From positions 248,001 through 312,000 of the forward strand of contig JAFZZI010000007.1 of the NCBI GenBank assembly GCA_017615835.1: DNA of 64,000 nt, written 5' to 3'. Made by a program: the position numbers and the translations under genes. Source of the DNA: Bacteroidaceae bacterium (GTDB lineage Bacteria > Bacteroidota > Bacteroidia > Bacteroidales > Bacteroidaceae). The number at the start of each line of letters is the position of its first letter. The first letter of the stretch is position 1. The notes under the pieces are model-generated. The model searched no databases. It was not told where the DNA came from and saw nothing but the letters and a program-made list of their open reading frames with translations. Shown here piece after piece: positions 1 through 64,000 of the stretch.

Positions 1-1119
1 GCGATACGTTAGTCCCTCACCGGCAATTTCGGAATCTCTCATGTGAATGACGAAAGCAGGATCATGAACGAGTACGTGAGCCATCTGAATAAGTTCAAAT
101 CCCTCCGAAAGCACGGTCTCACAATTTTCGCGACTCTGAATACCTCCCACATAGACTAAAGGGATGTCCAGCTCGGAACGGAATATTCTTGCAGTATCTA
201 GGAAATAGGTTTCCCTATACGGCGATGTAGGCATAAGTCTCCTGCCAGCAACAGCCAATCCTGCCTTAAGCCACCAATATTTAAAAGAATCCATATAGTG
301 CGCCATAGTCCTTATGGGCATAGAACCACCCAGGATAACCATAGGAGCCTTGCTTACAAATCCAGCCGAAAGCACTATTCCGTGCACTTTGTGTGAAGAT
401 ATGCGCCTTGCCACATCCAGGCAGTCCTCAATCTGAAGACCTCGTCTGAAGCCATCGTACATATTTGTCTTAACTAAGACAGCCATGTCAGAACCGGCAT
501 GGGCCATCACCTCGTTAAGAACCTCGTCCATCATGCGCATTCTGTTCTCCAAGCAGCCGCCATATGAGTCATGTCGCCGGTTGGTATATGGCGAAAGAAA
601 CTGCGAAATAAGATAGCCGTGACCTGCATGTATCTCAACGCAGTCGAAACCACAGTCCCGACAGAAATCGACGGCCTCGCCAAAATGCATTACGATGTCA
701 TGTATTTCACTCTCACGCAAACGTCTGACCAATGTCGGAGAATAAAGATTAAAGCCAGAAGAAGCTCCAACAGGCATTCTTCCACCACAAGTATGTCTAT
801 GCGTCATATTGCCGCAATGGCCCAATTGGATGGAAACCTTCGCACCTTCGGCATGAACGGCATCGACAAGCTCACGCAGGCCGTTTCGGATTCCTTCATG
901 GATATACAATTGCCCGTCGAACGAGACACCCGATCTGTCGACAGAACAATAAGCGACAGTCGTCATACCGATACCTCCACGCGCAACGGAAGTGTGGTAA
1001 TCTATCAGTTGGCGGCTCGGCAGATTACCTGGACACATATTCTCGAATGCTGCAGAACGGATAGTCCGGTTGCGAAGTGTCACCGGACCCAACTTGTACG
1101 GAGTGAACAGCACTGACAT
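1..1119 (-). CDS. Old Yellow Enzyme family NADH:flavin oxidoreductase (3' end outside window)
   Basis: The minus frame is open from an ATG at 1119 to the window edge, giving 373 residues without the C-terminus. The start MSVLFTPYKLGPVTLRNRTI is the classic opening of the FMN TIM-barrel of this family. Further family motifs follow: a QLGHCG segment, the HAGHGYL segment (substrate/FMN site) with QFLSPYTNRRHD after it, and the phosphate-binding VGGI near the present end. The family reduces activated C=C bonds with NAD(P)H. Whether a C-terminal FeS/FAD module follows cannot be seen. The gene lies 12 bases downstream of a 5-alpha-steroid-reductase homologue in the same operon, so a steroid or bile-acid 4-ene substrate (5-beta-reductase-like role) is a reasonable inference, not proof. 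Confidence 0.88.
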   Translation of the reverse strand, partial: MSVLFTPYKLGPVTLRNRTIRSAAFENMCPGNLPSRQLIDYHTSVARGGIGMTTVAYCSVDRSGVSFDGQLYIHEGIRNGLRELVDAVHAEGAKVSIQLGHCGNMTHRHTCGGRMPVGASSGFNLYSPTLVRRLRESEIHDIVMHFGEAVDFCRDCGFDCVEIHAGHGYLISQFLSPYTNRRHDSYGGCLENRMRMMDEVLNEVMAHAGSDMAVLVKTNMYDGFRRGLQIEDCLDVARRISSHKVHGIVLSAGFVSKAPMVILGGSMPIRTMAHYMDSFKYWWLKAGLAVAGRRLMPTSPYRETYFLDTARIFRSELDIPLVYVGGIQSRENCETVLSEGFELIQMAHVLVHDPAFVIHMRDSEIAGEGLTYR

Positions 1120-1131
1120 TTCTGATATAAA

Positions 1132-1899
1132 TCAATAGATGAAAGGAAAAACTCTTTTCAGACGTTTTCCGTCAAACTCTTCGGGAAACTCCTTTTCGTA
1201 ATGGTGATATATGGCATTGGCCCGGGGAACAAGGTTGGCACAAGTGAACCAGCAGAACACAAGCCCAGCCATGCTCCAAGTCAGCACAGCCCAGCCCAAC
1301 CATTCAATTATCTCACCAAAATAGTTGGCAGACGTGACATAACGGTATAATCCTGTCTTTGGAAAATAATGAGAAGTATCGCCCGGCTTGCGAAGGTTAC
1401 GCACAACCTCATCTGAATGTCTGTTAATCAGCATTCCTGCGAAGAACAGTGTGATGCCCGCCAGAAACTTCCAGCTTATCAGCCATGAAGGCTGGTAAAC
1501 AGCCAGCTCTGGTGCAATTCTGAAGATCCACCAGCCCTGTATATAGCCGTTCACCATATTGAACAGAATACTCATGAATACTATTGCCAAAGGCATCCTT
1601 GAATTTCCCCTGTTACGCAATGGGAAAACAAATGAACGGTGGAAATAGTGAAGTTCGAAAAGAAACAGGAATACCACATAGGGAGAAATCCACCTTACAT
1701 CAGAGGTCCACCACAACACCAGCATGACGAAAAAAACGGGACTTTCCATAACTATCCAGCCAAGGCGGCTGGGAATTGTCGGCCCCCACTTGCCGGAAAT
1801 CAACTTACCATATCCGGCATCGACAAAATAAAGGGAGAAAAAAACAACAGCTCCGGCAATAGCCACTATACAAAGTACTGTATCAAAAATCTCCATCAT
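1132..1899 (-). CDS. 3-oxo-5-alpha-steroid 4-dehydrogenase (SRD5A) family membrane protein
   Basis: 255 residues with about six hydrophobic segments, the usual size and topology of the steroid 5-alpha-reductase family. The C-terminal half holds the family signature NYFGEIIEWLGW (about residues 192-203) and the closing KRLKRVFPFIY, both close to eukaryotic SRD5A proteins. Known members reduce a delta-4 double bond of 3-oxo steroids with NADPH in the membrane. It starts 5 bases after the upstream phosphatase gene and is followed after 12 bases by an OYE-family reductase, so the three form one transcript. In gut Bacteroidales a 5AR/5BR pair of these same two families is known from bile-acid conversion to iso-allo forms; the substrate here is inferred from that. 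Confidence 0.88.
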   Translation of the reverse strand: MMEIFDTVLCIVAIAGAVVFFSLYFVDAGYGKLISGKWGPTIPSRLGWIVMESPVFFVMLVLWWTSDVRWISPYVVFLFLFELHYFHRSFVFPLRNRGNSRMPLAIVFMSILFNMVNGYIQGWWIFRIAPELAVYQPSWLISWKFLAGITLFFAGMLINRHSDEVVRNLRKPGDTSHYFPKTGLYRYVTSANYFGEIIEWLGWAVLTWSMAGLVFCWFTCANLVPRANAIYHHYEKEFPEEFDGKRLKRVFPFIY

Positions 1900-1904
1900 C
1901 TTTC

Positions 1905-3719
1905 TTACAGAGATTTCTCACCCCCCTGCTTTTTCAAATACTTTACGGCAAGAATAGTCAGGTCGTCACTTTGCTCATTGTCTCCTACAAACGCCTCCAC
2001 AGCATCGCTCAGATGGGCAACCACCTTTTGTGGAGATTGTCCTGCAGCACACTGCCTTGATACTTCGATCATCTTTTCAGTCCCAAACTGTTCGTGACAG
2101 GCATTCTCTGCCTCAGTAAGACCGTCTGTATATAGCAATATGGTAGTCTGAGGATCAATGACAGTTCTCTGCTCCTTGTAGCAGAAACCTGTAATTGCCC
2201 CAACAGGAAGATTCGGATCGACAGGAAGTAATTTCACCTCTTGTCCAGCCCCGAAAAGGAGAACTGGAGCGCAGTGCCCTGCATTGCAGTAACACATGTT
2301 TCCGGTCAGAAGGTCGAGAACTCCTACAAATAACGTGACAAACATGTTGCTTTCATTGACGTCGTCCATCGAGTCGTTGATTCGGGCAACAATCTGACAG
2401 GGAGAGTCCTCGTTTGCCGATACTGTGCGAAACATACTGCGTGTGACCGCCATCACCAACGAGGCCGGCACACCCTTACCGCTGACGTCGCCAATGGCAA
2501 AAAAGAGTTTTTCATCGCGTATGTGGAAATCATAAAGGTCACCACCCACTTCTCTGGCAGGAACCAGCGAACCGAAAACGTCAACATCATCGCGTTCCGG
2601 AAAGGGTGGAAATATCTTGGGCAACATATCCATTTGTATACCACTGGCGATACGCAAATCGCTTTCAATCCGCTCCTGTTCTACAATGACTTTGTTCAGC
2701 TGCCTGGATCCCTTTATGATACGACTTATTATGAAACCAAGGAGAAGCATTCCTACGAGCATGAGCAGCGTTTGCTGTAATGCCACTAGACGCAGTTTTC
2801 CATAAATATCCCTGTCAGCACACACAACAGCCATTGACCAGCCTGAATCACCGCCGATCGGACCATAAAACACATAATTCAACGCCCCTTCCTCATCGGT
2901 TACTTCAGCCTTACCGCTTTTTCCCTCCATCAGGTCACGGTTTACACGGACTACCGAAGTGTCGCTCAGATGAGCAGTCAGTTCAACGATGTTGCGGTTC
3001 ATGACAAGGCTTTCGACAGGGCAGGCAATGATCTGTCCCTGACGCGATATTACCACATTGTAGGATGAAGGATACAGTTGTCTGGCATTTATCTCCGAAC
3101 CGAACCACTCAAGTGAGACGTCAGCTGCAATGATACCTACAATGCGTCCTTTGCTGTCGCGAAGCGGAACAGAATAAGTGGTTACCATAGAACGGGCGCC
3201 TTCAGCGTCCAGATAGGGTTCGCTCCAATAGGAATTTCCGGAGTCCAGAGGTTTCAGGTAGAAGTCTTTTTTTGTGTAGTCATGGTCAGGGCCTGCCAAC
3301 TGTGATATCTGTTCATTTCCATATGCATCTACACGGACATAAGGCTCAAACCATTGACCCTGGGTGGGATAATAGTTGGGAACGAATGCAAGAAAGCCTC
3401 CTATTATCTGCTCGTTCTGCAGGGCGATTCGCCGCGCGACCCCATATAGGGAATCAGGTTCTCCAAGCCACCTTTCAGCCTCCCACAAATGGTTTCCCAC
3501 AGCCGATTCCACGGCATTCATTACATTCTGAATCTCAAGGCTCTTCACATATCGCTCAGTTACAGCCCTGCGCTCAACCTCTTCTCGGATACCCTCTCTG
3601 GCGAACCAGAACTGCAAAGCACTGGTGAGCTCTATTATTACTGCCACAGTTATTATGATGGCAAGGCTTGACCTTGTCTTCAACGCTCTGCTCCATTGTC
3701 CTACACTCTTTGTCTTCAT
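1905..3719 (-). CDS. Sensor protein phosphatase, Cache-like extracellular domain plus SpoIIE/RsbU PP2C domain
   Basis: 604 residues. A first membrane helix (about 18-38) precedes a periplasmic segment of some 270 residues with double-Cache-type features (WFEPYVR, SYWSEPYLDAEG, IVGIIAADVSLEW). A second helix (about 311-335) leads through a short linker to a SpoIIE-type phosphatase domain (about 355-600) with metal ligands in GGDLYD (Asp394, Asp397), GDVSGKG (Asp411), the NAGH segment, YTDGLTEAEN and the terminal DDLTILAVKY. Such proteins dephosphorylate anti-sigma-factor antagonists in response to a ligand. No partner STAS or kinase gene is seen nearby. It is the first gene of the operon with the two reductases, which suggests the sensed molecule may relate to their substrate (inference). 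Confidence 0.9.
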   Translation of the reverse strand: MKTKSVGQWSRALKTRSSLAIIITVAVIIELTSALQFWFAREGIREEVERRAVTERYVKSLEIQNVMNAVESAVGNHLWEAERWLGEPDSLYGVARRIALQNEQIIGGFLAFVPNYYPTQGQWFEPYVRVDAYGNEQISQLAGPDHDYTKKDFYLKPLDSGNSYWSEPYLDAEGARSMVTTYSVPLRDSKGRIVGIIAADVSLEWFGSEINARQLYPSSYNVVISRQGQIIACPVESLVMNRNIVELTAHLSDTSVVRVNRDLMEGKSGKAEVTDEEGALNYVFYGPIGGDSGWSMAVVCADRDIYGKLRLVALQQTLLMLVGMLLLGFIISRIIKGSRQLNKVIVEQERIESDLRIASGIQMDMLPKIFPPFPERDDVDVFGSLVPAREVGGDLYDFHIRDEKLFFAIGDVSGKGVPASLVMAVTRSMFRTVSANEDSPCQIVARINDSMDDVNESNMFVTLFVGVLDLLTGNMCYCNAGHCAPVLLFGAGQEVKLLPVDPNLPVGAITGFCYKEQRTVIDPQTTILLYTDGLTEAENACHEQFGTEKMIEVSRQCAAGQSPQKVVAHLSDAVEAFVGDNEQSDDLTILAVKYLKKQGGEKSL

Positions 3720-3747
3720 CTGTCATCCGTAGGTGGAATGAGTGATG

Positions 3748-3755
3748 CAAAGATA
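3748..3755 (-). promoter_or_regulatory. Probable -7 box of the phosphatase/reductase operon
   Basis: On the minus strand the sequence reads TATCTTTG, matching the Bacteroidota TAnnTTTG -7 element, about 29 bases before the ATG at 3719. No clear TTTG is present 19-20 bases further upstream, so the -33 element is weak or absent. Confidence 0.45.
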
Positions 3756-3844
3756 TTCTTTTTTCATCTTATTTCGGTCTATTTGCGTTTTCTTCGCAGC
3801 GTTTTATGTACATTTACGGGGAAATAACCGATGCCCGTTGCTCA

Positions 3845-5977
3845 ATGAATCCGGAATTTGTCAGAATAATATGCAGGGAGACCGGGCTGGAATCCTGGAG
3901 AGTAGAGAACACTCTCAATCTGCTCGAAAACGGAGCCACCATTCCTTTCATAAGCCGATACCGCAAAGAGGCTACAGGCGGCATGGACGAAGTACAGATT
4001 GCCCGCATCAGTGATTCGGTTGAGCGGTTGACGGTTATTGAAAAGCGCAAAGAGACAATACTTGACTCGATTGAAGGACAGAAAAAACTGACTCCGGAAC
4101 TTAAAGCACGGATAGAGAGTATCTGGAACCAGACAGAGCTGGAAGACATTTACGCACCATATAAGCCCAGACGTCGCACTTTGGCTTCCATTGCCCGGGA
4201 AAAGGGCCTTGAACCCTTGGCTACGCTACTTAAGAGACAAGACAGTCAGATTAATCCAGAAAAAGAAGCCGCAAAATACATAAACATAGATAAGGGGGTT
4301 GAAAGCATAGAAGATGCACTGGAAGGGGCCATGCATATCATTGCTGAGAACATATCGGTCAACGAGGAAGCCCGCAATATCGTGCGCGGTTTCTTTAGAC
4401 GCAGTGCCCGCATCTCAAGCAGAGTGGTCAGGGGCAAGGAGACAGAAGCCCAGAAATACCGCGACTGGTTCGACTTCAGCGAGCCTTTGAACCGATGTGC
4501 TTCACACCGACTACTGGCTATGCGACGCGGAGAAGCCGAAGGGTTCCTTAGCGTTTCTATAGATATTGACGACGATCTGGCCTCAGAAGCCCTTTCACGC
4601 CGTTTCGCCCACGGAGGTTCCAAATCATCCAACTACGTTGACCAGGCCGTCCGTGATGCCTACGGAAGACTGCTCCAACCTTCTGTCGAAAATGAATTTG
4701 CAGCACAGTCAAAAGAAAAGGCTGATGCCGAGGCTATCCGGATATTCAGACGTAACCTTGAACAGCTGCTGATGGCTTCACCTCTAGGTCAAAAGGCGGT
4801 GCTGGGCATTGATCCAGGTTTCCGCACAGGCTGCAAGGTGGTGTGTCTTAATCGAGAGGGTGCGCTTTTGCACAATGAAACTATCTATCCTCATCCACCT
4901 GTAAACCAGAGTCGTCAGGCAGCTGCCAAAATAGGCACTTTGGTGGAACAGTACAAGATTGAAGCCATCGCCATAGGCAACGGAACGGCTGGGCGCGAGA
5001 CCATGTCATTCATAAACGGATTGAAACTTCCCCATAACGTTCAGATCTTCTCTGTAAACGAAGATGGCGCATCTGTATATTCTGCATCGAAGACTGCCAG
5101 AGATGAGTTTCCTGACTATGACGTTACAGTACGTGGAGCCGTATCGATAGGTCGTCGCCTCATGGATCCTTTGGCCGAACTGGTTAAAATAGACCCCTCT
5201 TCTATAGGAGTAGGACAATATCAGAAAGATGTCAACCAAGCGGAACTGAAACACTCGCTCGACCAGACTGTAGTGAGTTGCGTTAACCGTGTTGGCGTGA
5301 ATGTAAATACAGCAAGTTCCCACTTGTTGACTTACATAAGCGGATTAGGCCCCCAACTGGCACAGAATATTGTAGATTACAGGAATGAGAACGGATCTTT
5401 CAGTTCAAGAAACGAACTTAAGAAGGTGCCCCGTCTAGGCCCCAAGGCTTTTGAGCAGTCTGCCGGCTTCCTGCGCATTCTGAATGGCGAGGAGCCGCTG
5501 GATAACTCATCTGTTCACCCCGAGAGCTATGGTACAGTCAAGAAAATGGCCTCCGATTTGGGCTGTACCGTACAGGAACTGATGACGTCGTCCGACCTGC
5601 GCTCAAAGATTGACATCAACCGCTATGTCAGTGAAAGAATAGGAATCCCTACTCTGAAAGACATCATGCTAGAGTTGGAGAAACCTGGACTTGACCCCAG
5701 AGGACCGCTGAAGAAATTCGAGTTCTCTCACGAAGTACACACAATCAATGACGTACACATCGGCATGGTGTTACCTGGCATTGTGACAAACATAACTAAC
5801 TTCGGATGTTTTGTTGACATCGGAATACACGAGAATGGACTGATACACATCTCAAAACTGGGGCATGGGCGGCGCATTGCGGACCCTACTCAAAAAGTAT
5901 CTCTGCAACAACAGATTCAAGTCAGGGTCCTTGACGTTGACCTGCAGCGAAAACGCATCAGTCTTGAGTTGGAATAA
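3845..5977 (+). CDS. tex: Tex family RNA-binding transcription accessory protein
   Basis: 710 residues from the ATG at 3845. An ATG 39 bases upstream is possible, but MNPEFVRIICRETG gives the usual family length and start. Domain order: N-terminal helical Tex domain with the signature TIPFISRYRKEATGGMDEVQ (about 30-50), YqgF/RuvC-like fold with LGIDPGFRTG (about 318), helix-hairpin-helix segment LLTYISGLGPQLAQNIVDYR (about 490-510), and an S1 RNA-binding domain from about residue 640 with FGCFVDIGIHENGLIHISKL. Tex binds nucleic acid and affects transcription. The stop codon abuts the stop codon of the convergent mutS with no intervening base. Confidence 0.95.
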   Translation: MNPEFVRIICRETGLESWRVENTLNLLENGATIPFISRYRKEATGGMDEVQIARISDSVERLTVIEKRKETILDSIEGQKKLTPELKARIESIWNQTELEDIYAPYKPRRRTLASIAREKGLEPLATLLKRQDSQINPEKEAAKYINIDKGVESIEDALEGAMHIIAENISVNEEARNIVRGFFRRSARISSRVVRGKETEAQKYRDWFDFSEPLNRCASHRLLAMRRGEAEGFLSVSIDIDDDLASEALSRRFAHGGSKSSNYVDQAVRDAYGRLLQPSVENEFAAQSKEKADAEAIRIFRRNLEQLLMASPLGQKAVLGIDPGFRTGCKVVCLNREGALLHNETIYPHPPVNQSRQAAAKIGTLVEQYKIEAIAIGNGTAGRETMSFINGLKLPHNVQIFSVNEDGASVYSASKTARDEFPDYDVTVRGAVSIGRRLMDPLAELVKIDPSSIGVGQYQKDVNQAELKHSLDQTVVSCVNRVGVNVNTASSHLLTYISGLGPQLAQNIVDYRNENGSFSSRNELKKVPRLGPKAFEQSAGFLRILNGEEPLDNSSVHPESYGTVKKMASDLGCTVQELMTSSDLRSKIDINRYVSERIGIPTLKDIMLELEKPGLDPRGPLKKFEFSHEVHTINDVHIGMVLPGIVTNITNFGCFVDIGIHENGLIHISKLGHGRRIADPTQKVSLQQQIQVRVLDVDLQRKRISLELE

Positions 5978-8596
5978 CTACTTTCCCCTGAGAATCTTCC
6001 GGATATTGTGAAGCTTGTTCAAAGCCTCTATAGGTGTCAGGTTATCAATATCTGTATTGAGAATATCATCACGTATCTGACTCAGGACGGGGTCATCAAG
6101 CTGAAAGAAACTCATCTGCATACCTTCACGATGACCGGCAATCAGTTCGGTAGGTTTACTCACTCCCTGTCCTGCCGATGACTGCTCCATTTCTGCCAAA
6201 ATATCATTTGCACGCTTCACTATGCTGCCCGGCATGCCGGCCATCTCGGCCACGTGAATACCGAACGAATGCTCGCTTCCCCCCGGCTGAAGCTTACGCA
6301 GGAATATCACCTTCCCGTCAACCTCACGTACAGAGACGTTATAGTTACGGATACGCGGAAAAGATGCCGCCATTTCATTCAGTTCATGGTAGTGGGTAGC
6401 GAATAGTGTCCGGGCTCGGGCGCGAGGCTGCTCGTGGATGTATTCGACAATGGCCCAGGCAATCGAAATGCCATCGTAAGTTGATGTTCCCCTTCCCAAC
6501 TCGTCAAAAAGTACCAGACTTCTCTGCGAGAGATTATTCAGAATCCCTGCCGCCTCGGTCATCTCAACCATAAACGTCGATTCTCCGGCCGAGATGTTGT
6601 CGCTAGCCCCGACACGGGTAAAAATCTTGTCAACCACACCCACTCTGGCGCTCTCTGCCGGTACAAAAGAACCCATCTGCGCCATGAGTGCTATGAGTGC
6701 TGTCTGACGCAAAAGTGCAGACTTTCCGGCCATGTTAGGACCGGTAATAACCAGTATTTGCTGATTGTCCGTATCAACCGTAAGGTCGTTGGCAACGTAA
6801 CTTTCACCCGGTGGCATCATTGCCTCTATTACAGGATGACGTCCCTGCCGGATATCCAGCACAGTACTGTCATCAATTACCGGCCGGATGTACCGACGTT
6901 CTTTTGCCAACATTGCGTACGAGATGAGACAATCTATCTGGGCAACGGCAACGGAGTCAGACTGAATCGTCTGTATATGCGGAAGGATTGACTGAACCAG
7001 ATCTCCGTATATTCTGGCCTCAAGAGCCAGAATTCGATCCTCTGCTCCAAGTATTGTCTCCTCATACTCTTTAAGTTCCTGTGTAACGTAACGTTCAGCA
7101 TTAACAAGAGTCTGCTTGCGAATCCAGTCGGCAGGCACTTTGTCCTTGAACGTGTTGCGTACCTCAAGATAGTAGCCGAAAACGTTGTTATAAGCGACTT
7201 TGAGACTGGCTATACCTGTAGCCTCTGTTTCACGTTGCTGTATCTTCATCAGATAGTCTTTGCCGTTGCGCGAAATCTCACGCAGATGGTCAAGTTCGGT
7301 ATTGACTCCATCTGATATCACACCACCTTTACTGACCAATATCGGGGCATCGGGTCTGAGTTCGCGGGCTATGCGATCGCGCAACTCCTCACACAGTCCG
7401 ATGCGCTCGCCTAGAGCGTTCAACCCTTCATCAGCTGCTGCAAGACAAGCCTCTCTAATACCTACCAGACTCTGCAACGCCATGCGGAGTGCGTTGACCT
7501 CGCGCGGATTAATGCGCCCTACTGCGGCCTTTGAGATAAGGCGCTCGAGATCACCCATCTGCTGAAACGAATCCTTGAGAGACTGGCATGTATCGGGATC
7601 GCGAAACAGGTATTCAACCACGTTGAGGCGAGCGTTCACCGCAGCAGGATCCTTTAGAGGGAAAAGTATCCAGCGCCTTAACAAGCGTCCTCCCATCGGA
7701 CTGGAAGTTCTGTCCATGACCTTCAGCAATGGCATCCCGTCCTCATTCATGCTGTCAACCAACTCAAGATTGCGGATGGTGAAACGGTCAAGTCTGACGA
7801 ACCGTTCTTCTTCAATAAGCCGTATGGAACTGATGTGCGACAAGTTGGTATGCATAGTCTCTGCCAGATACTCCAGAATGACACCTGCGGCCACCTTCCC
7901 GTTACGAAGATGGTCAACGCCAAACCCCTTCAAGTTACGAGTCTTGAAGTGGGATAAAAGGCGCTCTTTGGCAAACTGTTCTGTGAAGGCCCAGTCCTCC
8001 ATCTCGTATAGCAGATACTTACTTCCGAAACTCTCCTCGAACAACCGGCGTCTTCCTCTTTCGACCAATACCTCTTTGGGCAGAAAGTTCGACAACAACT
8101 TGTCAATATGGTCAAGCGGTCCTTCTGCGGTGAGGAATTCGCCCGTCGAGATGTCGAGAAAAGCTATCCCCCATGCACCCTTGCCGAAATGCACTGCCGC
8201 AAGAAAATTGTTTTCTTTATTCTTCAGCACAGTATCATTCATCGAAACACCGGGTGTTACCAACTCGGTAATGCCTCGCTTTACCAACGTTTTCGTCAGT
8301 TTAGGATCTTCCAACTGGTCACATATTGCCACGCGTTTTCCCGCCCTTATTAACTTTGGCAGATAGACATCCAGAGCATGGTAGGGAAATCCTGCCATCT
8401 CGGTATTCTGATTTTGCTTGCCGTTTGAACGGCGCGTGAGGGTTATACCCAGTATCTCGGACGCAATCACGGCATCAGAGGAGTAGGTTTCGTAGAAATC
8501 TCCGCACCTGAAAAGCAGAATAGCATCGGGGTTCTTGGCCTTAAGGTCATAGAACTGCTTCATCATCGGAGTCTCGTTCGGACTGGAGGTTTTCAT
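5978..8596 (-). CDS. mutS: DNA mismatch repair protein MutS
   Basis: 872 residues, normal length for MutS1. The mismatch-recognition Phe-X-Glu motif lies in GDFYETY near residue 33-39. The connector, lever and clamp regions follow, then the ATPase with Walker A GPNMAGKS (619-626), the ST segment [14 protein letters not shown], Walker [17 protein letters not shown] (about 692-707) and [15 protein letters not shown] segment near residue 827 looks like a beta-clamp-binding motif. MutS recognises mismatches and starts repair with MutL. It lies 17 bases downstream of gltS and is probably co-transcribed with it; no mutL is in the window. Confidence 0.97.
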
Positions 8597-8613
8597 TTTC
8601 CTGAGAGATGAAA

Positions 8614-10047
8614 TTACTGTTCCGCACTGTGAGACAGTCTGCGTTTTCTCAGAAGGAACAATGTAAAGCAGACAAGAACTACAACAAGAATGCCCAATGT
8701 CGTCAGTGTTGCCGAAAGGCTATGGGGCGCATAGCCCAGCAGCAGCAGTATGGGAAATCCCATAATCATGGCAGGAATATTCTGCAACACAAGGTTATTG
8801 GCTGCGGGAGTCTCATAGCGAGGATCTATTTCGCGTAACAGTATCATACCGTTGCTTGCAGTGCCTGTCAGCATTCCGAACATGGCAAAGAAACCCTCAT
8901 ACTCATATTCAGGATATATTCTACGGCACACCATCCTAACGTAGAAGAAAGTAACAGACGCCCCTGCCAGGCAGACCAGCGTCAGAGGAAGTGCTATCGC
9001 CTTGAGATTGGTAAAGTTTATGGCAGCCGTTCCAGCCACTATCATCAAGTCGAAGCAAAATCCGCTAATACGATTCAAGAGAAAGTCATTCAGATACTCC
9101 CGATGCATTATGTTCTTGCTGCGCAGCCAGTCGTGGCACTTCCTTGTCAGAGCTCCGAACAGTATTCCCCAGAAAAAATTGAAACCATAGACAAGAGGTT
9201 TGACGGTCTTCTCTCCGAAAGATCCCATATCAAGTTGCCCGATGCCCTTCATCAACAGGAACACAAGCATATAAGTCGCTATTACGATACTGGCCATTAT
9301 CGTCAACTTATCCACGGACTCTGAGTGCGGAAGTTCATTGTTTGCCTCATAGTCACTGAGCCTGTAGCGGTCGTTAATCTCGTCAGACTTGATTCGGAGC
9401 TTATTCTTTCCGTTCAAAATGTTCATGTATATTACACCGACAACACTGCCGACTATGAAACCAATAGCGGCTATTGAGAGTCCGAAGTCAATGCCGTAAA
9501 AGAGGATTTCCTGGTCTGCAGCCGTATTCTGATAGATGGTCCCGAAATTCAGAGCCTGTCCGGGACCTTGTCCGTAGCCCATAGGCAAAAGCAGTCCGGC
9601 CGAGTAAAAAATATCACGCCCTATCAACGGGTTGCGCCACCATACAAACAAGGGAATCGTTATAAGCAGTCCGACAATACCTTGAATTATGTATGTAGCT
9701 GCAGTGAGAGTTCCGGTGTCGATTACTGTCATCGTGTTCGACCGGCTTGCCTTGCGCGGAGATCTGAGCGACATGGCGATGAAGCCGAGTGCCAGAGCAT
9801 GATAGGTCACAATCTCCATGAAACGTTTGTCAATGAAACCGTCAACGGACTGGAAAGCCTTCAGAAGCAGTATTATCAAACCTCCAATGAGGGCAGATGG
9901 GATGAGGCTGCGTCGCATGAAAGCCACTTTGCGGCGGATGGTATTTCCAGCAATTATGGCAACGGCTAGCAGGAATATCTGAATCAGCGAGTTCCAGGTC
10001 TCGGAAGAGTCGAACGCTGTTACCGCAGGAGAAGAGGACATTAGCAT
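8614..10047 (-). CDS. gltS: Sodium/glutamate symporter family transporter (GltS-like)
   Basis: 477 residues from the ATG at 10047 (an ATG at 10041 is equally possible). The open frame runs further upstream to 10182, but that part overlaps the leuS promoter and a -7-like box at 10064, so it is not coding. About ten hydrophobic helices are visible. The segment [17 protein letters not shown] is the glycine-rich pore-loop signature of the ESS family, and a second inverted half has [18 protein letters not shown]. These proteins import glutamate with sodium. Assignment to the family is firm; the exact substrate is inferred. Confidence 0.88.
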
Positions 10048-10063
10048 TGGATCTTTTTTTCTG

Positions 10064-10071
10064 TAAAGATA
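10064..10071 (-). promoter_or_regulatory. Possible -7 box of gltS
   Basis: The minus strand reads TATCTTTA, one base off TAnnTTTG, 16-17 bases before the ATG at 10047. No -33 TTTG is present at the right spacing. Its main value is that it argues against the longer open frame reaching 10182. Confidence 0.3.
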
Positions 10072-10100
10072 GTTGTTTTTGATCACTTTTGCCTCTCCGG

Positions 10101-10132
10101 TTTGCTTTTTCAGCAGAGTTGAAGTACTTTTG
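10101..10132 (+). promoter_or_regulatory. leuS operon promoter, Bacteroidota type
   Basis: TTTG at 10101-10104, a 20-base spacer, then TACTTTTG at 10125-10132 followed by CAC. This matches the primary-sigma consensus TTTG-N19/20-TAnnTTTG. The predicted start of transcription near 10139 excludes the in-frame ATG at 10073 and supports the ATG at 10187. Confidence 0.8.
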
Positions 10133-10186
10133 CACCTCAATCGGGCGCTCGCGCGGGCGCACACAACAGCTTCAACTTTCAAGACA

Positions 10187-13021
10187 ATGGATTACAATTT
10201 CAGGGACATCGAGTGTAAATGGCAGAAGAGATGGGCCGAAAACGGAACATACACCGTCATTGAAGACGAATCACGTAAAAAGTTCTACGTATTGAACATG
10301 TTCCCCTATCCGTCAGGCGCCGGACTGCACGTAGGGCATCCGTTAGGATACATTGCTTCGGACATCTACGCTCGCTACAAGCGGCAGTGCGGATATAACG
10401 TACTCAACCCCATGGGGTATGATGCCTACGGACTCCCTGCCGAACAGTACGCAATACAGACAGGCCAGCATCCCGCCGTGACTACGGTCGGCAATATAGA
10501 TCGCTATCGCAATCAATTGGACAAGATTGGTTTCTCGTTCGATTGGAGCCGTGAGGTCCGCACCTGCGAACCAAGCTACTACCGTTGGACCCAATGGGCA
10601 TTCCAAAAGATGTTCGGTTCGTATTATGACAACCGGCTTAGGAAAGCACAGCCCATCGAAAATCTTATAGCAAAATTTGAAGAGAGCGGTACCGAGGGTC
10701 TTGATGTTGCCCAGTCTGAAGAACTGGAGTTCACTGCAGAACAGTGGAAATCCTTCAGTCTGAAAGAACAGTCTGACTTGCTTATGAATTACCGCATTGC
10801 CTTCCAGGCCGAAACCATGGTTAACTGGTGTCCGGGACTAGGTACGGTTCTCGCAAATGATGAAGTAGTTGACGGTGTTTCGGAAAGAGGCGGATTCCCT
10901 GTTGAACAGAAGAAGATGCGCCAATGGTGTCTGCGCGTCTCTGCATATGCCCAGCGTCTTCTGGACGGTCTTGACACTATCGACTGGTCAGAATCCATCA
11001 AAGAGACCCAACGGAACTGGATAGGACGCTCCGAGGGAACCGAGATGAGGTTCCATGTCAAGGACAGCGACTTTCAGTTCACGATTTTCACAACCCGGGC
11101 TGACACCATCTTCGGCGTGACATTCATGGTTCTTGCTCCAGAAAGCGAACTCGTCAGGACACTGACTACAAAGGAACAAAGGGAGGAAGTAGACAGATAT
11201 GTGCAGAAGGTCAGAAAGCGCACCGAGCGAGAGCGCATATCAGACCGCAAGGTAACGGGCGTTTTCAGCGGTTCCTATGCAATCAACCCTCTCACAGAAG
11301 AGTCTGTTCCCATTTGGATAAGTGATTATGTACTTGCCGGATACGGGACGGGCGCAATCATGGCAGTTCCTGCACATGACAGTCGCGACTATGCCTTCGC
11401 AAAGCACTTTGGACTTGAAATCCGTCCCCTTATTGAGGGATGTGACGTTTCTCAGGAGAGTTTCGACGCCAAGGAGGGCATAATGATCAACTCGCCACGC
11501 CCCGACCAGTTACGTGATGGTTGTCTGGTTCTCAACGGACTGACAGTGAAGGAGGCTATCGCTGCCACCAAGAAATACGTGAAAGATCACAATTTGGGCC
11601 GGATAAAAGTCAACTACCGTTTGCGCGACGCCATTTTCAGCCGCCAGCGCTATTGGGGCGAACCATTTCCTGTCTATTATGACAATGGAATACCCCATAT
11701 GCTGCCTGAGGAATGCCTGCCTCTGGAACTTCCCGAAGTAAGCGAGTTCAAGCCAACTTCTACAGGCGAGCCGCCCCTGGGACATGCCCGCAAGTGGGCC
11801 TTTGACACTGCCACCGGAAAAATCGTTGACAAGGAACTCATCGACAACAAGACAGTCTTTCCGCTTGAGCTCAACACCATGCCCGGTTTTGCGGGTTCGT
11901 CTGCTTACTATCTGCGATACATGGATCCACACAATGACAAGAGTCTTGTCAGTGCTGCAACTGATAATTACTGGAAGTGCGTTGATCTATACCTTGGAGG
12001 CTCAGAGCATGCCACAGGCCATCTCATCTACTCGCGCTTTTGGAACAAGTTTCTGCATGATCTTGGTGTCAGCGTCGTTGAAGAACCTTTCAGCAAACTG
12101 ATCAACCAAGGTATGATACAGGGCCGCAGCAACTTCGTCTATAGGATAAAGGACACTAACAAATTTGTCTCATTAGGTCTGAAAGACCAGTATGACACGA
12201 CTCCGCTTCATGTTGATGTAAATATTGTCAGCAACGATATTCTCGACATAGACGCCTTCAAGGCATGGAGACCCGAATATCAGACCGCAGAATTCATACT
12301 TGAGGACGGTAAGTACATCTGTGGCTGGGCTGTCGAAAAGATGAGCAAGTCTATGTACAACGTGGTCAATCCTGACATGATTATTGAGAGATATGGAGCC
12401 GACACACTGCGCATGTACGAAATGTTCCTTGGCCCTATCGAGCAGTCAAAACCCTGGGACACCAACGGCATAGACGGCTGCCACCGCTTTATCCGCAAGT
12501 TCTGGAATCTCTTCAACAACAGAGACGGCTCTTTCTGCGTATCTGACGATGCTCCGACAAAAGAAGAACTTAAATCTTTACACAAGTTGATTAAAAAAGT
12601 GACAGAAGACATTGAGAACTTCTCATACAACACATCGGTCAGCGCTTTCATGATCTGCGTCAACGAACTGTCTCAGATGAAATGTAATAAACGCCAGGTA
12701 CTTGACATCCTGGTCAGACTCATAGCCCCATTCACCCCTCACATCGCTGAAGAACTGTGGGAGTCTCTCGGTCATAACTCTACTGTTTGTGACTCTGCCT
12801 GGCCAGTATTCAACTCCGAATACCTGAAGGAAGACAATATTACCTATTCCATTTCTTTCAATGGAAAGACTCGCTTTACAATGGACTTTCCCGTGGGTGC
12901 AACCCAGCAACAAATTCAGGAGGCAGTTCTCTCCAATGAGAAAACACAAGGATACATAGCTGGAAAACCCATACGCAAGATAATAGTTGTTACAAATAAA
13001 ATCGTAAACATCGTACTCTGA
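10187..13021 (+). CDS. leuS: Leucyl-tRNA synthetase
   Basis: 944 residues from ATG 10187 ([16 protein letters not shown]). The class I HIGH motif is HVGHPLGY, about residue 47-54, within [20 protein letters not shown]. The CP1 editing domain shows [14 protein letters not shown] and [15 protein letters not shown]. The KMSKS loop is present as KMSKSMYN near residue 718, followed by the anticodon-binding domain. The enzyme charges tRNA-Leu and proofreads mischarged products. The open frame extends 38 codons further upstream, but that stretch contains the promoter. It heads the operon leuS-yitT-rdgB-porZ. Confidence 0.97.
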
Positions 13022-13024
13022 AAA

Positions 13025-13924
13025 ATGATAGCCGCACCATACCACAAACTGTTTCTGCACGAACTTCAGGACTATCTGCTGATAGCAGTCGGATTAGCCT
13101 GTTACGCATTCAGTTGGACAACTTTCATGCTGCCCTATGAAATTACCACCGGCGGAGTCACTGGTATCGCGGCAATTATCTTTTACGCAACCGGAATAGA
13201 GATTCAGGTTACATACCTCATAATCAATGCTATATTACTGACTTTTGCACTGAAGATACTGGGATGGAAATTCTGTGCTAAAACCATCTATGCCGTTGTA
13301 CTGTTAACAGTTCTCCTGAAGTTGGGACAGCTCTTCACAACTGACGGCAACGGAGGATTCGTGCAAGTGTTGGGCGAAGGAGAGAATTTCATGGCTTGCG
13401 TCATCGGATCCATACTCTGCGGAATAGGCATAGGCATCTGTTTCGCTGCAAACGGCAGCACGGGCGGAACCGATATCATCGCAGCTATCATAAACAAGTA
13501 CTATACTATTTCGCTCGGCAGAGTCATCATGCTGTCCGATATCATCATTATCGGCAGCTCATATTTCGTCTTCCACGATATCACCAAAATGATGTTCGGC
13601 TATGTTGCACTTGTTATAATAAGTGTATCTCTTGACTACTTCGTCAACAGCGCCCGCCAATCCATTCAGTTCATTATCATCTCTTACAAATACAACGAAA
13701 TAGCTGACTACATCAATAACGTCATAGGCAGAGGGGTGACTGTCCTAAATGGTATGGGATGGTATAGTAAAAGCGACAGCCATGTCCTTGTTGTACTTGT
13801 CCGTCGCAATGACGCCAACATTCTGTTACGTTCAATAAAACAGATAGATCCCAATGCTTTCGTTTCCATGAGTCGTGTAGCAGGTGTCTATGGACAGGGT
13901 TTCGACAAAATTAAAGACAAATGA
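13025..13924 (+). CDS. YitT family membrane protein (DUF161 + DUF2179)
   Basis: 299 residues. Six hydrophobic segments in the first 210 residues include the family motifs [12 protein letters not shown] and [17 protein letters not shown] cytoplasmic C-terminal domain of the DUF2179 type follows ([26 protein letters not shown] in part). The molecular function of this family is unknown; it is often listed as a putative transporter. It starts 3 bases after leuS and its stop overlaps the start of rdgB by four bases (ATGA), so expression is coupled. Confidence 0.9.
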
Positions 13925-14496
13925 AGATCGTATTCGCAACCAACAATGCCCACAAGTTGGATGAAGTATCAAGAATGCTCGGCAAAAATATTGAACTTCT
14001 TTCGCTTTCTGACATAGGCTGTGATGAGGATATTCCGGAAACGGCAGACACCTTTAGCGGTAATGCCCTGATGAAAGCCCGTTATGTGATGGAGCATTAT
14101 AAAATAGACTGTTTTGCCGATGACACTGGTTTAGAGGTCAAGTCTCTTGGCGGAGCCCCCGGAGTTCTCTCTGCAAGATATGCCGGAAATCACGATTCTG
14201 AGGCAAATATGGAAAAACTATTGCACGAACTTGAAGGAAAAAATGACCGCAGTGCACAATTTTGCACGGTTATTGCGTTATTAATCAATGGAGAGGAACA
14301 TCTCTTCGAAGGCATTGTAACCGGACATATTGCTGAGAGCCGGCAAGGAACTGGAGGATTCGGGTACGACCCTATTTTCATTCCAGACGGATATTCTGAA
14401 TCGTTTGCACAACTTGACATTGACGAGAAGAATTGCATCAGCCACCGGGGGCGCGCCGTAAGAAAACTGGTAGATTATTTGAACACACTACAATGA
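13921..14496 (+). CDS. rdgB: Non-canonical purine NTP pyrophosphatase (RdgB/HAM1 family)
   Basis: 191 residues, the standard family size. Diagnostic motifs are [12 protein letters not shown] at the start (substrate loop), [22 protein letters not shown] with the catalytic acidic residues, [19 protein letters not shown], and the closing [10 protein letters not shown]. The enzyme hydrolyses ITP, XTP and their deoxy forms to the monophosphate, keeping deaminated purines out of DNA and RNA. The ATG overlaps the yitT stop, and its own stop overlaps the start of porZ, both as ATGA. Confidence 0.96.
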
Positions 14497-16808
14497 AGAA
14501 GGACAACGTGCCCAGAAGGATAATACTGCTTCTTGCAGCAGTCCTTCTTTGCCTTGTCACATATTCACAACCCGCCATAGGTGAGTGGCAGGCCCACTTG
14601 GCATATCACGATGCCTCAAAATGCATAAAGGCCTTCAACCGTATATATGTTGTCAGCGACCACTCTCTGTACAGCTACGACCCTTCCGACAATAATGTTC
14701 AGACATTTGATAAGACAGTAGTACTCAGCGACAACGGAATAGCTGACATAGACTGGTGTGCTGCCGAAAAAGCGATTATTATATGTTACCTTAATGGCAA
14801 CATTGATCTACTGTACGGCAATGATGACATTTACAATATAACAGACCTCGTAAATAGCCGCCTTAACGATAAGACCGTTAATGAAGTCAAAGTTTATGGA
14901 AGAGTTGCCTACATTTCAACTAATTCAGGCATCGTGAAACTTGATGTCATCAGAAAAGAAATATCTGACACATACCTGTTCGAGGGAGGCGTCCTTTCTG
15001 TTTTGCTTCATGACGGATGGTTATTCTGTACCGGTCCGTCTGGTGTCTATAAAGGGAAAAATACAGACAATCTGCTTGATTTATCCAAGTGGATTCGTCT
15101 GTCAGAAAGAACAATATTCAACAGATTGCACATTTACCTTGACAAACCTGTCATTGAAGTTACAGACGGGAATCTGTTTTTCTTTGACGAAACTAATTTC
15201 TCCCTCAAGTTTATTGACCGCGTACACTATGCCTGCCAATCAGAAGGCATTCTTTACCTGTTCAATTGGGACAGAAAATTTATCATTTATGACACTACTG
15301 GGGAAAAAACAACCTACAATATCAATTTTACTGTCAAATATGCTATTTCTGAAGGTAATGATTTATGGCTGTGCTGTTCCGATAAAGGACTTCAGAAATG
15401 TTCAGTCAGAAATGGAGATATTACCGTCACTAAACCTTCAATACTGCCCGACAGTCCTCGTCGAAACTACTTTGACTTTATGAACATTTCCGATGACGGA
15501 AGGCTTCTCGTAGCTGGAGGTTCACTCAATTATGCCGGCATAGACTATGAAGGAACACTTATGGAATACAGCGGAAGAAGATGGAATAATTTTTCGGAAG
15601 ATGGAATAACCGAACAGACCGGACTAAAATATATCAATCTTACATCACTTGCAGAAGATCCTATGATACCAGGACACTTTTTTGCCGGCTCGGCGCGTCA
15701 GGGACTATATGAATACCGTGACTACAAGTTTGTAAAACTTCATACTTTCGATAACAGTCCACTCAAGACAATACTCCCTGACAATCCACGTCCATATGAC
15801 TTTGTCAGCGTAGATGGTCTGCAATATGACCGTGAAGGCAATCTTTGGATGCTAAACAATGAGGTTGACACTATTTTCAGAATAATAAAGAATGATGGTA
15901 ACTGGACAGCTCTTTATTATCCGGAAATAGCAAATAAGCCTACTTTCAAATTCATTCTTTTTGATTCAAGGGGATTTGTATGGACTGCTGCTACACGTTA
16001 TAGTCCGGGAATATTCTGTCTTGATACTAACGGCACTCTTGATAACCAGAATGATGATAAAAGTGCCTTCAATGGACATAACTTCACAAACCAAGACGGT
16101 ATTACGGTAACTGTCAATTATATTTATTTTATAGAAGAAGATCACAACGGTATTCTTTGGATAGGAACAGACCAAGGAATATTCATTATTAATAATCCGA
16201 GTAGCTTTATAAATGAAAGCAACCATATATTCAATAGAGTCAAAATACCTCGTAATGACGGCACAGGACAGGCAGATTACCTGCTTAACGGCATTTATAC
16301 AACCGCAGCATGCATTGACTATGCCAACCGCAAATGGATAGGCACGATGAGCAATGGTATATTCCTGCTCGATGCAGACGGAACTACTACAATACATCAC
16401 TTCACTACTGAAAACAGTCCACTGCTTTCAGACAACATAATTAATATAAAGACAAACGGAACAACAGGTGAAGTCTATATTGCTACTGATAAAGGACTGA
16501 TCACATACGGAGGCGACGCTTTCAAACCAAATGAAAACCTTGACAAATCAGACATACTTATATATCCTAATCCAGTTCTGCCAGAAAATGAAGGAATGGT
16601 GACCATTCGCGGACTTTCTTATAACTGTACAGTCAAAATACTGAACTCCGCAGGCCGTCTGGTTCATCAGGGAACTTCAACAGGCGGAAGTTATACCTGG
16701 AACTGTGGCTATGGAAGACAAAGAGTAACATCCGGAATGTACTATGTAATGGCTGTCTCCGAAGATGGCCGACAAAGCACCGTTAAAAGTTTCACTATTA
16801 TAAAGTAA
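14493..16808 (+). CDS. porZ: PorZ-like type IX secretion protein, two beta-propellers with C-terminal sorting domain
   Basis: 771 residues from ATG 14493; the open frame upstream overlaps rdgB. A signal peptide is visible ([18 protein letters not shown]). Repeated propeller-blade motifs follow ([56 protein letters not shown]). The last 80 residues read like a type IX sorting domain: [35 protein letters not shown] and a terminal KSFTIIK. Length and order match PorZ of Porphyromonas (about 776 residues), which acts with the PorU sortase on the cell surface. No other secretion-system gene is in the window, so the symbol rests on architecture alone. It is the last gene of the leuS operon. Confidence 0.78.
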
Positions 16809-17227
16809 GAAATATTATCAAATATTAATTATTTGTTTTAATTTCTATTTATTGTTGTTTTTATCCTGTTGAAAGTGTTGAAAAATAACTGATAAAAATT
16901 TTCAATACTTATCAAGATGTTATAAATATGTTATGTTGATTATATATTCTTTATTATGAGCATTTTACAATGTTTTAAACATGTTGTTGACAAGTAGATT
17001 AATTGTATTTATGAAAAGTGTAATGTTGAAAATTTGTTAGAAAACAATTGAAAAAAAAAGTCTTTTGTCTTTTGTTTTTCCGATTGTTGCATTACTTTGA
17101 AATAGTTTTCCGAATACAATATGATTTATTAAATTTTTATCATTAATTTTTCAACATTGTCCTCTGTTGTTTATCAACAGAAATACTATTGAATAGTTGA
17201 AAAAAAATGTGTAATTGTTGAAAAAAT
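16809..17227. other. AT-rich intergenic region with repeated TGTTGAAAA-type motifs, candidate oriC
   Basis: 419 bases without a gene and with very low GC. It contains TGTTGAAAA at 16876, 17024 and 17216, its complement TTTTCAACA at 17148, TTATCAACA at 17171 (one base from the DnaA box TTATCCACA), and near variants at 16867 (TGTTGAAAG), 16899 (TTTTCAATA), 16909 (TTATCAAGA), 16934 (TGTTGATTA), 16985 (TGTTGACAA) and 17195 (AGTTGAAAA). Nine-base motifs at this density plus extreme AT content fit a DnaA-bound unwinding region. A parS palindrome lies about 13 kb away. The same gap must also hold the promoter of the downstream methyltransferase gene. Assignment as origin is inference. Confidence 0.5.
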
Positions 17228-17770
17228 ATGAGAAAGTTGACAGTTGAAGAGTTAGGCCGTATGAATTCTGACCAGTTCAGATTGAGTTCTAAATTACCTG
17301 TTACAATAGTGCTTGACAATGTCCGCAGTCTATATAACATAGGTTCTGTTTTCCGTACCTGTGATGCTTTCCGTATAGAGCAAATATTTCTTTGCGGAAT
17401 AACTGCCACTCCAGACAAGTCATTGGCAGAAATTCACAAGACAGCCTTGGGTGCAGAGAATACTGTTAAATGGAATCATTTTAAGGATACGTCTGATGCT
17501 GTAAAATTGCTTATTGCAGAAGGTTATAACGTAATAGCAGTTGAACAAGTTGATAAAAGCCGCAAACTAGGTGAATATGATATAGAAGAGGGTCATTATG
17601 CTCTCATATTCGGAAATGAAGTTAAGGGAGTTCGTCAAGATGTCGTAGATATGTGTGATTCAGCTCTTGAAATTCCGCAATACGGGACAAAGCACTCGCT
17701 TAATGTCTCGGTATCTGTAGGAATTGTCCTATGGGAGTTTGCTTTAAGACTAAATAAATATCTCAGATAA
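17228..17770 (+). CDS. TrmH/SpoU family RNA 2'-O-methyltransferase
   Basis: 180 residues of a SPOUT methyltransferase core without a substrate-binding N-terminal extension. Motif 1 is LDNVRSLYNIGSVFRTCDAF with the conserved Asn and Arg, motif 2 ALIFGNEVKGV, and motif 3 IPQYGTKHSLNVSVSVGIVL; together these form the trefoil knot that holds S-adenosylmethionine. The family methylates ribose 2'-OH in tRNA or rRNA; the target base is not predictable here. It follows the AT-rich gap and its stop is 3 bases from the stop of the convergent DUF4294 gene. Confidence 0.92.
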   Translation: MRKLTVEELGRMNSDQFRLSSKLPVTIVLDNVRSLYNIGSVFRTCDAFRIEQIFLCGITATPDKSLAEIHKTALGAENTVKWNHFKDTSDAVKLLIAEGYNVIAVEQVDKSRKLGEYDIEEGHYALIFGNEVKGVRQDVVDMCDSALEIPQYGTKHSLNVSVSVGIVLWEFALRLNKYLR

Positions 17771-17773
17771 CCA

Positions 17774-18385
17774 TCAAGGTATCAGTTCTAGCATATCGTT
17801 TTCAATCAGATATATAATCTCTTCAATTTCAGCGTCGGCACCTGTAGGATCGTACTCTTTTTTAAGAGTAGCACCGAATAATGAAGCAAAAACCTGATAG
17901 AAGTTAGCTCTGAATTTTCCTATAAAAGCACTTATCAGTTCATAACCGGTCTGATTACATTCTCTGTCAATTAATTTTATAAGAATCTTTCCTTGAGACA
18001 GAGTCAACTTCTTCATGACAGGTAAATATTGGTTCCATACTCCTTTTTCAACTTTTTCCAGATGCTTTTGCCTTGCATCATCGTCGGGAAGATTTTGCAG
18101 GTACAAATATGTCTCAACAAGGACCGACTTTATTTCCTTGGAGTATGGATAAGCTTTCATCACGTCCCTGACAAGCTTATCATATTTGCGTTGTTTCCGT
18201 TTAGTCGTGAAATACCGCTTTCCTATGATATTCACCTCCATGAGATTGAACGAAGGGATTGTATCGTTTTCATAGACGGTACTCAATGCGACGATAATCT
18301 GCTTCTGCCTCTCATCATCTATATCTGCAATCGCCACAATAGCGCCAGCAATTAACGCCAGCAATATAAGAACGGTTCTCTTCAT
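17774..18385 (-). CDS. DUF4294 family exported protein
   Basis: 203 residues from the ATG at 18385 (MKRTVLILLALIAGAIVAIA), which gives a good signal peptide; an upstream in-frame ATG at 18421 is less likely. The conserved core includes LMEVNIIGKRYFTTKRKQRKYDKLVRDVMKAYPYS (seen in part), WNQYLPVMKKLTLSQGKILIKLIDRE and TGYELISAFIGKFRANFYQ. This Bacteroidota family has no known function; it is probably periplasmic. Family name given from the recognised core, function unknown. Confidence 0.85.
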   Translation of the reverse strand: MKRTVLILLALIAGAIVAIADIDDERQKQIIVALSTVYENDTIPSFNLMEVNIIGKRYFTTKRKQRKYDKLVRDVMKAYPYSKEIKSVLVETYLYLQNLPDDDARQKHLEKVEKGVWNQYLPVMKKLTLSQGKILIKLIDRECNQTGYELISAFIGKFRANFYQVFASLFGATLKKEYDPTGADAEIEEIIYLIENDMLELIP

Positions 18386-18571
18386 AGATTGAACAGTAAG
18401 AATCAGGCTTTCTTCCAACACACGTACTGTGGTTGATCTATCTTACCAATTAAAGGCCAGTTCATCAAATTCAAGCGGCCACAGATGACAATATGTATGA
18501 AAAAAGTGCGCCAGATTATTTTTCAATACTACTCTGAGACAAAAGTATTAAAGAAATCAGAGAGAATAGCT

Positions 18572-18579
18572 TATTTTTG
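18572..18579 (+). promoter_or_regulatory. Possible -7 box of the helix-hairpin-helix/barrel gene
   Basis: TATTTTTG fits TAnnTTTG and lies 18 bases before the ATG at 18598, so the leader would be about 12 nt. No TTTG is found at -33. Confidence 0.35.
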
Positions 18580-18597
18580 CTGAAAATACGTGAAACT

Positions 18598-20613
18598 ATG
18601 AAAAACACACATTTCAAATGGCTTCTGGCTTTCTGCCTTGGCGCACATTCTTCATTCCTTTTTGCCCAGAATAATTATTTTCAGTGGAGCGATATCGCTT
18701 CCATAGTATTGCAGGAAGAAGATTTCTCTGAAGAGACTTTCCTTTATGAATTATTGGAGGAAATTTATGAAAACCCTGTTGACATAAATAATGCAAATAT
18801 CGAAAAATTGTCAATAATACCATTTCTTTCATTAAGTCAGATAGAAGATATTCTGGATTATGTAAAGAAGAATGGAGAGATGAAGACACTTGGCGAATTG
18901 CAATTGATAGAGAGCCTTGATTACAACACTCGTATACTTCTCTCATATTTCGTTTGTGCAGGTGAAAGAAACCTCCGGACAGAGGGTCCCGGTTCGTTGA
19001 ATATTCTATTCAGACAAGGAAAGCAAAAGTTGATTCTGAAAGGAGAAATACCGCTCTATTCAAGGTCTGGGTTTAACTATCATACCACTGAAGAACTTGA
19101 GAATTACCCCAATAGAGCGTATTTGGGCAATAAATATCCGCATAGTCTAAGATATTCTTTCAATTGGAAGGACAGAATTCGTTTCGGAATAAACGCCGGG
19201 AAGGATGCAGGTGAAACCTTTTTCAAAGGCAGTGCACCTTGGTACGACTACTGTTCTGCATACCTTTCCATCGATGGATTCAGCAAACTAAGGCACCTGA
19301 CCGTTGGTAACCTTAAAGCCGCTTTCGGTCAAGGGCTAGTTATAAACACGGCCTTCGGTTTCGGAAAACAGATGGCATTGAGTTCAATTGACCGTCAAAA
19401 CTCCGGCTTCAGACCCCACTCCTCAAATAGCGAAACGGGATACTTTACAGGTATTGGAGCAACTTTTGCATTCGGCAGGATCTCAATTTCGGCAATGGCA
19501 TCATACACTTTTCGAGATGCAACCTTGAAGGATGAAATGGTCAGTTCTTTCAAGACAGACGGTTACCACCGTACGCCACTTGAGTTGTCAAAAAAACACA
19601 ATACAACAGAGACAACAGGGCTGATTCATGCTGGTTGGTCGTGGAATTCCAACCAGATAGGCTTTACACTTCTATTCGACAGGTATGACAGGATTATACT
19701 TCAACACAGAACTAATATATTTTGGAACGCTTCTGCAGACTGGTCACTCAGATGGAACAGGTTCACATTCTTGGGCGAGGCTGCAATTACCGGTTTGGGT
19801 GGATGTGCTGCAATAAACGTCATAAAATATAGAATATATGGCCGAAATGGGCTTTCACTGATACTCCGGCACTATAGTCCGGATTATGTGGCATTCAACG
19901 GCAAGTCATTCTCAGAAAAAGGTCTGTCCAATGAATCGGGAGCATTTTTGGGTGCTATTACGAGGTTTGCCAAATTTGACCTCTCAATCTATTGTGATCT
20001 GTTTCTTTTCTCAGAACATAGTTACAGAGCTTCAGATTCTTCCGGTGGATTCGATACTCAGATACAACTGACATCTTCAGAACTAAACTCAGCTGACAAA
20101 ATAGAATGCAGATACCGTTTCAAAAACAGAGGTTATGACAGCAATGATTTGGGATGTCTTGCCTCAAGGAATACAGGCCGACTGAAAATGTCCTGGGAAC
20201 ATCGTTTCACACCATTCATTTCCCTGAAATCGCTTTTTAACTTCACACATTCATACTTTCCGGATACAGGCTTCGAAAAAGGACTGTCGCTGTCTGAAAG
20301 TTTTTCTTTCAACACGGCCAACGGAAAGATTTCAGGATCAGTAACCACCGGGATTTTTCATACCGACAGCGGCAATGTTTCAGTCTCAATATATGAGAAC
20401 GGTTTACTGTACGACTATAATTTCATCACCCTGAGCGGTAGCGGTACACGCAATTCATTCGTTATAAAGTATAACATTCTTCCATCACTCTTTGTGACTT
20501 TGAAGTGTGGAAGCACTATATATTTTGACCGTGAAGCGATAAGTTCATCGCAGCAGAAGATAGACTCTTTTCATAAGGAAGACATCTCGCTGCAACTTCA
20601 AGTTAAATTCTAG
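18598..20613 (+). CDS. Helix-hairpin-helix protein with predicted outer-membrane beta-barrel
   Basis: 671 residues from ATG 18598, where a signal peptide begins (KWLLAFCLGAHSSFLFAQ); an in-frame ATG 21 bases upstream would spoil it. Residues about 45-120 carry paired helix-hairpin-helix motifs of the ComEA type (PVDINNANIEKLSIIPFLS, MKTLGELQLIESLDYNT). The remaining 500 residues alternate in short amphipathic strands rich in Tyr, Phe, Ser and Gly and end in LQLQVKF with a terminal Phe, typical of an outer-membrane barrel. This combination is widespread in Bacteroidota without assigned function; DNA uptake or binding at the surface is only a guess from the HhH part. Confidence 0.8.
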   Translation: MKNTHFKWLLAFCLGAHSSFLFAQNNYFQWSDIASIVLQEEDFSEETFLYELLEEIYENPVDINNANIEKLSIIPFLSLSQIEDILDYVKKNGEMKTLGELQLIESLDYNTRILLSYFVCAGERNLRTEGPGSLNILFRQGKQKLILKGEIPLYSRSGFNYHTTEELENYPNRAYLGNKYPHSLRYSFNWKDRIRFGINAGKDAGETFFKGSAPWYDYCSAYLSIDGFSKLRHLTVGNLKAAFGQGLVINTAFGFGKQMALSSIDRQNSGFRPHSSNSETGYFTGIGATFAFGRISISAMASYTFRDATLKDEMVSSFKTDGYHRTPLELSKKHNTTETTGLIHAGWSWNSNQIGFTLLFDRYDRIILQHRTNIFWNASADWSLRWNRFTFLGEAAITGLGGCAAINVIKYRIYGRNGLSLILRHYSPDYVAFNGKSFSEKGLSNESGAFLGAITRFAKFDLSIYCDLFLFSEHSYRASDSSGGFDTQIQLTSSELNSADKIECRYRFKNRGYDSNDLGCLASRNTGRLKMSWEHRFTPFISLKSLFNFTHSYFPDTGFEKGLSLSESFSFNTANGKISGSVTTGIFHTDSGNVSVSIYENGLLYDYNFITLSGSGTRNSFVIKYNILPSLFVTLKCGSTIYFDREAISSSQQKIDSFHKEDISLQLQVKF

Positions 20614-20642
20614 TCAGGCCGCAAAAAGATGCAATCTCCCTG

Positions 20643-21506
20643 TCATTTCTTGGTTGTTTTGGATCTGACGTGCTTGATTTCCATAGATCTGAACTTCCAT
20701 CCACGGATAACGAGCCACAAACCTGTGATGGCGAAAGGAATACTCAGCAGTTGTCCCATGTCGAGAGGCAGTTCCTCTTCCCAAGGAGACTGAACCTCTT
20801 TGCTGAACTCAATGAAAAACCTGAACAGAAAGATGGAGGCCAGACATAACCCTAAGTAAAACCCTGTTCCTACAAGGCGGCGATTACGGTGGTAGATGAG
20901 CATTATTATGACGAAGATCAGCAGATATGCAACAGCCTCGTATAACTGTGACGGGTGACGTGGGAAGTCTTCACCCAACTGTACAAAAACGAATCCCCAG
21001 TCGGTGCCAGTCGGCTTGCCTATTATCTCAGAATTCATGAGGTTGCCCAGCCTGATGCAGCATGCTGTGAGTGGAGTGGCAACGCAGACAAGGTCAAGTG
21101 TCGTGAGAGGGCGTACTCCATACCTGCGGCAGTAGAGCAGTATTGCAAGCAGAATGCCGATTGTGCCGCCGTGACTGGCAAGACCGCGGTAGCCGGTAAG
21201 GTGGAACGAAGGGTTGAAACTTACAGGCAGCAGCATCTCGATAAAGTTTGGCAGGCTGCTGAAGTAGTATTCTGGTTCATAAAAAATGCAGTGTCCAAGG
21301 CGTGCTCCCACCAGAATGCCGATGAAGCAGTAAAGGAAAAGCGGTTCGAAACGATCATTGTCAATTTTCATGTCCTTATAAAACTTCTTGACCAGAAGGT
21401 AGGCCGCAAGAAGTCCTATTATCCACATAAGAGAATAGTAGCGGATGGGAAAACCCAGCAAGTGACAGAGTTCGGAATCCGGATTCCAGTTGATATATGC
21501 AAGCAT
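20643..21506 (-). CDS. lgt: Prolipoprotein diacylglyceryl transferase
   Basis: 287 residues with about seven membrane helices. Family motifs: GARLGHCIFYEPEYY, the catalytic-site GLASHGGTIG, the signature RLGNLMNSEIIGKPTGTDWG with its conserved Arg, Asn and Glu, and HPSQLYEA. Lgt transfers diacylglycerol from phosphatidylglycerol to the lipobox cysteine of prolipoproteins, the first step of lipoprotein maturation; at least two lipoproteins in this window would be substrates. It lies 19 bases downstream of ychF in the same direction and is probably co-transcribed. Confidence 0.97.
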   Translation of the reverse strand: MLAYINWNPDSELCHLLGFPIRYYSLMWIIGLLAAYLLVKKFYKDMKIDNDRFEPLFLYCFIGILVGARLGHCIFYEPEYYFSSLPNFIEMLLPVSFNPSFHLTGYRGLASHGGTIGILLAILLYCRRYGVRPLTTLDLVCVATPLTACCIRLGNLMNSEIIGKPTGTDWGFVFVQLGEDFPRHPSQLYEAVAYLLIFVIIMLIYHRNRRLVGTGFYLGLCLASIFLFRFFIEFSKEVQSPWEEELPLDMGQLLSIPFAITGLWLVIRGWKFRSMEIKHVRSKTTKK

Positions 21507-21525
21507 GGTGGCAGGTGGTTATTTG

Positions 21526-22626
21526 TCAGACGTTAAACCTGAAATGCATGATGTCTCCGTCCTGTACTACATAGTCCTTGCCTTCAACATACAGTTTACC
21601 CGCTTCGCGTACTGCAGCTTCAGAACCTAATTCAACGAAATCTTCGTACTTGATGACTTCTGCGCGGATAAAACCTTTCTCAAAATCGGTGTGTATGACA
21701 CCTGCGCATTGCGGGGCCTTCCATCCCTTGCGGTAGGTCCAAGCTTTGACTTCCATAGGTCCTGCGGTTATGAATGTCTCAAGGTTGAGCAGACTAAAGG
21801 CTGATTTCACAAGCCTGTTGACGCCTGACTCTTCGAGACCTAGTTCCTGCAAGAACAACTGTCTGTCCTCGTACGAGTCCAGTTCAGCAATTTCTGATTC
21901 GGTCTTGGCTGCAATGACAAGCAGGCCGGCATCCTCGTCCTGAATGGACTGTCGAACCATATCGACATATTTGTTGCCTGTCTTGGCACTGGACTCATCA
22001 ACATTACATACGTACAGAACGGGCTTTGAAGTGAGCAGGAACTGCTCGGCTGCAATCTTCTGTTCCTCCTTTGAATCAAATGTAACTGTACGGGCCGACT
22101 TTCCCTCAAGCAAGGCCTTACGGAATGCTTCAAGCACTGAGAAGACTGTCTTGGCCTGCTTGTCACCGGCTGCGGCCTGCTTCTGAATCTTCTGCATACG
22201 GGTGTCTATACTCTCAAGATCCTTTATCTGAAGTTCCATGTCGATAATTTCCTTGTCCCGGATAGGGTTGACAGAGCCATCTACATGTGTTACGTTATCA
22301 TCGTCAAAGCAACGAAGGACGTGGATAATTGCATCACACTCTCGTATGTTACCGAGGAAACGGTTGCCGAGTCCTTCGCCCTTGCTTGCGCCTTTTACCA
22401 ATCCTGCAATATCAACTATTTCAACTGTGGCTGGCACAATTCTTCCCGGGTTGACCAGCTCGGCAAGTCTGGTAAGTCGTGCATCAGGTACTGTGATAGT
22501 GCCTACGTTGGGTTCAATGGTGCAGAATGGAAAATTGGCAGCCTGGGCTTTGGCAGACGAGAGACAGTTGAAGAGAGTAGATTTCCCCACATTGGGAAGT
22601 CCCACTATACCGCATTGAAGTGACAT
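21526..22626 (-). CDS. ychF: Redox-regulated ATPase/GTPase YchF (Obg family)
   Basis: 366 residues, the usual length. Walker A GLPNVGKST at residues 8-16, switch region FCTIEPNVGTITVPD, Walker B DIAGLVKGASKGEGLGNRFL, and the atypical base-recognition motif NVDE in place of NKxD, which is why YchF prefers ATP. The C-terminal TGS domain shows TAGPMEVKAWTYRKG and ends HTDFEKGFIRAEVIKYEDFV and MHFRFNV. YchF binds the 50S subunit or 70S ribosome and influences stress responses. A -7 box lies in the 63-base gap before it. Confidence 0.97.
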   Translation of the reverse strand: MSLQCGIVGLPNVGKSTLFNCLSSAKAQAANFPFCTIEPNVGTITVPDARLTRLAELVNPGRIVPATVEIVDIAGLVKGASKGEGLGNRFLGNIRECDAIIHVLRCFDDDNVTHVDGSVNPIRDKEIIDMELQIKDLESIDTRMQKIQKQAAAGDKQAKTVFSVLEAFRKALLEGKSARTVTFDSKEEQKIAAEQFLLTSKPVLYVCNVDESSAKTGNKYVDMVRQSIQDEDAGLLVIAAKTESEIAELDSYEDRQLFLQELGLEESGVNRLVKSAFSLLNLETFITAGPMEVKAWTYRKGWKAPQCAGVIHTDFEKGFIRAEVIKYEDFVELGSEAAVREAGKLYVEGKDYVVQDGDIMHFRFNV

Positions 22627-22656
22627 TGTCTGTTATGCTTTTTGGATTGACATGGG

Positions 22657-22664
22657 CAAAGATA
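22657..22664 (-). promoter_or_regulatory. Probable -7 box of ychF-lgt
   Basis: The minus strand reads TATCTTTG followed by CCC, an exact TAnnTTTG match 31 bases before the ychF ATG. The -33 position would fall in the end of polA and shows no TTTG. Confidence 0.45.
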
Positions 22665-22689
22665 CATTATTTTTCGCTATGAATGCCTA

Positions 22690-25458
22690 TCAGTGAGCCT
22701 CAAGCCAGTTTGTCCCCCATCCGCAGTCGGCCGTCAGTGGCACTGACATAGGGAAGGCGTTTTGCATCTCTGTTGTAACAATATTCTTGACAGCCTCTTC
22801 TTCGCCTGGAACAACATTGAAGTTGAGTTCGTCATGAACCTGGAGTATCATACTGGATTTTAGGCCTTCAGTCTTGAATCGGCGGCTGATGTTGACCATC
22901 GCCAGTTTGATGATGTCGGCTGCGCTACCCTGAATAGGGGCATTTACAGCATTACGTTCAGCGTAACCCCTGACAGTGGCATTGTGAGATGTAATATCCG
23001 GAAGGTATCTCTTGCGGTTCATGATTGTCTGGATGTATCCCTTGGAACGGGCCTCACTGATCTGACGGTCAATAAAGTTCCTGATATCTGGGTAAGTCTT
23101 GAAGTAATTGTCAATAAGTTCTTTAGCCTCAGAACGACTTACCTTCATGCGTTCGGCAAGCCCGAAAGCAGAGATTCCGTAGATGATGCCGAAATTGGCA
23201 GTCTTGGCCTTAGACCTTTCGGAGCGGGTAACTTCTGATATATTCTTGTGGAAGATCTTGGCCGCGGTGGCGGTATGAATGTCATGACCCTGCTCAAAAT
23301 CTTCACGCATGTTGCGGTCTCCGCTCAGATGAGCCATAATCCTCAGTTCGATCTGCGAGTAGTCAGCAGAGAAAAATCGGCAACCCGGATCTGGAATGAA
23401 GGCTTTTCGTACCTCTTTGCCATCTTCGTCCCTGACGGGAATATTCTGAAGGTTTGGATTGCTTGAACTGAGTCTTCCTGTTGCAGTGACAGTTTGGTTG
23501 AAAGAACTGTGAATCTTGCCTGTCATAGGGTTCACCAGAGCAGGTAAGGCTTCCACGTATGTGCCGATAAGTTTCTTCAATCCACGATATTGCAGAATCT
23601 TTTCCACAACAGGATGTTTGTCACGCAACCCTTCAAGTACTTCTTCCGAAGTAACGTACTGCCCGTTTTTGGTTTTCTTGGCTTTGTCGGTAATTTTTAG
23701 CCTGTCAAACAAAACTTCGCCAACTTGTTTTGGCGAGAGAATGTTGAAACTGAAGCCTGTAAGGCTGAAAATCTCCTCCTCTGTCCTGCGAAGCCTTTCG
23801 CCAAACATTTTGCCACTCTCCCTAAGTGCTTGTGTATCGATTCTGACACCGATGCTCTCCATCTCTGCAAGCACTGTCAGCAACGGCATCTCGATGTTTT
23901 TGAAAAGGTGAGTGGTTCCGTCTTTATCAAGAGCATCGGAAAGCATCTGTTCAAGACGGAAGGTTGCGACGGCCCTGCGGCATGAATTGTCACAAAGTTT
24001 GTCAGTGTCGGGCTTGAAAAACAGCACACCCTGTTGGGTCTCCTGTAGATTAGTCCCTTCGTCAACGGTCAGTGGTTCATGTAGAAAAGACTGCGATAGG
24101 TTCTCAAGCGAATGGTTCTGCTCTGGCTGGAGAACATAGTGTGCTACCATAGTGTCAAACAGAATACCCCTTACGGTTATGTCCATCGATTTCAGGGCTA
24201 TGATTACAGGTTTCAGGTTATGACAGGTTTTTGCTATGCTTTCATTTTCCATAACAGATTTGACAAACCTGACAAATCGGCTGTAGTTTGCTTCGTCTTC
24301 GGGGGCGGGCAAATACCAGGCCTTGCCAAGTTCCGTAGAGAGTGCAATACCGCTCAGTTTTGCTGAAACAGCAGCTCCAGGGGTCATGTCGGCCGAAAAA
24401 GCGAATTTTCCGACAGCAATAATTTCCGACTCTATATGTTTTATATTATCTTCATTTTCAATAAGATGGAAGTCGTATGGGACAACTGCAACCCCGCTGA
24501 GAATAGAATTTTTTGAAACACTCGTATCTTCGGATGCAAATAAGTCAGCCAAAACGTGTCTTGATTCTTCTGTTGAAGATGTTGAGTTAAGTTCCTTGAG
24601 AATTCTATTGAGCAAACCCCGCATTTCCAGTTCTTCCAGAAGTTCCTTCAGTTTCTCCAAGTCTGGTTTCTTGCGCAAAAGACTTTCCATGTCGAGTTCA
24701 ATTGGCACATCGGTCCTTATAGTTGCCAGCATTTTGCTGAAACGTATGTTATCGGAATTTTTTTCGATTTTTTCTTTTAGTGAGCCTTTCAGCTTGTCGG
24801 TGTTGTCAAGCAGATTCTCGATGCTGCCAAATTCTTCGACAAGTTTCTGTGCCGTTTTGGGACCAACGCCCGGACAACCGGGTATATTGTCGGACGAATC
24901 TCCCATCAGTCCAAGTAAGTCTCTGATTTGACTTGTTTTAACAATACCGTATTTCTCAAGTACTGCAGAAGTATCCAATACCTCGTAACCCTTGTCTCCG
25001 AACCGAGGCCTGAAAATACGTATGTTGTCAGTTACCAACTGACAGTAATCCTTGTCAGGGGTGAGCATATAGGTGTTGATGCCAAGTGTATCTGCTTTGT
25101 ACGACAAAGTGCCGATGACATCGTCAGCTTCGAACCCTTCTACCTCAAGCAACGGTATGTTGTATGCCCTGATTATATCCTTTATCAAAGGGACAGATTG
25201 CCGTATCACTTCTGGTGTCTCCTCCCGCTGAGCTTTGTACTGTTCGTACAGTTTATTTCTGAAAGACCCCCCTTTTGGGTCGAAGGCAACTCCGATGTGG
25301 GTCGGTTGCTCCTTTGTCAGAATTTCCTGAAGAGTGTTGACAAATCCTAGTATAGCCGATGTATTCAAACCCTTCGAGTTGATTCTTGGTGCTTTGATCA
25401 TAGCATAGTAAGCCCTGTAAATCAATGCGTAAGCGTCAAGCAGAAACAACTTCTCCAT
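22690..25458 (-). CDS. polA: DNA polymerase I, proofreading site apparently lost
   Basis: 922 residues from ATG 25458; an in-frame ATG at 25488 lies upstream of a -7-like box at 25476-25483 and is unlikely. The N-terminal 5'-nuclease domain (1-290) has LLDAYALIYRAYYAM, VEGFEADDVIGTLS and DSSDNIPGCPGVGPKTAQKL. The polymerase domain has RLSSSNPNLQNIPVR, the catalytic DYSQIELRIMAHLSGD, the O-helix region RSKAKTANFGIIYGIS and QVHDELNF. In the middle 3'-5' exonuclease region the acidic residues needed for proofreading are missing: FAFSADM replaces FAFDTET, NLKPV replaces NLKYD, and no Asp matches the last site. Repair and Okazaki-fragment processing should remain. Confidence 0.96.
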   Translation of the reverse strand: MEKLFLLDAYALIYRAYYAMIKAPRINSKGLNTSAILGFVNTLQEILTKEQPTHIGVAFDPKGGSFRNKLYEQYKAQREETPEVIRQSVPLIKDIIRAYNIPLLEVEGFEADDVIGTLSYKADTLGINTYMLTPDKDYCQLVTDNIRIFRPRFGDKGYEVLDTSAVLEKYGIVKTSQIRDLLGLMGDSSDNIPGCPGVGPKTAQKLVEEFGSIENLLDNTDKLKGSLKEKIEKNSDNIRFSKMLATIRTDVPIELDMESLLRKKPDLEKLKELLEELEMRGLLNRILKELNSTSSTEESRHVLADLFASEDTSVSKNSILSGVAVVPYDFHLIENEDNIKHIESEIIAVGKFAFSADMTPGAAVSAKLSGIALSTELGKAWYLPAPEDEANYSRFVRFVKSVMENESIAKTCHNLKPVIIALKSMDITVRGILFDTMVAHYVLQPEQNHSLENLSQSFLHEPLTVDEGTNLQETQQGVLFFKPDTDKLCDNSCRRAVATFRLEQMLSDALDKDGTTHLFKNIEMPLLTVLAEMESIGVRIDTQALRESGKMFGERLRRTEEEIFSLTGFSFNILSPKQVGEVLFDRLKITDKAKKTKNGQYVTSEEVLEGLRDKHPVVEKILQYRGLKKLIGTYVEALPALVNPMTGKIHSSFNQTVTATGRLSSSNPNLQNIPVRDEDGKEVRKAFIPDPGCRFFSADYSQIELRIMAHLSGDRNMREDFEQGHDIHTATAAKIFHKNISEVTRSERSKAKTANFGIIYGISAFGLAERMKVSRSEAKELIDNYFKTYPDIRNFIDRQISEARSKGYIQTIMNRKRYLPDITSHNATVRGYAERNAVNAPIQGSAADIIKLAMVNISRRFKTEGLKSSMILQVHDELNFNVVPGEEEAVKNIVTTEMQNAFPMSVPLTADCGWGTNWLEAH

Positions 25459-25475
25459 AATAGTTATCTTTTCTG

Positions 25476-25483
25476 TAAAGTTA
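25476..25483 (-). promoter_or_regulatory. Possible -7 box of polA
   Basis: The minus strand reads TAACTTTA, one base from TAnnTTTG, 18 bases before the ATG at 25458. No clear -33 element. It supports the shorter polA start. Confidence 0.35.
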
Positions 25484-25511
25484 GACATTTTTTTAAAGAA
25501 AGCACTGTTGC

Positions 25512-25542
25512 TTTGTCCGTTCCACTTTTTTCCGTAATTTTA
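25512..25542 (+). promoter_or_regulatory. Promoter of the polyprenyl synthase gene
   Basis: TTTG at 25512-25515, a 19-base spacer and TAATTTTA at 25535-25542 (last base differs from consensus), 23 bases before the ATG at 25566. It is divergent from polA. Confidence 0.6.
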
Positions 25543-25565
25543 CGAACCTTTTCAGACCGAAGATA

Positions 25566-26543
25566 ATGGAATCAGCGTTGTTTTCGAAGATAACTTCTCA
25601 GGTACGGAATGAGTTCGACTGGTTCAAAGAGTCTTTCTCTTCTCTACTTGACACGGACGATGCCTATATGAAACCCTTGCTCGACAATGTAAGGAATGCG
25701 AACGGCAAAATGATACGTCCTTTACTTGTATTGCTGACCGCCAGATATTTCGGTTCCATCAATGATAAGATCTATCATGTCGCTTCGTCTGTAGAACTGC
25801 TCCATACAGCCTCGCTCATTCACGACGACGTCGTCGACAGCAGTATGAAACGAAGGAATAAACCATCGGTGAATGCGGAGTTCGATAACAAACTGGCGGT
25901 GTTGTTGGGTGACTATATATTAACCCTCTCCATGCTGGAAATGTCAAAAACCGGGAATCTGGATAACATGAAGAAGTTGTCTGGTATCTCAAGAACATTG
26001 TCAATCGGCGAGATAGTTCAGCTTGGTGTTAGAAATGAGAGAGATCTTTCGGAAGAGAGTTATTTCAGAATTGTTTCTCAGAAGACAGCGGAACTTTTTT
26101 CTTTCTGCTCAATGATAACGGCGTCTATTTGTGGTGGTTCAGAAGAGCAGATTCGCATGTTCGCAGAGTTTGGCCGACTTGTCGGCACTGCCTTTCAGAT
26201 ACGTGATGACGTCTTCGACTATTTCAAATCTGACATGACAGGCAAACCCTCTGGTAATGACCTTCGCGAGGGAAAGTTTACATTACCTGCTATTCATGCA
26301 ATTAATTCTTCAAAACTTGACTGGTCAGACACTGTTATGTTGATCCGTTCGGGTTCTGCCACAGATGACGATATTGCTGAATTAATTGTATTCACCGTAA
26401 AAAACGGTGGAATAGAATATGCTAACCAATATGCCGAGAACCTGGTACGTCAGGCTGAAGACTATTTGCCTAAAGACATGCAGCCAGAGTTGCGGGAGGC
26501 GTTTATTTCATATCTTCAGTTCATTATTGCCCGCAACAACTGA
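25566..26543 (+). CDS. ispB: Trans-polyprenyl diphosphate synthase (octaprenyl/heptaprenyl type)
   Basis: 325 residues. The first aspartate-rich motif is HDDVVDSSMKRRNKPSVN and the second IRDDVFDYFKSDMTGKPSGNDLREGKFTLP, with GKMIRPLLVLL near the start and the chain-length region LLHTASLIHDDVVD. The enzyme adds isopentenyl units to an allylic diphosphate to make the side chain of menaquinone; this would serve the succinate/fumarate respiratory enzyme encoded at 32-36 kb (link is inference). Chain length cannot be told from sequence by eye, so the symbol is provisional. Confidence 0.88.
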   Translation: MESALFSKITSQVRNEFDWFKESFSSLLDTDDAYMKPLLDNVRNANGKMIRPLLVLLTARYFGSINDKIYHVASSVELLHTASLIHDDVVDSSMKRRNKPSVNAEFDNKLAVLLGDYILTLSMLEMSKTGNLDNMKKLSGISRTLSIGEIVQLGVRNERDLSEESYFRIVSQKTAELFSFCSMITASICGGSEEQIRMFAEFGRLVGTAFQIRDDVFDYFKSDMTGKPSGNDLREGKFTLPAIHAINSSKLDWSDTVMLIRSGSATDDDIAELIVFTVKNGGIEYANQYAENLVRQAEDYLPKDMQPELREAFISYLQFIIARNN

Positions 26544-26566
26544 TGAGTTTTTAAGACTTGTCTTTT

Positions 26567-27496
26567 TCAGCCTATCGCGCTGATGAGTTTATCTGCCAGT
26601 CTGCTTGCTCCAATCCTGAAACTCGAATTGTCCATCCAGTGCTTTCCAAGTACTGTATTCACTATTTCCAGATAAAGAGCTGAATCTTCGATTTCACTAA
26701 TACCCCCAGAAGCCTTGACTCCTACTTTTATTCCTGTTTCATCATAGTAATCGCGTACGGCCTTGCAGATAGTATAGAAAGATTCTGGCGTTGCTCCTGA
26801 AGCTTCCTTGCCTGTAGATGTCTTTAGGAAATCAGCTCCTGAGTACATGGCCAATATTGCTGCTTTCCGGAGGTCACTTAATGTGGGCATGGCTCCTGAT
26901 TCAAGAATGACCTTCAGTTTCCGTTCTCCGCAAACGGCCTTGATTTCACTGATTTCATCGGCAATATATTCATATTCCTCTGACAGGAATCTGCCTACAG
27001 GCTGAACAATGTCTATTTCTTCTGCTCCGTCGTGAATAGCCATAGCTGTCTCTGCAATCTTAATCTCTGTTGTAGTTTGCGAAGAGGGGAAGCCTCCGCT
27101 TACGCAGGCTACCCTTATGTCTTCAATCTCAAGAGCATTGCTGACTGTCTTGGCATAGCACGGATATACGCATATTGCTGCATATGGCTTTAAGTCTGGC
27201 TTTGCTCCGAAGAAGGAATTTATTTTTTCTGTCATTGACAGAATTGTTTCGTCACTGTCGGTCTGTTTGAGTGATGTGTAATCAAGGCAATTCAGAATTA
27301 GTCTGAGGTCTTCGTCTGAGACTTTGGATTTTACCTTGCCTTTTATAGACTTTACAGCCTTTTCAACGTCTTTTTCGTTTACTTTCAGATTATATTTGGA
27401 GAATGCTTCGCTACATCTGTCCTGTTCTGTTCCTATTCTCTCCTGACTTTCTGTTCTATCCCTGTATTCCATCCCTGTTTCTTTGAATATTTCCAT
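26567..27496 (-). CDS. deoC: Deoxyribose-phosphate aldolase
   Basis: 309 residues, with a charged N-terminal extension of about 60 residues before the TIM barrel; a second ATG eight codons in is possible. Barrel motifs: LNCLDYTSLKQTDSD, the AICVYP strand, RVACVSGGFPSSQTTTEIKIAE, GAEEIDIVQPVGRFL, LKVILESGAM, the Schiff-base lysine strand ADFLKTSTGKEASGATPES, and VKASGGI. The enzyme splits 2-deoxyribose-5-phosphate into acetaldehyde and glyceraldehyde-3-phosphate in nucleoside salvage. Its ATG overlaps the dtd stop as TAATG, so it is translationally coupled and last in the mnmG operon. Confidence 0.95.
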   Translation of the reverse strand: MEIFKETGMEYRDRTESQERIGTEQDRCSEAFSKYNLKVNEKDVEKAVKSIKGKVKSKVSDEDLRLILNCLDYTSLKQTDSDETILSMTEKINSFFGAKPDLKPYAAICVYPCYAKTVSNALEIEDIRVACVSGGFPSSQTTTEIKIAETAMAIHDGAEEIDIVQPVGRFLSEEYEYIADEISEIKAVCGERKLKVILESGAMPTLSDLRKAAILAMYSGADFLKTSTGKEASGATPESFYTICKAVRDYYDETGIKVGVKASGGISEIEDSALYLEIVNTVLGKHWMDNSSFRIGASRLADKLISAIG

Positions 27497-27948
27497 TATT
27501 CCTTGTTTTTTGTGTCAATGATTATCGTAACGGGTCCATCGTTCTCAAGTGCAACCTTCATGTCTGCACCAAAAACTCCGGTATGTACTTCCGTTCCACT
27601 TGCTTTCTCTAGCGCAATACAAAACTTTTCATACATAGGTTTTGAGAATTCTGGTTTGGATGCCTTGATGTATGATGGCCTGTTTCCCTTCTTTGTCTGA
27701 GCCATCAGAGTAAACTGGCTTATTGCGATCAATTCTCCGGATACATCGACTACTGACCGGTTCATTATTCCGTTTTCATCATTGAATATCCTTAGATGTG
27801 TAATTTTTGAAGTAAGCCACTCTATGTCCTCTTCTGTATCCATGTCTTCAACACCTACCAATATTGCCAAACCTTTGCCAATCTTTGATTTTTCTTTACC
27901 GTCTATAGTGACGCTGCAATTGTTAACTCTTTGTATGACAGCTCTCAT
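27496..27948 (-). CDS. dtd: D-aminoacyl-tRNA deacylase
   Basis: 150 residues, full length. The start MRAVIQRVNNCSVTIDGK, the active-site SQFTLMAQTKKGNRPSY and the second signature ENDGPVTIIIDT are diagnostic. DTD removes D-amino acids (and glycine from tRNA-Ala) from mischarged tRNAs. Its ATG overlaps the uvrC stop (ATGA) and its stop overlaps the deoC start. Confidence 0.97.
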   Translation of the reverse strand: MRAVIQRVNNCSVTIDGKEKSKIGKGLAILVGVEDMDTEEDIEWLTSKITHLRIFNDENGIMNRSVVDVSGELIAISQFTLMAQTKKGNRPSYIKASKPEFSKPMYEKFCIALEKASGTEVHTGVFGADMKVALENDGPVTIIIDTKNKE

Positions 27949-29759
27949 ATTCCTTTTTTCCCCTTTTCATCGTGAAAATGAATATAAACATTTTTTGCTT
28001 TTGATTCTCCAATTACAGTTGATAGTTCTTCAACACTTGTTTCGGAGACTCTTTTTACGCTTTTGAATTTATTTAGAAGTTCTGCAGCAGTCTTTTCTCC
28101 TATGCCTTTAATTGAGGTCAATTCGGTTTCTGTCTGTCTCTTGCTTCTTTTCTTCCTGTGAAATGAAATTGCCACACGGTGAACCTCTTCCTGCATCTGC
28201 TCAAGTTGCTTGAACAGATCACTGTCCGGTTTTATTCCTACTTCCATCTGTGGAAATCCTTTCAGAAGTCTGGATGTCTTGTGTCGTTCGTTTTTGACCA
28301 GTCCTGCAATTTCTATTTTAAGATTAAGATTATCAAAAACTTCCTTAGCTGCGCTCATTTGTCCTTTCCCTCCGTCCACAATAATCAGGTCTGGGAGTGG
28401 AGCCCCCTCTTCAATCATTCTTCCGTACCTTCTGCTTAAAACCTCCTTCATCGAAGCGTAGTCGTCACCTCCAACTCCGCTCTTTATGCTATAGAGTCTG
28501 TAACTCTTACGGCAAGGCTTTCCTTTTTCATAGACGACACATGCTGCAACAGCGTCGGTCCCTTGAGTGTGTGAGTTGTCAAAAAGTTCTATACGCATAG
28601 GCAACTTGTTGAGATTCAGTGTTTTCTGCAATTCTTTCAAGCGTCGGGTCTGCTTCTGTTCTGGATTGAATTTGTCGCTTTTCCTAAGTTTTTCAAGTTT
28701 ATACTGTTTTACGTTCAATTCAGATAGCGCAAGAAGTTTCTTCTTTTCGCCTTTCTGTGGCACAGTCCATGTAATACCTTCTAGTTCTGTTTCAGGCATG
28801 AAAGGAACTACTATCTCACTTGCGTTACTGCCATAGCGGTTTCTGATTTCGGTAATTGCTGTCAAGAACAGATCTTCAATCGTGTCGTCTGCCTTGTTTT
28901 TGAATTCGAGAGTAAATGCTTGATTTATGCATCCTTCCGTGACGTGCATATAGTTTATGAATACAGTTCCCTCTTCGTCCTGCTCTCCGCTGAAAACATC
29001 AATAGTGTTGGTTATTCCAGCAACTACCTGACTCTTTTCCCTGAAATCTGCGATTGTTTCGATCTTTTCCTTACATAGCTGAGCCTCTTCAAACTGTAAG
29101 TCATTTGCCAACTTCTTCATTTTTGATTTTAGATTTTGCTCCAGCTGGGTTGTTCTTCCTTTAAGTATTTGACGTATTTCATCTATCTGCTGGCTATAGT
29201 GTTCTTCGCTCTCGCCGCCTATGCATGGTGCGTTGCAGTTGTGGATGTGGTATTCCAGACATGGCCTGAACTTCTTTTCGGTAACTCCTTCTGCCGTAAG
29301 CGACAGTCGGCAACTGCGTACTCTGTACAGGTTGTGGATAAGATCCATCAATCTGTTTAATGTTGCTGTATGACTGAATGGTCCGTAGTATTCTCCTGAA
29401 TTCCGTATGATCTTTCGTGTCTTGTATACCCTTGGAAACCTTTCTTTTGATATGCAGATTGACGGATATGTCTTGTCGTCCTTCAGAAGAATGTTGTATT
29501 TTGGTTTGTATTTTTTGATGAGGTTGTTCTCAAGCAGCAGAGCATCCCACTCGGTATTTACGACTACATACTTTATATCCCTGATTTTGCTGACCAGGAT
29601 TCTCGTTTTTGCAGATTCTTGCTCCTTATTGAAATACGAACAGACTCTTCGTTTCAGGTTCTTTGCTTTTCCCACGTAAATAACCCGTCCTGTGCTATCA
29701 AGATATTGGTAACAACCAGGAGTCTCGGGGAGGTTCAAAGCTATCTCCTTGAGAGACAT
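27945..29759 (-). CDS. uvrC: Excinuclease ABC subunit C
   Basis: 604 residues from the ATG at 29759 (MSLKEIALNLPETPGCYQYL). An ATG at 29819 would overlap apt by 20 bases and exceed the usual family start. The GIY-YIG nuclease domain has GCYQYL and VIYVGKAKNLKRRV (about 15-40). The UVR motif lies in KLANDLQFEEAQLCKEKIE, and the RNase H-like C-terminal nuclease has IELFDNSHTQGTDAVAA and LIIVDGGKGQMSAA. Tandem helix-hairpin-helix at the end: LTSIKGIGEKTAAELLNKFK. UvrC makes both cuts in nucleotide excision repair. It is third in the mnmG-apt-uvrC-dtd-deoC operon. Confidence 0.97.
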   Translation of the reverse strand: MSLKEIALNLPETPGCYQYLDSTGRVIYVGKAKNLKRRVCSYFNKEQESAKTRILVSKIRDIKYVVVNTEWDALLLENNLIKKYKPKYNILLKDDKTYPSICISKERFPRVYKTRKIIRNSGEYYGPFSHTATLNRLMDLIHNLYRVRSCRLSLTAEGVTEKKFRPCLEYHIHNCNAPCIGGESEEHYSQQIDEIRQILKGRTTQLEQNLKSKMKKLANDLQFEEAQLCKEKIETIADFREKSQVVAGITNTIDVFSGEQDEEGTVFINYMHVTEGCINQAFTLEFKNKADDTIEDLFLTAITEIRNRYGSNASEIVVPFMPETELEGITWTVPQKGEKKKLLALSELNVKQYKLEKLRKSDKFNPEQKQTRRLKELQKTLNLNKLPMRIELFDNSHTQGTDAVAACVVYEKGKPCRKSYRLYSIKSGVGGDDYASMKEVLSRRYGRMIEEGAPLPDLIIVDGGKGQMSAAKEVFDNLNLKIEIAGLVKNERHKTSRLLKGFPQMEVGIKPDSDLFKQLEQMQEEVHRVAISFHRKKRSKRQTETELTSIKGIGEKTAAELLNKFKSVKRVSETSVEELSTVIGESKAKNVYIHFHDEKGKKGI

Positions 29760-29799
29760 TCTTTTGTATTCTTCAATTCCGACTGCCGTAGTTCCTTGT

Positions 29800-30342
29800 T
29801 TAGAGATTCTCAAATTCATCCATCTCTATCATGCTCGAAACCTCAATTCCCTCCGGAAAAGAACAACGTGCCTTGAGGTTTGTCAGTTCAATGATAAAGC
29901 AGGCCATGATTTTCTTTGGTTTGAAACGACTCACTAACTCGCATGATGCTTTAGCTGTGCCACCCGTAGCAAGAAGGTCGTCGTGGATCAGCACTACATC
30001 GTCTTTTGTGATCGAGTCAATATGCATTTCCAACCTGTCAAATCCATACTCTTTCTTGTACTCCATGCTTACCTTCTCGTAAGGCAACTTGCCAGGCTTG
30101 CGGACGGGAACGAACCCTGCGCCCAGCTTTTCTGCGAGAATAGCTCCGACAATGAACCCCCTGGATTCGATTCCGCATACTTTGGTGATTCCTTTGTCTT
30201 TGTACATTTCGTACATAGTGTCTGCTATTTCCCTCAGATCGTCCGGATTCATGAACCATGATGTAACATCTTTAAACTGAATCCCTTTCATAGGATAGTC
30301 AGGGATATTCCTTAAATGCTTCAGAAGATTCTCTTTGCTCAT
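29800..30342 (-). CDS. apt: Adenine phosphoribosyltransferase
   Basis: 180 residues. Motifs: RNIPDYPMKGIQFKDVTSW, the CGIESRGFIVGAILA loop, VRKPGKLPYEKVSMEY and the PRPP-binding VVLIHDDLLATGGTAKAS. Apt makes AMP from adenine and PRPP. It is separated from mnmG by 37 bases that hold a parS palindrome, and from uvrC by about 40 bases. Confidence 0.97.
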   Translation of the reverse strand: MSKENLLKHLRNIPDYPMKGIQFKDVTSWFMNPDDLREIADTMYEMYKDKGITKVCGIESRGFIVGAILAEKLGAGFVPVRKPGKLPYEKVSMEYKKEYGFDRLEMHIDSITKDDVVLIHDDLLATGGTAKASCELVSRFKPKKIMACFIIELTNLKARCSFPEGIEVSSMIEMDEFENL

Positions 30343-30363
30343 ATTCTTTATTTTGTTGTATAG

Positions 30364-30379
30364 TGTTCCACGTGGAACT
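30364..30379. promoter_or_regulatory. parS: parS chromosome-partition site
   Basis: TGTTCCACGTGGAACT, with a perfect 14-base palindrome GTTCCACGTGGAAC at 30365-30378. This is identical to the core parS bound by chromosomal ParB (Spo0J) in many bacteria. It sits between the mnmG stop and the apt start. Chromosomal parS sites cluster near the origin, which agrees with the candidate oriC at 16.8-17.2 kb. ParA/ParB genes are not in the window. Confidence 0.85.
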
Positions 30380-32254
30380 TCAGCGGTTCATAAGGACCAG
30401 GAGAACATTTACGTCGCTTGGAGAGATTCCGGGAATACGGCTTGCCTGAGCCAACGTCTCTGGATTGATACGGCTGAGTTTTTGTCTTGCCTCTGTCGAA
30501 AGTGACTGTATTGTGTCGTAATCGAACTTGTCCTTAATCCGGATGTTCTCAAGACGGACCATCTTGTCTGCGATAATCCGCTCTCTGGTAATGTATCCGC
30601 TGTATTTCATCCTTATTTCAGCGGCCTCTATAATCTCGTCCCTGCGACGGGACTCGATATTGTCCAGTTCGTTTGCAAGCGCCTTGATATGAGGAGCAAT
30701 ATTAAGTAGGGTTATCTGAGGCCTGTTAACAAGGTCTGCAAGTTTGCATCCCTCACGCAAGGGCGTGGTGCCAAGTTTTTCCAACACAGGATTGATGAGA
30801 GAAGGTTTGACAGAGAACCCTTTTGCGAATTGAATGAGTCGCTCTATGGCGTCACGTTTTTCGGTCATCCTGTGATAGCGTTCTCCGGAAGCCAACCCCG
30901 TACGGTAGGCTTTTTCAGTAAGTCTTATGTCTGCATCGTCCTGTCGCAGCAGAATGCGGTATTCGGCCCGAGATGTGAACATCCGGTACGGTTCGTCCAC
31001 GCCTTTTGTTATGAGATCATCGATGAGAACGCCAATATAGGCTTCATCTCGCTTTAAAATGAAAGGCTCTAATCCATGTGCTCCCGAATGGGCGTTTATT
31101 CCGGCAACGAGTCCTTGTCCTCCGGCCTCTTCGTAACCTGTTGTTCCGTTCACCTGTCCGGCCATATAAAGCCCTTTTATCACTTTAGACTCAAGAGTGG
31201 CACTGAGTTGTGTCGGGTCGAAATAATCGTATTCAATTGCATAACCAGGTCTATATACGATGAGGTCACGAAATGCGGGGATCTCCTTAAGGGCTTGTAT
31301 TTGTATGTTCATCGGCATGGACGAAGAGAAACCGTTGAGATACATTTCGTTTGTATCCTCCCCTTCGGGCTCAAGGAATAGCTGATGTCTGTCTTTGTCG
31401 GGGAATGTAAACAGTTTCGTCTCTATGCTGGGGCAGTATCTCGGCCCGATGCTCTTTATCTGCCCGTTATAGAGCGGTGAATCGGCAAGTCCTGAGCGAA
31501 GAATCTCATGGACTCTTTCGTTGGTAAAACAGGTCCAGCAACACATCTGCTTCAGATTGCGTTCGGATTCCATGAAAGAGAAGCGGTGAAAATCTTTTTC
31601 CCCTTCCTGCTTCTCCATCATGCTGAAATCTACACTGCGAGAGTCTATTCTAACTGGAGTTCCTGTCTTCATCCTTCCGCTGCGTATACCATGACGAGTT
31701 ATAGATTCGGTGAGTCCATAAGAAGCAGGTTCCGAAATTCTTCCTCCTGGCATGCTTACGTGGCCAATGTGCATCAGGCCATTGAGAAAGGTTCCCGCGG
31801 TGAGAACGATGCTCCGGGCCTTGAACGTGGCTCCTTCGAGGGTAGTGACGCCAGTCACCCTTCCATGTTCAACCTCAAGTTCTGTAACTGTGTCTTGCCA
31901 GATATTCAGATTTGGAATGCTGTCTAGTACACTTCGCCAGTTACGAACGTATCCGGCCCTGTCGCATTGTGCCCGTGGGCTCCACATGGCAGGTCCTTTC
32001 GACCTGTTGAGCATCCTGAACTGAATGGAAGAGTTGTCTGTGACTATGCCCATATAGCCGCCAAGGGCGTCTATCTCTCTGACTATCTGTCCTTTAGCTA
32101 TTCCTCCGATAGCAGGGTTGCAGCTCATCTGGGCTATTTTCGTCATGTCGATAGTTATGAGACAGGTCTTCGACCCCATGTTGGCGGCAGCGGCAGCGGC
32201 CTCGCATCCGGCGTGCCCTGCACCAATCACTATGACGTCGTACTTGAAATCCAT
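30380..32254 (-). CDS. mnmG: tRNA uridine-5-carboxymethylaminomethyl modification enzyme MnmG (GidA)
   Basis: 624 residues, the standard length. The FAD-binding start is YDVIVIGAGHAGCEAAAAAA, followed by the signature GGIAKGQIVREIDALGG, family motifs GPAMWSPRAQCDR and GLYMAGQVNGTTGYEEAGGQG, and SRAEYRILLRQDDADIRLT. The C-terminal helical domain that contacts MnmE ends ASRIPGISPSDVNVLLVLMNR (seen in part). With MnmE it modifies the wobble uridine of several tRNAs. The gene is a classic neighbour of replication origins; here it lies about 13 kb from the candidate origin and next to parS. Confidence 0.97.
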   Translation of the reverse strand: MDFKYDVIVIGAGHAGCEAAAAAANMGSKTCLITIDMTKIAQMSCNPAIGGIAKGQIVREIDALGGYMGIVTDNSSIQFRMLNRSKGPAMWSPRAQCDRAGYVRNWRSVLDSIPNLNIWQDTVTELEVEHGRVTGVTTLEGATFKARSIVLTAGTFLNGLMHIGHVSMPGGRISEPASYGLTESITRHGIRSGRMKTGTPVRIDSRSVDFSMMEKQEGEKDFHRFSFMESERNLKQMCCWTCFTNERVHEILRSGLADSPLYNGQIKSIGPRYCPSIETKLFTFPDKDRHQLFLEPEGEDTNEMYLNGFSSSMPMNIQIQALKEIPAFRDLIVYRPGYAIEYDYFDPTQLSATLESKVIKGLYMAGQVNGTTGYEEAGGQGLVAGINAHSGAHGLEPFILKRDEAYIGVLIDDLITKGVDEPYRMFTSRAEYRILLRQDDADIRLTEKAYRTGLASGERYHRMTEKRDAIERLIQFAKGFSVKPSLINPVLEKLGTTPLREGCKLADLVNRPQITLLNIAPHIKALANELDNIESRRRDEIIEAAEIRMKYSGYITRERIIADKMVRLENIRIKDKFDYDTIQSLSTEARQKLSRINPETLAQASRIPGISPSDVNVLLVLMNR

Positions 32255-32281
32255 CAGGCAAGAAAGAATCTATCTGCATCG

Positions 32282-32313
32282 CAAAGATACAAAGGCGGGA
32301 AATCCTATCCAAA
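32282..32313 (-). promoter_or_regulatory. Promoter of the mnmG operon
   Basis: On the minus strand: TTTG (32313-32310), a 20-base spacer, then TATCTTTG (32289-32282) followed by CGA. The consensus match is complete. The leader to the ATG at 32254 is about 20 nt. Confidence 0.75.
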
Positions 32314-32371
32314 TGATTGTAACGTCAGAAAACATTTTAATTAGGATATTGCTTGAAATCGGATTTTGGAT

Positions 32372-32379
32372 TATTTTTG
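32372..32379 (+). promoter_or_regulatory. Probable -7 box of sdhCAB
   Basis: TATTTTTG followed by CA, an exact TAnnTTTG match. ATTG lies 20 bases upstream as a partial -33. The predicted leader to ATG 32431 is about 45 nt. Divergent from the mnmG promoter. Confidence 0.5.
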
Positions 32380-32430
32380 CAAATTATAACAATTCGGTTT
32401 TTATCAAATATTCATTATTAATTGTTTTTT

Positions 32431-33090
32431 ATGTGGTTAATTGATTCATCAATCGGGCGTAAAGTAGTGATGAGCGTGACAGGCATGGCCTTGATCCTGT
32501 TCCTTACTTTCCACATGGCGATGAACTGCGTGGCACTCTTCTCAGAGGATGGCTACCGTGCCATTTGTGAATTCTTGGGAGCGAATTGGTATGCTCTGGT
32601 AGGAACAGTAGGCCTTGCGGCTTTAATGGTGATCCATTTTATCTATGCCTTCTGGCTCTCTTGGCAGAATTACAAAGCCCGCGGCAGTTCCCGCTATGCT
32701 GTGACGGAAAGACCGAAAACCGTCGAGTGGTCATCTCAAAACATGCTGGTAATCGGCATCATAGTTTGCATAGGTCTCTTTATCCATCTGATCAATTTCT
32801 GGTCCAAGATGCAGCTGGTGGAGATCATGGGCGACAAGCCGGCCGACGGTGTGGATCTCATCAGGAACACTTTTTCGAAGTGGTATTTTGCCCTGGTTTA
32901 TCTGGTATGGCTTTTCTTCATCTGGCTTCACTTGACTCATGGTTTCTGGAGTGCAATCCAGACTGTGGGATGGAGCAGTAAGGTCTGGCACAAGCGTTGG
33001 AAGGTAATAGGCAATGTCTGTATCACCCTCCTGATACTTGGTTTTGCAAGCGTTTTGGTGTTATACTTCGGAAAGAGCCTTATGGCTTGA
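32431..33090 (+). CDS. sdhC: Succinate dehydrogenase/fumarate reductase cytochrome b subunit
   Basis: 219 residues from ATG 32431 (MWLIDSSIGRKVVMSVTGMA); an upstream ATG at 32422 is less likely. Five membrane helices with heme-ligand-type histidines in LTFHMAMN, MVIHFIYAFWLSW, IHLINFWSKMQ and LHLTHGFWSAIQT match the single-subunit, diheme anchor of Bacteroidota/Wolinella type. It carries electrons between menaquinone and the catalytic subunits. First gene of sdhCAB. Confidence 0.95.
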   Translation: MWLIDSSIGRKVVMSVTGMALILFLTFHMAMNCVALFSEDGYRAICEFLGANWYALVGTVGLAALMVIHFIYAFWLSWQNYKARGSSRYAVTERPKTVEWSSQNMLVIGIIVCIGLFIHLINFWSKMQLVEIMGDKPADGVDLIRNTFSKWYFALVYLVWLFFIWLHLTHGFWSAIQTVGWSSKVWHKRWKVIGNVCITLLILGFASVLVLYFGKSLMA

Positions 33091-33121
33091 TTTATTAACA
33101 GGAAATTAACCGGCTTTCAAT

Positions 33122-35080
33122 ATGGCAACAATAGATTCAAAGATTCCAGAAGGACCGTTAGCTGAGAAATGGTCGAACTACAAGGCTCACCAGAAACTTG
33201 TCAATCCCGCCAACAAGCGTAAGTTGGATATCATCGTGGTAGGTTCTGGCCTGGCTGGCGCTTCGGCTGCCGCCACTTTGGGCGACCTCGGTTTCAAGGT
33301 GAAGTGTTTCTGCATTCAGGACTCACCTCGCCGTGCCCATTCGATTGCTGCGCAAGGTGGCATCAATGCGGCAAAGAACTATCAAAATGACGGTGATTCC
33401 GTATATCGCCTGTTCTATGACACTATCAAGGGCGGTGATTACCGTTCACGCGAGGCTAATGTCTATCGACTGGCCGAGGTTTCTAACAACATTATCGATC
33501 AGTGCGTAGCCCAGGGTGTTCCTTTTGCACGCGAGTACGGAGGCACTCTTGCCAACCGCTCTTTCGGAGGAGCCCAGGTTTCACGAACATTCTATGCCCG
33601 TGGCCAGACCGGTCAGCAGTTGTTGCTGGGCGCCTATTCCGCATTGAGCTATCAGGTAAAACAAGGTAATGTCGAACTTTTCACAAGGTGTGAAATGTTG
33701 GACCTTGTCCTTATAAAGGATGAGGAAGGCAAACAACGTGCCCGTGGCATCATCTATCGCGATTTGGTAACTGGAGAGATTAAACGCTGCTCGGCTCATG
33801 CTGTCGTTATAGGAACAGGCGGCTATGGAAATACGTATTTCCTTTCCACTAACGCCATGGGCTGTAACGGTTCGGCTGCTATGCAGTGCTACCGCAAGGG
33901 AGCGTGGTTTGCAAATCCGGCCTTCGCACAGATTCATCCTACATGTATTCCCGTACATGGAGACAAGCAGTCTAAACTGACATTGATGTCAGAGTCGCTG
34001 CGTAATGACGGACGTATCTGGGTTCCCAAGAAACTTGAGGATGCAAAGAAACTGCAATCAGGCGAACTCAACCCCAACGACATACCCGATGAAGACCGCG
34101 ATTTCTATCTTGAGCGGCGCTATCCGGCTTTCGGAAACCTTGTTCCTCGCGATGTTGCTTCACGTGCAGCCAAGGAACGCTGCGACAAGGGTTATGGTGT
34201 AAACAATACTGGTCTCGCCGTCTTCCTTGATTTCAAGTATGCCATTCAGCGTCTAGGCAAAGATGTTGTGGCCGACAAGTATGGCAATCTGTTCGACATG
34301 TATGAGGAGATTACCGATGTGAACCCATACGAGAACCCCATGATGATATTCCCTGCCATCCACTATACCATGGGTGGTATATGGGTTGACTATGAACTTG
34401 AAACTTCAATACCCGGGCTGTTTGCTATCGGTGAGTGCAATTTCTCTGACCATGGTGCTAACCGTCTTGGTGCATCTGCACTTATGCAGGGCTTGGCTGA
34501 CGGTTATTTTGTACTTCCATATACAATACAGAACTATCTTGCCGACCAGATTCAGGTTCCCCGTTTCAGCACTGACCGTCCTGAATTCGAAGAAGCAGAA
34601 AAGTCTGTCAAGGAGAAGATTGCAAAGATCATGAGTATCGGTGGAACCCGCTCTGTTGATTCCATCCACAAGGAACTCGGGCATATCATGTGGGAGTATG
34701 TCGGCATGGGTCGTACAGAAGAGTCTCTTAAGACCGCTTTGAAGAAGCTGGATGATATCGAGAAGGTTTACTGGAAGGAACTTCGCGTTCCCGGTGTACC
34801 TTCAACTCTTAATGTTGAACTTGAAAAAGCTTTACGACTGCTAGACTTCATCGAGATAGGCAAACTTATGGCTTATGACGGTTTGAACCGTGAAGAATCA
34901 TGTGGAGGACACTTCCGCGAAGAGCATCAGACTCCCGAAGGTGAGGCTCTCCGCCATGACGACAAGTTCTCGTATGTGGCCTGCTGGGAGTTCAAGGGCG
35001 AAGGCAAGGCTCCGGAACTGCTAAAGGAACCGTTGAACTATGAGTTTATAAAGGTACAAACCCGTAATTACAAGAACTGA
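33122..35080 (+). CDS. sdhA: Succinate dehydrogenase/fumarate reductase flavoprotein subunit
   Basis: 652 residues. FAD-binding [21 protein letters not shown], the covalent-FAD segment [18 protein letters not shown], active-site regions [15 protein letters not shown] and [30 protein letters not shown] near residue 440, and a C-terminal helical domain with [15 protein letters not shown]. It interconverts succinate and fumarate; in an anaerobe the fumarate-reducing direction is likely (inference). 31 bases from sdhC, 14 bases before sdhB. Confidence 0.97.
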
Positions 35081-35094
35081 CAAAAAGCATCAAT

Positions 35095-35850
35095 ATGGAC
35101 AAGACTATTAGTTTTACACTTAAGGTATGGCGTCAGAGAAGCCCCAAGGAAAAGGGTTGCTTCAAAAGCTATCAGATGAAAGACATTCCTACCGACACCT
35201 CTTTCCTTGAGATGCTGGATATCTTGAACGAAGATCTCATCAACAAAGGCGAGGAACCTATTGTGTTCGACCATGATTGTCGGGAGGGTATCTGCGGTAT
35301 GTGTTCGCTCTATGTGAATGGTCATCCCCACGGGCCGGCAACAGGAGCCACAACCTGTCAGCTTTACATGCGCCGTTTCAAGGATGGTGATACCATTACT
35401 GTTGAGCCGTGGCGTTCGGCAGGTTTCCCTGTAATACGTGACTTGATGGTTGACCGCAGCGCATTTGACAAAATCATGCAGGCAGGAGGTTACACTTCGA
35501 TCAATGTAGGAGGAGTCCCTGATGCGAACGCTATACCCATCTCGAAAGAGAAGGCTGATCTTGCGATGGATGCGGCTTCTTGTATAGGTTGCGGAGCATG
35601 CGTGGCGGCTTGCAAGAATGGTTCTGCTATGCTTTTCGTCAGCGCTAAGGTTAGTCAGCTTGCACTTCTTCCTCAGGGACAAGTTGAGGCTGCACGGCGT
35701 GCAAAGTCCATGCTTCATAAGATGGACGAACTGGGATTTGGCAACTGCACAAACACTCGCGCATGTGAGGCTGAGTGCCCCAAGTGTGTTTCAATCAGCA
35801 ATATTGCCCGTTTGAACAGAGAGTTTATTGCGGCTAAGCTGAAAGACTGA
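35095..35850 (+). CDS. sdhB: Succinate dehydrogenase/fumarate reductase iron-sulfur subunit
   Basis: 251 residues. The [2Fe-2S] ligands lie in [18 protein letters not shown] with a later TTCQLYM. The [4Fe-4S] motif is [14 protein letters not shown], and the third cluster motif is [11 protein letters not shown]. It links the flavin site to the cytochrome subunit. Transcription ends at two hairpins directly after the stop codon. Confidence 0.97.
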
Positions 35851-35855
35851 GCATT

Positions 35856-35891
35856 GCGGTCCGGAAAGAACTATACCTCTTTCCGGACCGC
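35856..35891 (+). terminator. Hairpin downstream of sdhB (first of two)
   Basis: Perfect 13-base arms, GCGGTCCGGAAAG at 35856 and its complement at 35879-35891, with a 10-base loop and only a short T-rich tail. It is probably a 3'-end stabilising or weak terminator structure. Confidence 0.65.
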
Positions 35892-35897
35892 TTGTTT

Positions 35898-35923
35898 AAA
35901 AACTGCGACAACGCAGTTTTTTT
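35898..35923 (+). terminator. Intrinsic terminator of sdhCAB (second hairpin)
   Basis: Stem AAAAACTGCG (35898-35907), loop ACAA, CGCAGTTTTT (35912-35921) and continuing T run. A canonical rho-independent terminator; it shows that the upstream in-frame ATG at 35854 is not the start of the next gene. Confidence 0.85.
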
Positions 35924-35961
35924 GTTCTCTTTTGTGTATTATCGTAATCGGGGATTTACGG

Positions 35962-38808
35962 ATGAGATGGTTTATTGGAAAGGCAGTCAGAGAACATTTC
36001 GCATCAACGCAGTCTGCGAAGGGTGTGTTTCTCTTTTTGCTGGTTCTGTCCGGAGTTGTCATATCTGCCCAGGCAAGCCTTTCTTATCGCATCCACGCAT
36101 ACGATGTCATGGACAACACTTCTGTTGACAGGAACAGTATAGTCCTGATAGGTGACAGCAGAGTCTCAATCCATGAATGGTGGGAAGTTTTCGGAAGCAA
36201 CCCCGACATAGTAAACCGTGCTGTAGCCGGCAATCACACCTCAGAGATTATCGAGCACCTTGACCCAATCCTTGCCGGCCATCCCAAGCGCATTATACTG
36301 ATGACCGGGATGCCTGAAAAGACCAGTTCTTCAACGCCCTTGTCCGACAGCGCTGTGGTATCATCTGCCGTTTCATCGGTAAATCAGATAGTGAACAAGA
36401 TTCAAAGAGGTAGTCCCGATACCGAGATCTGCGTAGTCGGTGCTACTCCTGTTTCCCGTCAGGATGTCCAATTCCCCGGTCCTTCCGCCGTTGTCAGATA
36501 TAACAATGCTTTGGATCTTTTCTGCAGAGACCGAAGAATTCCCTTCATCGATATATACTCGCCGTTTGCATCACTGACCAATCAACAGGAGGTAAGAAAA
36601 GACCTGTCTCCGGACGGAGTGACGATTAACTCGTCGGGAGTGCGTCTTTTGGGTGAAATTTTGAAACCATACGCGGATTCTTCGGAATGCGTTGTCTCCT
36701 CATCGCACCATTTTTTTAGTATATCTTCAGCAGAAGGTTCAAGGGTAGACCTTTTTGCAAACCTCCCTCTCTCTCCAGACGACATCGTCATGTTTGGTGA
36801 TAACACCGTAGGTACGGTCAACTGGTATGAGTTGATGAACGACTCCCGTTTCAAGAACAGAGGCATTGGGTGGGATTTTGCCGGAGTTCCCATTTCTGGA
36901 GGACCAGATTGTGAATGCGATCTCATGCGGATTATTCCATTTGTCTTTCGTGATGGAACACAATCTCCCTCAAGAATAGTCGTATACACCGGTGCTTACG
37001 AGATTTCTCATCATCTTTCCTTGGAAGAGTTTGAATCAGTATACGGAGCAATGGCTGAGAGTCTTGCCAAGGCATCTGTCAACTCTGAGATATACCTCGT
37101 TTCACTCCTTCCACATTGGACATACATTGAACCGGATATTGATGTCCGCTCTTACAACGATATTATAAAGTCCGTTGCAAGGCGCAACGGGTTCAAGTAC
37201 ATTGACATCTACAGGAGATTCTTTGACCGAGGTAAGGTTGACCGGAAGTACTTCTTCCAGGGAGAACTGATGTATTCCGGTTATGAGATCATGTGTAGGG
37301 AATTGTCAGGTGCTCTCGGTGTGAAGAAATCGAGACAGAAGGATTTCAGGATACATCAGGTCCGCAACAACGAGTTGACAGGAATAGGTAATATGGATGA
37401 GGAACTCATCCGCGGAACCATTTCAACAGGACGTTTGTCTCTTTTACGCGGTGTCACCGTCAAATTGCGCGGAAACGCGTCAGACGTAAAGTCTCTCCAT
37501 CTATATTGTAATGGCAAACGTTTGTCGAGAGTTCTGACACAGGGGGGAATAGTCGAATACAGGCTCAGGACTTTCAGATTATTCCGGCGTAATATTGACT
37601 TTCGAATTTGTTCTGATATTGCCGGTAATGCCAGTGAAGGTCATAGAGTGGCGGCGGAAGTTACGTCTGTACAATTGGGCTCAGGAAACCGTGAGGTTTC
37701 ACAAACCCTTTTCGGTGACGGAAGAGAGATAATCCTGGCATGTACAAGGATTTATTCCTGTGGGGACTACGAAGCAGCGGCCTATTCAGAACCTGCTTTA
37801 TACAGCCATCAGAATGGAATACTTACAATTGCAAACGAGCGAAGGAATGACAATATTCTCGATCTCCCCGCTAGAAACGATATTGTGGTCAGGCAGAGTA
37901 CAGACAACGGTAGAACCTGGGACCAACCTGTTGCCGTTGCCGTCGCGTCTGACTTCAGGTCGGGTTACAGAGACCCTGTCATAGTAACAACGCGCAACGG
38001 AGACCTTATTGTCGGTTACAGTGGACATGACAATCGTAAACATACAAACGGAGGCATTTCTTCAAAAGTTTTTCTGTCGCGGAGTAATGACGGGGGGTTG
38101 ACATGGGATTCTCCTCAGGAGATATCTTCTCTCCTTTACGGAGGATGGGCTGCAGATCCGCTTTGCTGGAACCTTTCATCCGCTTTTTTCAGTCCAGGCA
38201 AGGGCCTTCTGACAAGAAATATCCGTTTTCATGGAAGAATCCTGCTGCCGGTACTGGTTTATGCCGGGCAAAATAACAAGGGTAATGAAGGCCGTTTCCG
38301 TTGTTATGCCCTGTATTCCGACGATGACGGGCGTCATTGGAATGTTTCGGATTGTGCGTTCGAAAACGGGGGGCCGTATCTTAATGTCGTAGAATTGTCG
38401 GGAAGTAGAATCCTAATGGTGAATTCCGGCGCGAACGGTTTTTGGCATTCTGTTTCGGATGATGGCGGACAGAGTTGGGGTCCTCCCGTTAAATATGGGA
38501 TGAATACGCTTTCCTCTGCCGTTGACAACGATTTAGTCAATGTAAGGGACGGAGTTATCCTTGCAACTGTGCCATATTCTCCCGATGCGAACGATATTTC
38601 AATTGTTCGCAGTTTTGATTCAGGAGAAAGCTTTGAGTTTCTTCGTCGCTTGACCCACGCTCCCTCTTCAAATTCTTCCATTGCAGAGATGAGCGACGGA
38701 ACTCTGGGTGTCTGTCTTGAGAAGTCTCCTGATGGTGACCCTGAAATATGGTTTTATAACTTCTCTTATGAGTGGTTGGATAATGTCTCACCAAAAACCC
38801 TGAAATAA
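35962..38808 (+). CDS. Secreted protein: two SGNH-hydrolase-like domains plus sialidase-fold domain, catalytic residues missing
   Basis: 948 residues from ATG 35962 with a signal segment (FLFLLVLSGVVISAQA). Residues about 55-235 and 270-455 are two SGNH/GDSL-like repeats. The first keeps LIGDSRVS (Ser66), but the His of the closing DxxH is Thr (SPDGVT); the second reads FGDNT, without Ser. Residues 465-580 look like the N-terminal beta-sandwich of sialidases. Residues 585-948 form a six-bladed sialidase fold with Asp-boxes STDNGRTW (646), SNDGGLTW (708), SDDDGRHW (786), SDDGGQSW (832) and SFDSGESF (884). However FRIP is YSEP (608-611), and Arg, Tyr and Glu of the active site have no counterpart at about 806, 823, 876 and 904. 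A surface glycan-binding or sensory role is more likely than hydrolysis (inference). It starts 4 bases before a hybrid kinase gene. Confidence 0.8.
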   Translation: MRWFIGKAVREHFASTQSAKGVFLFLLVLSGVVISAQASLSYRIHAYDVMDNTSVDRNSIVLIGDSRVSIHEWWEVFGSNPDIVNRAVAGNHTSEIIEHLDPILAGHPKRIILMTGMPEKTSSSTPLSDSAVVSSAVSSVNQIVNKIQRGSPDTEICVVGATPVSRQDVQFPGPSAVVRYNNALDLFCRDRRIPFIDIYSPFASLTNQQEVRKDLSPDGVTINSSGVRLLGEILKPYADSSECVVSSSHHFFSISSAEGSRVDLFANLPLSPDDIVMFGDNTVGTVNWYELMNDSRFKNRGIGWDFAGVPISGGPDCECDLMRIIPFVFRDGTQSPSRIVVYTGAYEISHHLSLEEFESVYGAMAESLAKASVNSEIYLVSLLPHWTYIEPDIDVRSYNDIIKSVARRNGFKYIDIYRRFFDRGKVDRKYFFQGELMYSGYEIMCRELSGALGVKKSRQKDFRIHQVRNNELTGIGNMDEELIRGTISTGRLSLLRGVTVKLRGNASDVKSLHLYCNGKRLSRVLTQGGIVEYRLRTFRLFRRNIDFRICSDIAGNASEGHRVAAEVTSVQLGSGNREVSQTLFGDGREIILACTRIYSCGDYEAAAYSEPALYSHQNGILTIANERRNDNILDLPARNDIVVRQSTDNGRTWDQPVAVAVASDFRSGYRDPVIVTTRNGDLIVGYSGHDNRKHTNGGISSKVFLSRSNDGGLTWDSPQEISSLLYGGWAADPLCWNLSSAFFSPGKGLLTRNIRFHGRILLPVLVYAGQNNKGNEGRFRCYALYSDDDGRHWNVSDCAFENGGPYLNVVELSGSRILMVNSGANGFWHSVSDDGGQSWGPPVKYGMNTLSSAVDNDLVNVRDGVILATVPYSPDANDISIVRSFDSGESFEFLRRLTHAPSSNSSIAEMSDGTLGVCLEKSPDGDPEIWFYNFSYEWLDNVSPKTLK

Positions 38809-38812
38809 CATT

Positions 38813-41800
38813 ATGAAAAGAACCTTGTCTGTGCTTTTTGCGTGTTTTTTGCTCTCAATGAGCGCAAGTGGTGCGCGCTATTCATATTCAGAGCTTCTCC
38901 CTGAAGACGGTTATCCTACCAGGGTCAATTCTTTCTGTGTGGAACAGCTTGGTTTCGCGTGGCTCGGTTCTGACGATGGTCTCTACTTTCTTACAGGAAA
39001 CAACACCTTCCTGAAATTTGATGCAGGTGATAAAGATTACGGACTTCCCGGTTCCGATATTATCCGCATATACAAGGATGAGAAGGAGACAGTCTGGGTG
39101 TTGACAGATAAAGGATTCGTCGGTTATTCCAATGTTTATGAGAGTGGTGCTGCTTCCAGAATTGTGGGAATTGACGGGGAGACAGTAGTCTGTTCTGTTG
39201 TCTCCGACGGACAGGATGTTTATTTTGGCGGAATCAACAAGGTTTGGAAGTTCAACCATGAAACGGGAGAATTCTCATTGTTTCAAGAATTCCTGACTAA
39301 TGACGACTTCAAGATTGACGGCCTTTTTCTGACGGATGGGAAACGTGGCAGAAGTTTGGTGCTCTTCAGTCTCGGTACTTCAAGCCTGATCGAAATAGAC
39401 CTTTCCACCGGCAATGTCCGCAGGGACTTCATGCCATCAGAAAACCGTTATATGGCAGCTTTCATCGATTCGAAGGGCATGATATGGATGTCCGAGTACA
39501 ACGATGGCATAAGCTGCTTTGAAGACGGTCGTCTGATAGCCAGGTACAATATCGACAATTCGAATATCACCAGCAATCTCGTTCTTTGTTTTGCAGAACG
39601 GAACGGGAAAATATGGATGGGTACGGTAGGAGGCGGCATCAGCATACTTGATCCTGCTTCAGGAGAGTTTGAGCAGTTGATGTACAAAGAAGACGATTCC
39701 CGAAGCATGCCCGCCCTTTCCGTTATTTCCATCTTCTGCGACCATAATGGGCATGTGTGGTGCGGCCGACCGGCAGGTGGCCCCTTTATTATCAGTGAGA
39801 CACAGATAGAAAGCATATCTACAGAAGACATAGGTCTGGGAATTTCACCCGAAGGCTTTAGCGTATTCTATCAGGATAATTCCGATGATTTGGTGTGGAT
39901 GGGTTCTTTCGGTTCCGGTCTTTTAAGCTTTAATCCCGAAACTGGAGAATATGTCCATTATCCTTCTACGTCAGGTCTCTTTATTTACGGAATAGCCCGT
40001 CTGGACGAAGATCACATTGTGCTTTCTTCTCCTGGTGCGGGAGCCCTTGTCTTTGATAAAAAGACAGGCTCCTTGCGTTCTTTGGGGGAGCAGATACGCT
40101 CTTCGCTGCGCTATACTGACAGACTTGTTGGCTCAAGCATAACCAACGATGCTGAAGGACGTGTCCTGTTTGCATCCACATCCGTCCAGCGTCTGGACAA
40201 TACACTTGGGAGACTTGAGACAATCTCTTTCCGGAATGGAGTAATCAAGGGAAGTCTTCAGTTTGTCTCAGGTTCGAAAGGACGCTATCTTATTGACGAC
40301 ACACACTTGTTTGAGTGGGACGAGAGCGGTCCCGACAAATTGAAAGTTCTTTTCGAACAGACCTCTCAGACAAAGTTTAAAAGTGCCACGATGGGAACTG
40401 ACGATGCCATTTGGCTTTCATCAGGCAAGGAAGTTCTTAAATATGACATTTTGAGCGGTGAAATGCAGGCTGAAACCTATTCCTTTAAATCCGAGCCGAC
40501 TTGTCTTTTCTGCGACAAAACGGGCAAGATGTGGATAGGAACACTCGATGAACTATGCGTACTTGATCCCGTGGCAGGTTCAAGAGTTCCTCTCGGCCAT
40601 ATTGACGGTGTAATGAGAAACGAATACTCAGAAATGGCTAAGATTTCGACTTCCAACGGCGACATTTTCCTTGGCGGACGAAACGGAATATTACATATAA
40701 CCCCGGATTTCCATCTTCCCAAGGCCAGGGTTCCGAAGATAGTTGCCTATTCTTTTCTTGTTGACCACCATCCGCTTTCATCGCCTAAAACAGTCGTTCC
40801 GTTCATTCACAGCAATATTGACATAAGGTTTTTTGCGAGGACTCAGGATATAACACGTGCTTCCTTTTATCGTTTCAGGGTAGAATCCCGTGGGCAGTTG
40901 GTTTCTGAGTTTGAGACAACCGATCCTAACCTTCACTACAACCGTCTAAGTCCGGGTCATTACACGGTTTCGGCATCCTGCACTTCGCTTGATGGTGTTT
41001 TCTCTCCAATGGAGGAGATTATATCCTTCGATGTTGCAGTAGCCTGGTTCAATCGGTGGTGGTTCATCACTTTAGTCTCACTTTGCCTGGCTGGATTGTT
41101 GACAGGTATTATTGTCTTTACCAACTACAGAAAGAGAATGAGGAACGAAGTTGAGTATCTAAAGGAGGTTGAGCGCAATAATTTCCTTTTCAATGTGAGC
41201 CTTGAACTCCGTACACCTTTGACTCTGATTATCGGTCCGCTAAGACGTATGTTGCGCAATAAGACTCTCTCGGAGAATGATGCCCGCACGGTCAAGAGTG
41301 TATGTTATCAGGCCAATCATATTTCAGACCTTCTTGACACAGTCCTGACCACCAATAAACTTCAGGATGGCAATTCAAGCGTGCACACACAGCCTGTCAG
41401 TCTTGGAAGATGGGTCAGGAGGGTTGTCGACGACTTTAAAGAGGAGATGTCTGGCCACGAAATGGAAATAAACGTAGCACACGATACCAATGTCGGTTAT
41501 GTTCCGATGGACGAGCATTTGTGCCGCATTGTTTTTTCTAACATACTTTCCAATGCAATGAAACACAATCAGGCCGGAAGGGAAATAAACGTCCGGACAG
41601 AGCTCAAGGAAAAGGAAAACATGGTTCGCATTTCTGTCAGCGACCATGGTTCCGGAGTCGGGGAGGTCAACGTCTCTTCTTTGTTTGACGGTTCCTATCA
41701 AGCCAACGAAGGTGGCAATTCCGGATTTGGCCTGGGACTCTCCTATTCCAAGAAAATAGTTGAAGCCCATCATGGCAAAATGGGGGCCTACAATAATAAT

Positions 41801-42343
41801 GACGATCAAGGTGCAACTTTCTGGTTTGAGCTGCCATGTAGTGAAGAAACAATTCGCCGTAAGGGACGTTCCCGTTCCGCTGCACCTGCAGCTTCAGAAG
41901 AACCGGAAGTTTCCCAGTCTGTTGCTTCTACCGTCGTTCAGGAGGCCGCAGAATCAGCTTCCAAACTTCAGATCAGAGACATCAAGGCTATGACCATCCT
42001 CTTTGTCGATGACGATGCAGACCTGCGTCAGTACGTATCAGACGAACTCGGTGAAATATGCGGCAGGACACTGACTGCCGTCAACGGAGTCGATGCCCTC
42101 AAGGTCTTGTCGGAGAACAGTGTTGATCTTGTCGTAACTGATGTAATGATGCCAGAGATGGATGGTCTTGAACTGTGCCAGATGATGAAGGGAAATCCGA
42201 AACTTGCACATGTCAAAGTCATTATGCTAACGGCCAGAGCAGACGAAACATCACGCAGGAGAGGTTACATGGCCAAGGCCGACTATTATCTGCCCAAACC
42301 TTTCAACATTGAAGAGCTGGTCAGTCTGATGCAGACTGTCTGA
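38813..42343 (+). CDS. Propeller-sensor hybrid histidine kinase lacking the phospho-acceptor His and the AraC domain
   Basis: 1176 residues. After a signal peptide, about 630 residues of two-component propeller repeats follow (FAWLGSDDGLYFL, GKIWMGTVGGGISILD, GHVWCGRPAGGPFI, DLVWMGSFGSGLLSFN, GKMWIGTLDELCVLD), then a Y_Y_Y domain (about 655-740), a membrane helix (about 747-772) and the kinase core. The H-box reads NVSLELRTPLTLI: the usual His is Leu797 (codon CTT at 41201). The ATPase domain keeps an N-box-like FSNILSNAMKHN and the G2 box GFGLGLSYSKKIV; G1 is DHGSGV. The receiver (about 1058-1176) has DDDAD, the acceptor TDVMMPEMDG (Asp1110) and LPKPF. It ends there, whereas most Bacteroidales one-piece hybrids add an AraC-type DNA-binding domain. 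It probably relays signal by a non-canonical route or needs a partner kinase (inference). Confidence 0.88.
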   Translation: MKRTLSVLFACFLLSMSASGARYSYSELLPEDGYPTRVNSFCVEQLGFAWLGSDDGLYFLTGNNTFLKFDAGDKDYGLPGSDIIRIYKDEKETVWVLTDKGFVGYSNVYESGAASRIVGIDGETVVCSVVSDGQDVYFGGINKVWKFNHETGEFSLFQEFLTNDDFKIDGLFLTDGKRGRSLVLFSLGTSSLIEIDLSTGNVRRDFMPSENRYMAAFIDSKGMIWMSEYNDGISCFEDGRLIARYNIDNSNITSNLVLCFAERNGKIWMGTVGGGISILDPASGEFEQLMYKEDDSRSMPALSVISIFCDHNGHVWCGRPAGGPFIISETQIESISTEDIGLGISPEGFSVFYQDNSDDLVWMGSFGSGLLSFNPETGEYVHYPSTSGLFIYGIARLDEDHIVLSSPGAGALVFDKKTGSLRSLGEQIRSSLRYTDRLVGSSITNDAEGRVLFASTSVQRLDNTLGRLETISFRNGVIKGSLQFVSGSKGRYLIDDTHLFEWDESGPDKLKVLFEQTSQTKFKSATMGTDDAIWLSSGKEVLKYDILSGEMQAETYSFKSEPTCLFCDKTGKMWIGTLDELCVLDPVAGSRVPLGHIDGVMRNEYSEMAKISTSNGDIFLGGRNGILHITPDFHLPKARVPKIVAYSFLVDHHPLSSPKTVVPFIHSNIDIRFFARTQDITRASFYRFRVESRGQLVSEFETTDPNLHYNRLSPGHYTVSASCTSLDGVFSPMEEIISFDVAVAWFNRWWFITLVSLCLAGLLTGIIVFTNYRKRMRNEVEYLKEVERNNFLFNVSLELRTPLTLIIGPLRRMLRNKTLSENDARTVKSVCYQANHISDLLDTVLTTNKLQDGNSSVHTQPVSLGRWVRRVVDDFKEEMSGHEMEINVAHDTNVGYVPMDEHLCRIVFSNILSNAMKHNQAGREINVRTELKEKENMVRISVSDHGSGVGEVNVSSLFDGSYQANEGGNSGFGLGLSYSKKIVEAHHGKMGAYNNNDDQGATFWFELPCSEETIRRKGRSRSAAPAASEEPEVSQSVASTVVQEAAESASKLQIRDIKAMTILFVDDDADLRQYVSDELGEICGRTLTAVNGVDALKVLSENSVDLVVTDVMMPEMDGLELCQMMKGNPKLAHVKVIMLTARADETSRRRGYMAKADYYLPKPFNIEELVSLMQTV

Positions 42344-42389
42344 CAGAGAATGCCCTGTATCAGCTAGATTCGCATATAAATAAGGGGCA

Positions 42390-42419
42390 AAAAAAGCCGG
42401 CATGAAACACATGCCGGCC
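42390..42419 (-). terminator. rpsO intrinsic terminator
   Basis: Read on the minus strand: stem GCCGGCATG, 5-base loop, CATGCCGGC, then seven T. It follows the rpsO stop by about 20 bases and also separates rpsO from the convergent kinase gene. Confidence 0.85.
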
Positions 42420-42437
42420 TCTTCGTCAGAGTTAGCC

Positions 42438-42707
42438 TTACTTGCGAAGTCCCAAAGCCTTGACAATCGCACGGTAGCGCTCAATATCCTTGTTCTTAAG
42501 GTAATTGAGCAACGAGCGGCGCTTGCCTACAAGCTGGGTCAAAGCCCTTTCAGTGCTATAATCTTTACGGTTCACTTTAAGGTGTTCCGTCAAATGGGAA
42601 ATACGGTAGGAGAACAGGGCTATCTGGGCTTCAGGCGAGCCAGTATCCGTGTTGGACTTTCCGTACTGTCCAAAGATTTCTTGTTTTTTCTCTTTGTCTA
42701 AATACAT
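42438..42707 (-). CDS. rpsO: 30S ribosomal protein S15
   Basis: 89 residues, full length. It shows the family pattern [49 protein letters not shown] and [13 protein letters not shown] (each seen in part). S15 binds the central domain of 16S rRNA. A monocistronic gene with its own consensus promoter and terminator. Confidence 0.98.
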
Positions 42708-42735
42708 TTCAGTTTGAATTTTTATTTAGCGGGTG

Positions 42736-42767
42736 CAAAGTTATGTCTTCTTTTTGTCATATCCAAA
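42736..42767 (-). promoter_or_regulatory. rpsO promoter
   Basis: On the minus strand: TTTG (42767-42764), a 20-base spacer, TAACTTTG (42743-42736) followed by CAC. Full consensus; it faces the repeated typA promoter. Confidence 0.8.
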
Positions 42768-42871
42768 AAAAATGCTTTCCATCTCGGCATAACAAAAATT
42801 GTTTTTTTATTATGCTCTCGATTTTCCGTAACTTTAGATAAGTTACTCCATCTCGGCATAACAAAAATGTT

Positions 42872-42902
42872 TTTGTTCTGCTCTCGATTTTCCGTAACTT
42901 TA
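42872..42902 (+). promoter_or_regulatory. Second-copy promoter upstream of typA
   Basis: TTTG at 42872-42875, a 19-base spacer, TAACTTTA at 42895-42902. One base (final A for G) short of the consensus seen in the third copy, so it is probably weaker. Confidence 0.5.
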
Positions 42903-42937
42903 GATAAGTTACTCCATCTCGGCATAACAAAAATGTT

Positions 42938-42968
42938 TTTGTTCTGCTCTCGATTTTCCGTAACTTTG
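42938..42968 (+). promoter_or_regulatory. typA promoter (third repeat copy)
   Basis: TTTG at 42938-42941, a 19-base spacer, TAACTTTG at 42961-42968, then CAC. A complete Bacteroidota consensus. Transcription would start near 42975, only a few bases before the first typA ATG (42978) and about 15 before the second (42990). Confidence 0.85.
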
Positions 42969-42977
42969 CACTCGGAA

Positions 42978-44783
42978 ATGATCAAATCGATGGAGGTAAG
43001 GAATATAGCCATTATCGCACATGTTGACCATGGCAAGACAACGCTGGTGGACAAAATGATGCTGGCAGGTAATCTATTCAGGGACAACCAGGCTAAAGGC
43101 GAGCTGATGCTTGACAACAATGACCTTGAAAGGGAAAGGGGAATAACCATTCTCTCGAAAAATGTCTCGATCAACTACAAAGGGGTAAAGATAAACATAA
43201 TAGACACTCCGGGCCACTCCGACTTCGGAGGCGAGGTTGAACGGGTGCTCAACATGGCAGATGGTTGCATACTGCTTGTCGATGCCTTCGAAGGACCTAT
43301 GCCGCAGACCAGATTCGTACTTCAGAAAGCTCTACAGATAGGTCTGAAGCCTATTGTTGTGGTGAACAAGGTAGATAAACCCAACTGCCGTCCCGAAGAG
43401 GTGTACGAAATGGTGTTTGACCTTATGTTTGCTTTGAATGCTACCGAAGATCAACTTGACTTTCCGGTGCTGTATGGTTCGGCCAAACAAGGCTGGATGA
43501 GTGAAGACTGGCAGAAACCTACCGATAACATACTGCCGCTTCTGGATGCTATCATAAAATATATCCCTGAACCTAAGAAGACGGAAGGTTCCCTGCAGAT
43601 GCTCATTACATCGCTCGACTATTCATCATATACGGGACGCATAGCGATAGGCCGTGTAAACAGGGGTCTTCTGACAGAGGGGATGACCTGTTCCCTCGCA
43701 CATCGCAACGGAAATATCGAAAAGGTTAAAATAAAGGAACTGCATACCTTTGAGGGTATGGTGCGTAAGCGGACTTCTCAGGTTGAGTCCGGTGACATCT
43801 GTGCTCTCGTGGGACTGGAGAGATTCGAGATTGGCGATACCGTATGTGATGCAACTGAGCCGGATCCACTGCCGCCGATTGCTATTGATGAACCCACGAT
43901 GAGCATGCTTTTCACAATAAACGACTCGCCTTTTTTCGGGAAAGAGGGAAAGTTTGTAACATCTCGTCACATCCACGACAGACTCATGCTGGAACTCGAC
44001 AAGAACCTTGCCCTGCGCGTGACACCGGCAGAAGGTGACGGGAAGTGGATAGTATCGGGTCGAGGCGTATTGCATCTGTCAATACTGATAGAGACAATGC
44101 GCCGCGAAGGCTACGAGTTGCAGGTGGGGCAGCCTCAGGTAATAATGAAAGAGATTGATGGCCGCAATTGTGAACCGATAGAGGAACTGACAATCAGTGT
44201 CCCTGAGGAGTTCAGCAGCAAGATGATAGACTTGGCTACCCGTCGAAAGGGTGAAATGACCTCGATGGAGACTCAGGGCGATCGCGTCATCATAACCTTT
44301 GACATTCCGTCGCGCGGCATAATAGGCCTGCGCACCAACGTGCTCACAGCATCGCAGGGCGAAGCCATCATGGCACACCGTTTCAAGGAGTACCAGCCCT
44401 TCAAGGGCGAAATAGAGCGCCGCTCCAACGGCTCGATGATAGCTATGGAGACCGGAACGGTTTTTGCCTACGCTCTTGACAAACTCCAGGAGAGGGGCAA
44501 GTTCTTCGTAATCCCTCAAGAGCAGGTCTATGCCGGACAGGTGGTGGGCGAGCATGTCCACGAGAAAGACCTTGTGATAAACGTAACCAAGTCAAAACAA
44601 CTGACCAACATGCGTGCCAGCGGAGCCGATGAAAAGGCTCACATAGCTCCACCTGTAGTATTCTCTCTCGAAGAAGCGCTTGAGTATATCAAAAATGACG
44701 AGTATGTCGAAGTAACCCCGAAGAGTATGCGCATGCGCAAGATAATACTTGATGAACTTGAGCGCAAACGTGCAGTCAAATAG
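42978..44783 (+). CDS. typA: Translational GTPase TypA/BipA
   Basis: 601 residues from ATG 42978 ([20 protein letters not shown]); ATG 42990 is an alternative that leaves a longer leader. G1 is [10 protein letters not shown], switch 1 has RERGITI, G3 [17 protein letters not shown]4 NKVDKP, G5 GSAKQGW. EF-G-like domains III and V follow, and the BipA-specific C-terminal domain includes [15 protein letters not shown] and [17 protein letters not shown]. TypA is a ribosome-associated GTPase needed for ribosome assembly and stress or cold growth. An open frame extends 88 codons upstream through the promoter repeats but is not coding. Confidence 0.96.
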
Positions 44784-44786
44784 CCG

Positions 44787-45842
44787 ATGAAAAGGACAGT
44801 TTTTCTTGTGTTGATGCTGCTGACGGCCGTCTTCACGGGCTGTTCCCGCAAAAACCTTTCCGATTTCGTCCTTCGCGGAACCGTCTGGGGCGCCGGTGAT
44901 GCATCGATACTTGTTACAGGAATGGATGCCCGTTTTGACAAGGTCGATACCATCCGCACCGATGGTAACGGTACGTTTGTTTACAGTTGTCGGCTTGACA
45001 CAGTCACACCTCTGTTCCTGATATACTCTGACCGTTGTTATGACGTGGTGTTTGCCGATAAAGGGCTGACCTGTACATTGGTCCGTGACTCGGCGTCAAA
45101 ATATGCTGCCGTGACTGGGGGAGAATGGAACGAGCAGTATGCCAGGTTCCTCAAGGAGTCAGTCAACGATACAACAGACGCCCTCATAATCAACCGCATT
45201 GACAGTTTCATTGAGGCCAACTCTTTTTCGGAAGTGACTCCCTACCTGCTGTACCGTTACTTTCTGCAGGCTGGCTCTGTCAATAGGAGTCGCCTCCTGT
45301 CGCTGATTGAGAAGACTAGCGGCCAGATGCAGGACAACGTATTCATTTCTGTTCTCAAGGGACAACTCGGCACGAACAGACGCCAGCCTACGGTGCTGGA
45401 CAACAAGACAGTTTCAGACACGGCATTTGTACTTACAAAGTTAGGAGATCTGTGCAAGGATGGACACCTTCTGCTCTGTCTGTGGGCCTCATGGGACAGC
45501 ATCAGCCGCAATTCACACAAAGAGCTGAAGGAACTGAAGGAGAAGCATAGTAAAGATATCTTTGATATAGCCGGCATCTCGATAGACACAGAGAAAAACC
45601 GCTGGAAGAGGGCTTTGTCCGAAGACAGTCTCACATGGAGACAGTTCACAGACCTGAATGGCTGGAGCAGTCCTATCATTGATCAGTTGGGTGTGGAGCG
45701 CCTTCCATATTTCATTCTTGTTGATCAGAATCTCAGAATAATTGCACAGGGACGCAGTATAGACGTTATTGCAGACAAGCTGGAGACTTCGTTAAAGCCA
45801 AAACCCGACAAAAGGAATCGAATCAGAAAGGCTCTCCCCTGA
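44787..45842 (+). CDS. Lipoprotein with DUF4369-like and thioredoxin-fold domains, no CXXC
   Basis: 351 residues. A signal peptide ends in the lipobox FTGC with Cys19. The N-terminal half (LRGTVWGAGDASILVTGMD and following beta strands) resembles the DUF4369 domain found in front of thioredoxin-like proteins of Bacteroidota. The C-terminal half has the TlpA/AhpC fold: LLLCLWASWDSISRNSHKEL, FDIAGISIDTEKNRWKRAL, and the cis-proline strand ERLPYFILVDQNLRIIAQG. The redox CXXC is replaced by Asp237-Ser-Ile-Ser240, so it cannot be a thiol oxidoreductase. It starts 3 bases after typA and is probably co-transcribed. Confidence 0.82.
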   Translation: MKRTVFLVLMLLTAVFTGCSRKNLSDFVLRGTVWGAGDASILVTGMDARFDKVDTIRTDGNGTFVYSCRLDTVTPLFLIYSDRCYDVVFADKGLTCTLVRDSASKYAAVTGGEWNEQYARFLKESVNDTTDALIINRIDSFIEANSFSEVTPYLLYRYFLQAGSVNRSRLLSLIEKTSGQMQDNVFISVLKGQLGTNRRQPTVLDNKTVSDTAFVLTKLGDLCKDGHLLLCLWASWDSISRNSHKELKELKEKHSKDIFDIAGISIDTEKNRWKRALSEDSLTWRQFTDLNGWSSPIIDQLGVERLPYFILVDQNLRIIAQGRSIDVIADKLETSLKPKPDKRNRIRKALP

Positions 45843-45898
45843 TATACCAGTTCCTGATACCTTACACATCCTATGACTAACATAAAATCTGATACGAT

Positions 45899-46951
45899 AT
45901 GCTCATTAAAGTTTACGGTGCTGCTGTCCAAGGGATAGAAGCCTACGTAGTGACCATCGAAGTAAACACTTCAAGGGGTATAAAGTTTTTTCTGGTCGGA
46001 TTGCCCGACAATGCTGTACGCGAAAGCCACGAGCGGATAGTTTCGGCTTTCCAGAACAACGGTCTCAAGTTTCCAACAAACCAGATCATCATCAATCTGG
46101 CGCCAGCCGACATACGCAAGGAGGGTGCTTCGTATGATTTACCTCTTGCAGTAGGAATAATGGCGGCCAGTGAAATGCTTCCTCCCGACCGTCTTGAAGA
46201 GACCATGCTGATGGGTGAACTGGGGCTTGATGGCAGGCTACACCCAATTAAAGGAGTACTTCCAATAACCATTAAGGCCCGTGAGGAGGGATTCAAAAGA
46301 TTAATAATACCGCTTCAAAATGCATGTGAAGCCTCGGCAGTTGAAGGAATAGAGATTCTTGGTGCGACCGGACTCGGACAAGTCATAGAATATCTTACAA
46401 AAGGCAAAGGACTTGAACCTTACAAAAGTATGGAAACTTCCTTCAGGCCGGGTACGGAATCCGCCTGTCTGGATTTCTCTGACGTCAAAGGACAGCAGGT
46501 GGGGAAGCGGGCTCTTGAGGTCGCTGCTGCCGGTGGCCATAACATAATCCTTATAGGCAGCCCGGGCTCGGGGAAATCGATGATGGCGCAACGTCTTCCC
46601 TCGATACTTCCGCCTTTGACACTGGAGGAAAGTCTGGAAACAACTAAGATACACTCGGTGGCGGGGTTACTCAGGGCTGGAAGTCCGCTGATAAGTGAAA
46701 GACCTTTCAGGAGTCCACATCACACCATATCGACTATTGCAATGACAGGTGGTGGTGTAAACGCACAACCGGGCGAGATCAGTCTCGCCCATAACGGAGT
46801 CCTTTTTGCCGACGAGTTGCCGGAATTCTCCCGTCAGACGCTCGAATCGCTCAGACAACCGCTTGAGGATCATTGCATAAGTATATCGAGATCTAAATAC
46901 AGTGTCTGCTTCCCGGCCTCATTTATGTTGGTAGCATCAATGAATAGATAG
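45899..46951 (+). pseudogene. yifB: YifB/ComM Mg-chelatase-like ATPase, N-terminal fragment interrupted by element
   Basis: 349 native codons followed by Arg and a TAG supplied by the inserted element. The N-terminal Lon-protease-like domain ([38 protein letters not shown]) and the AAA+ domain are present: Walker A GSPGSGKS (about 220-227), [13 protein letters not shown], and Walker [11 protein letters not shown] (about 300-309). The reading frame stops right after FMLVASMN, the point where intact homologues continue PCPCGYY. The fragment lacks the zinc-finger loop and C-terminal lid and is probably inactive. ComM-type proteins act in branch migration during natural transformation in other bacteria. 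The missing part lies at 61537-62028. Confidence 0.93.
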
Positions 46952-46952
46952 A

Positions 46953-46979
46953 TTAAGGATAAGTATAAGAATAAGGGTG
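46953..46979. repeat. Left terminal inverted repeat (attL side, half attP)
   Basis: 27 bases beginning TTAAGGATAAGTATAAG, matching the complement of 61502-61528 at 25 of 27 positions. On circularisation the two would face each other across an 18-base centre, the layout of a serine-integrase attP. Confidence 0.88.
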
Positions 46980-47001
46980 GAAATCAATCAAAATTTCCAC
47001 C
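46976..47001. repeat. Hairpin just inside the left end
   Basis: GGTGGAAAT (46976-46984) and ATTTCCACC (46993-47001), a 9-base stem with an 8-base loop, overlapping the inner edge of the terminal repeat. A 7-base stem occupies the equivalent place at the right end. Confidence 0.6.
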
Positions 47002-47062
47002 ATAACCCCTAAAGACCGGGTTGTATTTCAATATGTTAATACAGAAACAAACACAACCCTAT

Positions 47063-47221
47063 ATGGATAATACCGATAACCTTGTTAATGAATTAAATAG
47101 CAACTTGAATGAACTATTCCTCTGTGCAAAGGAGAACTCCGATAACGTTCTGGAGGAATACTGTGATATGATGTATTGTTTTCTGAATGACCCTAAAAGA
47201 TTCCAAAAGATATACAACTGA
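47063..47221 (+). CDS. Small hypothetical protein
   Basis: 52 residues from ATG 47063 (MDNTDNLVNELNSNLNELFL); ATGs at 47021 and 47033 are alternatives. Predicted all-helical, acidic, with no recognised family. The open frame is short but its codon use and position in front of the next gene are plausible. Confidence 0.45.
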   Translation: MDNTDNLVNELNSNLNELFLCAKENSDNVLEEYCDMMYCFLNDPKRFQKIYN

Positions 47222-47306
47222 TATCTAAAGATTAACGGTTCATTTGTTAAATATATGTTAAGGAGTGGTTCAAACACTCTCTATGTTTAACTGAAAGAAT
47301 GATAAT

Positions 47307-47615
47307 ATGACGAAGGAAAAACTAAAACTTACCGGCACAGTTAGTAGGTGTCGATGGAATCACAGTGTTTTCGAACTATCATTGCTCGTTGGCGATGTTA
47401 TTAGGAATCAAAATGGCAATCTGTTCAGTAATACGAAGTGGTATTGTCTTAAATCTGACATCAAAACAGTACCGATGGATATCATTAAGACAATCGGAAA
47501 AGGAGACAAAGTGACGGTAGAAGGGATAAAGAATTATCGACTCGTTAAGGATAAGAATGGTTGGACAAGTCTAGATAATTCCATCACAATTACTAAAATA
47601 GAGAAAATCAATTAG
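47307..47615 (+). CDS. Small OB-fold-like protein, possibly single-strand DNA binding
   Basis: 102 residues. The strand pattern LTGTVSRCRW, VFELSLLVGD, TKWYCLKSD, IGKGDKVTVEGIKNYRLVKDKNG and ITITKIEKI is that of an SSB-type OB fold: first strand with Gly, central Trp strand, a GDKVTVEG turn and a final ITKIE strand. No acidic SSB tail is present. Function is inferred from fold pattern only. Confidence 0.6.
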   Translation: MTKEKLKLTGTVSRCRWNHSVFELSLLVGDVIRNQNGNLFSNTKWYCLKSDIKTVPMDIIKTIGKGDKVTVEGIKNYRLVKDKNGWTSLDNSITITKIEKIN

Positions 47616-47671
47616 AAACGTCGATAATAACAGAAGACTTAAAAGAAAAATCTAAATACGAAATAAATGAC

Positions 47672-47679
47672 TATATTTG
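47672..47679 (+). promoter_or_regulatory. -7 box in front of the 228-residue hypothetical gene
   Basis: TATATTTG, an exact TAnnTTTG match 24 bases before ATG 47703. It rules out the in-frame ATG at 47667 as start. The same octamer occurs at 52706 before another element gene. Confidence 0.5.
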
Positions 47680-47702
47680 TTATGAATCAAAAATATCATA
47701 AT

Positions 47703-48389
47703 ATGACTTACTTTTTTTATCCAATGAATAAAAGGGTCTCTGATGATGAATTATTAGAGGCGTTAAATGATATGGTTTTAGTAGATGCTATAGATAAAGA
47801 TGGCATTTATGTGTGGAATGAGAGGAACTATGATGATTGGGAAGATGCATGTGGGGGACCTTGTAGAATTCAGCAGTTTGTTCAGAACGAGTTAGTAAAC
47901 GATGTTTACTATACAGGAGAAGAAGACGAAATGATTCATCTTTACCCTAATAAGAAGGTTTATGCATTAGATCATGCAACGGATGATGAGATTTTGAATG
48001 CAGACTCTTTCTTTCTAGTCCACTCTTACGGAGAAGGAGTATACTATGATGTTCCTAGTGAATTTAATGAACGTGTTTTCGGCGATTTTGTCTCATGTGT
48101 TCGCGACCTTATGGCAGATATATCATCCCATGAATATCCTGAAATACCGACAAGAATGGTCTCTACGCCATATGATAAAGGCATGTATTTCACCTATATC
48201 AAACCAAAGCATTACTACGAGAATCCAGATTTTCCATTTGACGATTTTAAAGGTTACAATATTGCGTTCTGGTTTGAAGATGGAAAGATTATTATGAGAT
48301 GCGATTGCCGTGATGTTCTCAATTTAATGGGAGACAATGCGAGTGAAATTGAGAAATATTCAATCATCCAACAGTATGATGATTTATAA
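47703..48389 (+). CDS. Hypothetical protein, acidic
   Basis: 228 residues from ATG 47703. Strongly acidic, with aromatic-rich segments such as YVWNERNYDDWEDACGG and KGYNIAFWFEDGKIIMRCDC. No signal peptide, membrane segment or known family was recognised. Followed by a strong terminator at 48446. Confidence 0.7.
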   Translation: MTYFFYPMNKRVSDDELLEALNDMVLVDAIDKDGIYVWNERNYDDWEDACGGPCRIQQFVQNELVNDVYYTGEEDEMIHLYPNKKVYALDHATDDEILNADSFFLVHSYGEGVYYDVPSEFNERVFGDFVSCVRDLMADISSHEYPEIPTRMVSTPYDKGMYFTYIKPKHYYENPDFPFDDFKGYNIAFWFEDGKIIMRCDCRDVLNLMGDNASEIEKYSIIQQYDDL

Positions 48390-48445
48390 TCGTATTCTTA
48401 TGATAGATACAGGGAGCAATCCCGAAGTATTCGAATAAGTTTCGT

Positions 48446-48475
48446 GCGACTTTGCTAGCAAGGTCGCTTTTTTTT
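48446..48475 (+). terminator. Intrinsic terminator
   Basis: Nine-pair stem from GCGACTTTG (48446-48454, one G-T pair) and CAAGGTCGC (48459-48467) with loop CTAG, then eight T. Confidence 0.85.
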
Positions 48476-48576
48476 GTGCAAATAGTTCACTCTTTTACTA
48501 AACTTTTCCTTCTGTTTTGATAAGTAGATGTACAAAGCAATACACTTATCATTAACATCTATTAAACCCAACTAAA

Positions 48577-49140
48577 ATGACACACATCAAACTCGTTTAT
48601 CATTTTTCTCATGGATACCAAGATTACTATTATCCTATCAAAGACTATCCTAAACTTCAGCACCTTCTTGGTTCAGTAATAACACAGAGGCTCCAAAATA
48701 GGTATCTTGATGGTTTTCTTATGGATACGAACATAATGAAAGGAATTCATGCATGTATCGCCTCCAACGCTCAGTACATTACGACCAATTGTTGTGAGTT
48801 AGAGAGACCGCATATTAACGACGAATTGGTTAGACGAGATCGAGTCCATCACAAAAAGATTATGAATTACGACCGCGACGTCCTACAAAGTGGACAATAT
48901 TTGATGAAACGGAATTGTTGTTCTGGTTCGGTTATATACGAGTTTGACTCGACCGAACCTTTTGAGAACAAGAAACTACAAATAGTTGATAATCTCACCC
49001 ATAAATACAACCATAAAAAAAGACTTCGTTATCAAACAACGACAGATTACATTATATACGATGGCGTGAAAATATCACCAACAAAAGTAATTACAACCAA
49101 CCGTAATGATCGTGGGACATACTGCATAATCGAGAAATAA
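48577..49140 (+). CDS. Hypothetical protein
   Basis: 187 residues, basic and rich in Tyr, His and Asn, with a Cys-containing centre (ITTNCCELERPH, MKRNCCSGSVIYEFD). It ends with TTTDYIIYDGVKISPTKV and a Lys terminus. No recognised family, signal peptide or membrane helix. It is convergent with the Sel1/Vsr operon. Confidence 0.65.
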   Translation: MTHIKLVYHFSHGYQDYYYPIKDYPKLQHLLGSVITQRLQNRYLDGFLMDTNIMKGIHACIASNAQYITTNCCELERPHINDELVRRDRVHHKKIMNYDRDVLQSGQYLMKRNCCSGSVIYEFDSTEPFENKKLQIVDNLTHKYNHKKRLRYQTTTDYIIYDGVKISPTKVITTNRNDRGTYCIIEK

Positions 49141-49180
49141 ACGACATTAAAGACAAAGGTGAAGACTTATATCTCCACCT

Positions 49181-49741
49181 TTATTTCTCTTTAAAATACC
49201 AGAGTTTAAATAGCAATATGACGAGGATAACAACCACAACTCCTATCAATCCCCACACAATCCAATTGGGTCTTCGTCTTTCCATCCTCCCTTCAAACCA
49301 ATCCAAGAACCCATCCGGATTATCACCCCATTGGAGTTCCATCAGATTCTCAGCATTCCGATAACCAACTTTTGCGGATTTCTCCAACCAATACTTAGCA
49401 GATACCGGGTCTTTCTCCAATCCTTCCTTTCCATTCAAATACAAAGAACCCAATACATACCAACAGAAAGGTTCTCTCTCGTCTGCATTCTCTGCTGCGG
49501 TCTTAATGATATCCAAACCTTTTTTAAGGTCATACCATTCTTTGTCTTCCATCAGATATGCCAGACCCCACATGGTCTTTAATGGACACGGAGAGTTAGG
49601 ATTCGTTGCCAATCCTTCCAACATCTCAAACTCTCCTTTTACTTCCTCGAAGGAATGGGCAGAGGATAACCTCTTATAGATTATCCTCATCAGTTTGCTG
49701 ATATCCTTCGTGAATTGTCTATCGTCGTATGGTCTAGACAT
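49181..49741 (-). CDS. Sel1-like repeat protein with C-terminal membrane anchor
   Basis: 186 residues. Helical pairs of the Sel1/TPR type occupy about 60-135, with the pattern LGSLYLNGKEGLEKDPVSA and KYWLEKSAKVGYRNAENL. After RMERRRPNW a single hydrophobic helix follows (IVWGLIGVVVVILVILLFKLW, seen in part) and KEK at the end, which makes it a tail-anchored inner-membrane protein with its repeats in the cytoplasm. It is the last gene of the methyltransferase-endonuclease-Vsr operon, 3 bases after vsr. Its role in that operon is unknown. Confidence 0.75.
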   Translation of the reverse strand: MSRPYDDRQFTKDISKLMRIIYKRLSSAHSFEEVKGEFEMLEGLATNPNSPCPLKTMWGLAYLMEDKEWYDLKKGLDIIKTAAENADEREPFCWYVLGSLYLNGKEGLEKDPVSAKYWLEKSAKVGYRNAENLMELQWGDNPDGFLDWFEGRMERRRPNWIVWGLIGVVVVILVILLFKLWYFKEK

Positions 49742-49744
49742 AGG

Positions 49745-50281
49745 TCAGAGATGTTTTATCTCATTGAGTAGTGATTCCGTTTCTCGTTGGTGAGACCGTC
49801 TTTCTTCCAACCATTCCTCCCGATTAATTCTCCGTTCCTCTTTATAACGTCTATATGAATCTCCGTTACTAATAATATCCGACTCCACTCTGTTAACGGT
49901 ATCATCAAACCGCTTCTTTTCCAGTTCGCACTCCCATACAATTACAACTGACCATCCTTTCGCTTCTAACTGTCTCCAAACATCTTCATCCCTTTTCTGA
50001 TTCCGTTCTACCTTCTCAATCCAAAAGTCCGTATTGGTTTTCGGAACCACATACTTCTTGCAATCTTTATGACCGTGCCAAAAGCAACCGTGAATGAAAA
50101 CAACTGTACGATATTTCGGCAAAACAATATCAGGCGAACCTGGCAGTCGTTTATCGTTCTTTCTGTATCGAAATCCATTCCTCCACAATTCTTTTCTCAA
50201 CCTTATTTCTGGTTTTGTTGAGGTTGAATGAATATGCGACATACATTCATGCCGCTGTTGCGGGGATAGAGTATCGGACAT
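49745..50281 (-). CDS. vsr: Very short patch repair endonuclease (Vsr)
   Basis: 178 residues. The core RLPGSPDIVLPKYRTVVFIHG then CFWHGH matches Vsr exactly at its catalytic residues, including Asp51, His64 and His69 in the same numbering as the E. coli enzyme. The N-terminus has RHECMSHIHSTSTKPEIRLRK. The last 40 residues are a charged helical tail longer than usual. Vsr nicks next to T in T:G mismatches created by deamination of 5-methylcytosine, countering the mutagenic effect of the methyltransferase encoded two genes upstream in this operon. Confidence 0.95.
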   Translation of the reverse strand: MSDTLSPQQRHECMSHIHSTSTKPEIRLRKELWRNGFRYRKNDKRLPGSPDIVLPKYRTVVFIHGCFWHGHKDCKKYVVPKTNTDFWIEKVERNQKRDEDVWRQLEAKGWSVVIVWECELEKKRFDDTVNRVESDIISNGDSYRRYKEERRINREEWLEERRSHQRETESLLNEIKHL

Positions 50282-50293
50282 TAATTAAACTGT

Positions 50294-51388
50294 TTATGAG
50301 AGACAAACTTTCTCCATATAGCAGTCTAGGAATTCTTGATTAACGCCATGTAGATTACGGTGAGTACAGATATAATACAACTCCTCAACAGAAGAATATG
50401 CGAAATATCTCGCATCCAGCGCTTTGAATTGTGATTTGTTGATTTTCTCAACAACCATATCTCTATCATCGTCTGGCGCTACTATGACATAACGTGTACG
50501 AAAATCAGGCATCATGTCGTACAACCCCTTCATCCGCGTAAGTCCAGAAGTAACCCCTGTTGTGTGTTCGACTTCCATGACGGCTGGCATAAAGCGCCCA
50601 TTTTGAAACCAAATACAGTCAATCAGTTTTGCTTCTGATTCGGCCCTAAAACGAGATACAACATTCTCATCATCGGTTAATGAGGAGATGATATTAGGTT
50701 GACAGACAAGCGGTTTCCCTTTATACTGAATTCCCATATCATTTTGCGCTATCCACGTTCTATAACCCAACTGTAATCCAATTATGTACAAGGCAATTTG
50801 GATTTGTGTATGTCGGCGCACAGCTTCGATATCAAGCGGGCCATTCGTCAGAGATTCGGGAACTATGATATCGTCATAAATGACTTGCTTCGACGGTATT
50901 TCTGAGATGGCCATATTCTGAACTTCTTTCTGTACAAGAACGCCATTGCTATGCGGCGTTTCAGGAGTCCAAATCACATGTTTATGACCAGTTTCTATTG
51001 AAGTCTGGCCACCCTTATCCATAATACGACCGGGATAACAATAATAGAATTCAGGTGTGTGAGCGATTAAGGACTCTAAAACAGACCGCGTATTATATGA
51101 AGCCGCAAATAATCGATCAAGATTAATAGGTTCCATACCCGATAAAGCATTGGCAAAGCGCCAAATCATTTCACTTGACAGGCTAACATTTGATGCTTGT
51201 GAAAAAGATTTTGGTGTTGATGGCTTATTAGAGGTTGGATCCCAACGACGAATAACAATGGGGCCTTCTGGTAGATTAACACTTACAATGCGTATTTTTC
51301 CATGATTATCAGGGTTCACATAATTATAATCCCTGTTTTTTGGAAGAGCATTGATAGCATTGACAATATTATACGCCGTTAATTTCAT
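50294..51388 (-). CDS. Type II restriction endonuclease, PD-(D/E)XK-like
   Basis: 364 residues. Its start overlaps the methyltransferase stop as TAATG. A likely nuclease centre is LIDCIWFQNGRF then MPAVMEVEHTTG: Asp257, Glu272 and Glu274, a D-X14-E-X-E variant of the PD-(D/E)XK site as in some restriction enzymes. The centre is followed by a beta strand with FRTRYVIVAPDDDRD. The N-terminal 200 residues could hold the DNA-recognition domain. No named family was recognised; position between a cytosine methyltransferase and Vsr makes the cognate restriction function very likely. Recognition sequence unknown. Confidence 0.82.
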   Translation of the reverse strand: MKLTAYNIVNAINALPKNRDYNYVNPDNHGKIRIVSVNLPEGPIVIRRWDPTSNKPSTPKSFSQASNVSLSSEMIWRFANALSGMEPINLDRLFAASYNTRSVLESLIAHTPEFYYCYPGRIMDKGGQTSIETGHKHVIWTPETPHSNGVLVQKEVQNMAISEIPSKQVIYDDIIVPESLTNGPLDIEAVRRHTQIQIALYIIGLQLGYRTWIAQNDMGIQYKGKPLVCQPNIISSLTDDENVVSRFRAESEAKLIDCIWFQNGRFMPAVMEVEHTTGVTSGLTRMKGLYDMMPDFRTRYVIVAPDDDRDMVVEKINKSQFKALDARYFAYSSVEELYYICTHRNLHGVNQEFLDCYMEKVCLS

Positions 51389-52494
51389 TATTGAGCAGAA
51401 TTAAAGAAGTCTTGTATCGTTTGTGCAATTCCGCGAGCCAACAAAAACGGAACGCCATTGCCAATAGTTTTAAACTTGTCCGACAAAGACATTTCAGGCG
51501 GTAAAACAAACTCGGCCGGAAGTGACTGCAAAGCCATTGCCTCTGCAACAGACAGTCTTCTTGCCATATACGGATGAAGATGCACTTCGTTATTGCCATA
51601 AGCTACCGTTGGTGAATAACGCCAGCGATGCAACCGTTTGTAGCTTTTCCTCGAATCATCGCCCTCTTGAATGGCAATCATCCGGGCAAGACCTGCGCGC
51701 GGTGTAAAAATATCTTGTGAATTCGGATGATGCATAACATCGTTTTTTTCAAACCAATGTTGAACTGTCAGTTCAAGCGGAATCCCATCTGGTGCAGGTC
51801 TGTTATTAAGGAAAGCGAACGGTTCAGTTGTCGGCCATGAAAGATTCTTTACCTCATCCAGATTGAATAAGATATGGCCGTTCCAATTAAACTCATTTAT
51901 ATTCAATTTTAGCTGTTTGGCAACCTTTTTCTGAATACCGAATAGAAGTATTCTGTCCCTATCTTGCGGGACGCCAAATTCAAGTGCGTTGCAAAGTCTA
52001 TCGGTCAAATAATAGTGCTTTGAAAGGGATGCTTTTAACTCTTCGTAATACGCTCGGTGTTTCGCCGTTCTCCACAACCCTTTTACATTCTCGAACAGAA
52101 AGAAATCCGGTTTCTGAACACAGATTAAATCGATATACGATTGGGAGAGCTTTCCATTATCTCCTTCTCGACCTTTCTGCTTTCCGGCGACGGAAAAATC
52201 AGGACAGGGCGGTCCCCCAATAAAACCGACCAAACTGTCCTCTTGATGGTCTTGTTCAATATAACCGTGTAATTCTTTTGCTCGGTCTGAAATAAACTCA
52301 TTAACATCACGACTATAACCGAATCTTGGTTCCGCGATGCCCATATGAGTCCGTGCGTATTTATAAGCATTCAAAAACGCAGGAGAAAACTCGTTAACAA
52401 AGTCTATTGTAAAACCTGCATTCTCAAATCCGAGATCGAGAAATCCCGAACCAGAAAAAAAGGAAAATATCTTAATTCGTTTTGGCATCATCAA
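51388..52494 (-). CDS. DNA (cytosine-5-)-methyltransferase, type II
   Basis: 368 residues. Motif I FSFFSGSGFLDLGFENAG, motif IV GGPPCPDFS with catalytic Cys97, motif VI FENVKG, motif VIII QDRDRILLFG and motif X GNGVPFLLARGIAQT are in the canonical order, with the target-recognition region at about 200-310. Three consecutive Met codons (52494, 52491, 52488) allow small variation in the start. It makes 5-methylcytosine to protect host DNA from the endonuclease encoded next. First gene of the four-gene operon; its promoter is a full consensus. Confidence 0.96.
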   Translation of the reverse strand: MMMPKRIKIFSFFSGSGFLDLGFENAGFTIDFVNEFSPAFLNAYKYARTHMGIAEPRFGYSRDVNEFISDRAKELHGYIEQDHQEDSLVGFIGGPPCPDFSVAGKQKGREGDNGKLSQSYIDLICVQKPDFFLFENVKGLWRTAKHRAYYEELKASLSKHYYLTDRLCNALEFGVPQDRDRILLFGIQKKVAKQLKLNINEFNWNGHILFNLDEVKNLSWPTTEPFAFLNNRPAPDGIPLELTVQHWFEKNDVMHHPNSQDIFTPRAGLARMIAIQEGDDSRKSYKRLHRWRYSPTVAYGNNEVHLHPYMARRLSVAEAMALQSLPAEFVLPPEMSLSDKFKTIGNGVPFLLARGIAQTIQDFFNSAQ

Positions 52495-52508
52495 TCGCTC
52501 TTAATGTA

Positions 52509-52539
52509 CAAAGGTAGTTTATTTTCGACACCATTCAAA
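52509..52539 (-). promoter_or_regulatory. Promoter of the restriction-modification operon
   Basis: On the minus strand: TTTG (52539-52536), a 19-base spacer, TACCTTTG (52516-52509). Complete match to the host consensus, so the operon should be expressed by the host primary sigma factor. The leader is about 10-15 nt. Confidence 0.78.
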
Positions 52540-52705
52540 GAAGATATCAGACTATCGTTAATTCCAATATGAATCTTCCGCGTTAAACGGTCAAATAATA
52601 CTCAAACAAAATTATTTCATGATAACTGACTAACATATAGACGATTAACAACAAAACACAAAACCAAATACACCCATTTCACCGATTCGTTAAAAAATGA
52701 TATAT

Positions 52706-52713
52706 TATATTTG
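52706..52713 (+). promoter_or_regulatory. -7 box before the 162-residue hypothetical gene
   Basis: TATATTTG, exact TAnnTTTG, 30 bases before ATG 52743. No TTTG at -33. The 52495-52742 gap otherwise holds only the divergent restriction-modification promoter. Confidence 0.45.
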
Positions 52714-52742
52714 GGTTGTTTAACCATCAAACCCTATGACCT

Positions 52743-53231
52743 ATGATTAACAAAACAGACCACATCCGCCGTTACACGTGCGCAGATATGAACATCACAC
52801 AGGTAATCCGCAAAAGTTTGTCGGATAATTTTGAACGAATCCCTTATACCAATGAAGGTGGATATATTGCCACCGATATTGGAGAAAAGGAAGATGACGA
52901 ACACCTGCTTATTATGGTAAGTGGTTTTTTAGATGGTGCCGGTATTATGATGCAGGAAGTGACAGTCGTTTACTTTGACACGATAGAGAGAGCGAACAGA
53001 TTCAGAAGGTCAGAAGAAGGAAGGATATTTGGAGATAGGTTTAGTGATGGAAAAGATTGTTTTGACTATACAACTTTTGCCGGAAATCCCGCCCTTCCAA
53101 ATCTTATTGCAACTATACTTCGAAACCACTTCAACATTAAAGACAATTCATATCTGATTGCACACACCTATTGCAATGTGGACTACTTTAGGAAAGACAC
53201 GGAAAAGAAGAGTTCCATACAGCAGAATTAA
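52743..53231 (+). CDS. Hypothetical protein
   Basis: 162 residues, mixed alpha/beta by pattern (GYIATDIGEKEDDEHLLIMV, VTVVYFDTIERANRFRRSEEG in part). No recognised family, signal peptide or membrane helix. It begins after its own -7 box and ends at a bidirectional terminator. Confidence 0.65.
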   Translation: MINKTDHIRRYTCADMNITQVIRKSLSDNFERIPYTNEGGYIATDIGEKEDDEHLLIMVSGFLDGAGIMMQEVTVVYFDTIERANRFRRSEEGRIFGDRFSDGKDCFDYTTFAGNPALPNLIATILRNHFNIKDNSYLIAHTYCNVDYFRKDTEKKSSIQQN

Positions 53232-53263
53232 AAGACGAGGGTGTTCTCAACCCTCGTCTTTTG
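53231..53263. terminator. Bidirectional intrinsic terminator
   Basis: AAAAGACGAGGGT (53231-53243) and its exact complement ACCCTCGTCTTTT (53251-53263) with a 7-base loop. It serves the plus gene ending at 53231 and the minus gene ending at 53285. Confidence 0.85.
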
Positions 53264-53284
53264 TGTTCAGTTGTTTTAATACGA

Positions 53285-53551
53285 TTAACGGACAAATATG
53301 TACTTTGCGGTTACATCCTCAATCCGGTCAATACTTATCCAAAACTTCCCATCTTCTTCAACGATAAACGAAGAGATTGAATAGAAATTGTCTGGGTCAG
53401 ATATGTCTGTTTTGTTGATTAAGTACACGTCATTCTCAGTATCCACATAAATACCATCCTCCGGATCTATCCAGTTACTATAACGAATATAATCGGTTAA
53501 TAGGTCTGTTATTCTATTACTGAATGAATGGTAATCCTGAATCGTGTCCAT
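53285..53551 (-). CDS. Small hypothetical protein
   Basis: 88 residues from ATG 53551 (MDTIQDYHSFSNRITDLLTD). The open frame extends to 53617, but that part lies inside an inverted repeat. Acidic with a beta-rich second half (YSISSFIVEEDGKFWISIDR). No recognised family. Confidence 0.55.
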   Translation of the reverse strand: MDTIQDYHSFSNRITDLLTDYIRYSNWIDPEDGIYVDTENDVYLINKTDISDPDNFYSISSFIVEEDGKFWISIDRIEDVTAKYIFVR

Positions 53552-53561
53552 ATAAAAGAGA

Positions 53562-53635
53562 AGGATTCTCTCAATGGCGGTAGAACACCGTTGGAGTCTG
53601 TGAATACAGATAAGCAAGAGAATTGAGAGAATCCT
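53562..53635. repeat. 14-bp inverted repeat between two hypothetical genes
   Basis: AGGATTCTCTCAAT (53562-53575) and its exact complement ATTGAGAGAATCCT (53622-53635), 46 bases apart. It lies between the stop of the gene ending at 53644 and the start of the gene at 53551, so it could act as an attenuator or processing hairpin in the minus-strand transcript. Confidence 0.6.
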
Positions 53636-53643
53636 ATAAGAAT

Positions 53644-53958
53644 TTAGTCGGTTGTCTGAATGTAGTAGTCGAGTTCCTCTCCTTTTAAGTTATCCATACA
53701 CCATTCATCAACCATCCTCCAGAGTTTATCATAGAGGGCGGCAAACTCGTACTTCTCCTCATACCACCTCCATATCTTCCAGTTGAGAACCATTGATAGT
53801 TCCGTAATGTATTTGTAGTTAGTCTTCCACTCGTTGAATGCACGATTGAAGGTATCTAGAATTGCCTCCAGACCCCATACGTCGGCAATAGAGAAGTCCA
53901 TATAAAAAGAAGTGACAGGTTTATACCCTGTCAATTCTTCAATTCTCCAATTCTCCAT
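53644..53958 (-). CDS. Small hypothetical protein, Trp/Tyr rich
   Basis: 104 residues, acidic, with nine tryptophans (IADVWGLEAI, NWKIWRWYEEKYEF, LWRMVDEWCMDN). Predicted helical. Its first 20 bases overlap the end of the upstream 63-residue gene. No recognised family. Confidence 0.6.
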   Translation of the reverse strand: MENWRIEELTGYKPVTSFYMDFSIADVWGLEAILDTFNRAFNEWKTNYKYITELSMVLNWKIWRWYEEKYEFAALYDKLWRMVDEWCMDNLKGEELDYYIQTTD

Positions 53959-54130
53959 CTTCTCCGCTATTAAAAATGTGGTTAAGGGCGGTTTCGCAAC
54001 CCTTCAATAATTCTTCTTTAGTAGGACGATAGTCCAACACATAGTAGAGAAAGAGTAACTGATTAAGAACGTCCTCGATATCGTCGTTAAGACGAGCGAG
54101 GGTCAGATTAGTTGTATCTATTTTAACCAT
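53939..54130 (-). CDS. Small hypothetical protein
   Basis: 63 residues, helical and acidic (LARLNDDIEDVLNQLLFLYY). The start overlaps the end of the DUF4314-like gene, and its end overlaps the next gene by 20 bases. This tight packing, as in phage and plasmid modules, supports it being real. Function unknown. Confidence 0.55.
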   Translation of the reverse strand: MVKIDTTNLTLARLNDDIEDVLNQLLFLYYVLDYRPTKEELLKGCETALNHIFNSGEDGELEN

Positions 54131-54285
54131 TCAAACTCGTCTTCTTCCGGGATGATTGCTAAACCACCCCAAGTTCCGTGTAACTGTCCCATAGAGTCAA
54201 TGTATTCAATGACCCCTTCTTTACCGTCATAACGGTTATCCTCTCCTTTGAGATGGATAATCCTTACTTTGTCTCCGACTTTCAT
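54118..54285 (-). CDS. DUF4314-like small protein
   Basis: 55 residues (ATG 54285, TAG 54118-54120). The sequence MKVGDKVRIIHLKGEDNR, then GKEGVIEYIDSMGQLHGTW and GGLAIIPEEDEFEWL follows the DUF4314 pattern (GD-V-L, G--G-V--ID--GQ-HV-WD, LA-IPG-D-F) of short SH3-like proteins common in phages, plasmids and integrative elements. Function unknown. Its last bases overlap the start of the next gene. Confidence 0.7.
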   Translation of the reverse strand: MKVGDKVRIIHLKGEDNRYDGKEGVIEYIDSMGQLHGTWGGLAIIPEEDEFEWLK

Positions 54286-54298
54286 AGTGATTACTGTG

Positions 54299-54475
54299 TT
54301 AAAAGTTCTTTCTCCGATACCTCATTCTGAGGACTGCATAAACTCTCGAGGGTAATACCCTCTCTGTATTGCAGAGGTCGCAACAACGACCTTCTTTAAT
54401 GGGTGTCGCATTGTGTCCGTTTCCCTCGATAGGTTTGCCGCAGATGCAACAAATCGGTTTTTGACTATCATCCAT
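54299..54475 (-). CDS. Small zinc-ribbon-like protein
   Basis: 58 residues (ATG 54475, TAA 54299-54301). Two Cys pairs, CCICGKPIEGNGHNATPI and GRCCDLCNTERVLPSRV, form a zinc ribbon; the CICGK-GHNA-P-GRCCD-CN pattern is typical of small proteins in phages and mobile elements. The C-terminus is basic (RMRYRRKNF). It is probably nucleic-acid binding or a structural accessory; function unknown. It precedes the DUF4314-like gene by 13 bases. Confidence 0.68.
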   Translation of the reverse strand: MDDSQKPICCICGKPIEGNGHNATPIKEGRCCDLCNTERVLPSRVYAVLRMRYRRKNF

Positions 54476-54538
54476 ATCTCAATCATTAATGGTTATTGGA
54501 GATAATTACCAAAGGGATATGGAATCTTTAATTAAAAG

Positions 54539-54560
54539 AAGGAGGATTTTGGTCCTCCTT
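54539..54560 (-). terminator. Intrinsic terminator of the 123-residue hypothetical gene
   Basis: AAGGAGGA (54539-54546), a 6-base loop and TCCTCCTT (54553-54560). On the minus strand it is followed by a T-rich tract (CTTTTAATT) directly after the stop of the gene ending at 54576. Confidence 0.7.
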
Positions 54561-54575
54561 ATGATGTGATTGCGG

Positions 54576-54947
54576 TTATTTCGATAGTTCCTTCTCCAAT
54601 TCTTCATTTAACCGAATTAGTGAATGAACGTTGTCTATCCTTATGTCAGACAATAAAATAAATATGTGTTCTTCTCGCTCGATGAAGGATTTCTCATCGG
54701 GGTAAATATGTATCACGCCTGCTTCTTCCCGTGGTATTGCAAAATACTTTGCCCAAACGAACTGATAATCATCTTTACTCAATGTATGATACATGAATAA
54801 GATGGGGTTATCCACGACAAGTAATGAATGGTGATTGTCGCCCTTTTTCTGAACAAACCTTTTGGAGAGTGACATATAAAGGTTTCCTGCACTTGCCCGA
54901 AGAGACATGAATTTATCATTTAGTGTCTCACTATTACTGTATCTCAT
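54576..54947 (-). CDS. Hypothetical protein
   Basis: 123 residues from ATG 54947 (MRYSNSETLNDKFMSLRASA); the upstream ATG at 55001 gives a less likely extension. Mixed alpha/beta pattern (HSLLVVDNPILFMYHTL, AGVIHIYPDEKSFIEREEHI in part). No recognised family. Confidence 0.6.
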   Translation of the reverse strand: MRYSNSETLNDKFMSLRASAGNLYMSLSKRFVQKKGDNHHSLLVVDNPILFMYHTLSKDDYQFVWAKYFAIPREEAGVIHIYPDEKSFIEREEHIFILLSDIRIDNVHSLIRLNEELEKELSK

Positions 54948-55095
54948 AATGTATGGATTAATTGTTAAACTGTTTGTTTCTCTTGCACATCTATATAACA
55001 AACCGGGGTCAAAAGTTTAGTGGATTTTGCAACTTTTTTTAAGTTTTTTTCGAGGTTGGATATATTATATCAACAAATACACTCTAACTATACCT

Positions 55096-55791
55096 ATGAG
55101 GGAAACGATATATCAGAAAGTAGATAGATTACAACGTCAAAAGGGAGAATGGGAGACTAAGTGTAAAGAGGCAAATCGCACCATCAGAGAACTGTCAACG
55201 TCATTAAGGAAACAGACGGTTGACCCATCAATCATAGACGGATTCAAAGAGACGATAGAATCCCAGAAGACAACCATCCAAAACCTACAAAGTGAGTTGT
55301 CTGAATTGGAGGAGCAGAACCATAAACTCAATGCAGACATAGAGAGTCTGAGGGAGTTCGTTAAGTATTTGCAGAGGGAGGAAAAAGACCCTTCGGTTTT
55401 GGAGTTGATGAAGGTGGAGGAAGAAGATGGGCAGAATCGGTTGGAATACTTCAATAGTGGTTATTGGGAGGATAAGTGGGGGCAGTCGTTCTTTGATGAC
55501 TTACTCCTTCTTACCATTAATCCGTTCAACGGAGTCAAACTAAACTTTGTATCGCAAGCAGATTTGGTCAAACTCCTTAAAGCAGACTATAATGACCTAT
55601 GGATTGAGAAGCAAAGACAGTTGGAGAGGTATCGTCTCCAATACGATAAGTATCTTATGGATGAACTGACCTTCAAAAAGAGAAAGAACCAGTTGGGGTT
55701 GGATATCTGGAATGAGATATCCAAAGATTGGAGAATCCATATCATATTCTCCGATACAACTGAAAAAAAACTACAAGAACTGCCGTTCTAA
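55096..55791 (+). CDS. Coiled-coil hypothetical protein
   Basis: 231 residues from ATG 55096; the in-frame ATG at 55027 would add an unlikely hydrophobic stretch. Residues 1-100 are a long coiled coil (heptads in TIESQKTTIQNLQSELSELE and NADIESLREFVKYLQREE). A compact C-terminal part contains FFDDLLLLTINPFNGVKLNF and a basic, helical LERYRLQYDKYLMDE. No catalytic motif recognised. It ends at a large inverted repeat. Confidence 0.65.
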   Translation: MRETIYQKVDRLQRQKGEWETKCKEANRTIRELSTSLRKQTVDPSIIDGFKETIESQKTTIQNLQSELSELEEQNHKLNADIESLREFVKYLQREEKDPSVLELMKVEEEDGQNRLEYFNSGYWEDKWGQSFFDDLLLLTINPFNGVKLNFVSQADLVKLLKADYNDLWIEKQRQLERYRLQYDKYLMDELTFKKRKNQLGLDIWNEISKDWRIHIIFSDTTEKKLQELPF

Positions 55792-55800
55792 ACACTTTAG

Positions 55801-55853
55801 ATTATTAATCCTTATAATCGGTTCATTATCACTCGATTATAAGGATTAATAAT
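55801..55853. repeat. 20-bp perfect inverted repeat between the coiled-coil and resolvase genes
   Basis: ATTATTAATCCTTATAATCG at 55801-55820 and its exact complement at 55834-55853, with a 13-base centre. Related copies of GGATTAATAAT occur at 55976-55986 and a degenerate AAATTATTAATTC near 55932. The position next to a serine resolvase suggests either a shared terminator or recombinase binding sites. Confidence 0.8.
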
Positions 55854-56003
55854 TTTGCCAGACCAAACCCGGCAAACTGGTTAGAGTTATATATATAAGA
55901 ACTAGTCCCGACCCCTGGTTTTTGCTCACTCAAATTATTAATTCGAATAAGTCATTCATTCTTAACACGATACAAGGATTAATAATTTCAACCACTCAAA
56001 ACC

Positions 56004-56639
56004 CTATCCAAACAGACTCTTAACCTTCCTCAACGTATTGATACTCGTCCCTGTGATCTTGGACACATTACTCAAAGAGATTCCCTTTCTCAATAAGGAA
56101 ATCTCTTTTTGGTATTGCTCTTTGTATGATTCTTCACTCTTTCGGTAGGTCGCAGGTCTGCCCATCTTAATTCCTTCTCTCCGACACTTCTCAATATACT
56201 GTTTCCGTCCACTCTCCATCCTCTCTTTGATAGTCAGTCTCTCCATTGACGCAATCTCCAAAAGGATTGTACATATAAGACTCGCAATCGGATTGACCTT
56301 ACCATCTTCCGTTAAGGTCTCCAGATTGTAGTTCTTCACATACAGACTGACTCCGTTCTCATTAAGTGTCTGAATGATTTTCAGTGCCTCCAACGTATTC
56401 CTTCCTAACCTACTTATCTCCAAACAGACCACCCTTCTGATAGAATTCCCCTTTATATATTCAATCATCGACTGAATTTCCTCTCTGTCCTCGTTCTTCT
56501 TTGCTCCACTCACTTTGTTTGCAAAGGTCTCTGCGACCTCCCATCCAACCTTTGAGCAATACTGTGTGAGTTCTACTATCTGTCTTTGATAGTCTTGTTT
56601 GTCCGTGCTGACTCGGACTAAGAGTGCAACTTTTTCCAT
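56004..56639 (-). CDS. Serine recombinase, resolvase/invertase type
   Basis: 211 residues. The catalytic N-terminal domain has VALLVRVSTDKQ with Ser11, RRVVCLEISRLGRNTLEAL and ASMERLTIKERMESG leading into the E-helix. The C-terminal part GIKMGRPATYR followed by LLRKGISLSNVSKITGTSIN is a resolvase helix-turn-helix. Size and layout fit resolvases/invertases that work on short inverted or direct sites, unlike the larger integrase at the right end. The cluster of inverted repeats starts about 150 bases beyond its stop. Confidence 0.92.
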   Translation of the reverse strand: MEKVALLVRVSTDKQDYQRQIVELTQYCSKVGWEVAETFANKVSGAKKNEDREEIQSMIEYIKGNSIRRVVCLEISRLGRNTLEALKIIQTLNENGVSLYVKNYNLETLTEDGKVNPIASLICTILLEIASMERLTIKERMESGRKQYIEKCRREGIKMGRPATYRKSEESYKEQYQKEISLLRKGISLSNVSKITGTSINTLRKVKSLFG

Positions 56640-56775
56640 ATCGTTTGTTTGATACCAGTAATGGATATAATTACCAAACGAAGACAGAATCTTTATTGCA
56701 GTCGACCTATTATTTAAGTAAACAATAGGCGCAGATTACATATCTTATTGCAGATAACAAATAAATAGAAATAGA

Positions 56776-57108
56776 ATGGCAGATAACATTATTGAGAAGG
56801 ATAAAACCTTCTACTATCACAATCTCGAAACGAGATACAACCCTCAACTCATTCATTCTGCGTATATGGTAGATATTGGAGAAATGGACGAGAGAGAATA
56901 TGAATCGAGATATCCTAACAAGTATTACGGAAAGGTCATTAAGTATTTTGAAGACGATATGTATTCACTTTGTAATTACAGTCGTTCTGACTACGAATTA
57001 GTCAAAGGGATTGACCTTACAAAAGACGGAATCTACATCGAAGACTTCGAATACAAACTCTTTGCAGTTGTGATTGACGGACAGATTGTGTTACAGATAG
57101 AGAAATAA
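56776..57108 (+). CDS. Small acidic hypothetical protein
   Basis: 110 residues, rich in Tyr, Asp and Glu (IGEMDEREYESRYPNKYYGK, YFEDDMYSLCNYSRSDYELV). Beta-rich end (FAVVIDGQIVLQIEK). No recognised family. First of three consecutive acidic genes that diverge from the resolvase. Confidence 0.6.
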   Translation: MADNIIEKDKTFYYHNLETRYNPQLIHSAYMVDIGEMDEREYESRYPNKYYGKVIKYFEDDMYSLCNYSRSDYELVKGIDLTKDGIYIEDFEYKLFAVVIDGQIVLQIEK

Positions 57109-57118
57109 ATGAAAAAAA

Positions 57119-57829
57119 ATGATAACTTTGAAAGAACATTTAATGAAGAATACTATGGGTGTTATATCTATCGGTTTGGAGTCTGCGTATTACGAGACGG
57201 ACTTTGAGGAAATCTCTTATGATAACCTCTTAAAACTTAAAAAACTATATGATGAGGAAGGAGAAGACGCGGTTCTAAACTATGTATACAATGCCCTTAG
57301 ATGGCAAGACGACCCGGACGGACTGTTTGACTATCACGAACCGACGCCATACCTATCCGTTCGTGAATATGGGATGGACGGATTAAATAGTATCAGAGTC
57401 TACAAGGACGATGAGTTGATTGAAGTAATCCACGAAGAAGTAGAAGATGTTAAAATAGTGAAAAGAAACGAAGATGACGAGTTTACAAAGTTCTGCAAAG
57501 GGAATGGTCCTCGTTTCATCGTGGGTTATCGCACTTACTGTGAAGGTGCCGAATCTATCGCCGAGATAGACTCGCCAACGTTTGACATTAAGAAACTTAA
57601 ACTGTTATCCTCTAACGGATTTAATGAGGAAAGGTATCGTGGAGGAGATATTAGTATAAACCCGACCGGTTTCATTTATGATGGTAAAGAATACTATGGG
57701 GATGAAGATGGAGAATTTGAACCTCTAGAAGTATTTGGAGTTATCGTTGATAAGAATGGTAATGTTGACACTTCGTTCTTAGAAGATGAAGACTTCGAGG
57801 GATTCTTAACGATGGCAACAAAACGATAA
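57119..57829 (+). CDS. Acidic hypothetical protein
   Basis: 236 residues from ATG 57119, with alternatives a few codons in. Strongly acidic throughout (LYDEEGEDAVLNYVYNALRW, VIHEEVEDVKIVKRNEDDEF, YYGDEDGEFEPLEVFG). No signal peptide, membrane segment or known family. It starts 10 bases after the previous gene. Confidence 0.65.
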   Translation: MITLKEHLMKNTMGVISIGLESAYYETDFEEISYDNLLKLKKLYDEEGEDAVLNYVYNALRWQDDPDGLFDYHEPTPYLSVREYGMDGLNSIRVYKDDELIEVIHEEVEDVKIVKRNEDDEFTKFCKGNGPRFIVGYRTYCEGAESIAEIDSPTFDIKKLKLLSSNGFNEERYRGGDISINPTGFIYDGKEYYGDEDGEFEPLEVFGVIVDKNGNVDTSFLEDEDFEGFLTMATKR

Positions 57830-57860
57830 ATCCAATGTAATTAAATAAAGAAAAGTCAAT

Positions 57861-58070
57861 ATGTTTTACAAATTCATTTCAGACAAGAGCACCAGATGGT
57901 CCTGTTGCGTTGAGGCAGATAGTTTAGAAGAAGCAATTGAGAAATCAAAAGATGCAGAATGGGAAGACGAACCAGACACTTTCCAAGTTTATCACAGAAT
58001 AGAGATTGCAGATAGTGAAGATGCCTATAATGATGGGGATTACGAAGAAGATGAAGAGACCGAGTTCTAA
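57861..58070 (+). CDS. Small highly acidic protein
   Basis: 69 residues of which 24 are Asp or Glu and only six Lys or Arg. The pattern FYKFISDKSTRWSCCVEADS and LEEAIEKSKDAEW is that of a small beta-alpha unit followed by an acidic tail DGDYEEDEETEF. No family recognised. Strong negative charge would allow DNA mimicry or binding to a basic partner, but this is speculation. Ends before a terminator. Confidence 0.6.
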   Translation: MFYKFISDKSTRWSCCVEADSLEEAIEKSKDAEWEDEPDTFQVYHRIEIADSEDAYNDGDYEEDEETEF

Positions 58071-58110
58071 CAATCTCGTCACCCACCATATTAACTAAAC
58101 ATAAAACATT

Positions 58111-58142
58111 AAAGGAATATGATTTGGCCGTCATATTCCTTT
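58111..58142 (+). terminator. Intrinsic terminator
   Basis: AAAGGAATATGA (58111-58122), an 8-base loop, TCATATTCCTTT (58131-58142). It ends the three-gene acidic cluster. Confidence 0.75.
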
Positions 58143-58223
58143 TGTATTGAATGTTAAATTAATATGAAATGCTTTTTAATATGAAATCAGCTGTAGTCAA
58201 ACCATTAATCAAAAAAAAATCAT

Positions 58224-58472
58224 TAAATTTGACCTTTGAGGCAGATAGTCTGTCTCAGACATAGACATATTTGCGTTTGCAATTTGCTCTGGCCGAGTAG
58301 AAACGTAGGAAATTTCTCTTAGCAGGTTCAGCAGCAAGTCGTAAACGTCCGCAATAGATACCCTCGTGGTATTTAGCGGGCGTGACTTGTACCTGCTTTG
58401 GTTTCCTACGACCACTACCGGACGAGCCTCGCCCGCGCTTTTTGTATAACACTAAAACTAATGATATTTTTT
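58224..58472 (+). promoter_or_regulatory. Promoter and long structured leader of the FISUMP lipoprotein gene
   Basis: TAAATTTG at 58224-58231 is a perfect TAnnTTTG -7 box. The leader to ATG 58473 is then about 235 nt, far longer than others here, and clearly richer in GC than the rest of the element. It contains two interleaved complementary pairs: CGTAGGAAA (58304-58312) with TTTCCTACG (58402-58410), and GCGGGCG (58376-58382) with CGCCCGC (58430-58436), the latter followed by GCTTTTTG. They cannot both form as simple nested stems, so a switch or pseudoknot is possible. Two minus-strand open frames cross it but look like chance. Confidence 0.5.
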
Positions 58473-59846
58473 ATGAAACGCTTACTTTACTTTTCCGTGA
58501 TGTCAATCTTGACTTATTCCTTAGTCAGCTGTGAAGGAAAGATTGACAATCCCACACCGAATGAAAACGAAGAGGTGTCCGTATATTTTATCTACAACTT
58601 GCCTACAACTAACGGCAACTCTATGACCAAAGCAACGAACGCAGAGGTATTTAGCGAATTCTATGAGAAAATTAACTCTGCAGAACTAGTAGCAACCAAC
58701 TACTCCTTGGTTCTTACAGAAACAACTACTAAAGCGAAATATGAACTCAACGGTCTTTGGAAGAGTCACGATAGGCTTACCTTGAGGACAGGAACGTATC
58801 ATGTTGTGGGTTCTTCTACCGCTTCCGGGAAGAACATACAGGATAAATGCTCTTTCTTGTTTGATGAGACGATTGAGATATCCACTTCATCAAACGCCAT
58901 CACGCTGAAAGCGAATTACGATTGCTATCTTCTGATTTTCGGAGCCGATGACATAGCTTCGCTCTACAATTACAATGGTGAGGAAACGAAAGATTTATTT
59001 GACTTCAAATCATACAAATATGCTTTCGTCAATGATAAACTCTATGAGGAAGGAAAACAAGCAACTGCATACATCGGAGGAAAATATACAAATGGCTCCG
59101 AGTTTAGATGCTACACCGAGAATCTTAACTGTGAAAAGGGGAAATACTATGTCTACAGTAGTGTGACGGGTGGTTTTACGGTCCCTCAGATGGATGAAGG
59201 CGGTGCGGAAGGTCAGGCTATTATAATTCCCTCGGCCGTTGATCTGGGTCTTTCTGTAAAGTGGGCTCCAATCAATATCGGGGCCAATAAAATCGAGGAT
59301 TATGGTAATTACTATGCTTGGGGAGAAACCGCACCGAAGGAAGATTATTCTTTCAGCACATACAAATGGGTGGCTAATGGAGATGGCTATAAGTTAACTA
59401 AGTATTGCAAATGGAGTCAATACTGGGCCGGCGAGGGAGAAATGGACGGAAAAGATACTCTAGACCCCGAAGATGATGCAGCATATGTCAATTGGGGCCC
59501 TCATTGGCGCATGCCTACGGTGGCCGAGTTCCAAGAGCTGTTGGACAAGTGCACCTGGGAGTGGACTTATATCAATGATGTATCGGGATGGCTAGCCATC
59601 AGCACGATTAATTCTAGGAGTATTTTCTTCCCTGCCGCGTGTCATTATTATGGTACGACTATTTGGCCCGGTTCCAGTGTCTTCCCTCCGAATACGTGGT
59701 ATTGGACGAATTACACAGATCATTTTTATTCCGCATGTGATTTTGATTTTTATAATGATTCTGAGTATGCTACGCACGGAACAATGCTTATGAGAACGCA
59801 AGACCGTTGCAAGGGCGCGCCTGTCCGGGCCGTATATCAAGAGTAA
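58473..59846 (+). CDS. Lipoprotein with C-terminal FISUMP (Fibrobacter major paralogous) domain
   Basis: 457 residues from ATG 58473; upstream in-frame ATGs lie in the leader. Signal peptide with lipobox LVSC (Cys20), so it is lipidated and probably surface exposed. Residues 25-230 resemble the beta-sandwich found in Bacteroidales fimbrillin-like lipoproteins. Residues about 240-457 are a FISUMP-type domain: AVDLGLSVKWAPINIG, YYAWGETAPKEDYSFSTYKW, WRMPTVAEFQELLDKCTW, FFPAAC, YWTNYT and the closing APVRAVYQE. These domains are common on Bacteroidota surface proteins without known biochemical role. Cargo of the element. Confidence 0.85.
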   Translation: MKRLLYFSVMSILTYSLVSCEGKIDNPTPNENEEVSVYFIYNLPTTNGNSMTKATNAEVFSEFYEKINSAELVATNYSLVLTETTTKAKYELNGLWKSHDRLTLRTGTYHVVGSSTASGKNIQDKCSFLFDETIEISTSSNAITLKANYDCYLLIFGADDIASLYNYNGEETKDLFDFKSYKYAFVNDKLYEEGKQATAYIGGKYTNGSEFRCYTENLNCEKGKYYVYSSVTGGFTVPQMDEGGAEGQAIIIPSAVDLGLSVKWAPINIGANKIEDYGNYYAWGETAPKEDYSFSTYKWVANGDGYKLTKYCKWSQYWAGEGEMDGKDTLDPEDDAAYVNWGPHWRMPTVAEFQELLDKCTWEWTYINDVSGWLAISTINSRSIFFPAACHYYGTTIWPGSSVFPPNTWYWTNYTDHFYSACDFDFYNDSEYATHGTMLMRTQDRCKGAPVRAVYQE

Positions 59847-59882
59847 GTTTGTTCCAAAAACTATCCGTTCATAATAAACACA

Positions 59883-59917
59883 AAAGGAGGCTGACTCAAT
59901 GGTGAGTTGGCCTCTTT
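59883..59917 (+). terminator. Hairpin between the lipoprotein gene and the integrase gene
   Basis: A long imperfect stem: AAAG and AGGC pair with GCCT and CTTT, then ACTCA with TGAGT around a 4-base loop, with a bulge and a small internal loop. Only a short T tail. Possible terminator in either direction. Confidence 0.5.
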
Positions 59918-59940
59918 GATGAAATGGTTTCAACCGGTTA

Positions 59941-61434
59941 TCATTCTCCTCGTTTTTTTACTTCCAGTAATTTCCACTTAATGTCTTTTGTGTAGATTCC
60001 ATATACATACACTTTACCATCAACCTTTGTGTAGATTTCGGCAAGTGTATACCTTAGTTGTGGATTGGGTTTTGATAATTCAACCTTCTCTATCATTTTG
60101 TGTACAATATCATACTTCTCCTTAAATGACAATGAATCCAAATCTATTTGGGAGTGTTCTGTCAAAGATTTCATGTTTGAAATGTTCTCGGAGATTTCTA
60201 TAAGTATCTTATCTACCTTATTCTGCCAATCCTTCTTTTCGGATTTTAGGGATGATAACAGACTGTTTGCTTTCTCCACACTGATATTACCGACAATAAT
60301 TCTTTCCTCAACCTTATCTATTCTCTGCTGTGCGGTTATAACCTTACTGTTTGCTACAGTATATTTCTTCGTTAGTATTTTCCCCTTTTCCTTAATCTGA
60401 GTCTGGAGAACTTTTTTATTCATCACGTATTTTACATACAGTTCTTTCGCAAACTCCCATACTACCGGGTCGATTGCGTGCTGAAGAATAGATATAGTAC
60501 GTCCAAAATGATGAGAGGACACGTAAATGGAACGGTCATTATTGCATTCCGCAAGGTTAGTCTTTCCTTTACAGGATAGCATGTGTCCGGTATGTTTATT
60601 AATCAATAGTTGTTTGCAAATCATTTCAGAAACATTACTGATACGATATTCGCAGACATGTTCTTTTCTTACCACCTGACACCTATCATATAACTCCTTT
60701 GAGATAATCGGAGGATAGTGAGTTTCTCCGTAATAAAGTTTCATCTGAATCATTTCTGCGATTCGGGTTTCAAGACTATATAGTTTCATCTCCGGAAACG
60801 CACCTCTTTCCTTTAACTCTAGTGCCAGTGTATGATAAGAATAGTTACCAGTTGAATAGAGTTCAAATAGAGTACGGACTATATTTGCATCATCCTCCTT
60901 TATTTCCCAATACTTGTCCTTCTTTACCCGATATCCAAAGGTTACGGTTCCTCCTATATACCTTCCTAATTGCTGGGCGTGTCTTCTTCCTCGTATTGAC
61001 CTTTCTTTTTTGATTTCCATTTCAGTTTCTGCAATCGAAGTAAATATGGCCATCATCAACGACGCAGTCGGACTAATTTTACCATTCTCATCCAAGAGTT
61101 TCATGTATGGTGTAAGAACGATCCATTGAATCCCATGATTAACGAGGAAATCTCGGATATCATATATAACATCTGCCCTGCGACCTATTCGTGATAGTTC
61201 CCAACATATTACACAATCTATATATGGGTTCTTTTCAATTTCTGATTTGAGCGCAGATATACCTTCTCTTTCATTTGTGGATAGAGAAATACCACTCTCC
61301 TTGTATTCGATAACTATTTGATGGTCGTCAGAATACCCCATCTTTCTTGCTTCCTCTCTAATCGCAGCAGTCTGTTGGGATAGGTCTTGTTGAATAGTGG
61401 ATACTCTGCAAAAACAAACACAATACTTGCTCAT
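59941..61434 (-). CDS. Large serine recombinase (integrase)
   Basis: 497 residues from ATG 61434 (MSKYCVCFCRVSTIQQDLSQ); an in-frame ATG at 61470 is less likely. Catalytic domain: CRVSTIQQ with Ser12, CVICWELSRIGRRADVIYDI, ISPTASLMMAIFTSIAETE and KKERSIRGRRHAQQLGRYIGG. A recombinase domain follows (VTFGYRVKKD, NIVRTLFELYSTGNYSYHTLA), then a degenerate zinc-ribbon region and a long coiled coil (about 340-440). This is the architecture of phage-type serine integrases, here at the element edge with its start 95 bases inside the right terminal repeat. It should catalyse insertion at the yifB site and, with a directionality factor, excision; no such factor was recognised. Confidence 0.94.
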   Translation of the reverse strand: MSKYCVCFCRVSTIQQDLSQQTAAIREEARKMGYSDDHQIVIEYKESGISLSTNEREGISALKSEIEKNPYIDCVICWELSRIGRRADVIYDIRDFLVNHGIQWIVLTPYMKLLDENGKISPTASLMMAIFTSIAETEMEIKKERSIRGRRHAQQLGRYIGGTVTFGYRVKKDKYWEIKEDDANIVRTLFELYSTGNYSYHTLALELKERGAFPEMKLYSLETRIAEMIQMKLYYGETHYPPIISKELYDRCQVVRKEHVCEYRISNVSEMICKQLLINKHTGHMLSCKGKTNLAECNNDRSIYVSSHHFGRTISILQHAIDPVVWEFAKELYVKYVMNKKVLQTQIKEKGKILTKKYTVANSKVITAQQRIDKVEERIIVGNISVEKANSLLSSLKSEKKDWQNKVDKILIEISENISNMKSLTEHSQIDLDSLSFKEKYDIVHKMIEKVELSKPNPQLRYTLAEIYTKVDGKVYVYGIYTKDIKWKLLEVKKRGE

Positions 61435-61483
61435 AATCACTGTATTTACTATATCAAAATACCAAAACAACGACCATTATTTA

Positions 61484-61504
61484 GTGATTTAAGCAAAAAA
61501 TCAC
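61484..61504. repeat. Hairpin just inside the right end
   Basis: GTGATTT (61484-61490) and AAATCAC (61498-61504), a 7-base stem with a 7-base loop, mirroring the hairpin at 46976-47001. Confidence 0.5.
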
Positions 61505-61528
61505 CTTTATTCTTATACCTATCCTTAA
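61502..61528. repeat. Right terminal inverted repeat (attR side, half attP)
   Basis: 27 bases starting CACCTTTATTCTTATACC, complementary to 46953-46979 with two mismatches. It lies between the integrase start and the resumed yifB sequence at 61537. Confidence 0.88.
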
Positions 61529-61536
61529 CGTATGTT

Positions 61537-62028
61537 AATCCCTGCCCTTGCGGTTACTATTCTGATCCGGCAAGGCAATGCACCTGCACACCCGACATGA
61601 TTACCCGGTATATGAGCCGTATAAGTGGTCCTCTCATGGATCGTATAGACATTCAGGTGGAGGTGGCTCCATTGCAGTTTTGCGAACTGTCAGGTGGTGT
61701 CAGGGGTGAGTCGAGCTCTTCTATAAGGGAGAGGGTCATTGCTGCCCGAAAAATTCAGACAAAAAGGTTTTCAGAATGTCATGGAGTGTACTGCAACTCC
61801 CAGATGACCGTTGCCATGGCGAGTGTATACGCCTTTCCTGATGCACGAGGCATGCAGTTGCTGAAAAACGCCATGACGCACCTCAACCTGTCTGCCCGTG
61901 CCTATAACAGAATACTAAAGGTTGCCCGCACCATCGCCGACCTGGAAGGCTCTGTCACCGTGCAGTCCCATCACATAGCAGAAGCCATCGGTTACCGGAA
62001 ACTCGACCGTGCCGACTGGGGGCGTTGA
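61537..62028 (+). pseudogene. yifB: YifB/ComM, C-terminal fragment
   Basis: Begins with the Asn codon AAT shared with the left junction, then PCPCGYYSDPARQCTC (the YifB cysteine cluster), RYMSRISGPLMDRIDIQVEV with the arginine finger region, and the C-terminal helical lid ending HHIAEAIGYRKLDRADWGR. 162 residues after the junction. Together with codons 1-349 of the left part a 511-residue protein results, the normal family length. The frame is open further into the element, but that part is not homologous. Without its own promoter and N-terminus it is presumably silent. Confidence 0.93.
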
Positions 62029-62033
62029 CAGCG

Positions 62034-62846
62034 TTACATTGCGAAAGAGTTGAATCCTCCGTCAACAACCGCAACGGTTCCGGTGACGAACGACGAGGCA
62101 TCGCTGATGAGGTAATGAATCGTGCCGCAGAGTTCTTCGGGTTTTCCGAAACGTCCAAACGGGGTCTGTCGTATGACATCTTCCCCGCGTGGAGTCAGGG
62201 ATCCGTCCGGATTAGTCAGAAGATCCTTGTTCTGACGGGTAAGGAAGAAACCTGGGGCTATGGCGTTCACCCTGATGTTGGGAGTGAACTTCTTGGCAAC
62301 CTCGGTGGCCATGAAGGCGGTGAAGTTGCTTATGCCAGCCTTGGCTGCCGCATAACCCATGACACGTGTCATGGGACGGAATGCTGCCATTGACGAGAAG
62401 TTAACGATGGTTCCCTTGCCGGCTTCGACCATGGGCTTCAAGAAAATCTGAGTTGGAATGACGGTGCCTGTAAGGTTGACGTTGAGAACCTTCTCGAACT
62501 CGTCAATCTTAATGTCAAAAAATGTACCGGTCGGCGAAATGGTGGCTCCGGGCATATTGCCTCCTGCTGCATTCAGCAGTGAGTCAACCCTGCCATATCT
62601 CGTAATGACGGCATCACAGGCTTTCTGAACAGAATCCTGATTCATCACGTCTGTCTTGATGAAAGTTGCTTCGCCCCCGGCAGATTCAATTTCGCTCACT
62701 ATATTGTTGCCAATCTCTTCCTTGCGCCCTAATATTACGACCTTGGCTCCCTGACTGGCAAGATAGACAGAAATACTGTGTCCCAAGACACCGGTTCCAC
62801 CGGTGATTACTACGACCTTGTCCTTTACGGAAAACAATTCATTCAT
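62034..62846 (-). CDS. SDR family oxidoreductase, probable D-mannonate/fructuronate oxidoreductase
   Basis: 270 residues. Rossmann motif VVITGGTGVLGHSISVYLAS, NAAGG segment, catalytic Ser in VNFSSMAAFRP and the YAAAK motif (Tyr-X3-Lys), then NAIAPGFFLTRQN and a closing TGTVAVVDGGFNSF. It follows uxuA by 12 bases, and SDR enzymes next to mannonate dehydratase reduce D-fructuronate to D-mannonate. It is not related to the long-chain UxuB family. Convergent with the C-terminal yifB fragment, stops 5 bases apart. Confidence 0.88.
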   Translation of the reverse strand: MNELFSVKDKVVVITGGTGVLGHSISVYLASQGAKVVILGRKEEIGNNIVSEIESAGGEATFIKTDVMNQDSVQKACDAVITRYGRVDSLLNAAGGNMPGATISPTGTFFDIKIDEFEKVLNVNLTGTVIPTQIFLKPMVEAGKGTIVNFSSMAAFRPMTRVMGYAAAKAGISNFTAFMATEVAKKFTPNIRVNAIAPGFFLTRQNKDLLTNPDGSLTPRGEDVIRQTPFGRFGKPEELCGTIHYLISDASSFVTGTVAVVDGGFNSFAM

Positions 62847-62858
62847 ATAGATTATTCT

Positions 62859-64000
62859 TTAAATGATACCTTCGCTTATCTCTCTTCTGACCGTTGCCAT
62901 TATGCCTTCAACCTGACCCAGGGCGAGCATCCTGCCGTGGAACGGATAACCTGGGTTGTAGGCAATGCGGTCATCGCCCAGCATCACCGGTGCATGGTCA
63001 ACCCGCATAGGAAGGGTTGGATCCTTCTTCTCGAATATCCGTACAAGACTTACCAGGTCAGCCCTGCCTGCCAGATGCGATGCTTCACGGAAATCTCCGT
63101 CAGGCAGTATCTCTGTGCTGCGTAGATGTACGAACTTTGTCCTGTCTGCATACTTGGCAGCAAGTGCGCTCACGTCGTTGTGGGCTCCCGAACTTAGGCT
63201 ACCGGCGCAGAACGTCAGGCCGTTGTTGTTGTCGGGTACTGCTTTCATTATCCAGTCTATATCCTCGTCACAAGTCACTATGCGCGGCAGTCCCAGCATC
63301 TGCATAGGAGGGTCGTCGGGGTGAATGCACATCCCTATTCCATATTTACCGCATACAGGCATGATTGCCTCGAGGAAGTACTTGAGATTGGTACGCAGAC
63401 CGTTTCGGTCAACACCTTCGAAAAGAGCCAGAAGCCCGTTGAAAACACGTACCGGATCGGCGGCATCCTCGCTGACATATCCTGTAAGAAATCCCTGAGT
63501 CTTGATTATTATGGTGTTGACAAGCCTTTGTACATGCTCTTGCGTCATCTTGGATTTCAGTTCTTCAACCCTTTCAAGAGTCCTGGCGTCGAAATCTTTT
63601 TCTGCGCCGGCACGTTTCAGAATGTGTATGTCAAAGTATGCAAACTCAGCTTTGTTGAAATAGAGACATGAAGTTCCGTTGGGATTGGGGAACTCCAAAT
63701 CGGTGCGTGCCCAGTCGAGTACCGGCATGAAGTTGTAACAAACCGTCCTTATGCCGGCCTTTCCCAAGTTCTCAAGGCTGGTGATGTACTGATCAATCAG
63801 TCTGTCCCTGTCGGGGCCCGCATACTTTATCTGTTCGCTTACCGGAAGACTTTCAACGACTGACCAGTGCATGCCATATTCAGCTATTCGCTGTTGAACG
63901 GTTCTGATTTCCTCAACATTCCACACATCACCGTTCTTAATATGGTGAAGCGAAGTAACGATGCCCTCGACACCTATCTGGCGCAGCATGTCAAGGGAAA
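62859..64000 (-). CDS. uxuA: Mannonate dehydratase (5' end outside window)
   Basis: Open to the right edge: the residues SLD before the internal Met at 63989 match the family, so the true start lies beyond 64000. At least 380 residues are present. Motifs: GIVTSLHHIKNGDVWNVEEI, HWSVVESLPV, VCYNFMPVLDWARTDL, GMCIHPDDPP (metal ligands), TFCAGSLSSGAHNDV, KFVHLRSTE, MRVDHAPVM and YNPGYPFHGRMLALGQVEG. UxuA dehydrates D-mannonate to 2-keto-3-deoxygluconate in glucuronate breakdown. First of two genes with the SDR oxidoreductase. Confidence 0.96.
   Translation of the reverse strand, partial: SLDMLRQIGVEGIVTSLHHIKNGDVWNVEEIRTVQQRIAEYGMHWSVVESLPVSEQIKYAGPDRDRLIDQYITSLENLGKAGIRTVCYNFMPVLDWARTDLEFPNPNGTSCLYFNKAEFAYFDIHILKRAGAEKDFDARTLERVEELKSKMTQEHVQRLVNTIIIKTQGFLTGYVSEDAADPVRVFNGLLALFEGVDRNGLRTNLKYFLEAIMPVCGKYGIGMCIHPDDPPMQMLGLPRIVTCDEDIDWIMKAVPDNNNGLTFCAGSLSSGAHNDVSALAAKYADRTKFVHLRSTEILPDGDFREASHLAGRADLVSLVRIFEKKDPTLPMRVDHAPVMLGDDRIAYNPGYPFHGRMLALGQVEGIMATVRREISEGII

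Follow-up and report, generated by a model that had tools for sequence, protein, structure and literature searches.

A 14,594-bp integrative element within the window (the whole stretch of 64,000 nucleotides analysed, from a Bacteroidaceae bacterium) has very probably been inserted into yifB by its own large serine recombinase (LSR). This reading rests on a split gene that rejoins cleanly and is intact in most genomes of the genus, on terminal arms absent from shuffled sequences, on an LSR with its domains and invariant residues in place, on a G+C content below that of the flanks, and on other LSR elements in the yifB of relatives together with the published targeting of magnesium-chelatase genes. 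The split gene and the element are made up as follows.

45899..46945, plus strand: yifB 5' part, codons 1-349 up to SMN (open reading frame 45899-46951; TIGR00368 positions 1-346, E 1.5e-126)
46943..46945, no strand: attL core AAT, common to both junctions
46943-46944, no strand: probable crossover dinucleotide AA, centre of the arm palindrome within the core (counted by hand)
46953..46979, plus strand: predicted left attP arm, inverted repeat (equalled in none of 200 shuffles)
47307..47615, plus strand: small protein, weak SSB match (TIGR00621, 17.5 bits, cut-off 53.95)
47667-48389 and 48577-49140, plus strand: two proteins without family match in Pfam, PADLOC, PHROGs and NCBIfam
49181..49741, minus strand: Sel1-repeat-like protein (PF08238, 27.2 bits, cut-off 30.7)
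49745..50281, minus strand: Vsr mismatch endonuclease (PF03852, TIGR00632)
50294..51388, minus strand: type II restriction enzyme (PADLOC PDLC03534, 382.5 bits, residues 2-362 of 364; no match in the Pfam search)
51388..52494, minus strand: C5-cytosine DNA methyltransferase (PF00145, 155 bits; PDLC03355, 533 bits)
53285..53617, minus strand: XisI-like protein, marginal (PF08869)
56004..56639, minus strand: small serine recombinase of resolvase/invertase type (PF00239, 104.6 bits)
57119..57829, plus strand: protein with weak NsnC match (PDLC03916, 19.4 bits)
58398..59846, plus strand: possible lipoprotein, judged by eye, with weak Lcl_C match (PF07603, 16.9 bits, cut-off 34.9)
59941..61470, minus strand: large serine recombinase, the integrase (PF00239 and PF07508; PHROG 95 integrase, 162 bits)
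61502..61528, minus strand: predicted right attP arm, inverted repeat (equalled in none of 200 shuffles)
61537..61539, no strand: attR core AAT, common to both junctions
61537..62028, plus strand: yifB 3' part, NPCPCGYY to the stop (TIGR00368 positions 345-499, E 1.5e-47)

The preliminary description had yifB interrupted between VASMN and NPCPCGYY by a serine-integrase element of about 14.6 kb, and both junctions, as well as the LSR domains, are indeed seen: the gene breaks off after SMN and resumes with PCPCGYY. Joining the host flanks by script at the AAT core gave the full-length YifB of 511 residues that had been claimed, reading ASMNPCPCGYY across the junction, and the 20 residues on either side of the junction align without a gap to all of 60 intact homologues (top identity 66.9%). 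The proposed Met-Asn-Pro-Cys target is likewise borne out, as [SA]MNPCPCG is present in all 60 homologues, from a script that retained only frames with MNPCPCG and lost none of the 60 loci thereby, and the junction lies in highly conserved DNA, at the 98th percentile of 40-nt windows. In the comparison with element-free relatives, set beforehand as the test of the insertion, yifB was full-length in 32 of the 37 genomes of the genus; it was split or broken in the window's genome, G050 and G510, and was not found in G119 and G520. The empty site in relatives, with both halves flanking the element here, identifies an integration into yifB/comM. A second intact yifB was not found in the assembled source genome, which is 81.8% complete. 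The element has a G+C content of 0.387; its flanks have 0.458 and 0.508.

The integrase gene adjoins the right junction and encodes a protein of 509 amino acids, probably starting at 61434 (MSKY...), in which PF00239 (75.5 bits) and PF07508 (30 bits) together mark a large serine recombinase; a zinc-ribbon domain was not recognised in the Pfam search. R10, V11, S12 and T13 and also S81, R82 and R85 (RVST and SR..R) are invariant in five of five aligned LSRs, and we take the active-site serine and arginines to be among these residues. The top NCBIfam match is CcrA (NF047344), at 50.6 bits far below the cut-off of 700; SCC elements, which have Ccr recombinases, use another target than yifB. The 27-bp inverted repeat at the element ends forms the predicted attP arms, and a pattern written from both arms matches nothing but the arms themselves and none of 100 shuffles. 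There is next to no chance that the element was aimed at comM by a Tn7-like TnsF system or a tyrosine recombinase, the situation in Acinetobacter and Zoogloea: the same gene is a published target of such elements, but the Pfam search found neither a Tns nor a tyrosine-recombinase domain among the 18 element proteins, and palindromic arms with a common core of 3 nt fit a serine integrase. Terminal arms were also considered as a general mark of related elements and rejected, since among five elements compared (G998 was left out) only those of the window and of G003 have inverted repeats that beat all 200 shuffles; 7, 23 and 115 of the 200 shuffles were as good in G050, G008 and G686, respectively.

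Within the family, the best match to the window's integrase has 35% identity over 251 residues, and no close relative was found among 392 further genomes of the order (E 1e-30) or with six short peptide patterns in viral contigs, which also held no exact copy of the attP arm. A scan of genome contigs returned a single distant Lachnospiraceae locus, at which no yifB was found. Since the integrase is without close relatives in the searched data, the core is not checkable by a second insertion of the same enzyme; for this serine integrase, which has no close known relatives, the window gives a precise prediction of the attP/attB pair.

In the insertion by the element's own LSR, a circular form would have carried the attP palindrome centred on AA, and the integrase would have recombined it with attB at the SMN/PCPCG codons of yifB, AA presumably being the exchanged dinucleotide; attL (46943) and attR (61537) would have resulted, with yifB left as two halves. 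A frame-exact split is the ordinary outcome of conservative site-specific recombination and nothing special by itself. The integrase is likely to be active, YifB would be lost through the insertion, and excision could take place and would restore yifB exactly. That excision acts as a switch for YifB had been suggested in the preliminary description and finds no support; on this reading the element would be regulatory, removed to restore YifB when needed. The fdxN element of heterocyst-forming cyanobacteria undergoes such programmed excision, and elements of its type have an XisF-type LSR with XisH and XisI. The clean junctions, the restorable frame and a marginal XisI match of 26.8 bits are compatible with a switch of this kind, but that match, the sole hint, barely clears its cut-off of 25, XisH is unmatched among the 18 element proteins scanned, setting the element apart from the fdxN type, and yifB is intact in most relatives of the genus, as an ordinary mobile element predicts; we consider the switch very improbable. 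The window LSR did not match XisF, for which the small recombinase scored 45.6 bits (cut-off 375).

The C5 methyltransferase, the restriction enzyme and Vsr form a type II restriction-modification set, which most likely protects against phages and keeps the element from being lost easily. The Pfam scan of 18 element proteins (the open reading frames 47021-47221 and 53939-54130 were left out) matched no relaxase or conjugation gene, as an integrative conjugative or mobilizable element would require, and no phage structural or packaging gene over cut-off, as a prophage or phage satellite would. A PHROGs search with 10 of the 18 element proteins gave integrase/invertase families and, for the protein at 55027-55791, weak matches that include tape measure at E 0.005 over a coiled-coil-like stretch. 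Since no relaxase was found, it is a guess that phage, transformation or transfer in trans carries the element from cell to cell.

That comM/yifB is a known insertion target, as had been stated beforehand, agrees with published LSR, TnsF and Acinetobacter cases. In a 2022 study (PMC10083194), 12.4% of predicted site-specific LSRs targeted a magnesium-chelatase gene, by its name presumably yifB/comM; the enzymes of that study resemble the window's in class and in disrupting the target gene, and its main text nowhere mentions Bacteroid-. The sr1WO prophages of Wolbachia split a magnesium chelatase at predicted att sites (PMC9203015) and share with the window an LSR and the gene halves on both flanks; unlike the window element, they are full phages. 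At 22.4%, the window LSR matches one phage record from Wolbachia, which may or may not be sr1WO. Tn6022-like and Tsy elements enter the same gene via TnsF at a conserved Walker B stretch (PMC10293859), by TnsF and tyrosine-recombinase chemistry and at another site than the window's, and the Acinetobacter baumannii islands that interrupt comM are other element types, some of which also encode defence systems (CBASS, Zorya; PMC11472951). LSR insertion into yifB is already known and the window element adds one more case; the parallel case that had been proposed is not a notable first one, since the family and class of the window contain further LSR elements that split this gene.

Eleven further LSR elements, one of them seen only indirectly, lie in yifB within this family and class. 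At G1011 the 4.5-kb locus is without yifB and in the wider region a yifB 3' part appears 11 kb away from the LSR, only one end of the element being seen. The 22 LSR/yifB junctions placed, with codons entered by hand, form five clusters, all of them inside codons 218-386; the D-site LSRs in L124 and L133 (99.8% identical) were counted once, and L134, whose junction is unclear, L128 and L135, next to which no LSR was found, L137-L139 (a fragment close to the end of the record) and contig-end breaks in G017, G034, G039, G065, G067 and G510 were left out. L122 and L126 have essentially whole yifB, and 5 of the 32 phage records with a yifB match were examined. These searches are not a census and lean towards yifB-targeting integrases, because the family survey began from the window's LSR and the second used a profile built from five LSRs, four of them in yifB; the former also misses members, as G050 has an LSR yet is absent from its matches.

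The interest of the case lies in its multi-site pattern. Tentatively, and at somewhat under even odds, we suggest that five or more distinct docking berths are lined up along the AAA+ part of yifB (ahead of Walker A, at PHHTIS/DVAL, Walker B, SMNPCPCG and SGPLLD), the first lying directly before Walker A, that each is used by serine integrases and most of them by integrases not closely related to one another, that the window's clade moved between three of them, and that in the window's class they are frequently occupied by small islands for restriction-modification or other defence. Their users come from the window's class, an Acetoanaerobium phage and viral contigs without known host. If true, the same gene with a changing site would point to selection on YifB loss, beyond DNA conservation. 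Conservation of the sites was rejected as a full explanation: 13 breakpoints have a mean percentile of 0.80 (5e-5 against random picks, the points not being independent) and all 22 a median of 0.72, the G542 breakpoint is at only 0.37, and other conserved stretches at codons 7, 40, 68, 472 and 502 are unused in the sample.

Selection for loss would mean that elements gain by inactivating a transformation helicase and so land in yifB repeatedly; the insertion may plausibly have cost the source genome such a helicase. We regard such selection as rather unlikely. Different LSR lineages occur at the five places, one clade (support 97/99) uses three different sites, the source genome encodes a ComEC-type protein (PF03772), and an argument of this kind has been published for comM in Acinetobacter. 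Against this, a very conserved but dispensable gene is expected to be a frequent target even if losing it brings no benefit, and the LSR searches began from yifB-targeting integrases. The loyalty of the window's integrase clade to the gene is also weakened, as its member in G100 adjoins a DUF554-like gene (named by eye) and not yifB, and the tree carries its tool's warning about long branches. With the set of split genes it becomes testable whether serine integrases favour yifB as a landing gene for being conserved and dispensable or because losing it shields the element. A DNA methyltransferase is present in all six elements of which both ends were seen.

Our results bear out the preliminary description of a frame-exact split of yifB (comM): the 5' part of the gene reads to VASMN, the remainder begins at 61537 on the far side of a 14.6-kb element, and the halves rejoin colinearly. 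The parts concerned are:

45899-46951: yifB 5' part, an open reading frame coding for YifB to ...VASMN, its stop codon lying slightly within the insert
59941-61470 (-): integrase of the element, with the resolvase and recombinase domains typical of a large serine recombinase (LSR)
61537-62028: yifB 3' part, the remainder of the gene

The triplet AAT is common to both junctions and puts the core-to-core length of the element at 14,594 bp. With the host flanks rejoined at this core, the gene has 511 codons, and its alignments with the intact homologues compared are free of gaps for 20 residues on either side of the junction in all cases (60/60). The G+C content of the element is 0.387, against 0.458 and 0.508 in the flanks. 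The integrase frame lies 67 bp from attR when counted from its first start codon and 103 bp from its probable start. The sequence TTAAGGATANGTATAAGAATAANGGTG is present at both element ends, inverted relative to each other; in the circular form these arms would stand 18 bp apart, centred on the AA of AAT (by hand count), and we infer that AA is the dinucleotide exchanged at the predicted crossover. This site falls within a 40-nt window of yifB at the 98th percentile of conservation (60 genes compared). The further suggestion that excision acts as a regulatory switch found no support.

Uninterrupted genes occur among relatives; many of the assemblies counted are incomplete. Across the 37 genomes sampled in the genus, including the window's own, yifB is full-length in 32, split or broken in three (window, G050, G510) and without a match in two (G119, G520). 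The 121 family genomes compared hold 103 full-length or almost full-length matches (hand count from the match listing), four genes split within a single contig (window, G003, G008, G050), five broken with contig ends (G017, G034, G039, G065, G067) and two 3' pieces alone (G019, G083); seven genomes have no match.

The window's element is not the sole LSR insertion in yifB. With its integrase as query, 300 further family genomes yielded six LSR-size matches (open frames of at least 450 aa), three of them inside yifB (G542, G008, G686) and three outside it (G653, two in G577), in genomes where yifB is intact; a truncated match in G100 adjoins a DUF554-like gene. The elements of G003 and G050 came from the yifB search rather than the integrase search. 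A five-row profile run against 394 other genomes of the class gave seven LSR-size matches, five immediately adjoining a yifB part (G1032, G814, G905, G833, G998), a share that is biased because four of the five rows were yifB-targeting LSRs. Of the other two, the G1011 LSR has a yifB 3' part at 11 kb and no yifB was seen around that of G224. On viral contigs, an LSR adjoins a placed yifB junction at nine of the 13 loci with a yifB match, and an Acetoanaerobium phage record (PP197248) adds one more.

All 22 placed LSR/yifB junctions lie within the AAA+ part of the gene. Numbered on a 513-residue reference, they occupy codons 218-220 (3), 278-281 (8), 301-308 (6), 344-355 (4) and 386 (1); several are one-sided, and accuracy is a few residues. 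Motifs on this reference start at 223 (GPPGSGKS, Walker A), 271 (PFRAPHH), 305 (FLDELPEF, Walker B), 349 (SMNPCPCG) and 380 (SGPLLDRID). Grouped by break position, the A-, B- and C-site integrases each fail to form a single group in the tree. The window's integrase clusters with the A-site integrases of G008 and L123, the H-site integrase of G542 (codon 280) and that of G100, with support of 97/99 and a long-branch warning.

Three loci can be described in more detail. In PP197248, listed as a complete phage genome, yifB codons 188-355 (L136, 4016-4519) stand directly next to the integrase and end in the MNPCPC stretch. At L133 (6076-6189), codons 350-387 are flanked by two distantly related LSRs that face each other, an arrangement that would fit two elements having used adjacent sites of a single yifB gene. 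L130 (1187-5228), a Walker B-site locus, carries a tandem array of three serine-recombinase frames next to a 3' part of yifB.

The cargo of the window's element includes a type II restriction-modification set, in which a C5 methyltransferase is accompanied by a restriction enzyme and Vsr. The element also encodes a small serine recombinase, several proteins of unknown family and a marginal XisI-like protein. The XisI-like gene (53285-53617) has no recognisable XisH partner. A Pfam scan of 18 element proteins found no relaxase, conjugation or phage structural genes. Six yifB elements were seen from end to end, the window's and the five below, and every one of them carries a DNA methyltransferase:

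G003: type II methyltransferase with restriction enzyme
G050: N6-type methyltransferase, HSDR-like N terminus
G008: C5 methyltransferase
G686: type II methyltransferase with restriction enzyme
G998: type IIG, with matches to Gabija GajA and GajB

Among elements seen in part, that of G542 encodes a type II methyltransferase, and the retrieved portions of G833 and G1011 gave no hit in a crude, uncalibrated motif scan for such enzymes; nor did three LSR loci without yifB (G653, one of the two in G577, G224). Given the small numbers and the general frequency of methyltransferases on mobile elements, we regard the link with yifB elements as a lead.

Durrant et al. (PMC10083194) give a magnesium-chelatase gene, probably yifB/comM, as the target of 12.4% of predicted site-specific LSRs. 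Other reports describe a Wolbachia magnesium chelatase gene split by sr1WO prophages (PMC9203015) and, in Acinetobacter, a comM often interrupted, partly by defence-system islands, with lower transformation upon comM loss (PMC11472951). Within the open-access library searched, we found no report of an LSR-split yifB in Bacteroidota.

At L071 (G044), L076 (G010) and L070 (G084), a full-length yifB is followed downstream by at least one extra copy of its 3' end, the intervening DNA holding RhuM-, Bro- and DUF3990-like genes (by eye) or a 17-kb stretch. No LSR was recognised there by eye; these are perhaps insertions that bring a yifB 3' copy and thereby restore the gene. Elsewhere in the window, a 66-bp tandem repeat (42778-42967; 2.8 copies, 95% match), which lies upstream of a gene judged typA-like by eye, probably inflates the open reading frame start at 42714.
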